A stretch of DNA of 64,000 bases from Sugiyamaella lignohabitans (Eukaryota > Ascomycota > Dipodascomycetes > Dipodascales > Trichomonascaceae): positions 1,922,001 through 1,986,000 of the forward strand of contig NC_031671.1 of assembly GCF_001640025.1 (NCBI RefSeq), in the 5' to 3' direction. Each line of letters starts with the position of its first letter. Within the stretch, counting starts at the first letter, position 1. The translations under genes were made by a program, and so were the position numbers. The notes below the pieces were generated by a model. The model had not been told where the DNA came from. It made no database searches and saw only the letters and a program-made list of their open reading frames with translations. This document shows positions 1-64,000 of the stretch, in pieces.

Positions 1-717
1 GCCATTGGCACCGGGGTCGTAGATCCCGCCGCTGTTTTTCTGGAAATAGAGCCCCACTGTAGGACCAGCGAACTCTTGGGCCCATTCTGTCATGAGTTCG
101 GGTGACACTCCGACCTTTTCACCGAGAACTTGGACCTCACCAGCCAACTCCATCAGGCCTACAATGAACACATTGCCGGTGATTTTCATGGCCACAGCTC
201 TTGTCACATCGTCTCCGACATAGAAAATCTTTTTGCCCATGGACATGGCAAATGGTTCGAGCTTATCTACAGCCTCTTTATTGCCAGCAGGTACAAATAT
301 CAGTTTCTTGGCTGCTGCAAACGGAGCAGCTCCAAACACAGGACTGGATATGAACGTGGCTCCTTGTTCGGTCACAAGCCCGTGATTCAGTTTCGAAGTA
401 TCTGGATGAACAGTAGCACAGTCAACAATAATCTTTCCCTTGAGCTTGGGTCCAAGAGGAAGAACAGATTCTTTGACTGCCTGGATAATAGCATCGTCAC
501 TGGACAACATGAAGAAAGTGATATCCGACTTGGCAACTACATCACTAATAGACTCGACTTGAGTTGCACCAAGATCTCTGAGAAATTTGCCCTTCTCATA
601 AGTACGGTTATAGAAAACCAATGAAGGGTACTTATTTTCCTTGAGAAACTCCTGTAAATTCTTGGTCATAGGACTGCCCATGGCACCGAGACCGACCTGT
701 ACATGCGTTAGATCCAT
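1..717 (-). CDS. NAD(P)-dependent beta-hydroxyacid dehydrogenase (3-hydroxyisobutyrate dehydrogenase / 6-PGDH-like), 3' end outside window
   Basis: Open from an ATG at 717-715 to the window edge, 239 codons with no stop, so the C-terminus is missing. Near the start (residues 9-14) is GLGAMG, the dinucleotide-binding glycine motif of the beta-hydroxyacid dehydrogenase family. It is followed by the family's NRT and DCATVHPDT segments and by Lys178 in AMKITGN, the position of the family's catalytic lysine. These enzymes oxidise small hydroxyacids with NAD(P)+. The exact substrate cannot be told. The usual DAPVSGG segment is altered to SPVFGAAP, so this may be a divergent paralogue rather than true 3-hydroxyisobutyrate dehydrogenase. 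No mitochondrial presequence is evident because the Rossmann motif starts at once. The next gene (1615-2982) lies upstream on the same strand, about 0.9 kb away. Confidence 0.8.
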   Translation of the reverse strand, partial: MDLTHVQVGLGAMGSPMTKNLQEFLKENKYPSLVFYNRTYEKGKFLRDLGATQVESISDVVAKSDITFFMLSSDDAIIQAVKESVLPLGPKLKGKIIVDCATVHPDTSKLNHGLVTEQGATFISSPVFGAAPFAAAKKLIFVPAGNKEAVDKLEPFAMSMGKKIFYVGDDVTRAVAMKITGNVFIVGLMELAGEVQVLGEKVGVSPELMTEWAQEFAGPTVGLYFQKNSGGIYDPGANG

Positions 718-848
718 GACTTTACTTTCCACAAATCCGCTTTACACATCCCTGAGCTGTTTACAATTCAATTTCTCGTTTTGTTTCAATTGACTGAACA
801 GCATCCCAGCGACAATTGACCAGAACCGACCCTCACTCCCTTTGTTCC

Positions 849-896
849 CGAAGCGAATACAACCAGGTCTGGGCGGAGCCCAGCTGCAGGAGGCAT
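849..896 (-). repeat. Decayed half copy of GC-rich palindromic repeat
   Basis: Reads CGAAGCGAATACAACCAGG, then a shortened hairpin CTGGGCGGAGCCCAG, ending GCAGGAGGCA. One G:C pair is lost from both sides of the stem, so it still pairs. Confidence 0.6.
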
Positions 897-1406
897 TGAC
901 CCCTCCCCGAGAAAAAATTAAAAACTTACGAAACCGACTTGTAAAGAGGACATTATTGCACAAAAACCAGATATTAGATCAAACAGAATTGGCAAGGTAG
1001 ACTACGAGACCGACTGGCGAGAAGCTTGTCTTTTATTGCTCGAAGCAGGAACATCAATCCGACATCGGAAAATCGCGGCTGCATGAACACCCGTCACCCC
1101 GCATTCTGGATCTTCACCGGTGCTTCATTCTTATCGCAAACATTTCTACTCTCTCATTTCAAATACAATTTTTCTTGGCTTGTAGTTCACATGACGAAAA
1201 AAATTGTGTTCGATTTGCTCGCTGCACAAAATCCAGACTCTGATCCGACCCGGCAAACAACTCTTCCGACCCGGGCTGGTCCCGCCAGATGATTTATCCG
1301 CGTGCATACTAAAATATTATATAATGATTATAAAAGTTTGGGGCACGGCTCGAGCACCGTTTACAGCTGAATCGGCCCGATACGGTGGTGCTACTACCCC
1401 TGGACC

Positions 1407-1548
1407 TGCCTCCGGCGGCTGGGGCTCCGCCCCAGACCCTGGTTGTGCTCGCTTCGCGAGCGACTCGGGGCCGGGGCACGTCTCCCGAGCAGCCTCCTAC
1501 AAGGCAGGAGCCACGGGGTCTGGGGCAGAGCCCCAGCCGCCGGAGACA
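1407..1548 (+). repeat. GC-rich palindromic repeat, whole copy with decayed right end
   Basis: Starts TGCCTCCGGCGG with hairpin CTGGGGCTCCGCCCCAG. The left inner hairpin is the short form GCTCGCTTCGCGAGC. The right inner hairpin is decayed (CTCCTACAAGGCAGGAG) and the right end is CCGCCGGAGACA instead of CCGCCGGAGGCA. It ends 66 bp past the stop of the AT-hook gene at 1615. Confidence 0.85.
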
Positions 1549-1614
1549 GGTTTCCACCCGAGTGGTACTGTCATGCAATGAGATTAATAAATAGATGCTA
1601 ATGAACACTGGTCG

Positions 1615-2982
1615 TCATTTTTTGGCGAAGAGCGTGTTGATGAGCTCGTGTAGGGTGGTGGAGATCTCGTCTTTGACGGCCTGGGTTTTGAAATCCGACC
1701 GCTCGTTGGCTAGCTCGGTTTTGAGGTCCTCTTTGAGTTCGACAAGAAGTGCGGTTCGAAGCTCGTCTTTGAGTTCGGCTAGGAACTCTCTTTTCAGCTC
1801 TTGTCTCAGTTCGGTCTTTATTTGTTCTTTTAGAGTCCTGGCGTCGTTCATCGTTTTCTGGTTTTGATGATTGTCGGTTACTACTGACATGGTTTTGCTG
1901 AAACTCTCGCATATCTTGGTTGTGGCCTCGAGACACTGTTTCAGTGCGTTATCTGTGTAGTTCCGGGCTGGCTGGAAGGTGAGATCGTCTTCATAAGTGG
2001 TGACCTCGTTTCTGGGTCTTGTGGTTGTACTGGTGAAGGGTCTTAGTGATGAGTCTGATCTTGGTCGCTTGCGAGGGATTAGACTGTCTCTGCGATCAGA
2101 CTCTTCTCCGTCTCGTTCGTTAGACTCGTCACCGTCATCTCTATCTCGGCTTGATTCGCGGTTTCCACTAAGTTCTGCAATAACTTCAGGATCCAGATCT
2201 CCGTTTTCAATGCCAATATCTATGAGCTCTTTCAGTGCACTTAAAATGTTTGTTTTCTCTACTCCAAGATCCCGCCGTCTGCCTATCGCTTCGTCTATGT
2301 TCACAATTATCACCGTCAAGTCCCAGTTCAATGTGGTGAACGATTTTGCAATGTCCGTGAGCTTCCCAGAGTTGTCTAGTACCAGCTTCCGTTGCGACTC
2401 CATCAACTGCCTCAGTTTACCGCCAATCTGGATCTCAGTGAGTACTGACCCATCCTCATTTTTTGGGATTGTATTGTACTCCTCTTCTTCCGATCCAGCG
2501 TTTTTTGAAAGTTTCCCACTTAATCGCTGATAAAAAGCTTTTTGGTTTGCTTGTGGGTCACCTGTGAATGTTTTCAGGTATTTCATGACAAACTTGGTGA
2601 ATGCAGCTGTGCCTTTATTGTTCCATCTAACCCTCTCATGCTCCTTGGCAAACCCCGAGTTAGGTGTCTCTGATAATGTATTCTTTCTCGGCCGCCCCCT
2701 TTTCTTTTGAAATGAATATTTTTCTTCACTATAATTCTGTTTAGGGGGTGTCATTGGCTCTCGCGGCCGTGTGTTGATAACCTGTCTACTGGTATTACCA
2801 AAACTGGCCCATGATAGGGTTTTCGACCCTTCGGAAGGACCCGCTCTATGTTGCACGATATTGGTCCCAGAGTCCTCTTCACTCTCATCACTCAGTTCCT
2901 CGTCGTCCAGATTGATCTCTTCGTCTTCGTTGCCATCCATGTCCTCGGACTGCTCTCTTTTCAGTGTATTAATGCCTTCCAT
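1615..2982 (-). CDS. Acidic AT-hook protein with C-terminal charged helix, function unknown
   Basis: 455 codons from an ATG at 2982. I do not recognise the family. The N-terminus (about 10-40) is rich in Asp/Glu. KKRGRPRK at about 93-100 is a classical AT-hook, which binds the minor groove of AT-rich DNA. Residues about 115-270 look folded, beginning RVRWNNKGTAAFTKFV, possibly a trihelix/Myb-like module as found in some transposon-derived DNA-binding proteins. A Ser/Arg/Asp-rich linker follows, and the end (about 385-440) is a long highly charged helix (repeats of ELK/DELR), a likely coiled coil. A nuclear DNA-binding role is inferred only from the AT-hook. No intron is needed to keep the frame. 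Confidence 0.75.
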   Translation of the reverse strand: MEGINTLKREQSEDMDGNEDEEINLDDEELSDESEEDSGTNIVQHRAGPSEGSKTLSWASFGNTSRQVINTRPREPMTPPKQNYSEEKYSFQKKRGRPRKNTLSETPNSGFAKEHERVRWNNKGTAAFTKFVMKYLKTFTGDPQANQKAFYQRLSGKLSKNAGSEEEEYNTIPKNEDGSVLTEIQIGGKLRQLMESQRKLVLDNSGKLTDIAKSFTTLNWDLTVIIVNIDEAIGRRRDLGVEKTNILSALKELIDIGIENGDLDPEVIAELSGNRESSRDRDDGDESNERDGEESDRRDSLIPRKRPRSDSSLRPFTSTTTRPRNEVTTYEDDLTFQPARNYTDNALKQCLEATTKICESFSKTMSVVTDNHQNQKTMNDARTLKEQIKTELRQELKREFLAELKDELRTALLVELKEDLKTELANERSDFKTQAVKDEISTTLHELINTLFAKK

Positions 2983-3932
2983 TATCTATATGTATCCCCT
3001 TTCTCACAAATTTATCATAGTTTTATCGTTTTGCGATATAAACCACTTATATATATCTTAATTTACAGTTTAATGAAAACGTTGTGACTGTGAAATTCAA
3101 TAAACGAAATAAAATAATTATAATCTCAATGTTTGGCGTCCAGCCTCGGTGCTACTGTATACTCTGTTTATATCTACCTCATAGTCTCTGTGTTATTAAT
3201 GAATACGAGCTGTTTCACTTGTCTCAAAGTGTGGTCTGGCGGAGAGGCCTATAATAAATCAATTATTATTGCGCAAAAAGTAATAATTATGATAATAATA
3301 AAATAAATTACTTGTCCCAATCAACTTTTAAGGTTGTATATAGGCAACTAACCTAACCTCGATCGGAAAGGGGAACTAAAAATATTAATTCTAATATTAT
3401 ATTTATTTATTTTGCCGATTATTTACAATTCATGTGTTTGATTTATATAATACACGTGTTAGTGGGTGTATATGCGTTGGTTTTGGTAAGCTCATTGCTT
3501 CTATAACAGTAGTCCTGTCTGGTGTATGCTTTGATATTGTCCACAATTCTTCTTGGCTGAGATTGGATTCTCACTATTATCTACATGAATATATATATCT
3601 TGAATTCTTTAATTCTTTGATTATTTAGTTCGATGGGAAAAAATATGTTTGCGGGTCTTATTATTGTACTGTACCGCTATGGTACCATGGTCCGAGGCCC
3701 GACTACATGTGCCACAAATAACCAGCATACTGCAACTGCATGATGTAAAAAACATTTAGCAAAAAAACCGGTATGTAAAACACCAGTAAATAGACAACCA
3801 GCTACTGAGAATCGGTGTTCTATGACTATATATACCATATAATGGAATCCAAGCACACCCACTGGAGAAGCAATAATTTTATCAAATGTTGTTTTAAGTA
3901 GGAATCAAAAAATATTTTTTTAATAACTGGTC
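2983..3932. other. AT-rich intergenic, no gene seen
   Basis: Upstream region of the AT-hook gene running to the first tRNA. It contains A/T runs and short frames without domain features. No RNA gene or repeat copy was recognised. Confidence 0.5.
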
Positions 3933-4004
3933 GCCGTTGTAGTATAGTGGTTAGTACACTTCGTTGTGGCCGAAGAAACCCAGGCTCGATTCCTGGCAAC
4001 GGCA
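3933..4004 (+). tRNA. tRNA-His (GTG)
   Basis: Cloverleaf of 72 nt including the discriminator A. The acceptor GCCGTTG pairs with CAACGGC, the anticodon stem-loop is CTTCGTTGTGGCCGAAG with anticodon GTG, and the B-box region is GGCTCGATTCC. There is no intron. A run of T at 4009-4015 is a Pol III terminator. The 72 nt are identical to the copy at 5156-5227. Confidence 0.96.
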
Positions 4005-4756
4005 GTTATTTTTTTGGCCGTGGTTTATACCATCGTTATTACAACTCAAGGGACTACCAAACGAATACCGAACACGGACACTGAAAGCCACACTCAAGTT
4101 AGATTGATTGATCACTATTTTTTTGAGCGCGCCGATGATATGCAGATATATACCCCGAGCCACCAATGAACAAGCATTCAACCACGCAGTGGTACTCATG
4201 AAGGAACGCCCGGAAAACCGCAATTATTATGTTACATTTATTCCCAGGATGGCTGCTAAATCAGCACATGCTAAAGCAAAATCAGGACACCAGCCTGGAA
4301 ACCTTATCTTCATGCACATAAGTGAAACGTTGTCTAATGTTATCTGAAGTTCATTGCAGGCGACAATATTATATCACGGAGATATCACCTGAAGACCGCA
4401 ACTGATAAACGCTATGGTATATAGATACAAAGAACAAGTAATAGACGACAGCAGAGCTATCGTTCAGATATTGAATCACTCTGAAAAGAGCACTACACCT
4501 GCCGAAATAAAATAACAAAAATAATAGAAAAGTAATTCGGGAGCATGATTTGGCTTCTAATATCATCGATAAATACATCTGATTCGTTTAATTTGCTTCA
4601 TGTTATGTATATATCCTGTAGAGTGAACAATTCATCTTAAAGTGCTGCCTTTATATCAGTTTTCCACATTAGGATAAAATATCGTAGATCATGACTCGCC
4701 CTTGAATCCCTTACATTTGTCTCTAGTGGTAATGACAAACCCAAACCTCAACATTT
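4005..4756. other. Intergenic between tRNA-His and tRNA-Ala
   Basis: The Pol III T-run lies just after the His tRNA. The rest has only short reading frames on both strands with no recognisable domain. No other feature was seen. Confidence 0.5.
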
Positions 4757-4830
4757 GGGCGTATAGTCTAGTTGGTTATGGCGCTCGCTTAGCATGCGAG
4801 AGGTCTCCGGTTCAATTCCGGATTCGTCCA
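4757..4830 (+). tRNA. tRNA-Ala (AGC)
   Basis: 74 nt starting GGGCGTATAGTCTAGTTGG. The anticodon arm CTCGCTTAGCATGCGAG carries anticodon AGC, the T-arm is CCGGTTCAATTCCGG, and the acceptor end is TTCGTCC plus A. The G3:T pair of the acceptor is the alanine identity element G3:U70. It is followed at once by six T, a Pol III terminator. Confidence 0.96.
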
Positions 4831-5155
4831 TTTTTTGCTTTTTTTTGGGTCTCGCGACAATTTTGAGGACCCTGTTGATATACCAGACAACAATACGTCA
4901 AGTTTTATGCCTTTATTCTAGATAATTGTCATACGGCTGTGGTAGAGCGGTGAAGCACGAACTAAATGCGGTTTAATCTTACTGTCGTCACGTCTCAGAC
5001 CAATCAGATTGTTCCTATTTTGAATAACCGGTGATATATACAACTCTAAGAACAGAAAACAAAAAAAAAGGGCATATTAGAACTCTCGGACAGCCAATGA
5101 ATATATTTAACGAGAAATGGGAAAACAGGTTGCAAATAATTTTGTTCAAAAATTC
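4831..5155. other. Intergenic between tRNA-Ala and second tRNA-His
   Basis: Begins with the T-run terminator of tRNA-Ala. No coding region was recognised. A GTGGTAGAGCGG string near 4940 resembles a tRNA D-arm but has no matching T-arm. Confidence 0.5.
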
Positions 5156-5227
5156 GCCGTTGTAGTATAGTGGTTAGTACACTTCGTTGTGGCCGAAGAA
5201 ACCCAGGCTCGATTCCTGGCAACGGCA
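5156..5227 (+). tRNA. tRNA-His (GTG), second identical copy
   Basis: Identical over 72 nt to the gene at 3933-4004, with the same anticodon GTG and acceptor pairing. It is followed by a short T-run. Flanking sequence does not match beyond a few bases, so the duplication is old or kept identical by gene conversion. Confidence 0.96.
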
Positions 5228-5291
5228 TACTTTTTTGGCTCCAAAACCAAACATTTATTATCTATATATAATTTATGTCAAACTGTCTCAC

Positions 5292-7565
5292 TTAGTCTTT
5301 GAGATAGTCAGAGTCCGCCTTAGTACTATATCGTACCATCGATGAATGTTTTAATCTCACCGACAGCGGTCGAGTCTCCATGAAAGCTACTGGAGTTGGT
5401 AAAGGTGGTGGTCGAGGTACCGTAGTTGAGGCAGGAGAGGCCAACGGAGAATTTTTATAGAGATTACCAGCCAAGAAAGAAGGAGGATGAAACCAATTAT
5501 ATCTCCAGCCTTCCTCTATAACGTTCTCAAAGTATCCGGGACATGGGTTAGCAGCGGGCAGAGGAGGGATGTTGGATTCGCCTTTAACTGATTCTGACAT
5601 GTCATGACTGGGATGGGATTCTGATTTCACTGCTTTCACATAACAATACAGGAGAGCAATAATTGCAAAGGAGAGCCATATTGCAATCAGAGATATAGAC
5701 ACATACAGCTCAACCATCAAGCTTTTCGTATATGTGCCAATCAAGGCATTGACAACTGTATCAATAGACTGAGAAACGTCCGATATGCCGCTATCGAGAA
5801 AAACAACATGATCTATAGGAAATAAAGAAGATCCTTGAATTCGAGTCAATGTTTGATTGCCTACTATCGTGTTATTTGTAGGTCCTAATACCAAAGACGG
5901 ACTTATTCTAGGAAGTGTCACATGTGCCTCATTATGAACCCAGGTTAGCCCTTCAATTGCTTCGCTTATCTTACCACCTATGACACATTGAACGACACTA
6001 GATACAGCATCGTAAAGTGGTGTGCCCTGAAATGTCTCATTGAGTGCTGTGTTCATGGACTTCTGAAACTGTGTCAACGTATTATTTATCGAAGTAGTCC
6101 CCGTATCAACCCACCCAAATAAATTGCTATTAATGCTAGCTTCGGTATCGTTTATAGCATTATTTGTCGAGTTTACCCAAGAAGTGAGCTGCTGATTTAT
6201 GGCATGAGCAAAATTTGATTCTATATTCGATACTTGTGAACCCAATTTCGGAAGCTCTCTCTTTATGATTGCCAGAAGGGAAAATTGCAGGATAACAACC
6301 AAAATACCAAGTAACCCAATAACGAGACAGTTGAACATGGGATGGTAAGTGACATAGTCTATCAACCACCTCGACATAGCCTTGTTATTATCAGATTCAA
6401 CGACTCTGGCGACCATATCTTGAAGACGTACAGTCCAACGATTCATCGCCATGTTTATAATGATCAAATTTGCTTGTTTTGTAGAAGTTTTAATTCTATC
6501 ACTCTTGAGATCAGCGCAAGTATTTAACCATCTCAGTTTACTGTATTCTTGGTACGCAACTGGAACGCAAATCAGCACGACCATGACAGCCATAGTGATA
6601 AGAAATGCCTTCAACAGTACATCAATATCATGTGAAATTTCATTAAACAAGGTATTGATTTGCTGAGGTGTACAATATATACTGCTATTCTGAGGAGAAG
6701 CAGTGAATGGGGCAGGCCTGAAATTGATCGACTCTCTAATTGTATCGTTCAGCTGATTATAAAGTAATGTGAATGGTTCTTTTATTTCGTTTTCAACGGC
6801 TGTTTTCACCGTGTCATAGCTAGGAAGATTATCCTTCAGATCATTTAGCTTCAAGTTTATTGACGTGGGGATTTGCAAATTCTTTAAAGAATTTATGCTC
6901 AAATTCACTTTGCTTATACCGTCACTATCGCCTGAGAAGAAGCTCTCCATGTCAGACACAAAAGCAGCCACATCGTTCAGAGCACTAGAAATATCGTCCA
7001 AACCAGTCTCCAAGTCTGCAGTAACAGACTGGAGCTCATTGTTGGTAAAGCTGATAATTGACTCTGTAGCATTGGCTACATTGGTAATGGTTCCATCAAT
7101 CAGACTGACTGCCAAACATGCGTAAGTACCGACCCACATGTCTAATGAAAAAATCACCAAATTTTGAACCCCTATAATTAGTAAACGTAGAGTTGCAAGT
7201 AGACCAGCTACACTCTCGTCAATTCCCATTGAAATCAGCGAATTCGCTGTGTTGGTCAAAGTTTGAGGCAGGTTCATTGCAGACGTCATAGCACTCTGTG
7301 CAGAGCTGCAAGACATGAGGGCTAACTGCTGGACAGTTGACATTGAATATCGCAGAGAATTTCTAAATAAAAGAAGCTTCACAATCAAAATCATCATTAT
7401 AATCGACCATTTGTTTATCAAAACTTGCGAAAGTCGTGCTTTTAAACCAATAAATGGAAGCGGATACTGATGGCTAATCGACGCAAGAGATGCGATGAAC
7501 GAGAATCCCGCTCTGATTCTCGGGTGTACTGACTCAGGTTTAAAAAGATTGCGTGCAAAATCCAT
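5292..7565 (-). CDS. PRM1: Plasma membrane fusion protein Prm1
   Basis: 757 codons from an ATG at 7565. The layout matches the Prm1 family: a short cytosolic N-terminus, a hydrophobic segment at about 53-67, a second within about 121-155, others near 320-340, about 415-440 and about 620-650, separated by two large Asn/Thr/Ser-rich extracellular loops with many N-x-S/T sites. Conserved cysteines (CSSAQ, CTPQQ, VVQCVIGGK) fit the disulfide-linked dimer described for the family. Prm1 acts at the site of mating-cell contact and promotes plasma membrane fusion. The Saccharomyces protein is somewhat shorter (about 660 residues). It lies about 370 bp downstream of ATM1 on the same strand, with a tRNA-His gene beyond its 3' end. 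No pheromone-response element was searched for rigorously. Confidence 0.9.
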   Translation of the reverse strand: MDFARNLFKPESVHPRIRAGFSFIASLASISHQYPLPFIGLKARLSQVLINKWSIIMMILIVKLLLFRNSLRYSMSTVQQLALMSCSSAQSAMTSAMNLPQTLTNTANSLISMGIDESVAGLLATLRLLIIGVQNLVIFSLDMWVGTYACLAVSLIDGTITNVANATESIISFTNNELQSVTADLETGLDDISSALNDVAAFVSDMESFFSGDSDGISKVNLSINSLKNLQIPTSINLKLNDLKDNLPSYDTVKTAVENEIKEPFTLLYNQLNDTIRESINFRPAPFTASPQNSSIYCTPQQINTLFNEISHDIDVLLKAFLITMAVMVVLICVPVAYQEYSKLRWLNTCADLKSDRIKTSTKQANLIIINMAMNRWTVRLQDMVARVVESDNNKAMSRWLIDYVTYHPMFNCLVIGLLGILVVILQFSLLAIIKRELPKLGSQVSNIESNFAHAINQQLTSWVNSTNNAINDTEASINSNLFGWVDTGTTSINNTLTQFQKSMNTALNETFQGTPLYDAVSSVVQCVIGGKISEAIEGLTWVHNEAHVTLPRISPSLVLGPTNNTIVGNQTLTRIQGSSLFPIDHVVFLDSGISDVSQSIDTVVNALIGTYTKSLMVELYVSISLIAIWLSFAIIALLYCYVKAVKSESHPSHDMSESVKGESNIPPLPAANPCPGYFENVIEEGWRYNWFHPPSFLAGNLYKNSPLASPASTTVPRPPPLPTPVAFMETRPLSVRLKHSSMVRYSTKADSDYLKD

Positions 7566-7933
7566 CCTTTGTAAATGACAATTGTCGTAGAGAAAAATTC
7601 AAGTGTCAAGTATTTACTCAGTTTTGTGGTGAAGGTCGCTCATGAGGCCCAACATGAAACATGCATACCCCCTGAGATCAGATGAGTGCATGCATCATGC
7701 AAGTATTGACGCTCGTCCCTGCATTATCGTAACACATTTTTATAGACAGTGAAATTCATTTTCAGCAAAATTTTGTCTTGGCAGTCAAGCACAGCCCAAC
7801 TAGTGCTTCATTGTTTCAGAAAGCATCTGCCAGGTCGATACTTCAAAGCACGCTCTGAAATCGACCCCAAACAGTTTTGAGGCATCTTTTACCAATTATG
7901 GTGTTGAAATCTAATTTAGCTATATACAACAAA
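7566..7933. other. Intergenic: ATM1 3' region and PRM1 promoter
   Basis: 368 bp between two minus-strand genes. No palindromic repeat copy and no further feature was seen. Confidence 0.5.
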
Positions 7934-10174
7934 TTAGGCAGACTCGATGGTCTGCTTCTCCCCCTCCTCTACTTCAGTGTGGTCATGATGCTCTTGTGCT
8001 TTCCACATATTATAATACAAAGAGTTGGGATTTTGTAAGAGATCCTGGTGTTTGCCCTCTTCAGCCACAGTACCATTGCGAAGGACAATGATCTTATCAG
8101 TATCAGCTACAGTCTTCAATCTATGAGCAATAAATACTGATGTAGCCCTCAGCTCTTTAAGATTATAATTGATATTCTGTAATAGAGCCTTTTCAGTCTC
8201 AGTATCCAGTGCAGAGGTCGCTTCATCAAAGAATATTATTGGTGATTTCTTTAAAAGCACTCGTGAAATTGCCAGCCTTTGCTTCTCACCACCAGAAATC
8301 ATAAGACCACGCTCACCAACCTGAGTCTCATAACCATCAGGAAGCTGGCTTATTAATTTTCCTAACTCTGCTCTTTCGGCCACTTCTTCTACCTCCTCGT
8401 TTGTGGCACTGAGTCTTCCATAGTGAATGTTATTTCGAATAGTATCGTTAAATAAAGGGGTGTCTTGAGGGACTACTGCAATAGATTGCCTAATAGATTC
8501 CAAAGTCATGTTTCTGATATCTTGTCCATCCACTAAAATACGGCCTTCTTGAACATCGTAAAATCTGAAAAGCAGTCTGAGAATAGTCGACTTACCAGAT
8601 CCACTGGATCCAACAAGTGCTACTCTCTGGCCGCTAGGAATGACAAATGTGGCATTCTTCAAAATAGGTCTATCAGCGTGGTAGCCAAAAGTCACGTTCT
8701 CGAACCTGATCTCACCTCCCTTGTATTGGTAGGGTCGGGCATCTGCTGGCTCCTTTATAGTGACATTGACATCCTGAAGCTTAAACAGAGCTTCCATATC
8801 CCAAAGCGATTGTTTTAAATCTCTGTAAACAGAACCTAAGAAGTTCAAGGGTACTGAAAGCTGGAACACTAACTGGTTCACAAGAACTAAGTCACCAACA
8901 CTAAGACTTCCATCAGCCACTCCCGAACATGCCATGTACATAATAGCAGTCAATGCAGAGGAAAAGATGAAATTCTGACCCGAATTCAAATATGCCAGAG
9001 ATGTGGCGATTTTAATTGACGACTTTTCATAATCTTTCAAAGCAACGTCATATTTGGCGACTTGAAATTTCTCGTTATTGAAATACTTGACTGATTCGTA
9101 GTTGATCAAACTGTCAAGAGCAACATTTGCTGCCACGTTATCGGCACGATTGGCATCTCGTCGAAACTGGGATCGCCATGAAGTCGTCTTGATTGTAAAT
9201 ATGGAATATGCTGCCATGGTTCCTACAGCCATGGCTGCAAATTGGAATCCATAATTCCAGGTAAGTATACCACTCACAATACTGATTTCAAGAGTAAGAG
9301 GAATAATGTGGAAAACCATTGAAGTAAGGACATAACTGATACCTTTAGTACCTCTTTCAATGGCTCTAGTCATGGCACCTGTCTGTCTCGAAAGATGGAA
9401 CCCGAGATCCAATTTCAGTAAATGTTCAAAAGTGTTTGTTGCAACCTGGCGAATAGCCTTTTGAGCAACTGTAGCAAAAATGGCGTTTCGAAGCTCACCA
9501 AAAAGAACGGATCCAAATCTAGCAAGACCATATCCCAAAACCATTGCACCAACTACTGTCGATACCTCACCCACCTGAGTGGTCCAGTCGACATTCATGT
9601 TATCAATGATATCTTTAAAAAAGAATGGCACCTGAACATTGAGTACTTTCGAACCCACCAGTAAAGAAAGGGCAATAACCACTCTCACCTTGGCAGACAA
9701 ATTGTCCTTCGGCCATAGATACTTGAAAAGTTGCCGCAGAATTGTATTGTGAAACTTTTTCTCCTCCGGCTCCTGTTGTTCTGAAAGATACGAGCTCGTA
9801 GTACTACTTTTTGAACTTTTATTCCCTTCAGACGGAGTAGTCGTCGTCGTCGTTTTTGTATCCGTAGAAGCTAGCTTCTGAGCATTGTCGGATTCAGTCT
9901 TAGCCACACTTTCACTTGCGGTCTTAGAAGCACTATTGTTACCAGCCAATACAGCAGAAACCGTATGGAACCCAGCACTCCCTGTTGCCGAATTCAACCC
10001 ATGACTTCCATGCAGAAAAGCTCCCGGAAGTATAAATCGCAGTTTAGGACCGCTGCCACCTGGTATCCTCGAAGAGGCACGAGCAGCTGCCGTTCCCAGG
10101 TGCCTGCTTAGACCTATTGATCCCCGACCTGCTATCAGGACATTCCGTCCCAAAACGCATCCAGAAGACAGCAT
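7934..10174 (-). CDS. ATM1: Mitochondrial inner-membrane ABC half-transporter Atm1
   Basis: 746 codons from an ATG at 10174. The N-terminus is basic and Ser/Ala-rich ([19 protein letters not shown]), a mitochondrial presequence, followed by a Ser/Thr-rich linker. The ABC membrane domain spans about 155-460 with six helices. The nucleotide-binding domain has Walker [10 protein letters not shown] (about 522), signature SGGEKQR (about 625) and Walker B IIFFDEA (about 645), then an H-loop in FIAHRL. The segment [23 protein letters not shown] is typical of the Atm1/ABCB7 group. Atm1 exports a sulfur-containing glutathione-linked compound from the matrix for cytosolic Fe-S protein assembly. Length is close to the yeast protein (690). 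There are no introns. Confidence 0.95.
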
Positions 10175-10602
10175 GGCTCTATAAAACCCAGAATTCTCAA
10201 AAAGAACAGAGATCCCAGGTCTGTTTATTCGGCTTTGCCGGCAATATGGATTGGTCAGACAAAAGCCGAATATCGCACATATATATTTTCAATACGACAC
10301 TGCACGTGACCACAAACCTGCAAAACTCCGCCGGCCGGAATTGACTATCTCAGGGGTAACGGATTCTGCCTCCGGTGGCTGGGGCTCTGCCCCAGACCCC
10401 GTTGCTCTTGCTTCGCAAGAGATGGCGGAAACTGTCGGGATATCCAGTGTTTCAAGTTCCCACAGAGTTTGAAGCGAAATTTCAGGTGAAGAGAGGGGAT
10501 GATAGTAACATTTTAGGCTGGAGAAACGCAGCTTACACGAAGCTAGAATAAATAAAGAGCCTGTTGAGGCTTTAAGAAGTGTAACTAAACATTCGAGAAT
10601 GT
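10175..10602. other. Intergenic with one half repeat
   Basis: ATM1 upstream region and 3' flank of the LURP-like gene. Contains the half repeat at 10367-10422 and nothing else recognised. Confidence 0.5.
10367..10422 (+). repeat. Half copy of GC-rich palindromic repeat (A-type arm)
   Basis: TGCCTCCGGTGG, then CTGGGGCTCTGCCCCAG, then inner hairpin CTCTTGCTTCGCAAGAG. Most copies have CTCCTGCTTCGCAGGAG, so both sides of one stem pair have changed together (C:G to T:A). Confidence 0.9.
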
Positions 10603-11690
10603 CTAGTTTGATCCAGTGACTCTAACCGGGGTCATAATAGGTGAAGTGGTATTAGCAGCTTTAGGGTTCGTGACATAGGCAACTCGGCGTTTTGGCACCG
10701 ATTCCATCCCAGTGCTACCACCCAGAACTTTACTAGAAACATTCTCTATTGCTTTAATGTGTGAAGATGAAAGTCGATCTGGTTTGTTAGTATAATACCG
10801 GGTCGATTTGGAGGGTCGGAGTGTCTTTCATATCAATACTTACTATTATCGGTCTCAGTCAGTAAGAAAATTCTGTTCTCAATGAGCTCTACTTGACCCC
10901 CATATTCGCTCTCTGAATGATTGGTAATGGCCAAGGGCTGAGAAGGACTGGCTTCAATGAGTTCACGCTTGTTGGCGGCTATTATAGGGTTGAATACTCG
11001 GCCTCCGCTTTTCAGATTCTTAGGAATGGCTGTAGGACCCGTGGTTCTGGTTTTATGGCCCAAGCCCCACTCAGTGATCATGCTTAAGAATGCAGTGGCT
11101 AGAACTACCTCACGGTCTATCTTAGACTCGTCAATGAGTAGTTCATAGTCGAAACGGAATTGACGCATCAATCTGGCCCTGGCAACCCGTTCACGGACCT
11201 CCTCGGAACCACCACCATTGTTAACTACTCTCTCCAAGAATCTGGTCATTCTTGACCATTCATAAGGAGCTCCATCCTGGAGATAGAAGTGTCTGCTTCT
11301 GCCACTGATGCCATTCTGAGCAATCATTTCACGATGTTGGATATCAGGCTTGTGGTGGAAATCTACTGACCTATCCATGAATCCAGGGTGCAGTGTTGCG
11401 ATCTCCTTTCTACTCGGGAATTCATAAATACTCCAATTAGGGATAAATCTCGACTTGCGTTCAATAGTGTATACCTTGTTTCCATTCCCATCAAAGACGT
11501 TCACAGCACGTTGGCGGTCTCTTCGATCGCGACGAACATACAACGCTGTTGCCTTTGAGTGGTCGAGAGGGATATGGTGAGCAGCGAATGCATTCTTGGC
11601 TTGAATAACAACCCGAGTGCCCACATGAGCAGCAACAAGCGAAGCCACTGTAAACAAGTGGCCCGCAAGAGTGATAATTGTAGCTTCCAT
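10603..11690 (-). CDS. Tubby/LURP-one-like protein, two exons, function unknown
   Basis: Exon 1 is 11690-10844 and exon 2 is 10778-10603, giving 340 codons plus stop. The 65-nt intron (10843-10779) has donor GTAAGT, branch site TACTAAC at 10792-10786 and acceptor CAG. Without splicing the frame would stop two codons past the donor. With splicing it continues for 58 codons, ending VRVTGSN. I chose the ATG at 11690. The middle (about 60-215) reads as a beta-rich domain with VFDGNGNKVYTIERKSRFIPNW, then IYEFPS and IATLHPG, like the tubby C-terminal/LURP-one fold of fungal proteins of unknown role. The first 35 residues are hydrophobic and could be a signal or anchor, which would be unusual for that fold. 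Function is not inferred. Confidence 0.7.
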
Positions 11691-12203
11691 TTCCAACTGA
11701 AATTATTGATCAACAACAAGAAAGCGAGAGATACCCACAAACGATTTGTTATGAAATGGTGACACAACTGCTGTAGCAAAACACGAGTTTTTTCAGTTGA
11801 AGACAACCTGACCGATGTTACAACTAACGAACTACGACAAGAACCCCGAAATCCAATCAAGACGTAAACATACGGCGTTATCACGGATCATCGCTGCTCC
11901 TCAGGGGTAACATGCAGGGTCCGATCAGCACCGAATCCTAACCCGCAGGGGTAGGTCGCTGCCTCCGGCGGCTGGGGCTCTGCCCCAGACCCCGTGGCTC
12001 CTCTCACTGCGCTCGAGTCGTTCCGCCGACGGTCCCCAGCAATCTCCTGCGAAGCAGGAGCAACCAGGGTCTGGGGCGGAGCCCCAGCCGCCGGAGGCAG
12101 CGCCCCTCCAGAGATTAAGTTATACAAACATTTATTCATATAATGCAAAACAATAAATAGAAAAGAAAAAGTAAATGCAATAAAATCGAAAAAGAACCTC
12201 GAT
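11691..12203. other. Intergenic with one whole repeat copy
   Basis: Promoter side of the LURP-like gene and 3' flank of DNF3. Contains the palindromic repeat at 11960-12099. Confidence 0.6.
11960..12099 (+). repeat. GC-rich palindromic repeat, whole copy (B/A orientation)
   Basis: Left arm with B hairpin CTCTCACTGCGCTCGAG, centre GTTCCGCCGACGGTCCCC, right arm with A hairpin CTCCTGCGAAGCAGGAG, ending CCGCCGGAGGCA. It lies 104 bp beyond the DNF3 stop. Confidence 0.93.
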
Positions 12204-15200
12204 CTAGTACTCCATATCGAGCTCTTGTTGACGTCGTTTGAGAATCTCCTGGATTTCCCGCTCATACTCGCCGCTCGTCTTGCGGCCGAATTTAACCATT
12301 TTCTTGAGTTTCTGTCTGGTTCCAGATCTTGGCAATGGTCGTGATACGTCTTCATCGGAGTAGTCGTCATAGAAGTTTTGTGGATGGGCGATGATCGAAG
12401 AACCAGATTGTCTTGGAGGCAGGCGAATGTTGCCGGAGGAAAGACCGCTGACACGGGCTTCAGCATCCAATTGACTACGTTTCGTGCTGAGACTATAGTG
12501 AAGCTCTTCGAAAGCTTCCTCTTCAAGTCGGTTACGCACATCGGCATTCTTCTCGAGCTCTTGGAAAACATCTGTCTCATTCTGTAACACCTTGGATCTA
12601 GCAAGACGAACCACTACTTCGAAGGTTAGGCCAACACCAAAAATAACCAAAATTGTCGTCCAGAATGACAAGTCTGTTCCAAACTCTTCAAAAAGAGCGT
12701 GAGCCACGAAATAAATCTTCGACGGCTTCTTGCTGTAAATGTAAGACAAAAACATGTTCCAGCACATCCATCCGCCAATAGAGAGAACCATGGTACCGAC
12801 ATTAATCACGGTAATATAGTGCATCTCCAGCAGCTGAAGCTTGGTACAGATCAGAATAATGATACTGGTAAACGAAATCACGCCCAATGGATACAGCGTG
12901 TTATCAACAATGGCATGGAACCCATACAAGTAGTAGGTCAAGAACGATACCATGACGCTCTGTGAAGCAGCAATAACCATCCATCCAAGGAATATCAGCA
13001 GTCCAAACGCTTGATTCTGCTGCCCCTTGGCATATAGCTCAGGTACAGCAATCAAAGTAGCAGGCTCCAAATCCTTCTCAAAAATACCAATACAAAGTAC
13101 TGGCAAACTTGTGAATAAAGTGTTGAACATGGACAGAGACCAGTTCTCGTACAATGAGGTTCCTGTGAACATGGTGTTTCCTTGGAAGATTGCCTGTGTG
13201 AGGTAGAACAGAAATTCCTTGTAAAAGGTACCCAAGATATACTTGCAAGTTCTGACATAGTTCCATCGTCCATGGACTAGCAATAGCTTAAGAAGGTATC
13301 GGAACTGGGCAATAGAATAATCAGACGAACGAGCCGCTTGTAGACCCTCTTTACCAGTGATACCAATACCTACATCAGCACTTTGAATCATAGCAATATC
13401 GTTGGCACCATCACCAATGGCTAATGTAATCGACGACTTGACCTTCTTGCGCACAGCCTTGACCATAGAAGCTTTCTGTGAAGGAGAGGCACGACAACAG
13501 ATGACTGAATCAGCTTTGACTCCTAAATCGATAAACAGAGACATAAGTGTCATGTCATGTTCAATATGGGAAAGTGTGATACCATCGACAACGACCACGC
13601 AGTGTGCCACGCGATTATTATCAAGCTCTATCATGGCTGCAGCCATTTTACCAGCTACATCACCTTCATCTGACCGGAGAATAACCACTGTAGAGTAGTC
13701 CTTGATAAGCCGACACGAGTAGCCAATGTTAATGGCAGTCTCACGCTTGTCACCAGTCAACATCCATAGTTTGATATTAGCACGACGCAGTTTATCAATG
13801 GCCTCGGGAACACCATCTTGAAGTTTATCTTCAATGGCAGTTGCTCCACACAATTCAAAGTCATGTTCAATGGCTTCACCCACTTTCTCGACTTTTTCTT
13901 GTCGATTAACGAGACTGGTACGAGCGTCTTGGTACAGCTTCTTCCAATTGTCATATTCTTCCTTTGGCATCCAACGATACGAGTACAACAGAGTACGTAA
14001 ACCTTCAGTGGAGAACTCTTCAATATGTTCAAGAGTCTTTTCCATGACATAGTTGTCGTTCAACACCAGATGGTCGTCAATTGGTGCCTGGATTTTGCCA
14101 ATGTTATCGATAGAATCGTCACCGTCATCGCCACTTTCCCCGTAGACACCACTGTTATCAGCATCGCCAGCATGGAAAGAAGACTTTCTAATGAGATCTC
14201 TGGAACGACGTGCCCCGTCAAATGAGACACGACCGCGTCTATTGCTGCTACCAGTGGCAGTTGGAACAGTAGACTCGCCGTATTTACGCTGTCTAGCCAA
14301 ACTCATGGATCGTCGAGATGACTCAGCAATTTGTTCAATGTCATGATCCTGATGTGACCTATTGAGATGATTATCAAGAGATGCCAGAGCATCTTTTCGG
14401 TCAATACCGAAACTGGGTCTACTGAAACTGAGTCTACCTGTGCCCGTAATAGACGTCCGATTAAGACTTGACAAACTGTTTCTAGCAATGACGACCTCAG
14501 CTTCAGCGGCTTTTCGAAGCGACGACTGTTGTTGGATCTCTTGAGCCTTTTCTAATGCCAGTGAAGATTGACGAAGTCGTTCTAAAATCACATTATCAGC
14601 ACCTTTACAGAACACACAAATACGTCCATCGGGGAATCTGACTACAATAGACATTCTCTTTCGAGCACTGGAAAACTCAATAATCTCCAAAATTTCGTAC
14701 ACCTCGTCGACTGGACCCTCATCGAATCCATTGGGATACGTACGAATCGTCATCTTATTGTGCTGCCTATCAATGAGCAAGTAACCCATATCTCTAGCAG
14801 CAGCTACAAGAGCCAGTTCATCTGGCGAGGCAGCACTATAATCAAGGCTTTCAATTTCAACTTCGCCATCGGCAGACTCGTGTTGGTCTGATTCAGGCAG
14901 ACACGAGTGACACAGAGCAATAGACAGCAGGAAAAATCTTGCCTTTCGCGCGTATATCGAGTTGGGATGCAAAATCAAGTACTCAATGAGCTCTAAAGTT
15001 GACTTGATATCCTGTACTTTCGTCGGATTGGCAGTGGATTTCCATGTATTGACCGAAGTAACTCGACCAAGACTGGCCATACTCTTACGAGGCAGACCAC
15101 TTGACTTTCGATGGTAGTCAATAGACGTTTTGGCACTGACACCACTAGGACGTTTCATATAAGTTGAGCTTTTACGTGAAACCCCACTGGTACTTTTCCT

Positions 15201-18012
15201 TGGCAATGCTGCTACTTGACGAAGAATGCTATCTGTGCTGGGACGAGGAGTATAACTAATCGAAGTCCTGGTCTGACTACTAGGACCAGCAGTACCCGAA
15301 GGACCAGCACTTGATCCTTGTGATACCACAACCGTTCCTCTGCCTTCAGATTTCCGAAGAGCAGACCGGCTGCGTTTTTGAGCAGCAGGAGCAGCGGGAC
15401 TAAATACAACCTCACTAACTCGCTCGGAATGCTTATGAGCACTCTTGCCATTATCACTGGTATCCCTGAAATCATTTCTATCACCACTTATCTCCACAAC
15501 AGCACCAGCACCAGCACGTCTTCTATCAGCCCGCTTAAACAACAGACTCTTTTTCTTGCCAGCATGACTAGATTCCAATTCAGCAGCAGTAGCAGCGGCC
15601 GAGGCAGCAGCAGCAGCTGCTGCTGCTTCTTCTGCTTCAATAGCTTCCATCTGAATATCAATATCATGCAACCAGGCAACACCGGCAATTGACAATTTAC
15701 GGAAAATCATGACGTTGTCCGTCAAAGTACCAGTTTTGTCCGAGAAAATATAGCTGACTTGACCCAGCTCTTCATTAATGGATGCAGTACGAGCTTCACA
15801 GGGGGTGTCAGACACTGCATCATACATGTCTATATCTTTCTGAAGCAGCACCATTTGCACCACCTTGATAATCTCCATAGAGACATACAACGACAAGGGA
15901 ATCAGCGTGTTGAACATGATAATAAAACCCATCAAATTAGGCACCACGCCCACTTCTAGTCCTGTCAGATACCACATTCTGTACCCGCTAGTATTATAAT
16001 ACACCTTGCAAGCGACAGTACAAAACACCGATAAAGCGAGCACAAAAATAACCATGCAAATAACGATATTGTTGACTTTTTTCTGTAATCTAGGAGACTT
16101 GGATCGTGGGTTCTGAATAGCATTCATTCGAATCTTGGACTCCTCACCAGTGAAAACCGCTAAACCAAGAGCAGACGACGTGTTTCTGAGAATACTGCCT
16201 CTATAAACGATATGACTCGACGACAGAGGATAATCCCTAGCTTCTATATTAATCGCCGCCTCAAAATTGTATAAATCGAGGTTTGGATCTTCTGTCTTAA
16301 CAAACGCATTCAACGTCGCCAGTTTCTTGTCATCGCCACAAATCTCCTGCAGTCGTGGCAGCGGTTCACGAGTTTTAAGATTAGTCTCTCCGTCCAAAGC
16401 CATTGTCTCGATATACGCCATGCCGTTATTTTCACTGTGTAGCAAAATAATATCTGCCGGCACCCAGTCGTTTGACCCGAGCTTGATAATGTCGCCCACT
16501 CGAATATCCTTCCAAGCGACCTCTTCATACACGACCGGCGTATCACTGAGCGCGTCGTCTCGGCCGTCATAATTCAAATTCAACCTCGCTACCAAAGCGG
16601 TCCGGTTATTCTCGGCCTTATCCTGGCGATGCCGCCGCCAATCGTCATAGCCCTCTCTACCCATCGAAATGGACATGAAAATCAGCAGCGGGATAATCGT
16701 GGTATACGAACCGGTCGTCGACCACGACGGAATCATCTGCATAATCGACACACACAAGAAGTACCTTTTTTCCGTTAGCCAGTGAACGCACAGACGGGGG
16801 ACGTGCCTCCGGCGGCTGGGGCTCCGCCCCAGACCCCGTAGCTCCTGCTTCGCAGGAGTTGCTGGGACTGTCGACGCAACGACTCGAGCGCAGCGAGAGG
16901 AGCCACGGGGTCTGGGGCGCAGCCCCAGCCGCCGGAGGCAGTCCCCGACCCAAAAATACTTACACATTGGCCAGTTTAGAGAACTGGAAGATGATCTGTC
17001 GAGGCAGGAAGTTGTAGGGGGTGTAGATGGATGACGTGATGTTGTTGTCGCAGTGGGGTTTGTTTGTTCGGTCGTCGATTAGAGGCGGCGTGTTGCGGGG
17101 TTTGACTTGGATGGGGATGCCTCGGCCGCCAGTGCTCTCGGGCATCTTCTTTTTGTTGAGAACGAACTCTCTGGCCGATGTGAACCATGCCAGACCTTTT
17201 CGTTTCAGGGTTGGTGAACCCGAGAACATTCTGTTGAACCGTCGAGTGCCTTTATTACGAGCCCATGATGAGTAGTTCGGGAGCAGATCGGAGCTCGATG
17301 CGTTGACGCTGTTGTTACCGTGTTTCTTCTTAATTAGTCCACTGTCATCATTGATATTGCTACTGGTGGTCGAATGGACATGGCGGTGAAATGCTGTGGG
17401 GTGCAGCAACATGTTATTATTACTGTTATTGTTGCTGCTGTTATTGTTGTCGTCAAGCTGGAGAAGCTCTATTGATGGCGGTCTGTCGGCATAGCTCTCG
17501 TCTCTATTACTGCTGTTGTTGTTATTGGCGAGATTGTTATTCGCATTTCCAATGCTAAAAGGGTTATTTTGATTATTACCGGTGTGGAAAGACTCGGTCA
17601 GTTCCATTCCAGGGTCCTCAGAGTTGCTACCGGCATCCAAATGGGATGTACCGGGTCCTGCACCTACCCCTGAATCGACCGGTTTCGGCTGGCTGCTGCT
17701 CGAAAATGACAGAGTATCTTTCGTAGCAGCCATCATCGACTTGGCAAACAACTGGCTTCTCAAACTATACCCTCTTGCTCTTCGAGCAATGGGCTCTGAA
17801 CCAGTCTGCTGCTGCTGCTGAGGCCGGGAATTCGACGACGGCAGCGCACTGATCCCGTCACTGGCATCGCCAGCCGACGAAGCCAACGGCGAACTGGAAT
17901 TCCTACTCGCGCCAAAAGACGGCGGCCTCTCGTTCTGGTTCTGATTCTGGCCGTGCGGCCGGCCTGGTGGGTCTGCCCCGTCGTGCGAATGGTCCCGCTG
18001 ATATTCCGGCAT
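12204..18012 (-). CDS. DNF3: P4-type phospholipid flippase, Dnf3-like, two coding exons
   Basis: Exon 1 is 18012-16964 and exon 2 is 16764-12204, giving 1869 residues. The 199-nt intron (16963-16765) has donor GTAAGT, branch GCTAAC (16779-16774) and acceptor AAG. Splicing joins FQFSKLAN to VYFLCVSIM, restoring the conserved P4 N-terminal motif. Exon 1 begins with about 250 Ser/Asn/Gln-rich residues. Exon 2 has ALDGETNLK, phosphorylated Asp692 in DKTGTLT, a long insert rich in Arg-Lys-Ser motifs (about 725-900), MLTGDK, GDGANDIAMI, and C-terminal helices with FTGTSLYENWSLSMFNTLFTS, which most resembles Dnf3. The family moves phospholipids from the lumenal/outer to the cytosolic leaflet of trans-Golgi or plasma membrane. 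The insert is longer than in Saccharomyces Dnf3 (1656 residues). One palindromic repeat fills most of the intron. Confidence 0.9.
16804..16940 (+). repeat. GC-rich palindromic repeat inside DNF3 intron (A/B)
   Basis: 137 of the 199 intron bases. Left arm has the A hairpin, the centre is TTGCTGGGACTGTCGACG, and the right arm has the B hairpin. It is flanked outside by GGGGGACG on the left and GTCCCCGACCC on the right. Confidence 0.95.
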
Positions 18013-18013
18013 T

Positions 18014-18224
18014 CTAGAACTTCTAAACCCATCGTTAGCAATTTGTCTACCGGGGAGTCAATGCCTCCGGCGGCTGGGGCTTCGCCCCAGACCCCGTAGC
18101 TCCTGCTTCGCAGGAGATGGCTGGGACCGTCGACGCCCGACTCGAGCGAAGCGAGAGGAGCAACCCGGGTCTGGGGCGGAGCCCCAGCCGCCGGAGGCAT
18201 GCCCGTGCCCCAAGAAATACTCAC
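18014..18224 (-). other. Probable 5'-leader intron of DNF3 holding a repeat
   Basis: Reading leftward: donor GTGAGT at 18224, branch GCTAAC at 18039-18034, acceptor CTAG at 18014, one base before the DNF3 start codon. Joining the exons does not put an upstream ATG in frame with DNF3, so I treat it as a leader intron. It is 211 nt long, 138 of them a palindromic repeat. Transcript data would settle it. Confidence 0.55.
18062..18199 (+). repeat. GC-rich palindromic repeat, whole copy (A/B)
   Basis: A hairpin on the left, centre GGCTGGGACCGTCGACG, B hairpin CTCGAGCGAAGCGAGAG on the right. It lies within the probable DNF3 leader intron. Confidence 0.95.
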
Positions 18225-19381
18225 CAACTGTGGCCACGAGTGTCGAGGGTGTGAATCAAGCAGGCATGGAAGCACCAAAAAGAGGCTGCACGGGAGGCTG
18301 GAAATTACGGTTGTTGCGAGATTGGACTTTAATTATCCAGGGCTCGTTTTCCGATCTCGTTCTAGTGGGTGGTCCAGCAGCGAGCAGTTCTTCAGGAGGT
18401 GTCAAAAGTCAGAAATAAAAACCTCGTCGGTTAGTCGCTGGGATCGAGTGGATTCCGCCTGGAAAGTCGTTAACGTCACTGGTCGGCCAAAAAGCAGCTT
18501 GAAACCAGTTGGTTGGCGAGCTGGCTGGCTGGCTGGTGGGTTAGTACGGTGACTGACTTGGAGCTAATCTTAACCAGGAACCTGTACTCAGTTTAGAGTT
18601 TGTAGACTGGCTGCCTGCCGTTTGCACGTAAAGAATGTAACCAAAACTCAATCACTTAGGTCGAGACTTGGTTTGTCTGAAGAGTGTGATCAGACGTAAT
18701 CAGATGTGATCAAACGATGAGTTCTACTATTGAGTTTCTTGGTCTGAGTCTAAGTCTGAATCTGAATCTGATGTCCGTGACGGAGTGCGTGTCTGTTTGT
18801 CAGTTCAGGGTCGGGGGTCGGTCCTAAAGAACGTCGAAACCTGGTGAAATATTTATTAAAGAGAGTCGATACTGTCACGAAACAGACAGTAAATCGAGTT
18901 CAGACTGGTCCTGGCGAAGAAAACCGAAGAAAACCGAAGAAAACCTGGTCTGTTGGTCGGTTGGGTCTGGAGGTGAGTTGACTATTCCGAGCTCGCTGGT
19001 TCGTTATCAGCTGGTTTGTCGGTTCGGTGAGTGATTCTTAGGTAGATTGGTTGGTTGGCGGAGACAAAAGAAAGCGAGAGTGGCCTTGAAAAGTCGAGAA
19101 AAAAGCGAAAATGGCACGCCTGGCACTGTCCGTCTCCAGCTGGACTCGTGGGTTCTGGTGTTTATATTTCTCGCCAGAGCTGATCATGCACCAGCGCATT
19201 TATTTCCATTTGGTACCCCCAGCGTCACTTCCCAGCCGTCCCCCATCCCCTCCCAACCGGCCAAGGCCAAGCCACGGCGGCAGCACGAGCGGCAGCAAAA
19301 TGCAGGCGGGGGAGGGCATGAATGGGCTGGCAGGATCTGGACTACTCTTCTTTTTTTTTAAGGCCAGGGGGGTGGTGGGCC

Positions 19382-19494
19382 TGCCTCCGGCGGCTGGGGC
19401 TCCGCCCCAGACCCGGGTTGCTCCTCTCGCTTCGCTCGAGTCGAGCGTACAGTCCCAGCCAACTCTTCGAAGCAGGAGCCACGGGTATGAGGCA
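19382..19494 (+). repeat. GC-rich palindromic repeat, right arm deleted
   Basis: Full left B-type arm. The right arm runs AACTCTTCGAAGCAGGAGCC then loses the CTGGGGC hairpin, ending GAGGCA. Confidence 0.85.
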
Positions 19495-19619
19495 GGTAGG
19501 CCAGCCCGGGCCCAGGGGCTGTGCTCGTGCAGGGGTTGCTAGTGCGTGTGTGAGGCTGTCGGGACCGCGTTTGGTGGTTTTACCCAAGGGGCAAAGACCT
19601 GCACTGGAAGGGGGGGTAG

Positions 19620-19761
19620 TGCCTCCGGCGGCTGGGGCTCTGCCCCAGACCCCGTTGCTCCTCTCGCTTCGCTCGAGTCGGGGTTTGGGGGTTCCGCATG
19701 TAAAACTCCTGCGGAGCAGGAGCAACCAGGGTCTGGGGCGGAGCCCCAGCCGCCGGAGGCA
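19620..19761 (+). repeat. GC-rich palindromic repeat, whole copy (B/A)
   Basis: Left B hairpin. Right A hairpin in variant form CTCCTGCGGAGCAGGAG. A long G-run lies just outside the left end. Confidence 0.93.
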
Positions 19762-20060
19762 CGAAGGCACCGTGCAAAGGGGGTTATTGGCCCGGGTTCA
19801 GGGGGTGTGGTGTGACGGTTCGGGCTAGGTTGGAGATCGCCGGGTCGTGCCAGGTTTCGGGAGCTGGGGGGTTTATTATCAGACATTGCGTCTACCGCAT
19901 TGGGTGCGATGCGCAGTATGCAGGGTTTAATTAGTGACGTCTGCTCACGTCACCGGTATCGGACCATGCAGCAGCTATGACGAGAAGTGAAACATTGACC
20001 CTGACTGGTTCCAAGACAGTCTGAATAGCAACCGTGCAACTTGGTGTGGGATCCGAGACA

Positions 20061-20120
20061 GTCGACTCGAGCGCAGCGAGAGGAGCAACGGGGTCTGGGG
20101 CGGAGCCCCAGCCGGAGGCA
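20061..20120 (+). repeat. Half repeat (right B-type arm)
   Basis: GTCGACTCGAGCGCAGCGAG through CTGGGGCGGAGCCCCAG to CCGGAGGCA, with one CCG unit lost before the end. Confidence 0.85.
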
Positions 20121-20616
20121 GGTTGGGCCCGTAGAAGTGGACTCAGGGGGTGAGTGTGCGGAGGTTTCTCGGGTTTTTGCGCGAGAAAAATTTTTTAGTG
20201 GTTGAGGTTGGCTGGGAGGATCCAGGGACGACATTTGAGGGCTAAGAAGAGAAAATACAGGAGGTTGGGGGTGTGTTGCACACAAACTGCTTTGGATTCA
20301 AATCTGGCAGAGGGTTCACGACCCCGCTCATAAACACTAAATAATAATATCTCTTTAACGGGGTCGCTTGCCATAGGTACTTCTCCTGGTCTTGAATTTC
20401 TACCAAAAGTCATGTAGGTGTCTTCAAAATGGCTTTAATGGATTTAGAACTGGACATTATGTGTATAATGGTGTTTTCATTTTGGCGAGAGCCTTACTAT
20501 AGCTATTTTGAAGTCTGTTTCTAAAGTCACGTGATAAGACCAGTATGATAATATTCGGAGATATAGAGGAGAAATGAGGACATTTCAACAGACAAAATGA
20601 TTGAGGAGTTAAAACT

Positions 20617-20696
20617 GGTTGGGACCGTCGGTGCCCGACTCGAGCGAAGCGAGAGGAGCAGCGGGGTCTGGGGCGGAGCCCCAGCCGCCGGAGGCA
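20617..20696 (+). repeat. Half repeat with centre (right B-type arm)
   Basis: Starts at the centre GGTTGGGACCGTCGG, then the B hairpin and the terminal hairpins to CCGCCGGAGGCA. Confidence 0.88.
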
Positions 20697-21870
20697 CCAG
20701 TCACCACCCGTCCAGAGCTGCCTGTGAGGCATGAGCCTGAGTGCTGAAAGGAGACTAATAGGGGACTTAGAGGGAGGAATCCGTTTTATACTAGTTGATT
20801 TTACGAGAAGTAAATTGAAGCAATCGCAGAAAATATTTGTAGCCATCATGTTGTCAGAAGACCTGAAAACCGCTTGCGAGATTCTTTTCTCTCTTGCAAG
20901 GAGCATTTACGAAGTGAGTCCCTTATGAGTCCGATATATGTCAGTTTTAATTAACGAGTTGATGGTCTTATACTGGGGAGCGACTCTGTTGTATTATTCG
21001 CTGTCAAGCTCCAGACCTTGTACGAATAAAGAGTAAGAATTTAGATTCCGCGCTTGAACGTTGGCAGATTAACCTTCGGAAATGCTGAAGACTAATTTGG
21101 AAAAAACATGTTTAATAATCGCACTTTCGACATTTTCAAGTGAATAAATCTTGTTTTAAAGTCCTATACTATACATAATTAATACAATTCAAATAATTTC
21201 AAATCCCATCATTCACACATTACTAGGAGGACTGCTCGCATTTTTATCTGATTTTTACCTGACTTTTACCTGATTACAGGCTGCTTACTTTGTCTCGGTA
21301 GAATATGTTAAGAAACTATTGTAGATCTAGATCTTGCAAGAATTAATACAGTGCGACTATCCTGGAAGCGGTTTATAACTGAACTGTGAGTGATTTCTCT
21401 TAGAGTTCAAATACAGAATTTTGCTGGAGGGTCATTTTCACTTCCAGGTGTCTTAGAACTCGCAAAATATTAAAGATAAACCCAAGTAGTTTCCAATACT
21501 ATAGAAACAGCAAGAGAGTATCTTAATCAATAAAATAATTGAAACCCATGAAATATTTCACTTTTGAGTGCAAAATGCATAAAATATCAAAAAAAATTAC
21601 AGCACCTTCTGTTCACGCCTGGTCTCCCACGGCATTACTGATCAAGGCTCTTAGAGGCTTGAATATGATTGATCGGACGGGAAATCTTATTTTACTCTAG
21701 ATATGGCCGTAACTGAACAAATAGTTTGGAGGGGGCTTTCGACCTCGATGGAAGCCATCAATTTAGCCTTCATTGGGAGAACATTTGGTGTGCAAAAGTG
21801 CCACAATAGCACCCTCCTAGTGCTATTGGCTGCTCTGACTGGACTCTGCCCTATATAAACAAGGTCCTAG

Positions 21871-21928
21871 CCGCTCCGCGAAGTGGAGCACAACGGGGTC
21901 TGGGGCAGCGCCCCAGCCGCCGGAGGCA
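21871..21928 (+). repeat. Half repeat (right C-type arm)
   Basis: Short inner hairpin GCTCCGCGAAGTGGAGC (one G:U pair), then CTGGGGCAGCGCCCCAG and the end CCGCCGGAGGCA. Confidence 0.87.
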
Positions 21929-22271
21929 GACCTCAATCCCCAGCCATTACCGAGCCCCAGAAAGGAGAAACCCGTGAATAAACCTGACGACCGTTTCACC
22001 GCAGCCCGTGATGGGAAGTCAGCCGCATGAAAGGTGTGAGCAGGGTCTGCAACTGTGAGTAACCTGGGGTGACCTGTGAGTAAGAGTGATGGAGCGTCGT
22101 CGAGTACATATTTCCTAAATAGGCAATTTAAAGTCACATTTAGGCAAATAGTGCATTTTTGTTGCGACTCAGGTGAGATAGTGCACGCAAGAGAGAAGAA
22201 GAATCATATCACTGAATAACCGACATATCCACCTCATTCTCTTTCACCACCAATCGACAACAACATAAGAG

Positions 22272-23314
22272 ATGTAAGTGAGAAAGATCTGTAGAAGGTG
22301 GATTTCTGGATGAATGCGATAGAAGACGATTGAAAAGCGAGATTGGTTTTGTTAGTTTGGTTTGTTTCGAGACGATGATGATTCTGTTGAGTTAATTTCG
22401 ATAACAAGGAAGATACATGTAACGACGGTCGAGATAAGGAGTAGTTTTCACAAATTTGTTTTCAATGATATCGACAAGCACATTCTGTTCAACAAGAAAG
22501 TGATGACGTTTCACTAGCGACCATATTGTTAATACTATACGAGTAATCGAAGTGTGACAACCGATTTGAGATACGAATTTTTTTCATCGACAGGATTATC
22601 CAATACATATTATCAGTCAGTCAGTCCGATAACACACAAATTATTATTCCAAGTATTCAATCTCGCTCTCATTTCTGATTCTGTTTTCGGTTCACAAAAA
22701 TTTCATCTGCAAACAAACACTAGTCCAACAAAATACTAACAAATTTTAGGGCCAACCTCAGACTCCAAAAGAGACTCGCTGCCAGCGTTTTAAACGTCGG
22801 TAAGAGAAAGATCTGGCTCGATCCTAACGAGACCACCGAAATCAGCAATGCCAACTCTCGTCAAGCTGTCCGCAAGTTGGTTTCCAACGGTTTGATCATC
22901 CACAAGCCCGCCACTGGTCACTCTAGATCCCGTACTAGAGCCCTCCACGAGGCCAAGCGTGCCGGTAGACACACCGGTTACGGTAAGAGAAAGGGTACTG
23001 CTGACGCTCGTATGCCCTCTCAAGTACTCTGGATGAGACGTCTCCGAGTCTTGCGTCGTTTGCTCGTCAAGTACAGAGACTCTGGCAAGATCGACAAGCA
23101 CCTGTACCACGAACTCTACAAGCTCGCCAAGGGTAACACATTCAAGCACAAGCGTCAAGTCATTGAGCACGTCATCAAGGCCAAGGCCCAAGCCGCCCGT
23201 GAGCGTGCCCTCAAGGACGAGTCCGAGGCCCGTCGTCTCCGTAACCGTGCCGCTAGAGATAGAAGACAACAACGTGTTGCCGAGAAGAGAGAGGCCCTTC
23301 TCCGAGACGATTAA
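22272..23314 (+). CDS. RPL19: 60S ribosomal protein L19 (eL19), two exons
   Basis: Exon 1 is only AT (22272-22273). The 476-nt intron (22274-22749) has donor GTAAGT, branch TACTAAC at 22734-22740 and acceptor TTTTAG. Exon 2 (22750-23314) starts with the G of ATG. The product is 188 residues, as in yeast (189). The sequence [36 protein letters not shown] and [18 protein letters not shown] is diagnostic of eL19, a large-subunit protein near the polypeptide exit tunnel and the inter-subunit bridge. The tiny first exon and long first intron match the arrangement of yeast ribosomal protein genes, where the intron is often used in expression control. Tandem palindromic repeats follow the stop. Confidence 0.96.
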
Positions 23315-23498
23315 GCAACTTAAAAACATGATTACCAATTCGCTTATGTTGACAAAATTTAAAAAATCTGGTGTTTTTCTGTTATGTTTTTATGTTGTAC
23401 CATATATGTAATGGGATATAAAAATTATTAATAACCTTTACGTTCACTTTCAGGGGGTCTGCCTCCGGCCGGACTTGTTGGCATTCGGGGGGTGGATG

Positions 23499-23631
23499 TG
23501 CCTCCGGCGGCCGGGCTCCGCCCGGACCTGGTTGTGCTCGCTTCGCGAGCTGCTGGGACCGTGGGGAGAGTCGAGTCGAGCGGAGCGAGAGGAACTACGG
23601 GGTCTGGGGCAGCGCCCCAGCCGCCGGAGGC
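23499..23631 (+). repeat. GC-rich palindromic repeat, first unit of a tandem array
   Basis: C-type left arm (CCGGGCTCCGCCCGG, then GCTCGCTTCGCGAGC), centre GCTGGGACCGTGG, B-type right arm. A fragment of another left end (TGCCTCCGGCCGGA) lies at 23459-23472. The left stem has lost one pair and swapped T:A for C:G on both sides compared with the usual CTGGGGC stem. Confidence 0.92.
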
Positions 23632-23669
23632 TGGTCGGCAACGAATTGGTTATTTTATTACCCACCGAG

Positions 23670-23788
23670 CCCGGCCGCCCGGACCTGGTTGTGCTCGCTT
23701 CGCGAGCTGCTGGGACCGTGGGGAGAGTCGAGTCGAGCGGAGCGAGAGGAACTACAGGGTCTGGGGCAGCGCCCCAGCCGCCGGAGGC
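23670..23788 (+). repeat. Second tandem unit of the array
   Basis: From GGACCTGGTTGTGCTCGC the sequence repeats with a period of 157 bp (23524 to 23681), including the 35-40 bp AT-rich spacer GGCAACGAATTGG...TTATTACCC. It is almost identical to the first unit, so the duplication is recent. Confidence 0.92.
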
Positions 23789-23825
23789 TGGTCGGCAACG
23801 AATTGGTTATTTTATTACCCACCGA

Positions 23826-23926
23826 GCTGTGCTCGTGAAGCGGAACATGGGACCGTGGCAGAGGTCGACTCGAGCGGAGCGAGAGGAGCAACGGGGTCTG
23901 GGGCAGCGCCCCAGCCGCCGGAGGCA
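23826..23926 (+). repeat. Third, diverged unit of the array
   Basis: Left arm decayed (GTGCTCGTGAAGCGGAAC). Centre and right B-type arm intact, ending CCGCCGGAGGCA, 98 bp from the stop of the minus-strand gene. Confidence 0.88.
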
Positions 23927-24023
23927 TGTCGGTAACGAAGTAGTTATTTTATTACGACAACTTATAATCCCGAACACAAATGCGTAGTTTTAGTAGTAAG
24001 AAGTGATTGGAGTAGAGAGAGAG

Positions 24024-24824
24024 TTAGATCTGGACGTTCATGAACCTCTTTGGGTAGTTGGGGACCTGTTTCTCGGAGTCGTAGTCCGCCCAATGAGGGA
24101 CCCGCAAAAGCGGTCTGTTCTTATAAGGAGACTCGGGGATGACAGGGTCGGTGTCGGGTTCGGGCTCGCAGTAAGTTCTTTCGGTTCTTTCGAGTTTGGA
24201 ACTGTGAACATGAACATATTCAGGACGTCGGTTCTCACTTTGACCGCAGTCTGTAATATCACCCAGAGGATCATTCAGGTCAACAACTCCGACTGCTTCA
24301 GGTAACCCATGAGTTACTTTCGGGTCGTCATCCTCACAGCAATTGCTCGACTTCATTTTAGACTCCATAATAGCCATGTTTTCCGCTTTAAGTGCTTCTT
24401 CTTCTCGCAGTTTATAGTACGAGCTGACAATCACACACAGTCTCACCAGCATCAGAATCACTGCCATGTGCAAATTGATCAGTAAAATAGCATCGGCTCT
24501 GTCGTGCTGGCTACGACCCACTGCAATATCATAAATAACGACTCCAGAAAACATCGTGGCCCACGCTCCAATATGGTAATTAACCCATCTCGAATCAACA
24601 CCAGCGTCTGGCAACAGGAAACACACACTCAGAAACGTAAGAAGTAGAAGATCGGTTAGAACACCAGTGGCAACTGGATTAGACGACATGACAATGTCGA
24701 GAAATAGGAGAATGGACGACAATCCACACGAGACGAGAAACAACGTCCACTTGATTTTCTCCACCGCCAACATTTTCAGGGGGTTCCAGGAACGGTGTTT
24801 AATCATATCAAATACAGAAACCAT
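24024..24824 (-). CDS. Four-helix membrane protein, function unknown
   Basis: 266 codons from an ATG at 24824. After 25 polar and basic residues come four hydrophobic stretches: about 27-48 (WTLFLVSCGLSSILLFLDIV), about 52-71, about 82-103 and about 113-136, then a cytosolic tail of about 130 residues rich in Glu, Asp and Pro. The tail has a Cys pair (NCCEDDD). The four closely spaced helices with a long tail are reminiscent of small MARVEL-like or tetraspan fungal proteins, but I do not recognise the family. No signal peptide and no introns. The gene is convergent with RPL19. Confidence 0.75.
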   Translation of the reverse strand: MVSVFDMIKHRSWNPLKMLAVEKIKWTLFLVSCGLSSILLFLDIVMSSNPVATGVLTDLLLLTFLSVCFLLPDAGVDSRWVNYHIGAWATMFSGVVIYDIAVGRSQHDRADAILLINLHMAVILMLVRLCVIVSSYYKLREEEALKAENMAIMESKMKSSNCCEDDDPKVTHGLPEAVGVVDLNDPLGDITDCGQSENRRPEYVHVHSSKLERTERTYCEPEPDTDPVIPESPYKNRPLLRVPHWADYDSEKQVPNYPKRFMNVQI

Positions 24825-25042
24825 TTTTCTATCAATATTTAAATCACTTAATCACACTTGAGCTTCACAATTTCCAAATAACTTAGCTTTCCTACTTAAT
24901 TTCTCTGTACAGTCAGAACATAAACAAACACAACCTCCTCCCGGTGGCCAAAAACGAACGTAAACAAACTGCACGTCGACGCAGGGCCCTCTGCGACGAT
25001 CGGTGCGTGCGTGCTCAGGGGTAACTTTTACGGGGGTGCACA

Positions 25043-25097
25043 TGCCTCCGGCGGCTGGGGCTCCGCCCCAGACCCCGTGGCTCCTGCTTCGCAGGAG
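25043..25097 (+). repeat. Half repeat (left A-type arm)
   Basis: TGCCTCCGGCGG, CTGGGGCTCCGCCCCAG and CTCCTGCTTCGCAGGAG, with GGGGGTGCACA outside the left end. Confidence 0.92.
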
Positions 25098-25456
25098 TTT
25101 GCTCGGGGGTTGGGCTAGGTGCTGGGTTTGTGTGGTGAATAATTGGAAAGTGTATTATGTCTCTGACCCCTGTTTTCCAACAATTGAAGCATATTTTACT
25201 TAATTGCTACAGCTGTAGCTACTAATATCAAGCTCTCCCAGCTACGAGCCCATAAAAAACTAAATTCTAGCAACTCCCAAGAGGTTATATCCCAATATAT
25301 TCAACATATGATGTTGTAGTAATTATTCTGGAATTACTTGATTTGTATTATCAAGTACAGTATAATACTTTATGATCGATCGATTGATTGATAGTAATAA
25401 TTTGGATAGCAGTATAACTCTAATACGAGCCCGTCAGAGTCGGCACCCCACGGCAG

Positions 25457-25513
25457 AGCTCCGCGAAGCGGAGCACAACGGGGTCTGGGGCAGCGCCCCA
25501 GCCGCCGGAGGCA
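25457..25513 (+). repeat. Half repeat (right C-type arm)
   Basis: GAGCTCCGCGAAGCGGAGC, CTGGGGCAGCGCCCCAG, end CCGCCGGAGGCA followed by CACCCC. Confidence 0.9.
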
Positions 25514-25616
25514 CACCCCACCCGGCGCCGGCTGCATGAAATACCGACGCATGTCGCGATTCGAGACTTATCCGATTACATATCGTGCAAGACGCATTGA
25601 GAGCAGGTTTTTGGTC

Positions 25617-26943
25617 ATGGCTGGGTCGGTGTCTCCTCTGTTTCAACCTATAAAAGTCGGTAGAGCCACTCTGCAACACAGAGTGGCCATGGCTCCATTG
25701 ACAAGACGGCGGTCGCCGAACCACGTTCCTACTGACCTCGTAGCAGAGTATTACGAACAGCGGGCGTCGAGACCAGGTACTCTTATTATTACAGAGGCAG
25801 CATTTATTGCAAAGAAAGCAGGTGGTCTCAGTGGTGCTCCTGGGATATGGTCTCAAGAACAGATTACTGCATGGAAGAAAGTGTTTGATAGAATTCGTGC
25901 CAAACAGTCGTTTGCGTTTGTCCAGCTGTGGGCTCTTGGTAACAGAGCATACATCCCCGATCTCGAGGAAGATGGGATTAAAAACTATTACGTTTCAGCG
26001 TCAGACGTCAAAGCAAGAGACGACACCCCTAATCCACGACCACTCACCAAATCCGAAATCAAGGAGTATATCGAGCTGTATGCTCAGGCGGCCAAGAACG
26101 CCATTGCAGCAGGAGCTTCAGGTGTCGAACTCCATTCAGCCAACGGGTAAGTCCAATAACACAATATAGATATATTAAAGGCGGATATACAAACTATTTG
26201 ACTGGATAACTGGCTAACTGGGTTTTTTTTCTAACTGGTTTACTGGCACAACTGATACATACTACCGGTACCAGTACTAGTACATACAGCATATCAAGTG
26301 ACCTATCAAGTGACTGCTGAAAAATATATAGTACGATACTAACAAGAATTGCAGCTATCTCCCTGATCAGTTTCTCCATGATACTACGAACCACCGAACG
26401 GATGAGTATGGCGGATCAATTGAGAACCGGGCACGATTCACTCTCGAAATCATTGATGCTCTGATTGCAGCAGTTGGCGCCGACCGAGTGGGTGTGAGAT
26501 TCTCTCCCTGGAACAAGTACGGGCCGTCGACATATGGAGTAAGTCCGATTCCCCAGTGGTCGTACGTAGTTGCCGAGCTCGAGAAACGGGCTATTGCCGG
26601 TAACCGACTGGCATTTATCCACATCGTCGAGCCACGAGTCGCGGGCCAAATCGATATCAAAGACCATCCCGGAACAAACGAGTTCATCCGCAACATTTGG
26701 AAAGGAGTCCTAATTCGAGCCGGCGGTCTTGTTGAGGACGCCGAAAAGTTTGCTCAAGAAGACCCCAACGTCGTTATAGCCATTGGCCGCTACTTCATCT
26801 CCAACCCGGACCTGGTCGACCGAATCGAGCACAAACTCGAACTGGCCACCCCCGACAAACCCACCTGGTACGCCCACAAAGCCAAAACCATCGACGAGGT
26901 CATCCGAGGGTACACAGACTACCCCTTCCACAGTAAACTATAG
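25617..26943 (+). CDS. Old yellow enzyme family NAD(P)H dehydrogenase, copy 1, two exons
   Basis: Exon 1 is 25617-26146 and exon 2 is 26355-26943, giving 372 residues. The 208-nt intron (26147-26354) has donor GTAAGT, branch TACTAAC (26336-26342) and acceptor GCAG. The ATG at 25617 fits the family start (SPLFQPIKVG a few residues in). An in-frame ATG 81 bp upstream would add a non-homologous leader. The protein is an FMN TIM barrel: MAPLTR near the start, active-site His173 and Asn176 in ELHSANGYLPDQF, DEYGGSIENRARF, and the FMN-phosphate motif GRYFISNPDLVDR. OYEs reduce activated C=C bonds of enals, enones and related compounds using NADPH. The physiological substrate is unknown. The intron splits the Gly codon just after the active-site Asn. 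Confidence 0.92.
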
Positions 26944-27422
26944 ACACATCACACGCTCTTCTGGGGGCATTTGCCTCCGGCGGCTGGGGCTCCGCCCCAG
27001 ACCCCGTTGCTCCTGCTTCGCAGGAGTGATCCGGGGCCCCCCTTGTAACGACTCGAGCGCAGCGAGAGGAGCCACGGGGTCTGGGGCAGAGCCCCAGCCG
27101 CCGGAGGCACGGCACCCCACCCCACCCCCTGAATGCCCCACGACCGTTGGCGATGCAGGAACCATGCACCAGAGCACGCAATAGATCCGCGGACTGCGGC
27201 ATAGAATAGATCCGAACCGAGGACGGACGCCCTGCTGCTGCTGGCGCCGCTAATCAATCTTATTTATCATGCTTTCTGATGCTCGGTGGTGGTGCCTCAG
27301 TTGTTTCTTTGTTTGTTCCTACTGATACAACAGTTTTTTTGCTGGTATCAGAGGATTGGTGAACAAGAATCACGTCAGTATTTTCACGAGTTTTTAAGAG
27401 TTCAAGAAATTATAGAAAAATA
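26944..27422. other. Spacer between the OYE paralogues with one whole repeat
   Basis: 3' flank of OYE copy 1 and promoter of copy 2. The repeat at 26972-27109 starts 29 bp after the stop codon. No other feature was recognised. Confidence 0.65.
26972..27109 (+). repeat. GC-rich palindromic repeat, whole copy (A/B)
   Basis: GGGGGCAT outside the left end, A hairpin left, B hairpin right, and after the right end CGGCACCCCACCCCACCCC. Confidence 0.95.
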
Positions 27423-28709
27423 ATGACAGTATCAGGTGACGCTACTCCTCTTCTCTACACACCTCTCAAGGTAGGCCGTTACGAGCTTCAGCACCGAGTG
27501 GTTCTGGCTCCTCTTACAAGATTCAGATCGCCCAACCACGTTCCTACAGACTCGGTGGCCGAATACTACGCTCAAAGAGCGTCTCGTCCAGGAACTCTTC
27601 TCATCACCGAGGGTACCTATATCGCAGCCAAGGCCGGTGGTTACCCCCATGTTCCAGGAATCTGGTCGGAAGAACAAGTCAAGGCATGGAAAAAGGTCGT
27701 CGACAGAGTCAATGTGCACAATTCGTATTTGTTTGTGCAATTATGGGCTCTTGGACGAGCAGCTGAACCCAAGGTTCTCGAGTCGGAAGGACTCAAAGAC
27801 CAATACGTTTCAGCATCCAATGTTGCCATGGCGGACAAAATTGCCCCTCGGGCACTTACCAAAGACGAGATCAAGGAATACGTCCAGCACTACGTTCAAG
27901 CAGCCAAGAACTCGATTGCTGCTGGAGCTGCTGGTGTCGAGATCCACAATGCCAACGGGTAAGTTCCCATCCCATCCCCACTATTCATAACAATCCCACA
28001 AAAAACACCGAACGGGACCCCCAGACCACGACTCGAGCGCAGCGAGAGGAGCCACGGGGTCTGGGGCAGAGCCCCAGCCGCCGGAGGCACGACCCCCTCA
28101 CCCCCGAAAGACAACACTAACAGTTTCCACAGATACCTTCCGGACCAGTTTTTGCATGAGAACACCAACACCCGGACCGACGAGTACGGCGGGTCGATTG
28201 AGAACCGGGCCCGGTTCACTTTAGAGATTGTGGATGCGCTGAGTGAGGCCATTGGCGCTGACAGGGTCGGAATCCGGCTGTCGCCCTGGGGAGTATTTGG
28301 CGAGGTTGATCCTGGGGTGAGTCCCGTTCCCCAGTTCTCGTACGTCATCAGCGAGCTTGAAAGACGAGGACAAAACGGTAACAGACTCGCATACATTCAC
28401 GTTGTCGAGCCACGAGTCACCGGTAACCTCGACGTCGAAGATTATTATGGCAGCAACGAGTTTGTGCGCACAGTATGGACCGGCGTGATTATCAAGGCCG
28501 GCGCTCTCGCCAAAATCGCCGAATCGTATGCCGAAAACGACCCCAACAGTCTGGTGGCTCTCGGCAGATACTTCATCTCCAACCCGGACATCGTCGATCG
28601 TCTCCAGTGCAAAACCCCGCTCACCCCCTACGACAGAAAGACCTTCTACACCAACGACGACAAGGGCTATATCGACTACCCCCTTGCCAACGTTGCTTCT
28701 AAGATCTAA
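27423..28709 (+). CDS. Old yellow enzyme family NAD(P)H dehydrogenase, copy 2, two exons
   Basis: Exon 1 is 27423-27958 and exon 2 is 28133-28709, giving 370 residues. The 174-nt intron (27959-28132) has donor GTAAGT, branch CACTAAC (28115-28121) and acceptor ACAG, and splits the Gly codon at exactly the same place as in copy 1. Active-site His175 and Asn178 lie in EIHNANGYLPDQF. DEYGGSIENRARF and GRYFISNPDIVDR are intact. The two genes are tandem duplicates in the same orientation, clearly alike along their length but well diverged. The intron differs: copy 2 contains a half palindromic repeat (28029-28089) that copy 1 lacks. Substrate unknown, as for copy 1. Confidence 0.92.
28029..28089 (+). 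repeat. Half repeat inside the OYE copy 2 intron (right B-type arm)
   Basis: B hairpin CTCGAGCGCAGCGAGAG, CTGGGGCAGAGCCCCAG, end CCGCCGGAGGCA, then CGACCCCCTCACCCCCG. It ends about 25 bp before the branch site. Confidence 0.93.
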
Positions 28710-28741
28710 ATAGACTTCTGTACACTTTACTGGCGGGGGCC

Positions 28742-28880
28742 TGCCTCCGGCGGCTGGGGCTCCGCCCCAGACCCTGGTTGCTCCTGCTTCGCAGGAGAAG
28801 GCTGGGACCGAGACGGAAACGACTCGAGCGGAGCGAGAGGAGCCATGGGGTCTGGGGCGGAGCCCCAGCCGCCGGAGGCA
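28742..28880 (+). repeat. GC-rich palindromic repeat, whole copy (A/B)
   Basis: Begins 33 bp after the OYE copy 2 stop, with GGCGGGGGCC just outside. Left A hairpin, centre GGCTGGGACCGAGACGG, right B hairpin. Confidence 0.95.
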
Positions 28881-28996
28881 GCGGTACAAGTCCGTCATGT
28901 TCGGAGATGCACGGCGGGAGAGGGGGGGTTTTTCATGTCGGTCGGTTGATCAAGAGATGCCAGTCAGTTGGCTGGATTATTAATATACAGCAGGCG

Positions 28997-29368
28997 ATGA
29001 TTGCGAGTTTTTGGAGAGCGTCGAGGACGGTGGCCCGTCCTGGGGTCGCTGCTGAGACTGGTGTGAGGCAGGCCATGGGCCGTTGGATGGCAAAGGAAGG
29101 AGCGGTGAGATTCTACTCGCTGGCCCCGCCGTCGGATCTGGGCGATTATGAGAAGGATATTTACAAGAAACTGGTCGAATCGCTGGATCCTGAGGAGCTC
29201 ATGGTTAAAGATGTGTCGGGCGGGTGTGGGTCTATGTTCGCCATTTCGATTGTGTCGAAGAAGTTCGACGGTATGAATATGGTCAAACAGCACCGTCTGG
29301 TGAACGAGGTGCTCGCCGACGATATCAAACAGTGGCACGGTCTGCAACTGCGGACAAAGAAGGCGTGA
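28997..29368 (+). CDS. BOL3: Mitochondrial BolA-family protein (Bol3-like)
   Basis: 123 codons from an ATG at 28997. Residues 1-41 are basic with Ser, Arg and Ala and end at RFYS, a likely mitochondrial presequence. The BolA domain follows: EKDIYKKLVESLDPEELMVKDVSGGCGSMF, then FDGMNMVKQHRLVNEVL with the invariant His and the end IKQWHGLQLRTKK. BolA-like proteins act with monothiol glutaredoxins. Bol1 and Bol3 help Fe-S clusters reach a subset of mitochondrial proteins, including lipoyl synthase. Length fits yeast Bol3 (118). Frames extending further upstream run into the palindromic repeat and are not part of the gene. Confidence 0.88.
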   Translation: MIASFWRASRTVARPGVAAETGVRQAMGRWMAKEGAVRFYSLAPPSDLGDYEKDIYKKLVESLDPEELMVKDVSGGCGSMFAISIVSKKFDGMNMVKQHRLVNEVLADDIKQWHGLQLRTKKA

Positions 29369-29811
29369 TTCTGTGGTGTAGGAACACGGGTTCCTACTCG
29401 AAACTTGATAAAGTACAAATTTTGCTTCCTGGCCTGAAAATGCTGATTGTTTGTTTCTACTCAGTGTCACAGAAGCGAAGGACTTGAAAGAAATTAGAAT
29501 CGATTTTGAAGACTGGATGCGGTCGAAGGAAGTGCTCGTTGAGCATTCATTGTAAATAGCTAGAATTTGTTGTATTTAATTTATTGAATTAATTAATTAA
29601 CCTTTCTCGATATCATCTGCAGTGCAGAGTGTAGTAGCTCTAGTGTAGTAGCTCTTGCGACAAGTACTACGGGAGATGTAATATTAATCCGTGATATTAA
29701 ATAAAAAATTATTATATATAAATATAAATATGAGTCGTAACGTCGTAAATTTTAGTCGTATCGTAAGTGGACAGTGGAGTGACATGAGTCCAGTTCTGTA
29801 TCGCAGCTCAA
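29369..29811. other. Convergent intergenic; short exon-like stretch, otherwise nothing seen
   Basis: Between the 3' ends of BOL3 and the AT-hook gene. A TTTCTACTCAG acceptor-like site is followed by 29 open codons ending in TAA at about 29555, of unknown meaning. The rest is AT-rich with no repeat copy. Confidence 0.4.
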
Positions 29812-30744
29812 TTATCTATCGCTTGTATTGTGGTTGTGATTGTGATTGTGATTGCGATTGCGGTTGTGATTGTGGCCGTGGCTATTATTGTCTATGGGTT
29901 CTGAGTAGTCAGGCACTAAAGGAATAGCACCCTCGCCAAACTGGTAGGACATTATTGGCGGAAACAAGGCTGCTGCGGGAGAGGCAATGTTGTTGGAAGA
30001 TGAAGTGAATGGTAATAATGATGGTGCTGGAGATGTCTGTCTTGGAGTCAAGGTTTCCATGTGAGAACCTTCGGGACAGCCCTGGAATGCGTATTTCGAT
30101 GCGTCTGCTGGAGTAGGACCAGCAATAATGGGCCGTCTTCGGCTTCTGGTACCCATGCCAATTATAATATCATCCTGGGTAGTAGAGCCCTCTAAATTAC
30201 GGAGAAATGTACACTCTTCACCGTAATCACTCACTACGAGTTCATTAAATCCGTCGTGGATCTCACTCTTTTTTAAAGGAGATTTGGAATGCGAAGTGTT
30301 TTTTCTGGGTCGACCAGAAGACCCAGTTTGTCTGCCTCGTTTTCTCCGCGGCGACATGTTTTTACCCTGACCTGCTGAATCAGTACTAGCATTGCTGCTA
30401 CAAGAGGCACCACTAGTGTTGACACTAGTAGCGATATTAGTGGTTTGAGTGTTGGCGTTGGAACTAGTGAGGGACATGGCACTAGAATAGTTGTGATGAT
30501 GGTCGGATAAACTAGCATGAGGAATAAGACTCAGTTTATCGTCAACAGGACCAATTATAGGAGTGACATTTCGAGAAGAAGCTGCAGATGAACAGTTTGA
30601 ACTTGGCAGAAGCCCTGGTGAAACGGAATCGTCCATCCAGAGAGGAGGGGGGAAATCTTCCAACGAGTTTGAGTTATATGTGGGTGAGTAGATGAATTGT
30701 TGTTGGAGGAGGTAGTAGTCTTGTAATTTCTCGTCAACAGACAT
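29812..30744 (-). CDS. Ser/Asn-rich AT-hook-like nuclear protein, function unknown
   Basis: 310 codons from an ATG at 30744. The N-terminus (MSVDEKLQDYYLLQQQF) is followed by a low-complexity Ser/Asn/Thr region, a basic patch SPRRKRGRQTGSSGRPRK (about 130-148) containing two AT-hook-like GRP/GRQ cores, a short region with ELVVSDYGEECTFLRN that may be a folded or docking segment, TRSRRRPIIAG, and a Pro/Ser-rich part. It ends in a run of His-Asn and Arg-Asn dipeptides coded by an ATTGTG/ATTGCG microsatellite. A DNA-binding regulator is plausible but not shown. I do not recognise an orthologue. Confidence 0.65.
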   Translation of the reverse strand: MSVDEKLQDYYLLQQQFIYSPTYNSNSLEDFPPPLWMDDSVSPGLLPSSNCSSAASSRNVTPIIGPVDDKLSLIPHASLSDHHHNYSSAMSLTSSNANTQTTNIATSVNTSGASCSSNASTDSAGQGKNMSPRRKRGRQTGSSGRPRKNTSHSKSPLKKSEIHDGFNELVVSDYGEECTFLRNLEGSTTQDDIIIGMGTRSRRRPIIAGPTPADASKYAFQGCPEGSHMETLTPRQTSPAPSLLPFTSSSNNIASPAAALFPPIMSYQFGEGAIPLVPDYSEPIDNNSHGHNHNRNRNHNHNHNHNTSDR

Positions 30745-33000
30745 TACGGACTATAGGTTATTGGCAATGAGGTCGGGTATATTTAGCACATTCACTAGAA
30801 CGAGTAAACGAATAGATAGTGCGCTATGTGACGATAATCGAAATGTGTTTTGTGATGTTGATGTTGATGTGATGATATGATATGATAATGATAGCTAGCT
30901 ATTAAATCGAAATAGATATGAATCTAAAATCAAGATTAATTTGTTTGTAGTCGTTTGTTGTAGTTGCTGAAATGATACCAGTAAAAACCAAATTGAATAC
31001 AAAAGAATACAAAAAGTTTGTTGATAGTTTGGAATTCAGAATCGTCAAAAAAAAAAAATTAACAGTTTCTCTCTGTCGAAGAGATAATAAAATTAAAAAA
31101 TGATTAAAATGATAAGATACCAACAGTAGGAGCTGCTACCGAGATGGCCATAAAAATGTTTATCAAGATATCTAGTTTAATCAGTCAACCCCACAATAAT
31201 AGCAGTTGGCAGTCAAAAAAACCCAAAATTAAAACTGCTCCAACAAACTACGGTTGACCTTTCGAAAATAAACTATTTATCTTTTAGATCGCACACGAAC
31301 CGAGATAACTAGTTATATATATACAAGCGTCAAATTAAAGGTGGCCCCCTTGCCCTGTCCCTGTCGTCACAACTGGGTCATGGCCACGTCTGAAACCAAA
31401 GCGGTCGATCTGGATGAAGACGATTGAGAAACGATCCGTCGAGACAAGCTTGCTTTTTCTATTCGGTGCCGAGCCTTTAAATTAGGCAGATTTCTTTTTA
31501 TTTGGACGACACAACATGCATCAATGTATATTGCGTCTAAAAGTTAGGGAATGCTGAAAAAAGAAATGTAGCAGCTAAAAACTACATTTTCTCAGCCGTA
31601 AAAAGCCACAGCCTTTTTCAAGGTAATTTGAGGCATGGAATAAAAAGTGTGTTGGTGTGAAATACCTACCGATAAATAATAGCAGAATATTAGTCTGTAG
31701 TTTAAGAATGAGTAAAATGAGAGAATAGAGAAGAGAAGAGAAAGCAAATGACTTTAGGTTATGAAAATAATAAAGAATAATAATAATAGTGATAGCGACC
31801 GGAATTGATCTGCCAATAATGATCGGAATTGATATAGTAATAACGAAAGGAAGTTGAAGTGAACATGAAAGAAATTTATATAAGCTGTTAAAGAAAAATA
31901 AAGTGTTAAGGATAATATAATCCGTGTGTTCGTATCAGTATAGTCATTTTGTTGTTATTTTGATTTTCTATCGTTTATTTATCAATACCATTTTATATCG
32001 ATTATAATTTTAATGGTGGCTCGTAATAGGCATCAGACGCTTAAAATGGTAAACTCTATACGGTGCATAGCAAAGTAGACATAATGCGGAAGGCATTGGT
32101 AACAAAATAAATTAGCAGGGACAAAGTTACTAGAGGTAGCCAGGAAGCCCGGCCATTACCTTCTATAGACCATCCTGACCATTCTGGACCATTCCGTGAA
32201 CCCTTCTGTAGACCTTCTGTGAGCCCTTCTCTGGACCTTCTGTGGCAATTAATTATCAACACCGGTAGAGATGAGTCGATAAGTGGGCATATGGACCAGT
32301 CAGGTCCAGTGAGGCAGGGCCAGTCATCTAACCGATTTAGTCTATGACACTCAAAACGTGAGACGTGAGTCAGTACGGCAGCATTTTAATCTAATCAAGC
32401 GTAGCGTTTGGATGGTAGCGCCTTTGTTGGGCAGGCTGCATGTATCATGTATCGGGGCCAGGTGGGAGGAACTAGGGCCACTAGAGCACAATAGGCTATT
32501 GAGATCCATAAGGAAACGCTAATAAACAGAAGTTAGAGGGAGATCTGAGGCTCTGAATAAGACAGGCGAGATTGAACGGAAAAATGGGAAACGGAAGGGA
32601 AAAGTAGCTATCTAACATTAGCCTTGGACTTGGACTTTAGCTATACCAGTCCGTAAAGGATGTAAGATTGGAACTGGTACTAGTGCATTCCGTACTAATG
32701 AGAATAAAATAAATTAGATTAGAATAGCGAATAGCAGCAACAGTCGGTAACCTCCCCCCCAAGATAAATACACGCTCGAGGCACGGCTCTGTTGACCCGA
32801 ACAAAGACAGCCTAAATAAGCCACTTGAACGAAGTGTCTCCAGCTATTGTCCAAGCATTCTCCAGGCATGCTCGAGGCATGCTCGAGGCATGCTCCAAAT
32901 ATGCTAGCAGGAGAGCCAAAAATAGCTAGCTAAATTGCTACACACTTTACCACACCGTTACAGGAGCTAGCTACAGCATAGCTTAAATTATAGTAGCATA
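30745..33000. other. AT-rich gene-poor interval
   Basis: Upstream region of the AT-hook-like gene and beyond. No coding gene, tRNA or palindromic repeat was recognised. Local features are a GGACCTTCTGT/GGACCATTC short-repeat stretch at about 32160-32240 and three GAGGCATGCTC units at about 32870-32897. Confidence 0.5.
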
Positions 33001-33204
33001 ATCAAGACAATTCCGGACATCATTGCCCCTGACTTGTGACAATGTCGAACGGCGGTCTTGGATGCCAAGACCCGTCAAACTTTCGTTTCCAATGAACTAC
33101 GGATGGACACAACGGTTTTCTAAACCCAATCCCAGTGCGGAACTACTTCTCTCCCCAGTTCCCCAGTTCCCCCTGGCACCCCGCTGGCCAACCGGTCCCC
33201 CTCC

Positions 33205-33258
33205 GCTCGCGAAGCGAGCACAACGGGGTCTGGGGCAGCGCCCCAGCCGCCGGAGGCA
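33205..33258 (+). repeat. Half repeat (right C-type arm)
   Basis: GCTCGCGAAGCGAGC, CTGGGGCAGCGCCCCAG, end CCGCCGGAGGCA, then a run of GCACCACCA triplets. Confidence 0.9.
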
Positions 33259-33821
33259 GCACCAGCACCACCAGCACCACCAGCACCCCGCCAAGCCTGC
33301 CTCGCCCGTTTGTTCGAGCCCGAAAATTGACCGGCAGGGACGTGTGGCGCCGACGCATCATGGTTGGGCATGGATGTCTCAGACGTGCAGCGAGGCCAAG
33401 CAGCCACACAGCTCAATCCGGGCTGCCAGCTGGCGGACGGTGCGACTGACCCATACCGGCGACGGTGGCTGCTCAACGTGGTGGACCAAGCCAAGACCCA
33501 GGTCTGCCCAGATGCCCGTCGACACCCGTTTAACACCATTTGCCGAACGACACTCGCCATCTGGGTCACAATAACACCACCACCGAATGGCCAATGCTGA
33601 TCGATCAGTCCGTCACTCGTTCTTTCAGCAACTGAGGTGATTGATTGCTGTTTACTCAAGTCTCCTGTCGAGCAGGCCTCGACATCCCCGGCTGATCGCT
33701 GGCATAACATAACTTCGAGACAGCCCCATCGCTGCATCGTCTGTGCCGTGTCCATCAAGGTGCTCCGCCGTGTGTTGGCTAAACACTTTGCCGTCGACAC
33801 CACGGTAGGGGGGTTGGGGCC

Positions 33822-33882
33822 TGCCTCCGGCGGCTGGGGCTCTGCCCCAGACCCCGTGGCTCCTCTCGCTACGCTCGAGTCG
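33822..33882 (+). repeat. Half repeat (left B-type arm)
   Basis: GGGGGGTTGGGGCC outside, TGCCTCCGGCGG, CTGGGGCTCTGCCCCAG, B hairpin CTCTCGCTACGCTCGAG. Confidence 0.9.
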
Positions 33883-34378
33883 GTTGCCTGGAGGGTGGCA
33901 CGAGTTACCAGTTTTCGACAGTTGTGGTGGTGGGGGCGGATGTTTCCTTGCTTGACTGTCTGGCTGCCTGCCTGACCGGGACTCCACCGGACAGCCACGG
34001 CATGCGGCATATGGTATGGCTCAGAGGCGCACGTCCGATGGACCAGCAAATCTTGGCTCTGACCGTCTGTGGCTTGATTAAGCACCCTACGGCATCGCGA
34101 TCGCCGCTGTGCTGCCGTATGGGCGCTAGACATTAAAACTGTAATTAACTTTTTTGTGGCCCTAGTGCCTTGTACGGCACAAACCCAACCGCTGCCGTAG
34201 CAAATCCTTACCACAACCTACCCCCGATCGTCAGGTTCGCTGCACGCTCATGTACTTCCTGATGAGGTAGACGACACAATAAAGATGGTCTTCTTTACTT
34301 CTTTCGACTAGCACTGATGCCTACTGTCCCCCCTGCCCGGCTCCCCCGGTATCGGCGCATCGCCAGCGGGTCGGGGTG

Positions 34379-34521
34379 TGCCTCCGGCGGCTGGGGCTCC
34401 GCCCCAGACCCTGGTGGCTCCTCTCGCTTCGCTCGAGTCGGAAGTGGGGCCCCTCTCGTTAAATTCTCCTGCGAAGCAGGAGCAACCAGGGTCTGGGGCG
34501 GAGCCCCAGCCGCCGGAGGCA
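34379..34521 (+). repeat. GC-rich palindromic repeat, whole copy (B/A)
   Basis: Left B hairpin, right A hairpin. After the right end come CACTTCCACCCCC. It ends 122 bp before the ALKBH1-like start codon. Confidence 0.95.
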
Positions 34522-34642
34522 CACTTCCACCCCCTGCAGCGCCGCATCATGAAAGATTTTCGTCGCCAACGGCACCATTTTAAACTCGTAGAACCTTATA
34601 TAGAAACAGGTTTCCGCCGTTGTAGGAGAGTGTGTGAGAGTA

Positions 34643-35866
34643 ATGACGTGTTACGACGAGGAGACCACTACGCCGTCGGTGACGCCGTCTCCACGCCCTG
34701 AGTCGCCGGTTTCGGGGTCTGCCAGCCCCGTGGTTGACTTGTTTAAACCGTACTACAAGTCCCATAGGTACCTGCATCGATCCGAAGTGGGGTCAGACCC
34801 CGATATTCTAGACCCTTGCAGTTGTCGTACATACTCAGGGGGGTACACTGTCACAGAGCAATCGAGCCCGGTATCGGATCGATGGTCCAGTGCCGTGAAC
34901 CTATTTGTTCCCCAGACTCGTGCTTCGGACCCCGACTCTGTGTCTGGTCACCACCGCAAAGGTATTTATAGTTCTCCTCATGACAGCTCCCGCCCTGGTC
35001 CACATCCCGATACCGGCACCGGCACAAGCACCAGCAGTGGTGGACCATTTCGAGATTCTCATGAGAGAACTAATGAGGCAATTGATGTGGGAATTGGCGG
35101 CGGAGGAGTTGATGACGTGAGCAGTGGTGCCGTTTATACCACGGTGCGGATCGCTGAACTGCCGGGTCTGGAAATTATCTCCGGGCTGCTAAGTCATGAA
35201 CTCCAACAGCAGTTGGTAGTCGATACAGTTCGCGAATATCTTCCTCCGAAAGAACATCTTACGAACCTGGATGTTCATTACCATGTTCCTCGTCCGTTTA
35301 ATATTTTTGACGACGATGTTGAACTGATACACAAAATCCCTGCCAAGCCACCTCTGACCATGTCAGAAGTACGAGCCAAAAAACTCCGGTGGGTCACTAT
35401 TGGTGGCCAGTACAATTGGACCACCAAAGTATACCCATCATTGACTCCGGGAACTGACGGATTCCCGTTTTTCCCTCCCCGACTCGCCAATCTGCTGAGT
35501 TCGATATTTAAGATCAAATGCGAAGCTGCCATTGTCAATTTCTACTCTCCCGGTGATATTCTATCCCCTCACCAGGACGTTGCCGAGCTCGCTAAAGCCG
35601 ACCTCGTTTCGGTCTCACTCGGTTGCGATTGTGTTTTCTACGTTGGCAAGACCCGCGACTCAAAACCGCTCCCCATTCTCCTCCGTAGCGGCGATATCAT
35701 AGTCATGGGCGGAGACTCGCGGTTCGCGTACCACGGTGTCGGTCGTGTCTGGCCCGACACTTGTCCATCCTTCCTCACCGACTTCGACCCGGGCTTTGAC
35801 CGCCAGCTCTACAGATCCTGGGTCGCCAACAAACGCATCAACATCAACGTCCGCCAAATGCTGTAA
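34643..35866 (+). CDS. AlkB-family 2-oxoglutarate/Fe(II) dioxygenase, ALKBH1-like
   Basis: 407 codons from the ATG at 34643. The N-terminal 140 residues are Ser/Pro/Gly-rich and probably disordered. The catalytic domain fits the ALKBH1 subgroup: LRWVTIGGQYNWTTKVYP, EAAIVNFYSPGDILSPHQDVAE with Fe ligands His310 and Asp312, SVSLGCDCVFYVG, ILLRSGDIIVMGGDSRFAYHGVGRV with Fe ligand His364, and the C-terminal RININVRQ with 2-oxoglutarate-binding Arg398 and Arg404. Family members remove methyl groups from DNA or tRNA bases. ALKBH1 itself acts on tRNA m1A/m5C, and its role on DNA is debated. The substrate here is not predictable. A three-unit repeat array begins 65 bp after the stop. Confidence 0.88.
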   Translation: MTCYDEETTTPSVTPSPRPESPVSGSASPVVDLFKPYYKSHRYLHRSEVGSDPDILDPCSCRTYSGGYTVTEQSSPVSDRWSSAVNLFVPQTRASDPDSVSGHHRKGIYSSPHDSSRPGPHPDTGTGTSTSSGGPFRDSHERTNEAIDVGIGGGGVDDVSSGAVYTTVRIAELPGLEIISGLLSHELQQQLVVDTVREYLPPKEHLTNLDVHYHVPRPFNIFDDDVELIHKIPAKPPLTMSEVRAKKLRWVTIGGQYNWTTKVYPSLTPGTDGFPFFPPRLANLLSSIFKIKCEAAIVNFYSPGDILSPHQDVAELAKADLVSVSLGCDCVFYVGKTRDSKPLPILLRSGDIIVMGGDSRFAYHGVGRVWPDTCPSFLTDFDPGFDRQLYRSWVANKRININVRQML

Positions 35867-35930
35867 CACCCCTTTTCTCCCTATTTATTCAACTGCATTT
35901 CTCTTGGCGGTTCTTCCGGGAGTTTCAGAC

Positions 35931-36215
35931 TGCCTCCGGCGGCTGGGGCTCTGCCCCAGACCCCGTGGCTCCTCTCGCTCCGCTCGAGTCGTTCCTTCAC
36001 GGTTCCCACCACAAGGGGTCCACAATGCCTCCGGCGGCTGGGGCTCTGACCCAGACCCCGTGGCTCCTCTCGCTCCGCTCGAGTCGTTGCTTCACGGTTC
36101 CCACCTCGAGGGGTCCACAATGCCTCCGGCGGCTGGGGCTCTGCCCCAGACCCCGTGGATCCTCTCGCTTCGCTCGAGTCGTTACTTCACGATCCCAACC
36201 GTGAGGATCCAGAAT
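35931..36215 (+). repeat. Tandem array: three 95-bp units, each a left B-type half repeat
   Basis: Unit starts at 35931, 36026 and 36121. Each has TGCCTCCGGCGG, CTGGGGCTCTGCCCCAG (the second unit has a mismatch, CTGACCCAG), the B hairpin, TCGTT..CTTCACG.TCCC and a spacer AGGGGTCCACAA. Units differ by a few bases only. Confidence 0.95.
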
Positions 36216-36737
36216 GCTTTGGTCGACTTGAACTCTACCTCGTGGCTGTGATGGGGATGCCAACGTTTACAGCTGGAAAAATATACAAGGATGGTATGAA
36301 CTTCCCGTGATATATATGATGGGATTTCAGTATAATATAGGACTTTAAACCTGATTTATTTATTGGATCGTAGGAAGTTTTGTAAGTGGTGGTAGAAGGT
36401 GTGTAACTGGTAGTCGAAGAACTAGTAGTATAATTCCCAGAGACCCCCGAATCACTACAGCCTCGGTACCTGGAATTTATATACCAATAACAACTCACTG
36501 AAAAATAATCCACAGAACACAAAATTTTTGAAATCCCTCAGGTGCACCAATAGAAGCTTTCCAATCGATTTTAATAATTGAAAAATATCCAATGCCAAAC
36601 CTGTTGATAAAGATTGTGCTTAATTTTCCGTCGTCTGTGGCTGAAAAACTTCAAGTTCCAGATATCCAAACTATTGGATATGACTAGAGCAGTTATCACC
36701 GGCCCAGCTCGAGTCCTTACTCCACGGTCCCGGCAAT

Positions 36738-36882
36738 CTCCTGCGAAGCAGGAGCCACGGGGTCTGGGGCAGAGCCCCAGCCGACGGAGGCAGTGTCGAC
36801 TTCCCGCTGCTTCACGGTCCACGAAATCTCCTGCGAAGCAGGAGCTACGGGGTCTGGGGCGGAGCCCCAGCCGCCGGAGGCA
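36738..36882 (-). repeat. Tandem array: two 90-bp units, each an A-type half repeat
   Basis: Halves at 36738-36792 and 36828-36882, read on the plus strand as right arms (CTCCTGCGAAGCAGGAG to CCGCCGGAGGCA; the first has CCGACGGAGGCA). The spacer contains CTTCACGGTCCACG, matching the spacer of the 95-bp array. The terminal end faces the TEA-factor stop 88 bp away. Confidence 0.94.
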
Positions 36883-36969
36883 TGGGCCCCCACGAAGGAT
36901 GTGTGAAGAGTTTATTATTTGATAGAGTTACAGAGGGGTTCGTAAAGTCGTGAATAAAATAAAATAGTA

Positions 36970-39633
36970 TTAGTAGGGCCTGCCGATGTCGGTGTGGCTT
37001 CGGCTCATGCCGACGGACGAGGGGCTGTCGAGAAGTCCAGTGGATAGTCGGCCAACTCGGAGGGGGGTGTTCATTTCGCTGTATGAGACATCGTCCAGTT
37101 GGCCCTTGCCGACGGTGTGAGGAGCATACCAATCGTTGGAGAACATGAGATCGCTCTCGGTCCAGGATGGGGCGGAGGACTCAACGAAAGCAGTCATGGA
37201 TCGCACCATGGTCTCGCTGTCAACAGGATAAGCCGAGTTGTCGAAAGAGTCCGTGTCGAGAAGTGACTCTCCGCTATGGGGAGCAATGGCCACTGGGGCA
37301 GCAGAGATGGGGTATGACAGTGATTGCGGGTGGACTGCTGCCACTGAGAAGGATCGTGTCATGGGTGCTGATAGTGGAGGTTGTCCGTAAAGCTGGAGTT
37401 GGGCAATATCATAAGTAGCTTGTTGAGGACTGCTCTGTTGTCGTGACAGCTGAACACTGGGATTATTCTGGCTGCCACGGTGAGCAAGAGGTGAGTCGAA
37501 CAATGCTACTGATCGAGATCGGGGTGGAAGTTGTTGCACAGTGGTTGGCAGTTTGGGTGAACTGGATTGGTATTGCTGTGGTGAGGATGCATCTAATTGA
37601 GGTGCAGGATTCAACTGTGGTTGCTCGATTCTTTGCTGTTGCTGTTGTTGCTGATGATGAGGATGTTGTCCGGAGGGGTTGAATGTCAGTCGTCGAAAGA
37701 CGGTACGGGCAGAGAAGTTATCGGCGGCCTTTTCAAACTCATAGACAATCACAGCACAGATCTTGGACGAGTCTTCTTGACGACAGATGATCTTTTGGGT
37801 GACGGTGATAGCAGCAATGGCGGCTTGTGGATTACGTTTAACATCAGACTTGCCGTTCTCATTGAATCCGTTGATAAATGGTAGCCAGAAATCAGGAGTA
37901 AAGGGAATGAACAGCCGATCAAATCTTTGAGCTAGGTTCTCGGCAAAGGGAACATTATCTTTAAGCTCGAGCAGGTCGCGGCCCATGGATGTGATGTTGG
38001 TGACACATTCGTAAGAGTGGAAACGGCTTCTGCGGCTGCCTCCTGGAGATGCTGTGTTTGAAGGAGACAAGAGGTGGGCAGAGTTGGAACCACTGCTGTT
38101 GCTGTTACTGGAAGATGGACTGTTAATGGTGAATTGTACATCAGCTTTGAATTGGCCAGCAGAAAGTCCTTCAGCGTCATCGGAAATGTTCAGCATGACT
38201 TTGCCGTAAACAAGAGGCACGGTGCGCTTGAATGAAGGGGATGCAAGTAACTGGGCAATAGCAGGGAATCTGGTAGCAATATGCTCAAAAGCCTTGGGTT
38301 TAATGGGAGTTTCAAACTGGGGACGAATTAGTTGGGTATAGATCCGGTCGATTTGACTGCCAACTTGTTTCCACATGCAAAAGTTAAGAGGAGAAACTCC
38401 GTCTGGGAATGGATTGCCTGAACCATTAGGACTGTGATTGGAATTGCTCAATGGGATGCCGATGGTAGAAGCCGATCTCATGGGGGTATTGTTGGGGAAT
38501 CTATAAGGCGAAGAAGGGTGGTTGTTGAACCTTGGTCGTTTGTTAGGGGATGCCATGAAAATATCCGCTCGTGGACCAGTAACATTCTCTTGTTCCTTGG
38601 AACCAGCCGAGTTTTTCGAGAAGATGGGTGATACAATAGGGATCATACCGTTAGACGAGCCGTCCTTTGATGGGCTATCAGCCACGAGCGACATGAATTC
38701 AGCATCATCACGGAGCAAGTGTTTTAATACTTGAATATGACTAGACACTTGTTTTCTAGTACGGGTCTTGCCAGTTTTTTGGTAGATGTAATCAGCAATA
38801 AGCTCGTTTCTACCACATGGTCTACCTTGAACAGTGATCTTACGACGACCCACCCTGGGGATTCTTCGTAATGCCTCCATAAAAGCCTCTTCAACGTCTT
38901 GACTCCAGACAGTGCTATTGGCGTCGTCACCGCATTCCTTCTTTTGACGAGAAAGATAGCCGGTGTAAGCAGCGACGTTGGAGATAGGAGCACCTCGAAT
39001 GTGCATAGGAGTAGTAATCTCCTCGCCAGAGGCACGGTCATGAGCACGCTGCATTTGTTGCTGTTGTTGCTCATTTTCATAAGCCATTCTCATCTGTTGT
39101 TGTTGTTGGTGGTGATGAGGAGGTAAATGGTTTGGAGCAGGAATGGTAGAAAGAGCCTGTCTGTCATGTTGTAAAGAAGCAGCGGCAGCAGCAGCACTGT
39201 GATTGTTCATCATACCAATGTTCTCTTGGCTAAACACATGCATATGGCTATTTTGATTTCGAGATCCATCAGGACCAAACTGTTCGTGCTTGATTCTCAT
39301 GTCATTTGAAACAATCGAGAATTGTGAGTATGCTGGAGGAAGTGGTTGCTGACGGTGCAGAGATGTGTTGTGATGAGTAGGAGTAGAAGGTTTACGGTCA
39401 GAATCAGGGGGAGTCAATTCAAAGGCCGAGGGCAAAAGACCAGCTTTATGATGGCCATGGCCATGAGGGTTATTATTGCCGTTATCAATTTGATCCAACG
39501 ATCTCTTTTTGCTTTCCATAGATCCAGGAGGGCCTTGATTTGTGAAAGGATCGCTTTTCACAAATGCATAAGGCTGCTGTTGACCCTGTTTAGAGTGTAA
39601 AGGGGTTATTGGTGTAGTAGTAGTCATAGACAT
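36970..39633 (-). CDS. TEC1: TEA/ATTS-domain transcription factor (Tec1/AbaA-like)
   Basis: 887 codons from an ATG at 39633. The TEA domain lies at about 235-315: STVWSQDVEEAFMEALRRIPRVGRRKITVQGRPCGRNELIADYIYQ, then TGKTRTRKQVSSHIQVLKHLL, the last helix being the DNA-recognition helix that binds CATTCY sites. Poly-Gln/His stretches lie before the domain (HHHQQQQQMRM) and after it (HHQQQQQQQR). The remaining 550 residues have a conserved-looking region (FCMWKQVGSQIDRIYTQLIRP to FVRRLTFNPSG) like that of Tec1/AbaA. Tec1 works with Ste12 in filamentous growth and AbaA in conidial development. Which role applies is not known. The name is by family, not proven orthology. The upstream region is long (about 5.4 kb to the next gene), as for yeast morphogenesis regulators. 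Confidence 0.85.
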   Translation of the reverse strand: MSMTTTTPITPLHSKQGQQQPYAFVKSDPFTNQGPPGSMESKKRSLDQIDNGNNNPHGHGHHKAGLLPSAFELTPPDSDRKPSTPTHHNTSLHRQQPLPPAYSQFSIVSNDMRIKHEQFGPDGSRNQNSHMHVFSQENIGMMNNHSAAAAAASLQHDRQALSTIPAPNHLPPHHHQQQQQMRMAYENEQQQQQMQRAHDRASGEEITTPMHIRGAPISNVAAYTGYLSRQKKECGDDANSTVWSQDVEEAFMEALRRIPRVGRRKITVQGRPCGRNELIADYIYQKTGKTRTRKQVSSHIQVLKHLLRDDAEFMSLVADSPSKDGSSNGMIPIVSPIFSKNSAGSKEQENVTGPRADIFMASPNKRPRFNNHPSSPYRFPNNTPMRSASTIGIPLSNSNHSPNGSGNPFPDGVSPLNFCMWKQVGSQIDRIYTQLIRPQFETPIKPKAFEHIATRFPAIAQLLASPSFKRTVPLVYGKVMLNISDDAEGLSAGQFKADVQFTINSPSSSNSNSSGSNSAHLLSPSNTASPGGSRRSRFHSYECVTNITSMGRDLLELKDNVPFAENLAQRFDRLFIPFTPDFWLPFINGFNENGKSDVKRNPQAAIAAITVTQKIICRQEDSSKICAVIVYEFEKAADNFSARTVFRRLTFNPSGQHPHHQQQQQQQRIEQPQLNPAPQLDASSPQQYQSSSPKLPTTVQQLPPRSRSVALFDSPLAHRGSQNNPSVQLSRQQSSPQQATYDIAQLQLYGQPPLSAPMTRSFSVAAVHPQSLSYPISAAPVAIAPHSGESLLDTDSFDNSAYPVDSETMVRSMTAFVESSAPSWTESDLMFSNDWYAPHTVGKGQLDDVSYSEMNTPLRVGRLSTGLLDSPSSVGMSRSHTDIGRPY

Positions 39634-40344
39634 TGTGAACCGACCACCAGAAAGTGAGTGAAACAAGCGAAATAAAAATTTTATGAAATCAAAAATTGAA
39701 AATCAAATATGAAATCAAAGAAATCAACTCATCTGTGGTTAGAAACATATTCGACAAGATTGACATTTAAGCAGATTGAATACTTACATAATTCCGAATC
39801 AGAGGTAGATTACACAGTCCAACCCGACGCGTGGTGTTAATACTGGATGATACGAAAGCTAGCCCGTTTGTGGAGTCACCAATGGTTATTCAATTTACCA
39901 ATCCAAAATAGTTCGAACTATTTTCAATGATTATATAAAGTTCACTATTGGTAAAAATCAATGTCGCGTTCAAGTAACAAAATCCGACAACCCGAGAGGA
40001 AAAAAAAAATCCAACAAACAAAAAAAAGAGTACAATAAAAATTATTAGTAATAAAATGAATGATAGACAAAACGAAAGAATGAATAGGCAATGGAAACCA
40101 AGTTTCAACTTTAGAGCCGTGAATAAAAAAAAAGTTGTAAAATAAATTAAAGATTCTTTCACAAAATTATCAAAACAGCAACTCCAGTCTAATATATACC
40201 GGTACTCAATAAACAGTTTTATACCTCCTGTGCATTGTTGTGAGATAATTGGGACTTTGCACGGTATAGGTCTCTCTATGCAAGTGGGAAGTACAATTGC
40301 TTTTTCCACAGGGGTAAAAGTGGTGTTTTTGGGAGAAAAAGCAA

Positions 40345-40415
40345 CAACGCGCGACGCGGAAAAGCGCGGGTTTTACGTGGGTAAACGCGCGGGGTGACGC
40401 GGTCGCGCCTGCGTG
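40345..40415. promoter_or_regulatory. CGCG-rich cluster (possible factor-binding or nucleosome-free site)
   Basis: About 70 bp with repeated ACGCG/CGCG cores (AACGCGCGACGCGG, AAAGCGCGGG, AAACGCGCGGGG, GACGCGGTCGCG). In yeasts such cores are bound by MBF (ACGCG) or Rsc3-type proteins. That role is inference. It lies 0.7 kb upstream of the TEA-factor start. Confidence 0.35.
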
Positions 40416-40458
40416 TTCTGCGTGTATAGAGAGGTGGTGGGTGGTAGTTAATAAGTGA

Positions 40459-41012
40459 GCTGGTGGTTATAGCCTGTAGCTATAGCGGGTAATTATAGCG
40501 GAGCGAGTAGTTATAGCAGAGGGGGAAGCTATAGTAGAGTGGAAGCTATAGCCGTAGTATATGGACTGGCGGGTAATGAGCCGGTGGAGGAAATGGGATG
40601 GGGTAGAAAGTCGGCTGGCTGCCTGAAATAGCCTGCCGACCGACATAGAAGACCGAATTAGCAGCCCAAAGGAGCACCAGCAGCGACTTCGAGTTAATCA
40701 GTGAAGTAGCAGCAGCTGTGGTTATCTGATATTAAATGTATTAACTGTATTAATTAATTACAGATACAATTACAGATGAAGTTATAGCAGAGATAGCTGT
40801 GGTGTCACTATCGATATGTCGTGATTAGAATAGCAGCAGGAATTTTATTGGTAATAGTTATAGCATGATCACGGTATAGTAGCAGTATCAGTAGTAATAG
40901 TAGCAATAGAGTGTGATCGGTATTAGTAGAAGTGGTTATAGCTGTATCTGTAGTGTAATCTGTAGCTGTAGCTGTATCGGTCGTGTAGCTCTAGCTCAGC
41001 TGTAGCTATAAC
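40459..41012. repeat. Interspersed TATAGC / TGTAGCT hexamer-rich region
   Basis: Six TATAG(C/T) copies in the first 100 bp (GTTATAGCC, GCTATAGCG, ATTATAGCG, GTTATAGCA, GCTATAGTA, GCTATAGCC) and many TATAGC, TGTAGCTG and AGTAGCAG relatives to 41012. Spacing is irregular, so it is not a simple tandem repeat. Confidence 0.5.
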
Positions 41013-41917
41013 ATGTGTCGAGATAACTGCCAATTAGCACCTAAATCACGACTCTTCATAGCACAGCACCTGCTACTGACTCTCTCAAAACAGCTGGATC
41101 AGACAGGAGTTCTACCCGAACAACCCAGCTCCAGCACCAGCAGCACCAGCAAACAATCCCTAACGTGGTCTCAGGCAGTCAGGCGTTGACCAGCTGCAGC
41201 CAGCAGCAGAAGCCAGTCGTGATTAGACCGCGGTAATGCGCTGACTATGCGCCAATTGAACGTGTTTTCGTGCCTGTTATTTGTGTCTCCGTCTCTGTCT
41301 CTGTTTGTTGATCTCGGCGAATGATATCGACACACCAACAATCGGGCCTCGCCCCCTGTGTTTTTGCATCGACTCTGATAATGACGATTGTCATGATCCG
41401 ACTTGGGATTGTAGGTTTGTTGGGATATCTCTCCAAATAATTATTATTATAATTTTTTTATAATTATCACTATTTATTTATTAAACAATTTAGGTCCACA
41501 GTAGCTACCATTATCCGGTATCCCTATCATTCACCCCATATCCACTTCCGTGCAATATACACCCGGTCTCGTCGTAATATGCTCTTTTAAACATCGACCT
41601 ACAGCAACTGCGAGTCCCATGTGATAAATCAATATAGACAAGCGCCTGCGTCATCCCGTTTAGGCAACTCATTAGCCAAATCAGGCAGGCCGGGAATCCA
41701 TGCTCCTATTTCAATCGTGACTTGCGCAGGGTTCTGCATAGGAATGAACCTTAATCCCAACCTGGCAATTCTCCTTCTAATAATATATTCCACTCTGCAT
41801 ATGAAATTATTATCGTAATTTATCATTACTAGTACTACTAGTATTATTAAACTACATCTCGACTAATAAATTGATAATAAAATGTTCTCGACTCAAATTT
41901 TGGGGGTCTGGCCATTT

Positions 41918-41968
41918 TGCCTCCGGCGGCCGGGCTCCGCCCGGACCCGTTGCTCCGCTTCGCGGAGG
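41918..41968 (+). repeat. Half repeat (left C-type arm, short stems)
   Basis: TGCCTCCGGCGG, CCGGGCTCCGCCCGG, CCGTTGCTCCGCTTCGCGGAG. The first stem is shorter by one pair and has C:G in place of T:A. It remains fully paired. Confidence 0.9.
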
Positions 41969-42688
41969 GATTGGGGGGTATGGTTGGGTTGGGTTGGCAT
42001 CGCGAGTTTTGTTGGTGTTCTTTTTTTTTGAGTGACCGATCTTCACGAGATACATCATCTCGAACAATAAGATTATAGCCTGTGCTGCTGCTTTTTCGGC
42101 TCGCCACGCGTCACAAAGGACTATCGTTTGAATCCTTTTTAGTGCCATTGCTGCGATGGGCTGGCTGCTGGCTGCTTCTCGCGATAGCTGCTGCCGGCAC
42201 AGACTCTGCCCGTGTCGATACACAGGTCGGTCCACCTGCAGACAGACCGTTAGCTCTGGCTCCCGCCACGATCACACTTGCTCCTTCTCCTTCGGTCTGT
42301 CGTATCTGATCTGATCTGATGTGAATCACTCAATTGGCTGGCGACCTGGTCCAAGAGCCTGTCAATGCGTTTTTAGCTTCACCCACTACCATCCCACCTC
42401 CCAGAAGCACCTCCTCTCAAAGTCCTCTCTCTGTGATTCTTTTTCTCCTGCTGCTGCTTCTTCTGCCGATGTCGACCACAGGTCACTTCCAACAACACCA
42501 GCACCAGCACCAGCAGCTGCTGTAGCGTCCAACACACGACCGGCAGCAGACCGGCCGGCAGAAACCCCATGCGCTGCGACGCGGTGCAACGCATCCTTTG
42601 ATTTAAAGTTCGGGTCAAGGCTCGGCCACTCTGCATCGTCCAACGCGCTCCGTGTCCGTTTTCTCGGGATACACTCGCGACCGACGTC

Positions 42689-42830
42689 TGCCTCCGGCGG
42701 CTGGGGCTCCGCCCCAGACCCTGGCTGCTCCTCTCGCTGCGCTCGAGTCGTTCCGTCGACGGTCCCAGTAGCAACTCCTGCGAAGCAGGAGCAACCAGGG
42801 TCTGGGGCGGAGCCCCAGCCGCCGGAGGCA
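42689..42830 (+). repeat. GC-rich palindromic repeat, whole copy (B/A)
   Basis: B hairpin CTCTCGCTGCGCTCGAG left, centre TTCCGTCGACGGTCCCAG, A hairpin right. CACCCCGACTTCCCCC follows the right end. Confidence 0.95.
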
Positions 42831-43406
42831 GCACCCCGACTTCCCCCTGGCACCATGCGTCGACCGCGTCGGGGTGGCTGGTTCATGTAATGTATCCACT
42901 CGCGTCGACAGGTGGTGAGCGCTGTTGGTTTTACTGTAACATGTCAGGATGCAAAAGTTTAATTCACTTGTCTAGGGGCGTTATTGGGTGTTGGGTAGAG
43001 CCCCTGTCATGCGACGGGGCTCTGTCGGTGAAATTGCCAAGCCCTCGGAGAAACTCTTGGTAATAAAGTTCGCCGCTCGCTCGCACGCTCGACGGCCCGT
43101 GTCGGTGGGCAGCCGGTCTGTCTGGGGCTCTTGCGACGTTAGCTCCTGTCCAGTCCCTCGTGTACCTACTTTCTTCTTGGAAAACCACTCGTGTTTCATT
43201 TAAAAATCAGGCATCAATCGCAGTGGCCCTGATCATTGCAGCGATCTCCACCTCGCTCTTCGATGATCGATTATCGGACATTTGCCCGACCTTTTCTACA
43301 CTAACCCACCGCGCGATAGTCGCCGATCAAGAGTAATCCACCCTTCTCCGATCCTGTCTCTCTCTATCGCACGATGCAGGTACTGGTCGCGTCAGGCCCC
43401 TGGGTT

Positions 43407-43468
43407 TGCCTCCGGCATCTGGGGCTCCGCCCCAGACCCCGTGGCTCCTCTCGCTTCGCTCGAGTCGG
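43407..43468 (+). repeat. Half repeat (left B-type arm)
   Basis: TGCCTCCGGCAT (terminal pairing partly lost), CTGGGGCTCCGCCCCAG, B hairpin, then GGGCGTGGGG. Confidence 0.88.
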
Positions 43469-44150
43469 GCGTGGGGGGTGTCAGATTTAATTTTGGCGGT
43501 GTCAGTTCAATAGAGAGCTGTTTTCTTTGCTGTTTGATTGTTTTTTGTCTCGTATCCACTGGTTTGTAAGCGGTTAAATACTGTTACGTGAATTGACAGC
43601 TGTGATCCAAGTACAGTGTCTATGTAGGACGTGTATTACGAAGCAAGTTGGGATAAATCAGCATTCAACTCACACCCTCCATAAGACCAAAAAAGAGAAT
43701 AAACGAAATGACACTCAGACAGAACACAAATTTGATAGTTTCAATGGTGGTACAAATGTGGAAGTTACAGGGGGAGCACCTGCAGCTTCCCCTGAAAAAA
43801 AAGGGTCCTGGCCGATCCATGCGCCCAGAACATGGGGATTAAGCGAGCATCCATGCATGGCAGACGCATGGCAATCACATGACGAGAGTTCAGGAGACGC
43901 CGTCAGGGGACTGACCCCTGAATTTTCGATAAAACCTACGAAAATTCAAGAAAAAAATACAAAAGAACGACAACAGTCCACGGCGAACAAGCTACTCACA
44001 TGATGCAAAAATTCACAACTCGACAGCCCGACTCGCAGCTACCAAATACACCTCTCTTCCCTCTTTCCCCTCACCAGACCCAATAACGGGCACCTCCCTC
44101 TCACTCATCACCCTCCAACTGCATATAAAAACAGGGGACCCCCCTAAACC

Positions 44151-44210
44151 GACTCGAGCGAAGCGAGAGGAGCGGCGGGGTCTGGGGCGGAGCCCCAGCC
44201 GCCGGAGGCA
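44151..44210 (+). repeat. Half repeat (right B-type arm)
   Basis: B hairpin CTCGAGCGAAGCGAGAG, CTGGGGCGGAGCCCCAG, end CCGCCGGAGGCA then GCACCCCACCC. Confidence 0.9.
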
Positions 44211-45081
44211 GCACCCCACCCTCTCGCGCAGACCATGTCAGGGCCTGAAACATGGGTGTGTAGAAAGAGAGGGTGTTGACCCCCTATTGCAACAGGTGCT
44301 CATTCTGAAACAGACATACGTGAGCCGCACGGGATTTATCAGGCAGAAGGTCAGGTCTGTTGTTGATTTTTCTCCTACATGGGTCAAAACCCGTACCCAG
44401 GAGATTATCCGCAAAACGACATAGACTTTCGTGTGCTGCAACAAGGTTTAGACTTGAGACGACCCACTAAAAATTATCTGACAAGAGACATACGCTAGTC
44501 GTCAAACGGTGTGAAGTCAAGTCTAACCTGCCACTGACCTTCCGAGGTTTTGATCAGTTGAATTTTTTTTTTGCTGGTTGACGAGGAAATCTGAAAATAG
44601 CAGTGGTGTATAGTGTGCTGCTTGAGGTCATTTATAGTTATCCCTGAGGTGAGCTGACCTGTAAGATAAGCTCTTTCAGGAGGTCTGGTGTGGTGCTCAA
44701 GCCATAAGATACAAAGCTCTAAGTTGGCGAAGCATTTTTAACTTCTGGGTTTTAGTTGTTGAAGGCGATTTCCAGCCACCAAAAAAAAAAAAAGATTGGA
44801 TAAAAAGGACCGATTGTACTGGGTTATTGCTGGTGATTTCATTGTTAATTTTGTCACGTAGCAAGACATCCGTTGAGTCGCGATTGTTATTCAATAATAG
44901 TCTGGTTCGAGTCTGATCAAGTTGGTTTATATATTTTGAAAAGTCAACAGCTGTTTTTTGAACGTTATCAGTGCGCTCGTGCTGCGCTTGCTTGCGATTT
45001 TAAGGGATAAGTCCTGGACAACACAGAAACACAGAAGCATAAGAGCATTAGAAGTCGTCTGTGGTGGTTGACGTATTCAAA

Positions 45082-46758
45082 ATGGTAGGATTCACAGCGA
45101 AACCAAGAGACAGACTGCCGACTCTTTTTGAGGTTCTCAACAAGAGAACCCAGTCGCCAGTCGACCTGTGGTCGTTCTATGTGTTTATGCGAGAGCAATA
45201 CAGAGGAGTAGACTATCTCGATTTCTGGCTCGATGTCATTCACCATTTGTCGCTATGTAGACACTACGTGCGAGGTCTTCGTCAGAGTATTATGGCCAGT
45301 TCTGAAATCGATGGGTCTAGTAGAGCCTCATCGGTTCTGCTGGATACTTTGATTCAAGACGGAGTACTAGATGATACGGACTCGCATCGACTGTCAGCGT
45401 TTTTACGGGGTGAAGACCCTGCCAACAACGGCACATTATATCGGTTATCAGCACTGCTAGATGCCATGAATTCAAAAGAACAGGGAATTGCAGATTTACA
45501 TGCCCCTGCTTCTCGTACTGATAATTTCATTTCCAGAGTCAATGCCAACGCCAATGCCAATGCTAATGCTAATATCAATTCTAACTCTAATACTCGACGT
45601 ACCCCCAGTGGCAATGTCATTACAAAATCACTGCCACATAATGACGGCGAACTGAGTGATGACGAGTACGATGAAAATGGTATGGAGCGTGAGAAGTTGT
45701 ATTCCCGCAACGAACCTATTGCACCAGGTCCATCATCTGGATTCAGAGGGGTGCCAGATGATGCATATGATGAAGAATCGTTTTATTCGTTTAAAAACCA
45801 ATCGGGGTCTCCAGTAGTAGCATCTCCTACAGGAGCATACGCGCCAAGAGCAGGAACTCCCCAGGCTCGCAACTCGACCAACACTAATCCATTCCGTAAT
45901 TCTCGAGTCTCCACTTCATCCTCAGCACGATACAATGCATTAAATAATAGCTCGCCCAACTCGGCAGCACGATCCTCGCCATCTCGTGGCCAAGTGCCTG
46001 GATTCAGCGCTAATGTCACCAACGCACCCACCTCGAACCTGTCACATTTTGCTTCACCACCTAATATTCATAATAGCAGTGGCCAGGGATCCAGGGCTTC
46101 TGCTGCCGAGACTATTGAAAGACTGTTCCCACGACGGGCTGGTGATATCACCGACGGAACAAACTATGTGACCCGTCAAGATATCCGACAGTCGTCGCAT
46201 CGCATTCTCGTCACGTATTTCATGCCAGGAGCAGAAAAGGAGATTGTCATGCCCGACCGCATCCTCAAAGCCGCTAAACATGCCATTGAAGTCGAAGGTC
46301 GAGACGACCCTGAAGTGTTTGATGAAGCTAGAGAGTACGCATTCCAAGCCATGGAGCGCGAGGCCTTCCCAAGTTTTCTGGCCGCTCGAGCCCTTGGTAA
46401 CCTGACCCCTACCGGGTCACTCATACGGCTCATAGTGGGTCTGGTGGCTCTTTTTGCTGCATTTTGGATCGCATTTGTGTTCATTCTGCTCGACTGGAAG
46501 CCCAAAGTCACCCGACTATGGCTCATTCTGCCTGCTGCCGTGGCGGCCTACGGCATCTTCTCCTCGCTATACAACCTCGACCCGCTCATGGCTCTGGCCG
46601 GGTTCAGCGAGGCCTCTGCCCGGTCCGTGGTTCGCATCAAAGAGCCCTACGTGCGCCAGCTGCTCACCAAACGGTCTCTCTACGTCCTGTGCGTGCTCAT
46701 CATCGTCACCGCCTGTTTTGTACTAATCTTCGCGCTCGTCCCGGGCCACCGTCTCTAA
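45082..46758 (+). CDS. RAX1: RGS-domain membrane protein Rax1
   Basis: 558 codons from the ATG at 45082 (a GTG 21 bp upstream is in frame but not a start here). The N-terminus begins an RGS-type domain (LPTLFEVLNKRTQSPVDLWSFYVFMREQ, YLDFWLDVIHHLSL) that is interrupted by about 260 low-complexity residues, including a run of Asn-Ala dipeptides (about 153-165), and resumes at ILVTYFMPGAEKEIVMPD to FEAMERE-like FQAMEREAFPSFL. Three hydrophobic segments follow near 460-480, 488-508 and 535-555. This is the Rax1 layout. Rax1 forms a complex with Rax2 that marks earlier division sites for bipolar budding. Yeast Rax1 is 435 residues. The extra length is in the low-complexity insert. Two half repeats lie just past the stop. 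Confidence 0.9.
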   Translation: MVGFTAKPRDRLPTLFEVLNKRTQSPVDLWSFYVFMREQYRGVDYLDFWLDVIHHLSLCRHYVRGLRQSIMASSEIDGSSRASSVLLDTLIQDGVLDDTDSHRLSAFLRGEDPANNGTLYRLSALLDAMNSKEQGIADLHAPASRTDNFISRVNANANANANANINSNSNTRRTPSGNVITKSLPHNDGELSDDEYDENGMEREKLYSRNEPIAPGPSSGFRGVPDDAYDEESFYSFKNQSGSPVVASPTGAYAPRAGTPQARNSTNTNPFRNSRVSTSSSARYNALNNSSPNSAARSSPSRGQVPGFSANVTNAPTSNLSHFASPPNIHNSSGQGSRASAAETIERLFPRRAGDITDGTNYVTRQDIRQSSHRILVTYFMPGAEKEIVMPDRILKAAKHAIEVEGRDDPEVFDEAREYAFQAMEREAFPSFLAARALGNLTPTGSLIRLIVGLVALFAAFWIAFVFILLDWKPKVTRLWLILPAAVAAYGIFSSLYNLDPLMALAGFSEASARSVVRIKEPYVRQLLTKRSLYVLCVLIIVTACFVLIFALVPGHRL

Positions 46759-46822
46759 AATTCTAACCTTCTTTCTGTATCAACCCACACACCTCCCAGG
46801 GGGCATCCACGGGGGGTCCACA

Positions 46823-46980
46823 TGCCTCCGGCGGCTGGGGCTCCGCCCCAGACCCTGGTTGCTCCTCTCGCTTCGCTCGAGTCGGGCCTCGTCACCCTTC
46901 CACAAGGGGGGGTCCAAATGCCTCCGGCGGCTGGGGCTCCGCCCCAGACCCTGGCTGCTCCTCTCGCTTCACTCGAGTAG
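46823..46980 (+). repeat. Tandem array: two 96-bp units, left B-type half repeats
   Basis: Halves at 46823-46885 and 46919-46980, each preceded by GGGGGTCCACA or GGGGGTCCAAA. The second B hairpin is decaying (CTCTCGCTTCACTCGAG). The first unit starts 65 bp after the RAX1 stop. Confidence 0.94.
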
Positions 46981-47289
46981 GGCGTGTATCCAACAGATAT
47001 TAACCAGGGCCATGAAAAAAACTTCACATACGAACTCTATCGAATACAGGGTGTTACGAAAAGAGAGAAAGCCCAGGAGGGATGCTGCCAGGTACGGATA
47101 TCATAGTATTTTTAGAAGACCACGAAGATGTACGAACAAGCTCTTTATAGGCCCTAATATTAGCATCAAATTAATATCACCTACTAAATGTGGTGGAACT
47201 TCTACAGCTGGACCACTATATGATTGTATCCTAGATGAAGGGGATATCAGAAAAGAATATACAAATAAGTTTTTTGGAAGTCCTGGCAA

Positions 47290-47434
47290 CTCCTGCGAAG
47301 CAAGAGCCCCGGGGTCTGGGGCTCCGCCCCAGCCGCCGGAGGCATTGTGGCCCCCAAGTTGTCACCAGGGTCCTGAAATCTCCTGCGAAGCAGGAGCCAC
47401 GGGGTCTGGGGCGAAGCCCCAGCCGCCGGAGGCA
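47290..47434 (-). repeat. Tandem array: two 90-bp units, A-type half repeats
   Basis: Halves at 47290-47344 and 47380-47434, read on the plus strand as right arms. The first has loop TCC (CTGGGGCTCCGCCCCAG) where right arms normally have a purine loop such as GGA, as if the hairpin had flipped. The second has loop GAA. The terminal end faces the ELL1 stop 116 bp away. Confidence 0.94.
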
Positions 47435-47549
47435 TCGTGAACCCCCGGTGACCCGGGTGACTTGAGGGTAGAAGTAGGAAATAAATATTTAATATAGTAT
47501 ATATCAACAAAATGCAGGAGTAATGAGTGTCAGGAAGGCCAAACAGGGA

Positions 47550-49870
47550 TTAGATAGAAGTTTTTTTCATTTTGGGGGAGCTCGCCCACAGGAGCTGTTT
47601 CCAGGACTCGAGATCGCGGTGCATGGACAGCAGACGCTGGATGTCGGACTTGGGTCGCTTGCCGCGTGCGGACAGCACCGAGTAGAGCTTGGCGTACTCG
47701 GAGTAAGTGTCTCTGAACTTGCGGGCCAATTCGAAAAGGTCACCCTCGGAAGCTGGCTGCTGCAGCTTGGATGTGGTGGGTGTGGACGAACGAGCGACTT
47801 TGCGAACTTTGGCATCGGAAGAAGAGGACGACGAGATTCCAGAGGCTGCGGCCTTGCGTTTAACAGGCGCGCCATTAGAACTCGTTGTTCCATTTGTAAT
47901 AGTTCCAGGACTGCTGGTGTTCGCGTGGTGCATCGCTGCTACTTTTAGACTGGGTGATGAAGTGGGTCGGGGTGTTGAAACGTTATTCACAGGAGTTCCA
48001 GACCTAGGTGTATTATGAGCGCTGTTAAACGAGGTGCCAGTACCAGTTATAACTTCATAGTCTGCAGACTCCTCGTCAGAGTCTCGAACATATTCGGCAG
48101 ATTTAATTTTCTTGCTCGATGAGGTGCTCGAGGTGGTGCTGTTGTGGTTATTGTTTCGAGTGGGAGATGGAGACGAGGTTGCTGCTCGTGGTGTGCTTGC
48201 TCCAGATGAAACAAGTTTCTTGGTCCCTTTACCGTTGCTTTTCAGTATAGCACCTACTATTTTTTTAGCAGTAGATGTGCTGGATGGGTTCTTTTCAGGG
48301 TCGCCATAAACTATAGGACTACCATTAGCAACAGCATTCAGACTGCTGGACGAGGAGGAACTGGAAATAGGAGTGGATGCTCGACCATTAGGCACAGAAC
48401 TAGAACTGCCAGTGCTAGCAGATCCATTTGAGCCCGAGTTACCTGAACCACCAGTACCAGTAGTATTAGTACTTGTAGTACCAGTGGTTGTAGAGCTGGT
48501 GCTGGTGGCAGCAGAAGCATCAGAACCGGGTTTAGGAGGTCGCAGTTTGGGGTCTATGATATTCCGTCTGGCCGAGTGATCAGGTGGATAGTGTAATCTA
48601 TCAAAGGCCTCGATAGAACTAGCAATAATTCTGGATCGCTCAACAGTGCTGTAATGTTTCCATTCCCATACTCGAAGGTCTTTATACCTGTTATCAGCCA
48701 GACAGTACTGAGTATTAGCACCAGAACCGCCCGATTCTTTACCATGTTCGTGAAGAATAGCTTCTACTTCAGCCAGCGGCAAATGAGTTCGTGACGAGAT
48801 AGCTGATACGGTATTTGGACCGAGAGCAAGCAGATGGAGCACTCTCATGGTCCCCGACAACAGCGACATGGACGAGAGCGGTTTTTTGGACGTGGTCATA
48901 CTGGCCAAAGATTTGGACGCAGACGATGACGAAGAAGATGCAGATGCAGATGCAGAAGACGACAACGACGTCGCAGAGGTCGACGAAGCAGACAATGAAG
49001 AAGAAGAAGAAGACGAAGAAGACGGGTTGTATGCAGAGAAATTAGGAGACGCCGAGCCCGTGCCAAACGAAGAGGGTGATCCTGGTAAACTGCGTGAACC
49101 GTTCGGTCCATTTGAACCGGTGACAGCAGCAGCGGCAGCTTTAGCAGCCGAAGTGCCAGTCAAAGCTGGACTATTACCCAGACCCGAGCTCGACCCCGAA
49201 CCAGCTCCAGCGCCCATAGGACGACGAATACCGGCTGCCGAATTTGGCCGTTTCATCGACTTGACATCGGACCCGACTCCACTGAGCAAGATCGCGCGAT
49301 GCGACTCCTTCTCCTTCTGCAAAACGTCATTCTGGCTCCGCAGTTTAGACGTCATAGCACTATCATTATTTGACCGTCGCACCGTCACCCGATGCGTCAC
49401 CTTCCCCACATGCTGGTACCCTTCACCACCTCCTCTCCGGAACAGGTCCACATACGATGCTTCCGGGATACTGGTGGCACCAAAAGACTGGTCACCGACT
49501 CTCAATTCCTGGGGTACTGTTAGTTCTGCGGGGTCAGGGGGAGGGGAGGTCTGCCTCCGGCGGCTGGGGCTCCGCCCCAGACCCTGGTTGCTCCTCTCGC
49601 TGCGCTCGAGTCGTTTCGTCGACGGGCCCGGCAAAACTCCTGCAAAGCAGGAGCAACCAGGGTCTGGGGCGGAGCCCCAGCCGCCGGAGGCACGCGGGCC
49701 ACCGCGGTACTTACCCATTTGTCGCCGAAGTGGAACTTGACGCCAGTGCCGTTGCTGCTGGCAATGGCAGCCAGCGCCTCGGGCGTCAGTTTCATGTAGA
49801 TGGCCGAGGGGACCGGGCTGGTGCCCGATTTGTACGGGTTCAGCACCGTCTCAGACAGGTTGACTGACAT
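47550..49870 (-). CDS. ELL1: RNA polymerase II elongation factor ELL (fungal Ell1), two exons
   Basis: Exon 1 is 49870-49715 (52 codons) and exon 2 is 49508-47550, giving 704 residues. The 206-nt intron (49714-49509) has donor GTAAGT, branch ACTAAC and acceptor CCAG. Splicing joins KFHFGDKW to ELRVGDQSFG. The N-terminus reads as the ELL domain (VNLSETVLNPYKSG, AIYMKLTPEALAAI, FRRGGGEGYQHVGKVTHRVTV), followed by a Ser/Ala-rich part, a winged-helix-like region (MRVLHLLALGPNTVSAISSRTHLPLAEVEAIL), a long Ser/Thr linker, and a C-terminal occludin-like domain (FRDTYSEYAKLYSVLSARG, DLESWKQLLW). ELL suppresses Pol II pausing. In fission yeast Ell1 works with Eaf1. Saccharomyces cerevisiae lacks it. 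A whole palindromic repeat fills most of the intron. Confidence 0.85.
49552..49692 (+). repeat. GC-rich palindromic repeat inside ELL1 intron (B/A)
   Basis: 141 of 206 intron bases. GGGGGAGGGGAGGTC outside the left end, B hairpin left, A hairpin right (CTCCTGCAAAGCAGGAG, loop variant). Confidence 0.95.
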
Positions 49871-50984
49871 GGCGGTTGTTCAGTGGTATGCAAAAATGAT
49901 AATTTCGTTCGTCCCTCGGGTGTTGGCTCGTCTTCGGACTACTACAACAGAACGTCACCGGTTCACCACAGGCAGAATGTTGTCTGTGAAGATGAGTGTG
50001 AATGTGAATTAGTGAGTGTGTATGGGTGTATTGTGCTTCGGACAATGTCCGTGCAAGTGTCGACTCGAACAGGGTCCAGACCCTGAACTCGGATTCTGTC
50101 TGTCTGTTGGCGGCTGTCAGGCTCGTTTCCTGATTCCAGCTGCCAGCGGGTCGTGGTTTCGCTAGAATATTCTCAGAGCAGTTCCAGCTCAGTTCGGTTC
50201 TGTTTATTCAATTCAGTAGCTCAGTTTAGTTCAATTCAGCCTTTCTGCTCTATTTTGTGATATTGATGCTCTGATGTTCTGATGCTCTGATGCTTGATGA
50301 TGTGATATGACCAGTGATTGACGCTAGTACCGACAATGACTCTCTCTGTCTTTCTCTTTCTTTTTCTTTCTTTCTTCTTTCTGTTATTATCTTATTTTTT
50401 ATCTTTTTCCTAAAGAGCCAGGGATGCTTTCTTCTGAATGTTCGTCGAAGCGCTGTATATCGCTTCTACAGAAAGTGGGACGAGCGAGAGCCAGCTGCTG
50501 ACTGCCCACTTACTCAACTGGAACAAATTAGTAGCACCAGCAAATGCCTTTTTCTTTACTGGTAGAATTCCGAATTCTGGCTTGAAATATCCCAACTTCT
50601 GGCGGTCCGCAAATGCTAGATCAGCCACTTGAATCTCGTAGCACTAACAAATAACAATCGAAAATCCACCACAAGTTCCCGGATGTTAAAACCAAAATAA
50701 TGTTATAACCAATCTGTTTCAGATCTACCTTTTCGTCTGTCACCCGCTACCCACGCTGGCTCGCTGACTCTGCAGACTATCCTATCCAGGCCAACTGCTG
50801 CTGCCTGCCTGCCTTTCTGTCTGCCTGACAAGTCCGGTTACCGTAGCTGCAGTCCTAACCCCCCACCATCCACCACCGTAATCGGCCTGTATCTCCCACC
50901 GGGACGACCGCCATGCAGTTATAAATAAACAGACTCTACCGTGAAATCGGCTTGGCGCCGGCGGGTCTCCTTGGGGGGTCAGGC

Positions 50985-51124
50985 TGCCTCCGGCGGCTGG
51001 GGCTCCGCCCCAGACCCTGGTTGCTCCTGCTTCGCAGGAGTTTTTCGGGGTTGGAGACGAAACCGACTCGAGCCGAGCGAGAGGAGCAGCGGGATCTAGG
51101 GCGGGGCCCCAGCCGCCGGAGGCA
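50985..51124 (+). repeat. GC-rich palindromic repeat, whole copy (A/B)
   Basis: A hairpin left, B hairpin right. CTTGGGGGGTCAGGC precedes and GTCTGGCCCCCTC follows. Right stem slightly decayed (CTAGGGCGGGGCCCCAG). Confidence 0.94.
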
Positions 51125-51319
51125 GTCTGGCCCCCTCGGGTCCAAAGCCCAAATCCTACTGGTACATATGCCATGCACGTCGCTCTGCAGCGTGGACAAT
51201 CAGCCAGGCCAAACTGGGTGGCCTATCCCATGCCCCTCCCCTCCACCGCCAGCGGGGCCTGCTTGTAACGGGCTAGCGGCGGTAATCACGCTACAGGGCA
51301 CCGGGAGGGGGAGGGGGTC

Positions 51320-51455
51320 TGCCTCCGGCGACTGGGGCTCCACCCCAGACCCTGGTTGCTCCTCTCGCTGTGCTCGAGTCGGGCTTGAGGGTCGCAGCAA
51401 CTCCTGCGAAGCAGGAGCCACGGGGTCTGGGGCAGAGCCCCAGCAGCCGGAGGCA
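51320..51455 (+). repeat. GC-rich palindromic repeat, whole copy (B/A), some decay
   Basis: TGCCTCCGGCGA, CTGGGGCTCCACCCCAG, B hairpin CTCTCGCTGTGCTCGAG left. A hairpin right, CCAGCAGCCGGAGGCA at the end. A G-run lies outside the left end. Confidence 0.93.
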
Positions 51456-51460
51456 CAACC

Positions 51461-51490
51461 TGTCAGACATAGCTATCCTTCGACCTTACA
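51461..51490. mobile_element. 30-bp LTR relic with 5-bp target duplication
   Basis: Starts TGTCAGACATAGCT and ends ATCCTTCGACCTTACA, the same ends as the 255-bp LTR at 61668-61922, with everything between deleted. Flanked on both sides by CAACC (51456-51460 and 51491-51495). The left duplication abuts the end of the repeat at 51455. Confidence 0.85.
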
Positions 51491-51612
51491 CAACCCAGGG
51501 CCCGTGGTTGCGGTGATGGTGGTGGAGGAGCATGCAGCGACCGCCGCGATCCGATGGCCGGCGTGGTGGGGCGGTGGGCAGGGCGATCGAGGCCAGTGGG
51601 GGGATGGCTTGC

Positions 51613-51752
51613 TGCCTCCGGCGGCTGGGGCTCCGCCCCAGACCCCGTTGCTCCTCTCGCTCCGCTCGAGTCGGTTTCGTCTCCAACCCCGAAAAACTCC
51701 TGCGAAGCAGGAGCAACCAGGGTCTGGGGCGGAGCCCCAGCCGCCGGAGGCA
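51613..51752 (+). repeat. GC-rich palindromic repeat, whole copy (B/A)
   Basis: B hairpin CTCTCGCTCCGCTCGAG left, A hairpin right, CATCCCCCTCCC after the right end. Confidence 0.95.
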
Positions 51753-52219
51753 CATCCCCCTCCCGTGCCGTGGGGGACCACACGGACTTGCCAAACTGGG
51801 TAGGATACGCACGTACCGTAACCGTACGAAATGGCTAACCACGAACAATTAAAATAAAAATAATTAAAAATAAAATAATAAAATAATATAATTTTGGGTG
51901 GATGCATTTTAAGTGGAGAAAGCGTGGCCTGTCAGTTGTTGGGTGGACAGAAAGAGAGGGGGAAATACGAAAGTGACTAACGGTGTCCGGGATAGTCTGA
52001 CGCTGATGCTGATAAATCACCGTCTCACTACCAAAATTGCACCTATCACCCAGGTGACCGGCCCGTAACCTTCTCACTGGCGAACCGAGATGGTTCAGCC
52101 CAGAAATTTTTTTTTATTTTTTTTTCAGGCTCCTCTCTTTTTTTCTCGCTATTGCATACGAACCCGCTCGCCGACCTCTGCACCCGGGGGAACTCGCCGA
52201 GCTCACGGGTGCGGGTGCC

Positions 52220-52362
52220 TGCCTCCGGCGGCTGGGGCTCCGCCCCAGACCCCGCTGCTCCTCTCGCTTCGCTCGAGTCGTTTTTCGTCTCCGGTCCCAG
52301 CAAAAACTCCTGCGAAGCAGGAGCAACCAGGGTCTGGGGCGGAGCCCCAGCCGCCGGAGGCA
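52220..52362 (+). repeat. GC-rich palindromic repeat, whole copy (B/A)
   Basis: B hairpin left, centre CGTCTCCGGTCCCAGC, A hairpin right, GATTCCCCCCCTCCCCC after the right end. Confidence 0.95.
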
Positions 52363-52548
52363 GATTCCCCCCCTCCCCCTCTGTCCCCTGGAACCCCCCA
52401 AAGCGGCGGTGCATGACCAGTTAAATTAAAAAGTTAATGCACAGCGTATATGCACACATCCTGGCCGGGAACGGGTGCAATCGTCATGCGCCATGCACGT
52501 TTAAATGAACAGGGCTGCACGCACCCCGCTGTCAGCCAACGTCGGTGC

Positions 52549-52691
52549 TGCCTCTGGCGGCTGGGGCTCCGCCCCAGACCCTGGTTGCTCCTGCTTCGCA
52601 GGAGTTTTTGCTGGGACCGGAGACGAAAAACGACTCGAGCGAAGCGAGAGGAGCAGCGGGGTCTGGGGCGGAGCCCCAGCGGCCGGAGGCA
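52549..52691 (+). repeat. GC-rich palindromic repeat, whole copy (A/B)
   Basis: TGCCTCTGGCGG, A hairpin left, centre TTGCTGGGACCGGAGACG, B hairpin right, end GGCCGGAGGCA. It lies 33 bp beyond the SDR stop. Nearly a reverse-complement match of the copy at 52220 (same centre), so the two are close relatives. Confidence 0.95.
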
Positions 52692-52723
52692 GCACCCAAA
52701 CACGGAAGAAAACGAAGAGTAAA

Positions 52724-53791
52724 TTAAACCCGTTGGACAGGAACTTCATACTTGACCCCTCTGCCACCGCACCGGATGCGTTCTTGGAGCCAGTTGGGGT
52801 AGGATCGCAGGAGCGAGATGGGGAACACGGCGTCGGGGAGAATGAGTTGGGCGCCGCGGGTCGAGTATACTTGGTTGACGACGGCGGTGGCGATATCGCT
52901 GGGGGTGAGCTCGCGGCACACGAAATTGTTCATGTTTTGGAGCCCGTCAATGAGTCGGGTTCGCACCCAGCTGGGGTGGACACTGGTGGTTCGCACTTTG
53001 GGTGCGTTGTAGATTGTGCGGAGTTCGGTCGCAAGTGCCTCGTGGTGGGCTAGAGCTGCTGCTTTGGATCCGCTATAGGGACTCATAAGTTGGGGCGAAA
53101 TGAAACTTGCAATACTGGCAATGGTCACGATGTGACCGTGGTTGTTCTTGACCATGTCGGGAACAAACGCTTTGGTAGTCCAGTAATGAGCAAGAACATT
53201 GACATCGTATGTCTTGCGGACATTGGCTTCGGTTATGCTCAAAATAGGCTGGCCGGCTCCAATACCGGCATTGTTAATAAGCACAGTGGGAGATCCATGG
53301 TCAGCACGGATCTTATCAGCTACTGCGTATACAGCGTCAGCATCGGTGATATCGGCTTGGTAGAAATAGGTATTAGGAGGCAGCACTTTAGCGGGCTCAC
53401 GGTCCAAAATAATCACTTTGGGGTTCTTGGTGGCAGCAAACTCGTTGGCCATGGCAAGACCAATACCGTTAGATCCTCCGGTAAGAACCACGATTTCTCG
53501 TGACCAATCGTATGTGTTATCAGAAACGCCATTGTTAAGAACTCGACTGTTGAGCCAGCCATTGACAATACGAAGAGCACCCCATGCAAAAAGCACTTTT
53601 AACACTACACCGAGCTTGGAATTGGCAGAGGTGATCTTTTCAATCAATGGCACCAGGAATTTCGGGACCTTGGCAATAAGGTTGTTCAGTTGTTCTGGAG
53701 ACAACGACCGAAGTCCTAGAAGTGCACCAGTCAGCACGGGATTGAGCGCGGTGCGTCGGATGAGAGGGAGGAAATCATTGACAGTAGCCAT
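52724..53791 (-). CDS. Short-chain dehydrogenase/reductase, membrane-associated
   Basis: 355 codons from an ATG at 53791. After an N-terminal region with a hydrophobic stretch (about 60-80, GVVLKVLFAWGALRIVNGWL, a likely membrane anchor) comes a classical SDR Rossmann fold: TGGSNGIG at 104-111 (cofactor loop), ADIT, NNAGIGAG at 173-180, TIASIAS, and catalytic YSGSK with Tyr239 and Lys243. Asp130 after the second strand (VIILDR) favours NAD(H) over NADP(H). The layout resembles the retinol dehydrogenase 10/SDR16C group and its fungal relatives, which act on lipophilic alcohols. The substrate is unknown. No intron. A whole palindromic repeat lies 33 bp past the stop. Confidence 0.85.
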   Translation of the reverse strand: MATVNDFLPLIRRTALNPVLTGALLGLRSLSPEQLNNLIAKVPKFLVPLIEKITSANSKLGVVLKVLFAWGALRIVNGWLNSRVLNNGVSDNTYDWSREIVVLTGGSNGIGLAMANEFAATKNPKVIILDREPAKVLPPNTYFYQADITDADAVYAVADKIRADHGSPTVLINNAGIGAGQPILSITEANVRKTYDVNVLAHYWTTKAFVPDMVKNNHGHIVTIASIASFISPQLMSPYSGSKAAALAHHEALATELRTIYNAPKVRTTSVHPSWVRTRLIDGLQNMNNFVCRELTPSDIATAVVNQVYSTRGAQLILPDAVFPISLLRSYPNWLQERIRCGGRGVKYEVPVQRV

Positions 53792-54394
53792 TTTGCGTTG
53801 TTCTTGAATATATCGTCAGTCGACAAGGGCACTAAAGTAATCAGTCAATTAAATCACACAAATCACAAATCACAAATGAAACAATGAAAAAATCACTCAA
53901 CGAACCAAACGAAGTTGACCAGCTGACAAGCGAACCAACCAGACGACAAACTTGCCGAAGATTCAGTTAACAGATAAAAGCCGAGAGCAAGCAGATGAAG
54001 CGGCACTCAGAACCAATTGACACAGAAATCAATTGGGCAAAAAGCACGGAATAAATAAAAAAAAAAAAAAGTCACAAGAAAAAAGTCACCAGTCAAAATC
54101 TGATAAACCTGAAAAAATAACAAGGCGCCAACTTGGAGATGGCAACTCAGTTTATATATAAACGCAATGCAACTGCATCTACCCTCGATAAGGTACACAA
54201 ATGCGTCAAGTGCGCTATATCGCAGAGAGACCCCTCCATCCACGCTCGCTCACACTTCTCGAAAGATCAACAGCACATGCCGAGGTTGACGACGCCAGCT
54301 TGCGGTGGATAAACAATCAGCAAAACCTAACTCCCTGCGACCTTGCGGAACACACCGAGCAACCATCGGGAATTTCATGTGAACATCCCCACCT

Positions 54395-54572
54395 GTTCCG
54401 GCGGCTGGGGCTCCGCCCCAGACCCTGGTAGCTCCTCTCGCTTCGCTCGAGTCGGTTCTCCCCCATGGTAAATAATATTATTATTTAAATAAAAAATTTT
54501 ATTTAACTATACTTCAGCAAATTCCTGCGAAGCAGCAGCCACGGGGTCTGAGACAGAGCGCCACCCTCCCCC
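54395..54572 (+). repeat. Palindromic repeat with AT-rich insertion at its centre
   Basis: The left B-type arm is good (CTGGGGCTCCGCCCCAG, CTCTCGCTTCGCTCGAG). About 60 bp of AT-rich sequence (about 54468-54528) replaces the centre. The right A-type arm is decaying (TTCCTGCGAAGCAGCAG, TCTGAGACAGAGCGCC). Confidence 0.8.
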
Positions 54573-54767
54573 CCTTTAGCACCCCACACTTCGCTCGTGA
54601 ACAATGCACCCACTACCCCGCAAAACGCACCTAACACCTAACACAGTCCGGCCCTAATAGGAGATTACCCCTGTCTGCACAACTAACTTCGACGATCCGT
54701 GGACTAACCTTCCACCGAAAGTGCACCCCTCCTCCCTCTCTTGGCAATAATATCACCCGAGCCGAGC

Positions 54768-54850
54768 CTTTCGCGAAGCGAGTACAACCTGAGTCTGGGG
54801 CGGAACCCCAGACCCGTGGTTGCTCCTCACGCCCTGCTCGAGTCGATCCG
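54768..54850 (+). repeat. Decayed, rearranged palindromic repeat
   Basis: CTTTCGCGAAGCGAGTACAAC, CTGGGGCGGAACCCCAG, CCGTGGTTGCTCCTCACGC, CTGCTCGAGTCG. Pieces of right and left arms are joined around a single large hairpin. Confidence 0.65.
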
Positions 54851-55070
54851 CGTTCGCGGCTACGAGAGATCGTGCGGCTGATGTGAATGGTCACGTGAAG
54901 GCAATGGGGTGAGTGGGATTGCCTGTTTGGGAAATGGGGACAGTCACAAATTTCTCGCACCGCGCCGAGAGAGAGACTACTCTTTTGAAAGTACCACTCA
55001 AGTCTGGTCGTTCCTTCACCACCTTTCGACAAATCCAACATCCGACGACAAGTTTAGGTCACCAAGCAAA

Positions 55071-55858
<788 letters not shown>

Positions 55859-56188
55859 ACAACTCGCCCCAAAATCTGTGGCTGTGGAACTTCTTCGCTT
55901 GTCTGTTGCTTCCCTTCACATGTATATGATTTTCGTAATGATATATATATCTTAAAAAGTATTTTCGAATCCTGGACGGGGTCTGCCTCCGGCGGCTGGG
56001 GCTCCGCCCCAGACCCTGGTTGCTCCTGCTTCGCAGGAGTTTCGCTATGCTTAAGTCGAGCGGCACGGTCCCAGAAACTCCTGCGAAGCAGGAGCAACCA
56101 GGGTCTGGGGCGGAGCCCCAGCCGCCGGAGGCACGCGGGTGGTGCACCGGAGATAGTCCGATAATACATTAGGTTACAAATAAATAAG
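55859..56188. other. Convergent intergenic, mostly one whole repeat
   Basis: Between the stops of RPL40 and SLN1. The repeat at 55984-56133 takes up nearly half. Confidence 0.75.
55984..56133 (+). repeat. GC-rich palindromic repeat with A hairpin in both arms
   Basis: Left CTCCTGCTTCGCAGGAG and right CTCCTGCGAAGCAGGAG. The centre CTATGCTTAAGTCGAGCGG may be a remnant of the B hairpin. At 150 bp it is longer than the usual 136-143. Confidence 0.93.
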
Positions 56189-59100
56189 TCAGTTGGGGCT
56201 GTCGAGCGGTTTGGTGAAGACCGGTTCGTGGAGGAGGATACCGGGACAGTAGGTCGAGAGGGCATTGTGGAGCTCGAGTCGCATGATGGGTTTGGTCAGG
56301 AGCGAGTTCATGCCGGCGCTGAGACAGGTCTCGCGGGTCCGGTCGTCAGCATAGGCTGTGAGCGCGATGATCGTGTAGGGGTACCCGAGAGTACCTCGAA
56401 TGATCTTGGTGGCCTCGATGCCGTCCATTTTCGGCATTTGTACGTCCATAAACACGATATCATAGTGGATTCCCGACTTGATTGCGTCCTCTACTTTCGA
56501 TACCACCTGCTCTCCGTCTAATACACACTCGATATCCTTGATTCCTTCGAGACGTAGAATCCGTTTCATGATTTCTTGGTTAATCAGGTTGTCTTCGGCC
56601 ACGAGAACTCTTAGTGAAGTGGCTGTTAACATCTCACCAGAGTTGTCCGGTAAGGTCAGGGCTGGTGGCGGAGGTGGTGGTGCCATTGATGTCACGGTAC
56701 CTGCACTGGCATCAGCAACCTCACCTCCAGATCGTGCTCGTGGTCGTGGTAAAAAGTATCCTTGTCCAGTTGGTGTCGAGGGTGTCTTTTCTTTACTGTT
56801 CATGCTACCAGTTCGTGGCACAGCCAGACTCCGATTCAGATCTTTTGTGATAAGTGTTGGAGGTTGTAAAGCATTGGCATTGGCGGTGACTGTGGTTGTG
56901 GTGACTGGACTTGTTACGGTCGTGGCAGGTGGTACTGGGTTGGATGGATTCGAGAAACTCGAGTCTCGAGTGCGGTTAATTGAAGGTGCACTTCGAATCG
57001 AGTCTCCTGTGGCAACACTCACTCGTGATAAAGAGGGTGCTAAGTCAAAACTGTGGCTCGCAGGAATCATGTTATTAACGCGGGTTTGTAACGGCACTCT
57101 CAATGTGAATGTGGACCCAGTTCCAACTTCAGAACGTAGCGTGATGGTTCCTCCAAGAACATCTGTCAACTGTCGACAAATGGAAAGACCCAGTCCCGTA
57201 CCGCCAAACTTTCTTGACAATGCTTGATCTCCTTGGATGAACGGTTCAAACACTTGGTTCTGGAACGACTGTTCAATACCAGGACCAGTATCTTCGACCT
57301 CGAATTCAAATATCACTGGACTATTGTTAACTGTAGATATCAACAATCCTCCATTTGCATTCGACAAAGATGTAGCCATGGGTCTTGTTCGAACTGAACC
57401 TCGTCTCGATCCTCCTGCACTCAACACTGAGTTTGGTTTACGAGATTCCATGCTTTCGCGAGCACTTCCTTCTTGAATAGCTCGGTCAATATTAGACAAT
57501 GTTCTAGTCGGTGGGATTAATCCGTTCGATCCACTACTGCCTCCAATACCACCCCCAGTACTGGCAGTTCGATCAAGAGATGCAAATCCCTTGTTATTGG
57601 GATCTACTGGTGAGACACCTCCCGAACCGCCGCCATTAGATTGAAACATCCGACTCCGATGAGTACGAATAAACAACTTGGATGCTGGTTGCGGTGATTG
57701 CGAGCTCGAATTGTGGTCCGAATGGGGCTGTGAAACCCCTGCTCCCTCCATGCTAGGTCGGTTGATGCTACTAGCGTTGACGGTCGTAATTTGATCTAAA
57801 GGTGGTGGCGAAATTGCTGGTGCTGGGACAATTGGCATTGGTGCCTGTGGAGGTGAAAACGTTGTTCTCTGTTCATCTCCAACCAGTTTGACCCGAAGTT
57901 TGACCTCGCCGCTAGGTTTAGTAAATTTCAATCCGTTCGAGAGAAGATTCATCAATACCTGCAATATTCGGCTAAAGTCGCCATATAACAGCATGCTGGA
58001 CACATTTGAAGGTGTCACCGAGTAAGAAAGATTAATATTCTTCTCCACGGCCTGTGGGTCATAAATAGTTCGTAAATGCGAAATGATATCACTAATGGTG
58101 AATTCCTTTTCATCCAATGTGATGTTGCCGACTTGGTTTTTAGAGAATGTCAACAAATCCGTCAACAATTCTAAAAGAACCTCGCCAGACTTGAAAATAA
58201 CTTTGAGCGATCTTCTCATCTTTGAAGGGTCTGTCTCGGTTAGCGACACAGCCGTCATACCTAGAATACCATTTAATGGAGTTCTCAGTTCATGTGTAAT
58301 GTTTGCAATAAATAATGATTTAGCCTCGTTGGCTGATTCTGCCTGGATCTTGGCGGCTTCTGATTCTCGAGTTCTATCCCTCACTCGATCTTCAAGGTGG
58401 AAATACTGTTTAACAAGCTCATCGACCATTCGGTTGTATGTTTCTGTCAAGTCTGTAAGTTCGTCTCTGAAAAAGCGCTGTGATTCACGCACTTTCATAG
58501 GCACTCGGAAATTCGACTTGTTGTGTACAAGCTGTGGTTTGATGGTTGTTTGCTTAAGCGGCATTGGCGGCTTTTCTGAAATGATAGTCATGCTACTGCT
58601 GCTTTCTTTACTTCCGGCTTCTTTTATCAGTGTAGTACTGTCGTCACCGTTGCTGGTACCACTGATAGCACCATCGCTACCAGTAGCACTACCGCTACCG
58701 CTACCACTGCCACTTCCACTTCCACTGATTCCATGATCAGTACCAGATTCTGTTGGCCCATCTGGACCACTGTCTCCTCTAGCACCAATTACACCGGCCG
58801 TCGTATCCACAGCACCACCTCCACTACCACTTCCACCTCCATCGGGCCCTCTATTAATACCCTCATCATCTTCGTCGACAGCACCAGGATCCCTTTTATC
58901 GTCGAGAAACCTGAGCATTGTCTGTTCAGTAGCCATTCGCAGTCTGTAAATGGGCTTGACTGCAAAATGAGCCACGGGAATAGTGAGAAGTACCATGAAC
59001 CCAGCAATCCCCACAGCAGATGCAATGACAATATTCCGGAATTTCGTCGTCTCCGCGTAGATATTGCTATGTGGTTCCTCAATAGCAATGGCCCATGTCG

Positions 59101-60237
59101 TAAATTCGAGGTTTGCTTGAGCATATCCCACTGCTAAATCGTCTCGCAGTGGTGTCTTTGTGTTAATCTGAACGCCACTAGCATTCGAGTTCAGCGCTTC
59201 TTCTAGTACTGGGTACTGTCGAAATCTATAAAGCTTTTCAAAAACACCTTCTGCGAGTTCTTCTTTGGTAGGGTTAGTTGGTGGAAGCAGGTATCTCCAC
59301 TGGTTATAGTCGTTTATAGTGGATAAATTAGCCACATCCACAGCCCCAGCAAGCACCATACGACCCTGACTGGACAGACCAGTGGTATCGTTAATGACTT
59401 TCATGAACTGTTCTGCACTAATCACCAGTGTCAAATAACCAGATAGATCAGGTTTCTCCACCAAAACCGTAGTATTTCCATACACTGGAAGACTAATTGA
59501 AAAGAGGAAATTCGGCGAGCTGTTATAGGGCCCTGAAAGACACCCTCCATTCAGCAGAAGCGATGCAGGAGGTGCACTTGACGGGCTCAGTGGCAGTAAT
59601 TCCTTGTTGATATCATCGAAAGAGTCAATAGTACTGGAATTTGTCGCTGTAAACAGAATATTAAAATTCGGGTCGTAAATCCCCACTGCACCAATATCAC
59701 TGAACGTTCCCAAAGTCGAGTTGAAAAACAGGCCTAAATCTTCCCAGTTGGAATTGGTATTATTTCCTGCCCGATACCTGCTCAGCGACAGCTGAACCTG
59801 GTCACGAGTCGTGAGCCAATAGGCCTGGTAATACAGCGACAAGAACGTCTGCACGATCTGCGACGACTTGAGAACAGCCACTACTTCCAGACTCTCCTCG
59901 GTCAACGAGATGTTGTAGTTGGTCGTATTAACACCCTATTTCTGCTGTTAGTGTCTGAACCTTTGGGTTGGGCAAATGCCTCCGGCGGCTGGGGCTGCGC
60001 CCCAGACCCCGTAGCTCCTGCTTCGCAGGAGATTGCCAGGACCCTCGACGTGACGACTCGAGCGAAGCGAGAGAAGCCAGAGGGGTCTGGGGCACAGCCT
60101 CAGCCACCGGGGGAGGCACACCTTCCCCGAACAAAAAAACTTACTGTGACAATGGCGAGAATTATCAGGGAGAACACGACCACCAGACAGATCAGGATAA
60201 TCAGCTGGAGCCGAATACCAAGATGGAACGTCCGCAT
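56189..60237 (-). CDS. SLN1: Hybrid sensor histidine kinase Sln1, two exons
   Basis: Exon 1 is 60237-60145 (31 codons) and exon 2 is 59935-56189, giving 1279 residues. The 209-nt intron (60144-59936) has donor GTAAGT, branch CACTAAC and acceptor ATAG. Exon 1 supplies the first membrane helix (LQLIILICLVVVFSLIILAIV). An extracellular domain of about 290 residues, a second helix (IASAVGIAGFMVLLTIPVAH), HAMP and coiled coil follow. The kinase core has phospho-acceptor His579 in ITHELRTPLNG, LLSNGLKF (N-box), DTGPGIEQ and GGTGLGLSI. The receiver has Asp1195 in IVFMDVQMPKMDG. Sln1 senses turgor and passes phosphate through Ypd1 to Ssk1, controlling the Hog1 pathway, and to Skn7. Yeast Sln1 is 1220 residues with His576. 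A palindromic repeat occupies 142 bases of the intron. Confidence 0.95.
59977..60118 (+). repeat. GC-rich palindromic repeat inside SLN1 intron (A/B)
   Basis: TGCCTCCGGCGG, CTGGGGCTGCGCCCCAG, A hairpin left. B hairpin CTCGAGCGAAGCGAGAG right. Right end decayed (CAGCCACCGGGGGAGGCA). Confidence 0.94.
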
Positions 60238-61572
60238 CTTTGTCGGAGAAAGGTCGCGATGACCGTCGGACGTCCGTAGCAGCAGTCGAATCAGCTGGTT
60301 TTTGCGGTGAAAATCGCTAGTTCAAATGACCGGTTGTATGTGGACAGTTTAATGGGTCAAACCATGGACTTTTTCTGTTATTTATCCCTTTTTTTGTATT
60401 GATATTCGCGATTGGACAATGCTCGTAAGTCTTGATTCCGGATTTGAGCACAAAAATCTGTCCAAAAGACCCTCTTCTCTATCTTTTCCGGGCTTGTTTG
60501 ATAAGTTAAGAACAGCCTGGGTCAGGCAAAGCGTTTTTCCAGTCGTTATTGCCCTGTTTCAACGGAATTTACGGCGTCTGAACTTCGTCTGAGACACTTT
60601 GTACTGGTATCGACGTCAAAAACAGCATTTATCGACTATATAATCGGGGCAAGGGTCTGCCGATTACATAGATGCACGGCGGAACTGGCCTGTTTCCTGA
60701 TTTAGCATCACCGCCAGATAAAGCAGCGGGGTATGCAACCCTGCCAACTACAGCTTAGTAGAGATAGCTGAACGAATCAAGCTTGTCGTAGTGGATTTCT
60801 GACAACTGACAAGTGTTGAGCCTTATTACAGTATTGGATTAGTGTTGAATGAGCTATCGTTAGAATTCAATTCTATTGGTGGTTTTCTAACGGAAGATTA
60901 TAGGATTCAGAAAGTGCTGTAAGAGCTCCCAGGTTTTTCAACGGTAAAAGCAAATCGACCAGTTCGAAGTTTCGAGAAAAAGTTATCAGCTTTTAGCAGG
61001 GTCACGTCAATCAAACCCAATGAAGAACCTGTAACCAGACTAGGACTAGTAAAGTAAGTATCATTATACTAATAATCTAGCGTTTTAAAGAGATTACTAG
61101 TCTATTCAAGGAACATGGAACAGTTGATTAACGCTAATAACGCTAAGATTGAACCATGCAGCTTCCAGCGACGATACCAGTACAGCTTACAGAGGTATGC
61201 AGACTGACCCGCTTTCCACGGTTAAGATTGGCTGGTTCTATGCACATTTGCAAGCAGAATTACGAGGCTTAGAATGCACCGCCTGGTTTCCATCCAAACG
61301 AAGATGCTGATGTAAAAATCTATGTTCTTTTCACCGTAATGAACAGTGAGTAACTAATCTTGGACATGCTGCAGACACTGGATATTATTAATGCTGTTCC
61401 AGTACTGGTCGGTCTGTTTAAACTTTTGATGTGGCAGCGAAATTAAGAATGAAAAATGTTCTTTTAGTGTTCTGTCGATTCAAGATTCAATTTCAGTATT
61501 CTATTTTATTCTCCTGAATAATGCTCATGCTCATCATCGGATGAAAAAAATATGGACAAGAGACAAAAATAA
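60238..61572. other. SLN1 upstream region, no gene seen
   Basis: 1.3 kb between SLN1 and tRNA-Leu. No coding gene, RNA gene or palindromic repeat was recognised. A T-run on the minus strand just left of the tRNA is its terminator. Confidence 0.5.
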
Positions 61573-61654
61573 TGACACCCGAGGGATTCGAACCCTCGCC
61601 TCCGAAGAGATCAGGACCTTAACCTGACGCCTTAGACCGCTCGGCCAGAGTGCC
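61573..61654 (-). tRNA. tRNA-Leu (AAG)
   Basis: 82 nt class II tRNA read leftward from 61654: GGCACTCTGGCCGAGCGG, anticodon arm TCAGGTTAAGGTCCTGA with anticodon AAG, long variable arm TCTCTTCGGAG, T-arm GAGGGTTCGAATCCCTC, acceptor GGGTGTC plus discriminator A. No intron. ATTATTTTTG downstream supplies the T-run terminator. Confidence 0.95.
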
Positions 61655-61667
61655 AATTTCATGGTTT

Positions 61668-61922
61668 TGTCAGACATAGCTTCCTTTTACATGTCAACTC
61701 TTATCTTATCAGTCAATAGCAGGTAACCTAACCCTGGGATCCGAGATATATAAATACTCGTAGTTTCCCTTAGAAGTTAGAAGACTAAGCTTGGTTATCA
61801 TTAAGTCTTCTTATACTAACTTCTAAGGTGAGTTTTCAATTATAATACATTAAGTCTTCTTATACTAACTTCTAAGACGGGTAAGGCCTCAACCCGGATA
61901 CAACATATCCTTCGACCTTACA
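61668..61922 (+). mobile_element. Solo LTR of a Ty3-like family, 255 bp
   Basis: Ends TGTCAGACATAG and CGACCTTACA, flanked on both sides by GGTTT (61663-61667 and 61923-61927). It contains a TATATAAATA box (about 61746) and a direct repeat of about 28 bp (AAGTCTTCTTATACTAACTT, in about 61803 and 61851) whose inverse also occurs just before it. It starts 14 bp upstream of the mature 5' end of tRNA-Leu. Confidence 0.88.
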
Positions 61923-61927
61923 GGTTT

Positions 61928-62198
61928 TGTGAAAATTACGACACTGAGGAGTCTCATTCCTCTAACTAACCGACGGGTTACCGCGGTACGCGGTATGGTC
62001 ACCCACCGGACTTCCCTCTCGTCCGATGACAGACTTTTAGGAACGACATGGAGAAGGACTGGGATTAGTTAACGAAAGTTTGCTAGTAAATAGAATTGTA
62101 ATAATTTGAAAGAACCAGAATCCGGCCAAGGTCCTGCTTGACCCTGTCCCCACTGTTTTCCCCGTAGCTACCCCTTTACGCGGATTCCGATTCTTACA
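61928..62198 (+). mobile_element. 5' LTR of a second Ty3-like family, 271 bp
   Basis: Begins TGTGAAAATTACGAC directly after the GGTTT shared with the solo LTR and ends GATTCTTACA two bases before a tRNA-iMet-type primer site. Its sequence differs from the solo LTR apart from the last TTACA. An inverted repeat GGTTACCGCGGTACGCGGTA lies inside. Confidence 0.75.
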
Positions 62199-62200
62199 AT

Positions 62201-62208
62201 TGGTAGCG
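62201..62208 (+). other. Primer-binding site complementary to initiator tRNA-Met 3' end
   Basis: TGGTAGCG, the complement of the 3' CGCTACCA of yeast initiator tRNA-Met, two bases after the LTR end, the arrangement used by Ty1 and Ty3. Only eight bases match. Confidence 0.7.
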
Positions 62209-62306
62209 AAACTAATTCACTGGATTCCGATTTGGATGAAATACTCGGCAGAAGAATAACCAACTCTGACACGGAGCCGGACGGGTTTTAAGGCGCGGTT
62301 AATACC

Positions 62307-62996
62307 ATGGGTGACAACTCAATTTCCGCCGACAATGAGGCACTTTGGGCGGAGATTAGAAGGCTCAACGCCCTCATCACCGACCAACAAACCGCACTGA
62401 ACAATGAGCCCCCGATTACATGGGAAGACAATCAGCTAGCCGTCAAGGACATGTACTACCCAATGGACCACTGGCAAAAGCTCCTCCACCAATTTCACAC
62501 CATCCGCCAAACGTCCACTGTAGAAGAGTACGGACAAACCTTTCGTCGCATGGTGCTCCAAATGCGCGACGAATATAGACCCCGGCCGAGACACCTATGG
62601 ATGCGCTTCGTTGACGGACTCCAAGCAGAACTCGGTGTCATAGTACGCCTCAGTAACGCGACTACCTGGGAGGAAGCCTTCCTTGTCGCCAATCGGGTCA
62701 GCATGAGACCTGATTCGTCCCTCTTTCAACATGCGGCCAACCTCATCTCCACCGCAACCACCCTTGCTTCGACCACTATAAATTGCGTAAGCTCTCTACC
62801 CTCGACCAACGCCCCAGGGACTAGGAATCTCGATGGAGACCTCGTCATGGGCAATTCCAGTCGTCTTCACCGTCTGACTGACGCCGAAAGAGAGACATTG
62901 CGAAAAAGTGACCGTTGCTTCCGCTGCCGTCGTCCAGGCCACTTCGCCCGAGAGTGTCCCAAGGGCCTTGTCCCGAAAAAAGGCCAGGGTCATTAA
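62307..62996 (+). CDS. Gag protein of a Ty3/gypsy-like retrotransposon, no pol found
   Basis: 229 codons from an ATG at 62307. A capsid-like region (WQKLLHQFHTIRQTSTVEEYGQ, then LWMRFVDGLQAEL and ATTWEEAFLVANRV) fits the retrotransposon Gag family, and near the C-terminus a CCHC zinc knuckle reads CFRCRRPGHFARECPKG. Gag forms the virus-like particle and binds RNA. The frame ends about 20 bp before a run of 25 C, and no protease, reverse transcriptase or integrase sequence follows. Either the element is a gag-only non-autonomous form, or it is truncated at the C-run, or the assembly has collapsed there. It is preceded by an LTR and primer site. Confidence 0.88.
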   Translation: MGDNSISADNEALWAEIRRLNALITDQQTALNNEPPITWEDNQLAVKDMYYPMDHWQKLLHQFHTIRQTSTVEEYGQTFRRMVLQMRDEYRPRPRHLWMRFVDGLQAELGVIVRLSNATTWEEAFLVANRVSMRPDSSLFQHAANLISTATTLASTTINCVSSLPSTNAPGTRNLDGDLVMGNSSRLHRLTDAERETLRKSDRCFRCRRPGHFARECPKGLVPKKGQGH

Positions 62997-63211
62997 CACG
63001 GGACGCCATAACAACCCCCCCCCCCCCCCCCCCCCCCCCTTGCTTTCTGAGACATACCCCTGAGAACTCCGCATTCGATGTTCATGTCACGTGCAGAGAT
63101 GGCTGTTATCAGGCAATTAAGCGCCATGCGATAACGATAAGCGCCTTCTGGTGTACATATATGGGTCTGTTCCCAATGACATTTGGATATTGAGAAGAGA
63201 CATTCAGCAGA
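62997..63211. other. Short spacer with C-run and amidase promoter
   Basis: The C-run at 63015-63039 marks the breakpoint between retroelement and ordinary sequence. GCGATAACGATAAGCGCC near 63127 has two GATA cores, the type of site used by nitrogen-regulated GATA factors. Confidence 0.5.
63015..63039 (+). repeat. Homopolymer of 25 C
   Basis: Uninterrupted C-run directly after the truncated gag region. Such runs are rare in yeast and may be a sequencing or assembly joint. Confidence 0.8.
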
Positions 63212-64000
63212 ATGAGTGAAGAGAATTGGGAATTAGTTGCTAAACAGAAGCGCCACTCTGTCCGGGCCGAGATCCCCTCGAAATGGATACTGGATAGCAT
63301 TCCAAGTGCCGATGAAGAGCCGAATACTTTGGAGTATTTGGACAAGATAGTTACGAAAAAGACGTTATCAATTACCAGCAAGACAATGAGGGAGTTGATT
63401 AAACAGATTTCTAGTGGAGAGTTGACATCTTTGGAAGTTACCGAGGCATTCTGTGAACGTGCTGCTTACGCCCACCAGATCCTCAGTTGCTGCTCCGAAA
63501 TCTTCTTTGATAGAGCGCTTGAGACTGCAAAGAAACTGGACGCTTATTATAAAGAGACAGGAAAAGTCGTTGGCCCTTTACATGGTATTCCGGTGTCTTT
63601 GAAAGATCAGGTCAATTTAGAGGGAATTGAGACGTCTATTGGATATGTTAGTCATCTTGGAAAGCCAGCTACCAAGGACGATGAGTCGGTTATTGCGCAC
63701 TTACTCAGAGATGCCGGTGCTGTATTTTACGTTAAGACAACAGTTCCAATGGCTATGATGGCTGGTGATACTCATAGCAATATTTGGGGGTACACTTATA
63801 ATTCTATTAACAGACATTTGAGTGCTGGTGGTAGTTCGGGCGGTGAGGGTGCTTTGATAGGCAGTCATGGCAGTTTGATTGGATTGGGTACTGATATTGG
63901 TGGATCGATCCGTATTCCAGCGGCCTTTAATCACCTGTTCGGACTTCGACCCTCTCACGGAAGGATTCCGTATTTGAATGTAACGAACTCGTACTCGGGT
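63212..64000 (+). CDS. Amidase-signature family amidase, 3' end outside window
   Basis: Open from the ATG at 63212 to the window edge, 263 codons. The amidase-signature triad is present: Lys131 in PVSLKDQV, the cis-Ser at about 208 in AGGSSGGEGALI, and the nucleophile Ser232 in LGTDIGGSIRIPAAF. The 24-residue distance between the serines equals that in fatty acid amide hydrolase. The beginning (MSEENWELVAKQKRHSVRAEIPSKW) is typical of fungal acetamidase-like enzymes (AmdS/Amd2 group), which release ammonia from amides. GATA cores in the promoter fit nitrogen control. The exact substrate is not determined. The protein is cut at about half its expected length (about 540) by the window edge. Confidence 0.9.
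   Translation, partial: MSEENWELVAKQKRHSVRAEIPSKWILDSIPSADEEPNTLEYLDKIVTKKTLSITSKTMRELIKQISSGELTSLEVTEAFCERAAYAHQILSCCSEIFFDRALETAKKLDAYYKETGKVVGPLHGIPVSLKDQVNLEGIETSIGYVSHLGKPATKDDESVIAHLLRDAGAVFYVKTTVPMAMMAGDTHSNIWGYTYNSINRHLSAGGSSGGEGALIGSHGSLIGLGTDIGGSIRIPAAFNHLFGLRPSHGRIPYLNVTNSYSG

Follow-up and report, generated by a model that had tools for sequence, protein, structure and literature searches.

The yeast Sugiyamaella lignohabitans carries a dispersed family of hairpin repeats that occurs chiefly a short way downstream of stop codons, with its lone arms mostly in sense orientation, and that has a matching unit in bacteria. The placement and the bacterial unit are the two main features of the family; neither was visible to the initial annotation, which had reported a dense hairpin repeat family in the 64-kb stretch of DNA analysed here (the window). 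That observation is confirmed: the 12-bp terminus (up to 2 mismatches) occurs 64 times in the window, 48 of these exact, against 3.6 expected, and none of 100 shuffles gave as many. The estimate of about 45 copies stands if lone arms are counted, but only 18 are full copies (134-150 bp), the other matches being arms that stand alone, in tandem or nested, together with some that are decayed or arise by chance.

The genome-wide search proposed as a check finds the repeat well beyond the window, with 5,858 exact 12-bp termini in the 15.9 Mb yeast genome (control, 2) and 1,103 full copies of 128-158 bp with both ends exact (control, 0). Detailed yeast counts were made on the window plus 20 sampled regions (L009-L024 and L151-L154, with L001-L008 left out), which together hold 182 ends, 52 full copies and 78 lone ends. 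Since the window has tRNAs, a 5S rRNA gene and a Tec1-like gene and lies on a 2.77 Mb contig, it and the repeat family are nuclear. An Rfam scan of the window gave only 5S and tRNAs above the gathering threshold, and a protein search with a reading frame spanning the repeat gave no match. Among the matches listed in open-access literature, there was no description of this yeast repeat or of the bacterial GCCTCCGGCGGC unit.

The basic module is an arm of about 56 bp; in a full copy, usually 130-150 bp in all, two arms stand in inverted orientation on either side of a variable centre. Each arm has a second hairpin and an inner hairpin of A, B or C kind, present as first described, and the rule that a whole copy normally has one A and one B arm is borne out in 37 of the 52 full copies (window and sample). 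Across these 37, the arm segments are conserved at 93-99% and the centre at 73%, and double changes that preserve inner-hairpin pairing are seen among copies. In the one copy folded (16804..16940), the lowest-energy structure is a single long hairpin, both as DNA (-68 kcal/mol, z -11.5) and as RNA (-118.6 kcal/mol, z -12.9); the "chain of hairpins" proposed earlier survives as an alternative fold of each arm, but not as the lowest-energy fold of a whole copy.

Doublets contain 104 of the 182 ends, as against about 9% under a rough random-placement estimate. Perfect ends make up 78 of the 104 in doublets and 45 of the 78 that are lone; among ends with 8 mismatches or fewer, the mean is 0.33 mismatches in doublets and 0.59 in lone ends (permutation p 0.058). 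The left and right arms of a copy combine independently: their loops agree in 24 of 40 copies, where 24.5 would be expected, and no within-copy correlation was found, arms from different copies resembling each other at least as closely as the two from the same copy. The earlier suggestion of spread by conversion is compatible with this, while the description of a dispersed, non-coding, probably non-autonomous element is backed by the genome-wide copy number and by the conserved arms around a variable centre.

Copy coordinates given in the initial annotation hold, apart from the leftmost: 849..895 (minus strand) is a decayed arm fragment with 12 mismatches. Full copies, besides the one folded, lie at 18062..18199, 19620..19761, 26972..27109, 28742..28880, 34379..34521, 42689..42830, 49552..49692, 50985..51124, 51320..51455, 51613..51752, 52220..52362 and 52549..52691; a further one (59977..60118) has a decayed right end, as does the copy at 19382..19491 (plus strand, right limit approximate). 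Three others closely follow genes on the minus strand: the 142-bp copy 1407..1548, whose nearest end lies 66 bp downstream of ORF 1615-2982; 11960..12099, 104 bp downstream of the P-type ATPase stop codon (gene 12204-16967); and 55984..56133, a copy made of two A arms, 55 bp downstream of the histidine-kinase gene 56189-59404.

Lone arms on the minus strand, all with approximate left limits, are B arms at 20050..20120 (terminus shortened), 20615..20696 (retaining part of the centre) and 28025..28089, and C arms at 21865..21928 (C-type, near the 5S rRNA gene 21594-21714) and 33200..33258. On the plus strand are an A-type arm at 10367..10425 (inner edge approximate), whose inner hairpin carries the double change CTCTTGC/GCAAGAG, a B arm at 33822..33882 and a C-type arm at 41918..41970 with a short stem, CCGGGC/GCCCGG (right limits of both approximate). 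Some strongly deviating lone ends, such as that at 41918, are genuine arms with a shorter stem; in window and sample together, 12 of the 78 lone ends depart from the consensus at 9 or more of 30 compared positions, 6 of these 12 being in the window.

More complex arrangements also occur. At 23499..23926, a full copy, most of which is duplicated in tandem, is joined by a third lone arm, and inverted pairs of arms occur at 25043..25513 (A and C arms, 471 bp in total, interior 35% GC) and 43407..44210 (B and B, 804 bp in total). Two arrays lie between convergent ORFs: 35931..36882, with three tandem B arms in 95-bp steps, an interior of 40% GC and two tandem A arms (90 bp), has its first arm 64 bp and its last 87 bp past the respective stops; 46823..47434, with two tandem B arms (96 bp), an interior of 38% GC and two tandem A arms (90 bp), lies 64 bp and 115 bp past the stops.

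For the analysis of placement, ORFs were called mechanically and distances measured from stop codons. An arm end lies within 100 bp past the stop in 24 of 49 ORFs of at least 300 aa (16 via full copies, 8 via lone arms); the null expectation is 6.7 ± 2.5, with a maximum of 15 in 300 draws. Over the same distance upstream of the ATG, ends were found at 2 of 45 ORFs (null 6.4 ± 2.4), and ORF cores contain 4 ends across 78.5 kb. Geometry makes the near end of any full copy sense, so that the evidence on orientation comes from lone arms only: within 300 bp of stops, 18 are sense (10 genes) and 2 antisense (2 genes). Many of the 18 belong to tandem arrays, and the match behind one of the 10 genes (L012 6225) is doubtful. 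There is no end within 150 bp past the stop in 20 of the 49 ORFs. Not every gene end requires the hairpin, for copies are absent from 4 of the 20 sampled regions, of which two are gene-rich.

The core of the repeat, GCCTCCGGCGGC-hairpin-GACCC, is also present in distantly related bacteria of patchy distribution, with 5-173 units per carrier examined (control, 0); a reversed-pattern control gave 0 in all 12 genomes. Bacterial counts are from 120 loci (L025-L144), one count also taking in viral contigs (L145-L150). The bacterial units resemble the yeast repeat in core word order, in a covarying hairpin, and in lying mostly in sense just after stops: of 70 cases, 57 follow a gene in sense, the comparison being 57:13 at loci chosen for exact units, many from related genomes. 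Unlike the yeast repeat, they are mostly single, with a stem usually one pair longer, a 5′ flank that is purine-rich rather than a G-run, and a second hairpin of different sequence.

A model built from 21 units (one from a viral contig), picked by exact constant blocks whose invariance is by construction, gave 157 yeast matches at E ≤ 0.01 in 224 kb. When the 120 bacterial loci were checked without selection, 27 further hairpin+ACCC sites came to light: 3 have the exact 12-mer, 1 has one change, none has two or three, and 23 have four or more (one of them a shifted-register unit). In the bacterial hairpin, 2 of 7 pairs carry the covariation; counts of pairs (reached by 245 of 500 shuffles) and of pair types (455 of 500) are unremarkable. 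The bacterial-stem pattern, with two free bases before GGGG, matches the yeast once, the yeast stem having one free base. The cross-domain likeness therefore rests on the shared 12-mer, the position of the hairpin, the GACCC and the model search. An Rfam scan of seven bacterial loci at E ≤ 1 returned seven weak matches, all below gathering scores.

In the yeast, the outer flank is G-rich with a sharp edge at TGCC, and the surroundings are G-rich on the left and C-rich on the right. Among 52 copies, exact target-site duplications numbered one at 3 bp, a chance match, and none at 4-10 bp; at 2 bp, 6 of the 52 match exactly, a slight excess (flank identity 0.288 versus 0.222 ± 0.037). The search for a transposase covered two families, Y1 and DDE_3 (Tc1/mariner), and found neither in a six-frame search of the unspliced yeast genome sequence. 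Two candidate flank pairings were also considered. Pairing between the left and right outer flanks of a copy scored 4.88 over 12 bases with no offset, a value attained by 2 of 1000 shuffles (shuffled score, 4.33); it was discounted, as 37 of 1000 shuffles reach the score with offsets and 107 of 300 the duplex energy in short copies. Pairing of the flank G-run with the internal ACCCC is stronger than shuffled in yeast only (-7.72 versus -5.81; bacteria, -5.10 versus -5.67), and is therefore not counted among the features common to yeast and bacteria.

REP-like hairpin repeats are usually regarded as prokaryotic and are linked to RAYT transposases. Within them, REPINs are described as inverted doublets with invariant ends and a less conserved spacer, forming a long hairpin, extragenic, and present in hundreds to thousands of copies (PMC3116915). 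The yeast repeat shares with REPINs and REP/BIME elements its high copy number, its over-represented inverted doublets with conserved ends and a variable spacer (37 copies), and its folding into one long hairpin (one copy). It differs in its eukaryotic nuclear location, greater length and two hairpins per arm, in that no RAYT/Y1 transposase was found, and in the absence of a GTAG or CGTC unpaired tag beside the hairpin in the position table of 182 ends; on RAYT and tag, it falls outside the REP class.

With MITEs and foldback elements, it has in common terminal inverted repeats, many copies, a size below 600 bp and no coding capacity; the earlier label "MITE-like" is weakened by the lack of a 3-10 bp target-site duplication, on which MITE membership fails, and of a DDE_3 transposase (neither family searched was found). 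Exchange of arms between copies and siting soon after stop codons are further differences. The likeness to organelle palindromes seen in the initial annotation fits the nuclear location poorly. GC clusters, double-hairpin elements (both compared by description), Volvox palindromes and LIMPs are likewise short, intergenic and often nested (PMC2670323, PMC4524435), but the yeast repeat is nuclear and GC-rich; Volvox mtDNA palindromes are 71-84% AT and Lobosphaera LIMPs are AACCA/TGGTT repeats (PMC2670323, PMC4524435).

The reading we favour, with a probability just short of even, is a nuclear, non-autonomous, REPIN-like hairpin repeat that spreads without a target-site duplication of at least 3 bp and is tolerated or used at transcript 3′ ends. 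Behind it stand the observed anatomy, copy number, conservation pattern, lack of 3-10 bp duplications, 3′-end placement, and the same bacterial core with similar placement. The repeat would spread as a non-autonomous element, perhaps copied via a hairpin or cruciform, with later exchange of arms between copies; no polymorphic or empty site was observed in the yeast. It would form part of the 3′ UTR transcript or border on it, and a stable hairpin in that position may be tolerated or may be useful in termination or in protecting the mRNA end. Were it instead a host 3′-end signal, a cellular terminator or mRNA-protecting structure under selection and not selfish, one could account for the ends following 24 of 49 ORFs, the lone arms in sense at 10 genes and antisense at 2, and the similar placement (57 of 70) and covariation (2 of 7 pairs) of the bacterial hairpin; this is on the unlikely side, given the 20 ORFs with no end within 150 bp, the 4 copy-free regions, the tandem and nested arrays and the patchy bacterial distribution. 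That the repeat is simply a MITE or foldback element, belonging to a DNA transposon with an autonomous copy that is lost or outside the families searched, is distinctly unlikely: small size, terminal inverted repeats, thousands of intergenic copies and a possible 2-bp duplication (6 of 52 copies) suit this, but the missing 3-10 bp duplications, the absence of DDE_3 (with Y1, the families tested) and the independent assortment of arms do not. Strict mobilisation by a RAYT, as for REPs and REPINs, agrees with the REPIN-like anatomy but is very improbable, as Y1 is lacking in the yeast and in 6 of 11 bacterial carriers, and the 12-mer (up to 1 mismatch) lies near just 3 of 15 Y1 loci, all in one copy-rich genome. 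Contamination or an assembly artefact is scarcely credible, since sampling of each of the four long contigs shows copies, which in the window lie between yeast genes.

How the likeness to the bacterial units arose is a separate question, and the probability given to convergence is not additive with those above. GC hairpins with favourable loops at 3′ ends might have reached similar words independently, for which the chances are somewhat below even. GCC-TCC-GGC and GGGGC-NNN-GCCCC are, by inspection, compact and stable hairpins; the Streptomyces and Roseivivax plasmids examined carry a yeast-like hairpin followed by ACCCCG, without the 12-mer; and the usual bacterial stem (one yeast match) and purine-rich 5′ flanks are unlike those of the yeast. 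One argument against convergence is that 12 + 5 fixed letters stand in the same order around a hairpin that varies; others are the 3′-end placement in yeast and bacteria alike and the empty reversed-pattern control. We suggest tentatively, with the balance leaning against it, that a single 3′-end hairpin family exists in several bacterial phyla and the yeast nucleus, having crossed domains and kept the same niche after stops without a recognised transposase.

For the yeast, the favoured reading of a REPIN-like repeat would mean a nuclear genome with thousands of inverted hairpins, adjoining about half of the long ORFs sampled and built on a core that also occurs in bacterial 3′-end repeats. 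Such a genome would open two questions to experiment in yeast: by what route hairpin repeats multiply when no transposase is evident, and whether a hairpin placed beyond the stop codon earns its keep in the mRNA.

The repeat that the initial annotation described in the window (positions 1922001-1986000 of the third contig) occurs throughout the yeast genome (15.93 Mb, in four contigs of 5.93, 4.95, 2.77, and 2.28 Mb): a genome-wide search found 2,942 + 2,916 exact 12-bp termini (reversed-pattern control, 0 + 2) and 1,103 copies 128-158 bp long whose two termini are both exact (control, 0). The window itself has 64 matches to the terminus at up to 2 mismatches, against 3.6 expected. A sample of 20 yeast stretches totaling 180 kb, picked by place rather than content, contained 118 ends, or 0.66/kb, compared to 1.0/kb in the window. 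No copy was found in four of the 20 (L013, L014, L017, and L153; 5-10 kb each, 41-42% GC), two of them gene-rich (66% and 77% ORF); distribution along the chromosomes seems uneven.

Judging by its encoded proteins, this DNA is the nuclear genome of a Trichomonascaceae yeast, since the nearest named relatives of the window TEA protein are Tec1p-like proteins of Trichomonascus and Blastobotrys. Six of nine window ORFs scanned have Pfam matches, including this TEA factor, a phospholipid-type P-type ATPase, an RGS protein, and a hybrid histidine kinase. The window also bears tRNAs and one 5S gene; two identical-scoring tRNA-His genes (3933-4004 and 5156-5227), separated by about 1.2 kb, flank a tRNA-Ala. 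PMC12232646 puts the S. novakii genome at 15.38 Mb and its chromosome number at four, "similarly to S. lignohabitans."

Across the 182 yeast ends in window and sample, the first 33 bases are near-invariant except for a short loop. Each arm reads TGCCTCCGGCGG, then a hairpin (CTGGGGC-TCY-GCCCCAG), ACCC, and an inner hairpin of type A, B, or C. Most adjacent L-to-R pairs (44 of 61) span 131-150 bp; eight are wider, at 300-1000 bp (interior GC 35-52%), and a single pair exceeds that. Lone ends make up 78 of the 182. An A and a B arm are combined in 37 of 52 full copies (orientations split 21 vs. 16), with conservation of 93-99% in arm segments vs. 73% in the centre; one whole copy is predicted to fold as a hairpin of about 50 bp. 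Inner hairpins vary on both sides of the stem yet stay paired (CTCCTGC/GCAGGAG, CTCTTGC/GCAAGAG, GCTCGC/GCGAGC, GCACGC/GCGTGC).

By shuffle test, the two arms of a copy are no more alike than arms from different copies: they share a loop in 24 of 40 cases (24.5 expected) and a linker in 9 of 36 (6.5 expected; 299 of 2000 shuffles reach that count). In three arms a loop is inverted (GAA in place of TTC, or a flipped loop in the first hairpin), at 7575 in sample stretch L010, 2133 in L015, and window 47312-47343, which may point to exchange between arms or by way of a cruciform. Tandem arms occur in several places, in steps of 90-96 bp; at window 35931-36882 and again at 46823-47434, both between convergent ORFs, tandem B arms, an AT-rich interior, and tandem A arms follow in that order, the tandem steps again being 90-96 bp. 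At 23499-23926, a copy and its flank are duplicated in tandem with a 157-bp step.

Ends are scarce inside ORF cores (4 per 78.5 kb) and frequent just past stop codons. The count covers 49 ORFs of at least 300 aa (mechanical calls, ignoring introns) for which the following 300 bp of sequence was available. An end falls no more than 100 bp past the stop in 24 of them and no more than 150 bp past it in 29; when all ends were rotated through the non-ORF sequence, the 100-bp count was 6.7 ± 2.5 (maximum 15 in 300 draws). Only 2 of 45 ORFs have one within 100 bp before the ATG (null, 6.4 ± 2.4). Of the nearest ends at the 24 ORFs, 16 are in full copies, whose geometry alone turns a sense arm toward the gene, and 8 in lone arms. 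Near stops (within 300 bp), lone arms are sense in 18 cases, at 10 genes (one of the ten a doubtful match), and antisense in 2, at 2 genes; before ATGs, 4 are antisense and 1 sense.

Positions -3 to -14 of the left outer flank are rich in G, and the right flank is accordingly C-rich. In 52 copies, flanks match exactly over 2 bp in six and 3 bp in one, and over 4-10 bp in none; identity slightly exceeds that of shuffled pairs at 2 bp only. Of the two transposase families searched for in the yeast genome, neither Y1_Tnp (Pfam; RAYT, IS200) nor DDE_3 was found.

A similar unit, with the core GCCTCCGGCGGC-NN-GGGG...CCCC-NN-GACCC, was found in at least 120 stretches of GTDB species genomes. Carriers listed include Desulfovibrio, Solidesulfovibrio, Desulfoluna, Bilophila, Oscillibacter, and other Clostridia, as well as Sandarakinorhabdus, Arboricoccus, Victivallis, a Myxococcota MAG, and others; the carriers span several phyla. 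The strict pattern has 5-173 matches in each of 11 carriers (reversed control, 0 in all 12 genomes searched) and a single one in the yeast, because the yeast stem is one pair shorter. Carriage is patchy: in the Solidesulfovibrio phylum the stricter pattern occurs in 2 of 79 genomes (173 and 15 matches), and in that of Oscillibacter the looser GCCTCCGGCGGCN{11,31}GACCC matches 8 of 119, with 92 in the carrier and 1-2 in each of the other seven (one genome had two control matches). No G-rich hairpin was seen by eye at any of the nine places in these seven. Y1_Tnp was absent from 6 of 11 bacterial carriers, and just 3 of 15 Y1 loci have the 12-mer nearby; all three are in Desulfoluna limicola, where the strict pattern occurs 126 times in any case.

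Two of the 7 base pairs in the bacterial hairpin show covariation (11 cells altered on both sides vs. 2.2 in shuffles). When 224 kb of yeast sequence was searched with a covariance model of 21 bacterial-type units (one taken from a viral contig), 157 matches reached E ≤ 0.01 (best 42.1 bits, E 3e-6). Naive ORFs contain 37 of 144 units. Another 70 lie outside ORFs and have an upstream neighbour no more than 300 bp away; 57 of these are sense after a gene 3′ end, at a median 27 bp from the stop, and 13 come after a 5′ end. Pairs under 300 bp apart are L-R in 10 cases and R-L in 2, and some units extend into serial hairpin-GACCC chains. Purines make up 0.75 of the 5′ flank vs. 0.55 farther out, as counted over 135 units, many of whose genomes are related. 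One D. limicola unit follows a gene whose counterparts in two sister genomes have none in the 320 bp past their ends; these intergenes are too diverged for a clean empty site.

In a phage-like contig (L170), one unit sits 3′ of the gene for a portal/head-tail adaptor, and a second lies in the intergene separating the gene for the major head protein from the next; of 26 relatives, 22 lack the 12-mer (up to 1 mismatch) in the stretch compared, and four have one elsewhere. The latter intergene holds about 310 bp of serial hairpins (4287-4600), several followed by GACCC; in measurable relatives its length is 26-143 bp, and inspection by eye often shows a single terminator-like hairpin there. The yeast-arm combination of a CTGGGGC-NNN-GCCCCAG hairpin and a following ACCCCG also occurs between genes in two Streptomyces plasmids (L200, L202) and one from Roseivivax (L201), where the GCCTCCGGCGGC part is missing; in the Streptomyces plasmids, repeats containing CCTCAAnCGCCGG follow.

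The yeast and bacterial units may share ancestry: fixed words flank a covarying hairpin on both sides, and the two kinds of unit occupy the same niche. They may instead have converged, as compact hairpins are favoured; the plasmids have related words without the 12-mer, and yeast and bacterial flanks differ. The full yeast copy has the anatomy described for REPINs, bacterial inverted REP doublets, in PMC3116915; it is not classed as one, because RAYT and the GTAG/CGTC tags that PMC3733652 describes for REPs are absent.

Most likely, the yeast repeat is a non-autonomous hairpin repeat. It would multiply via a DNA hairpin or cruciform, arms would be swapped between copies by recombination, and copies would persist at gene 3′ ends since a hairpin there may be harmless or helpful.
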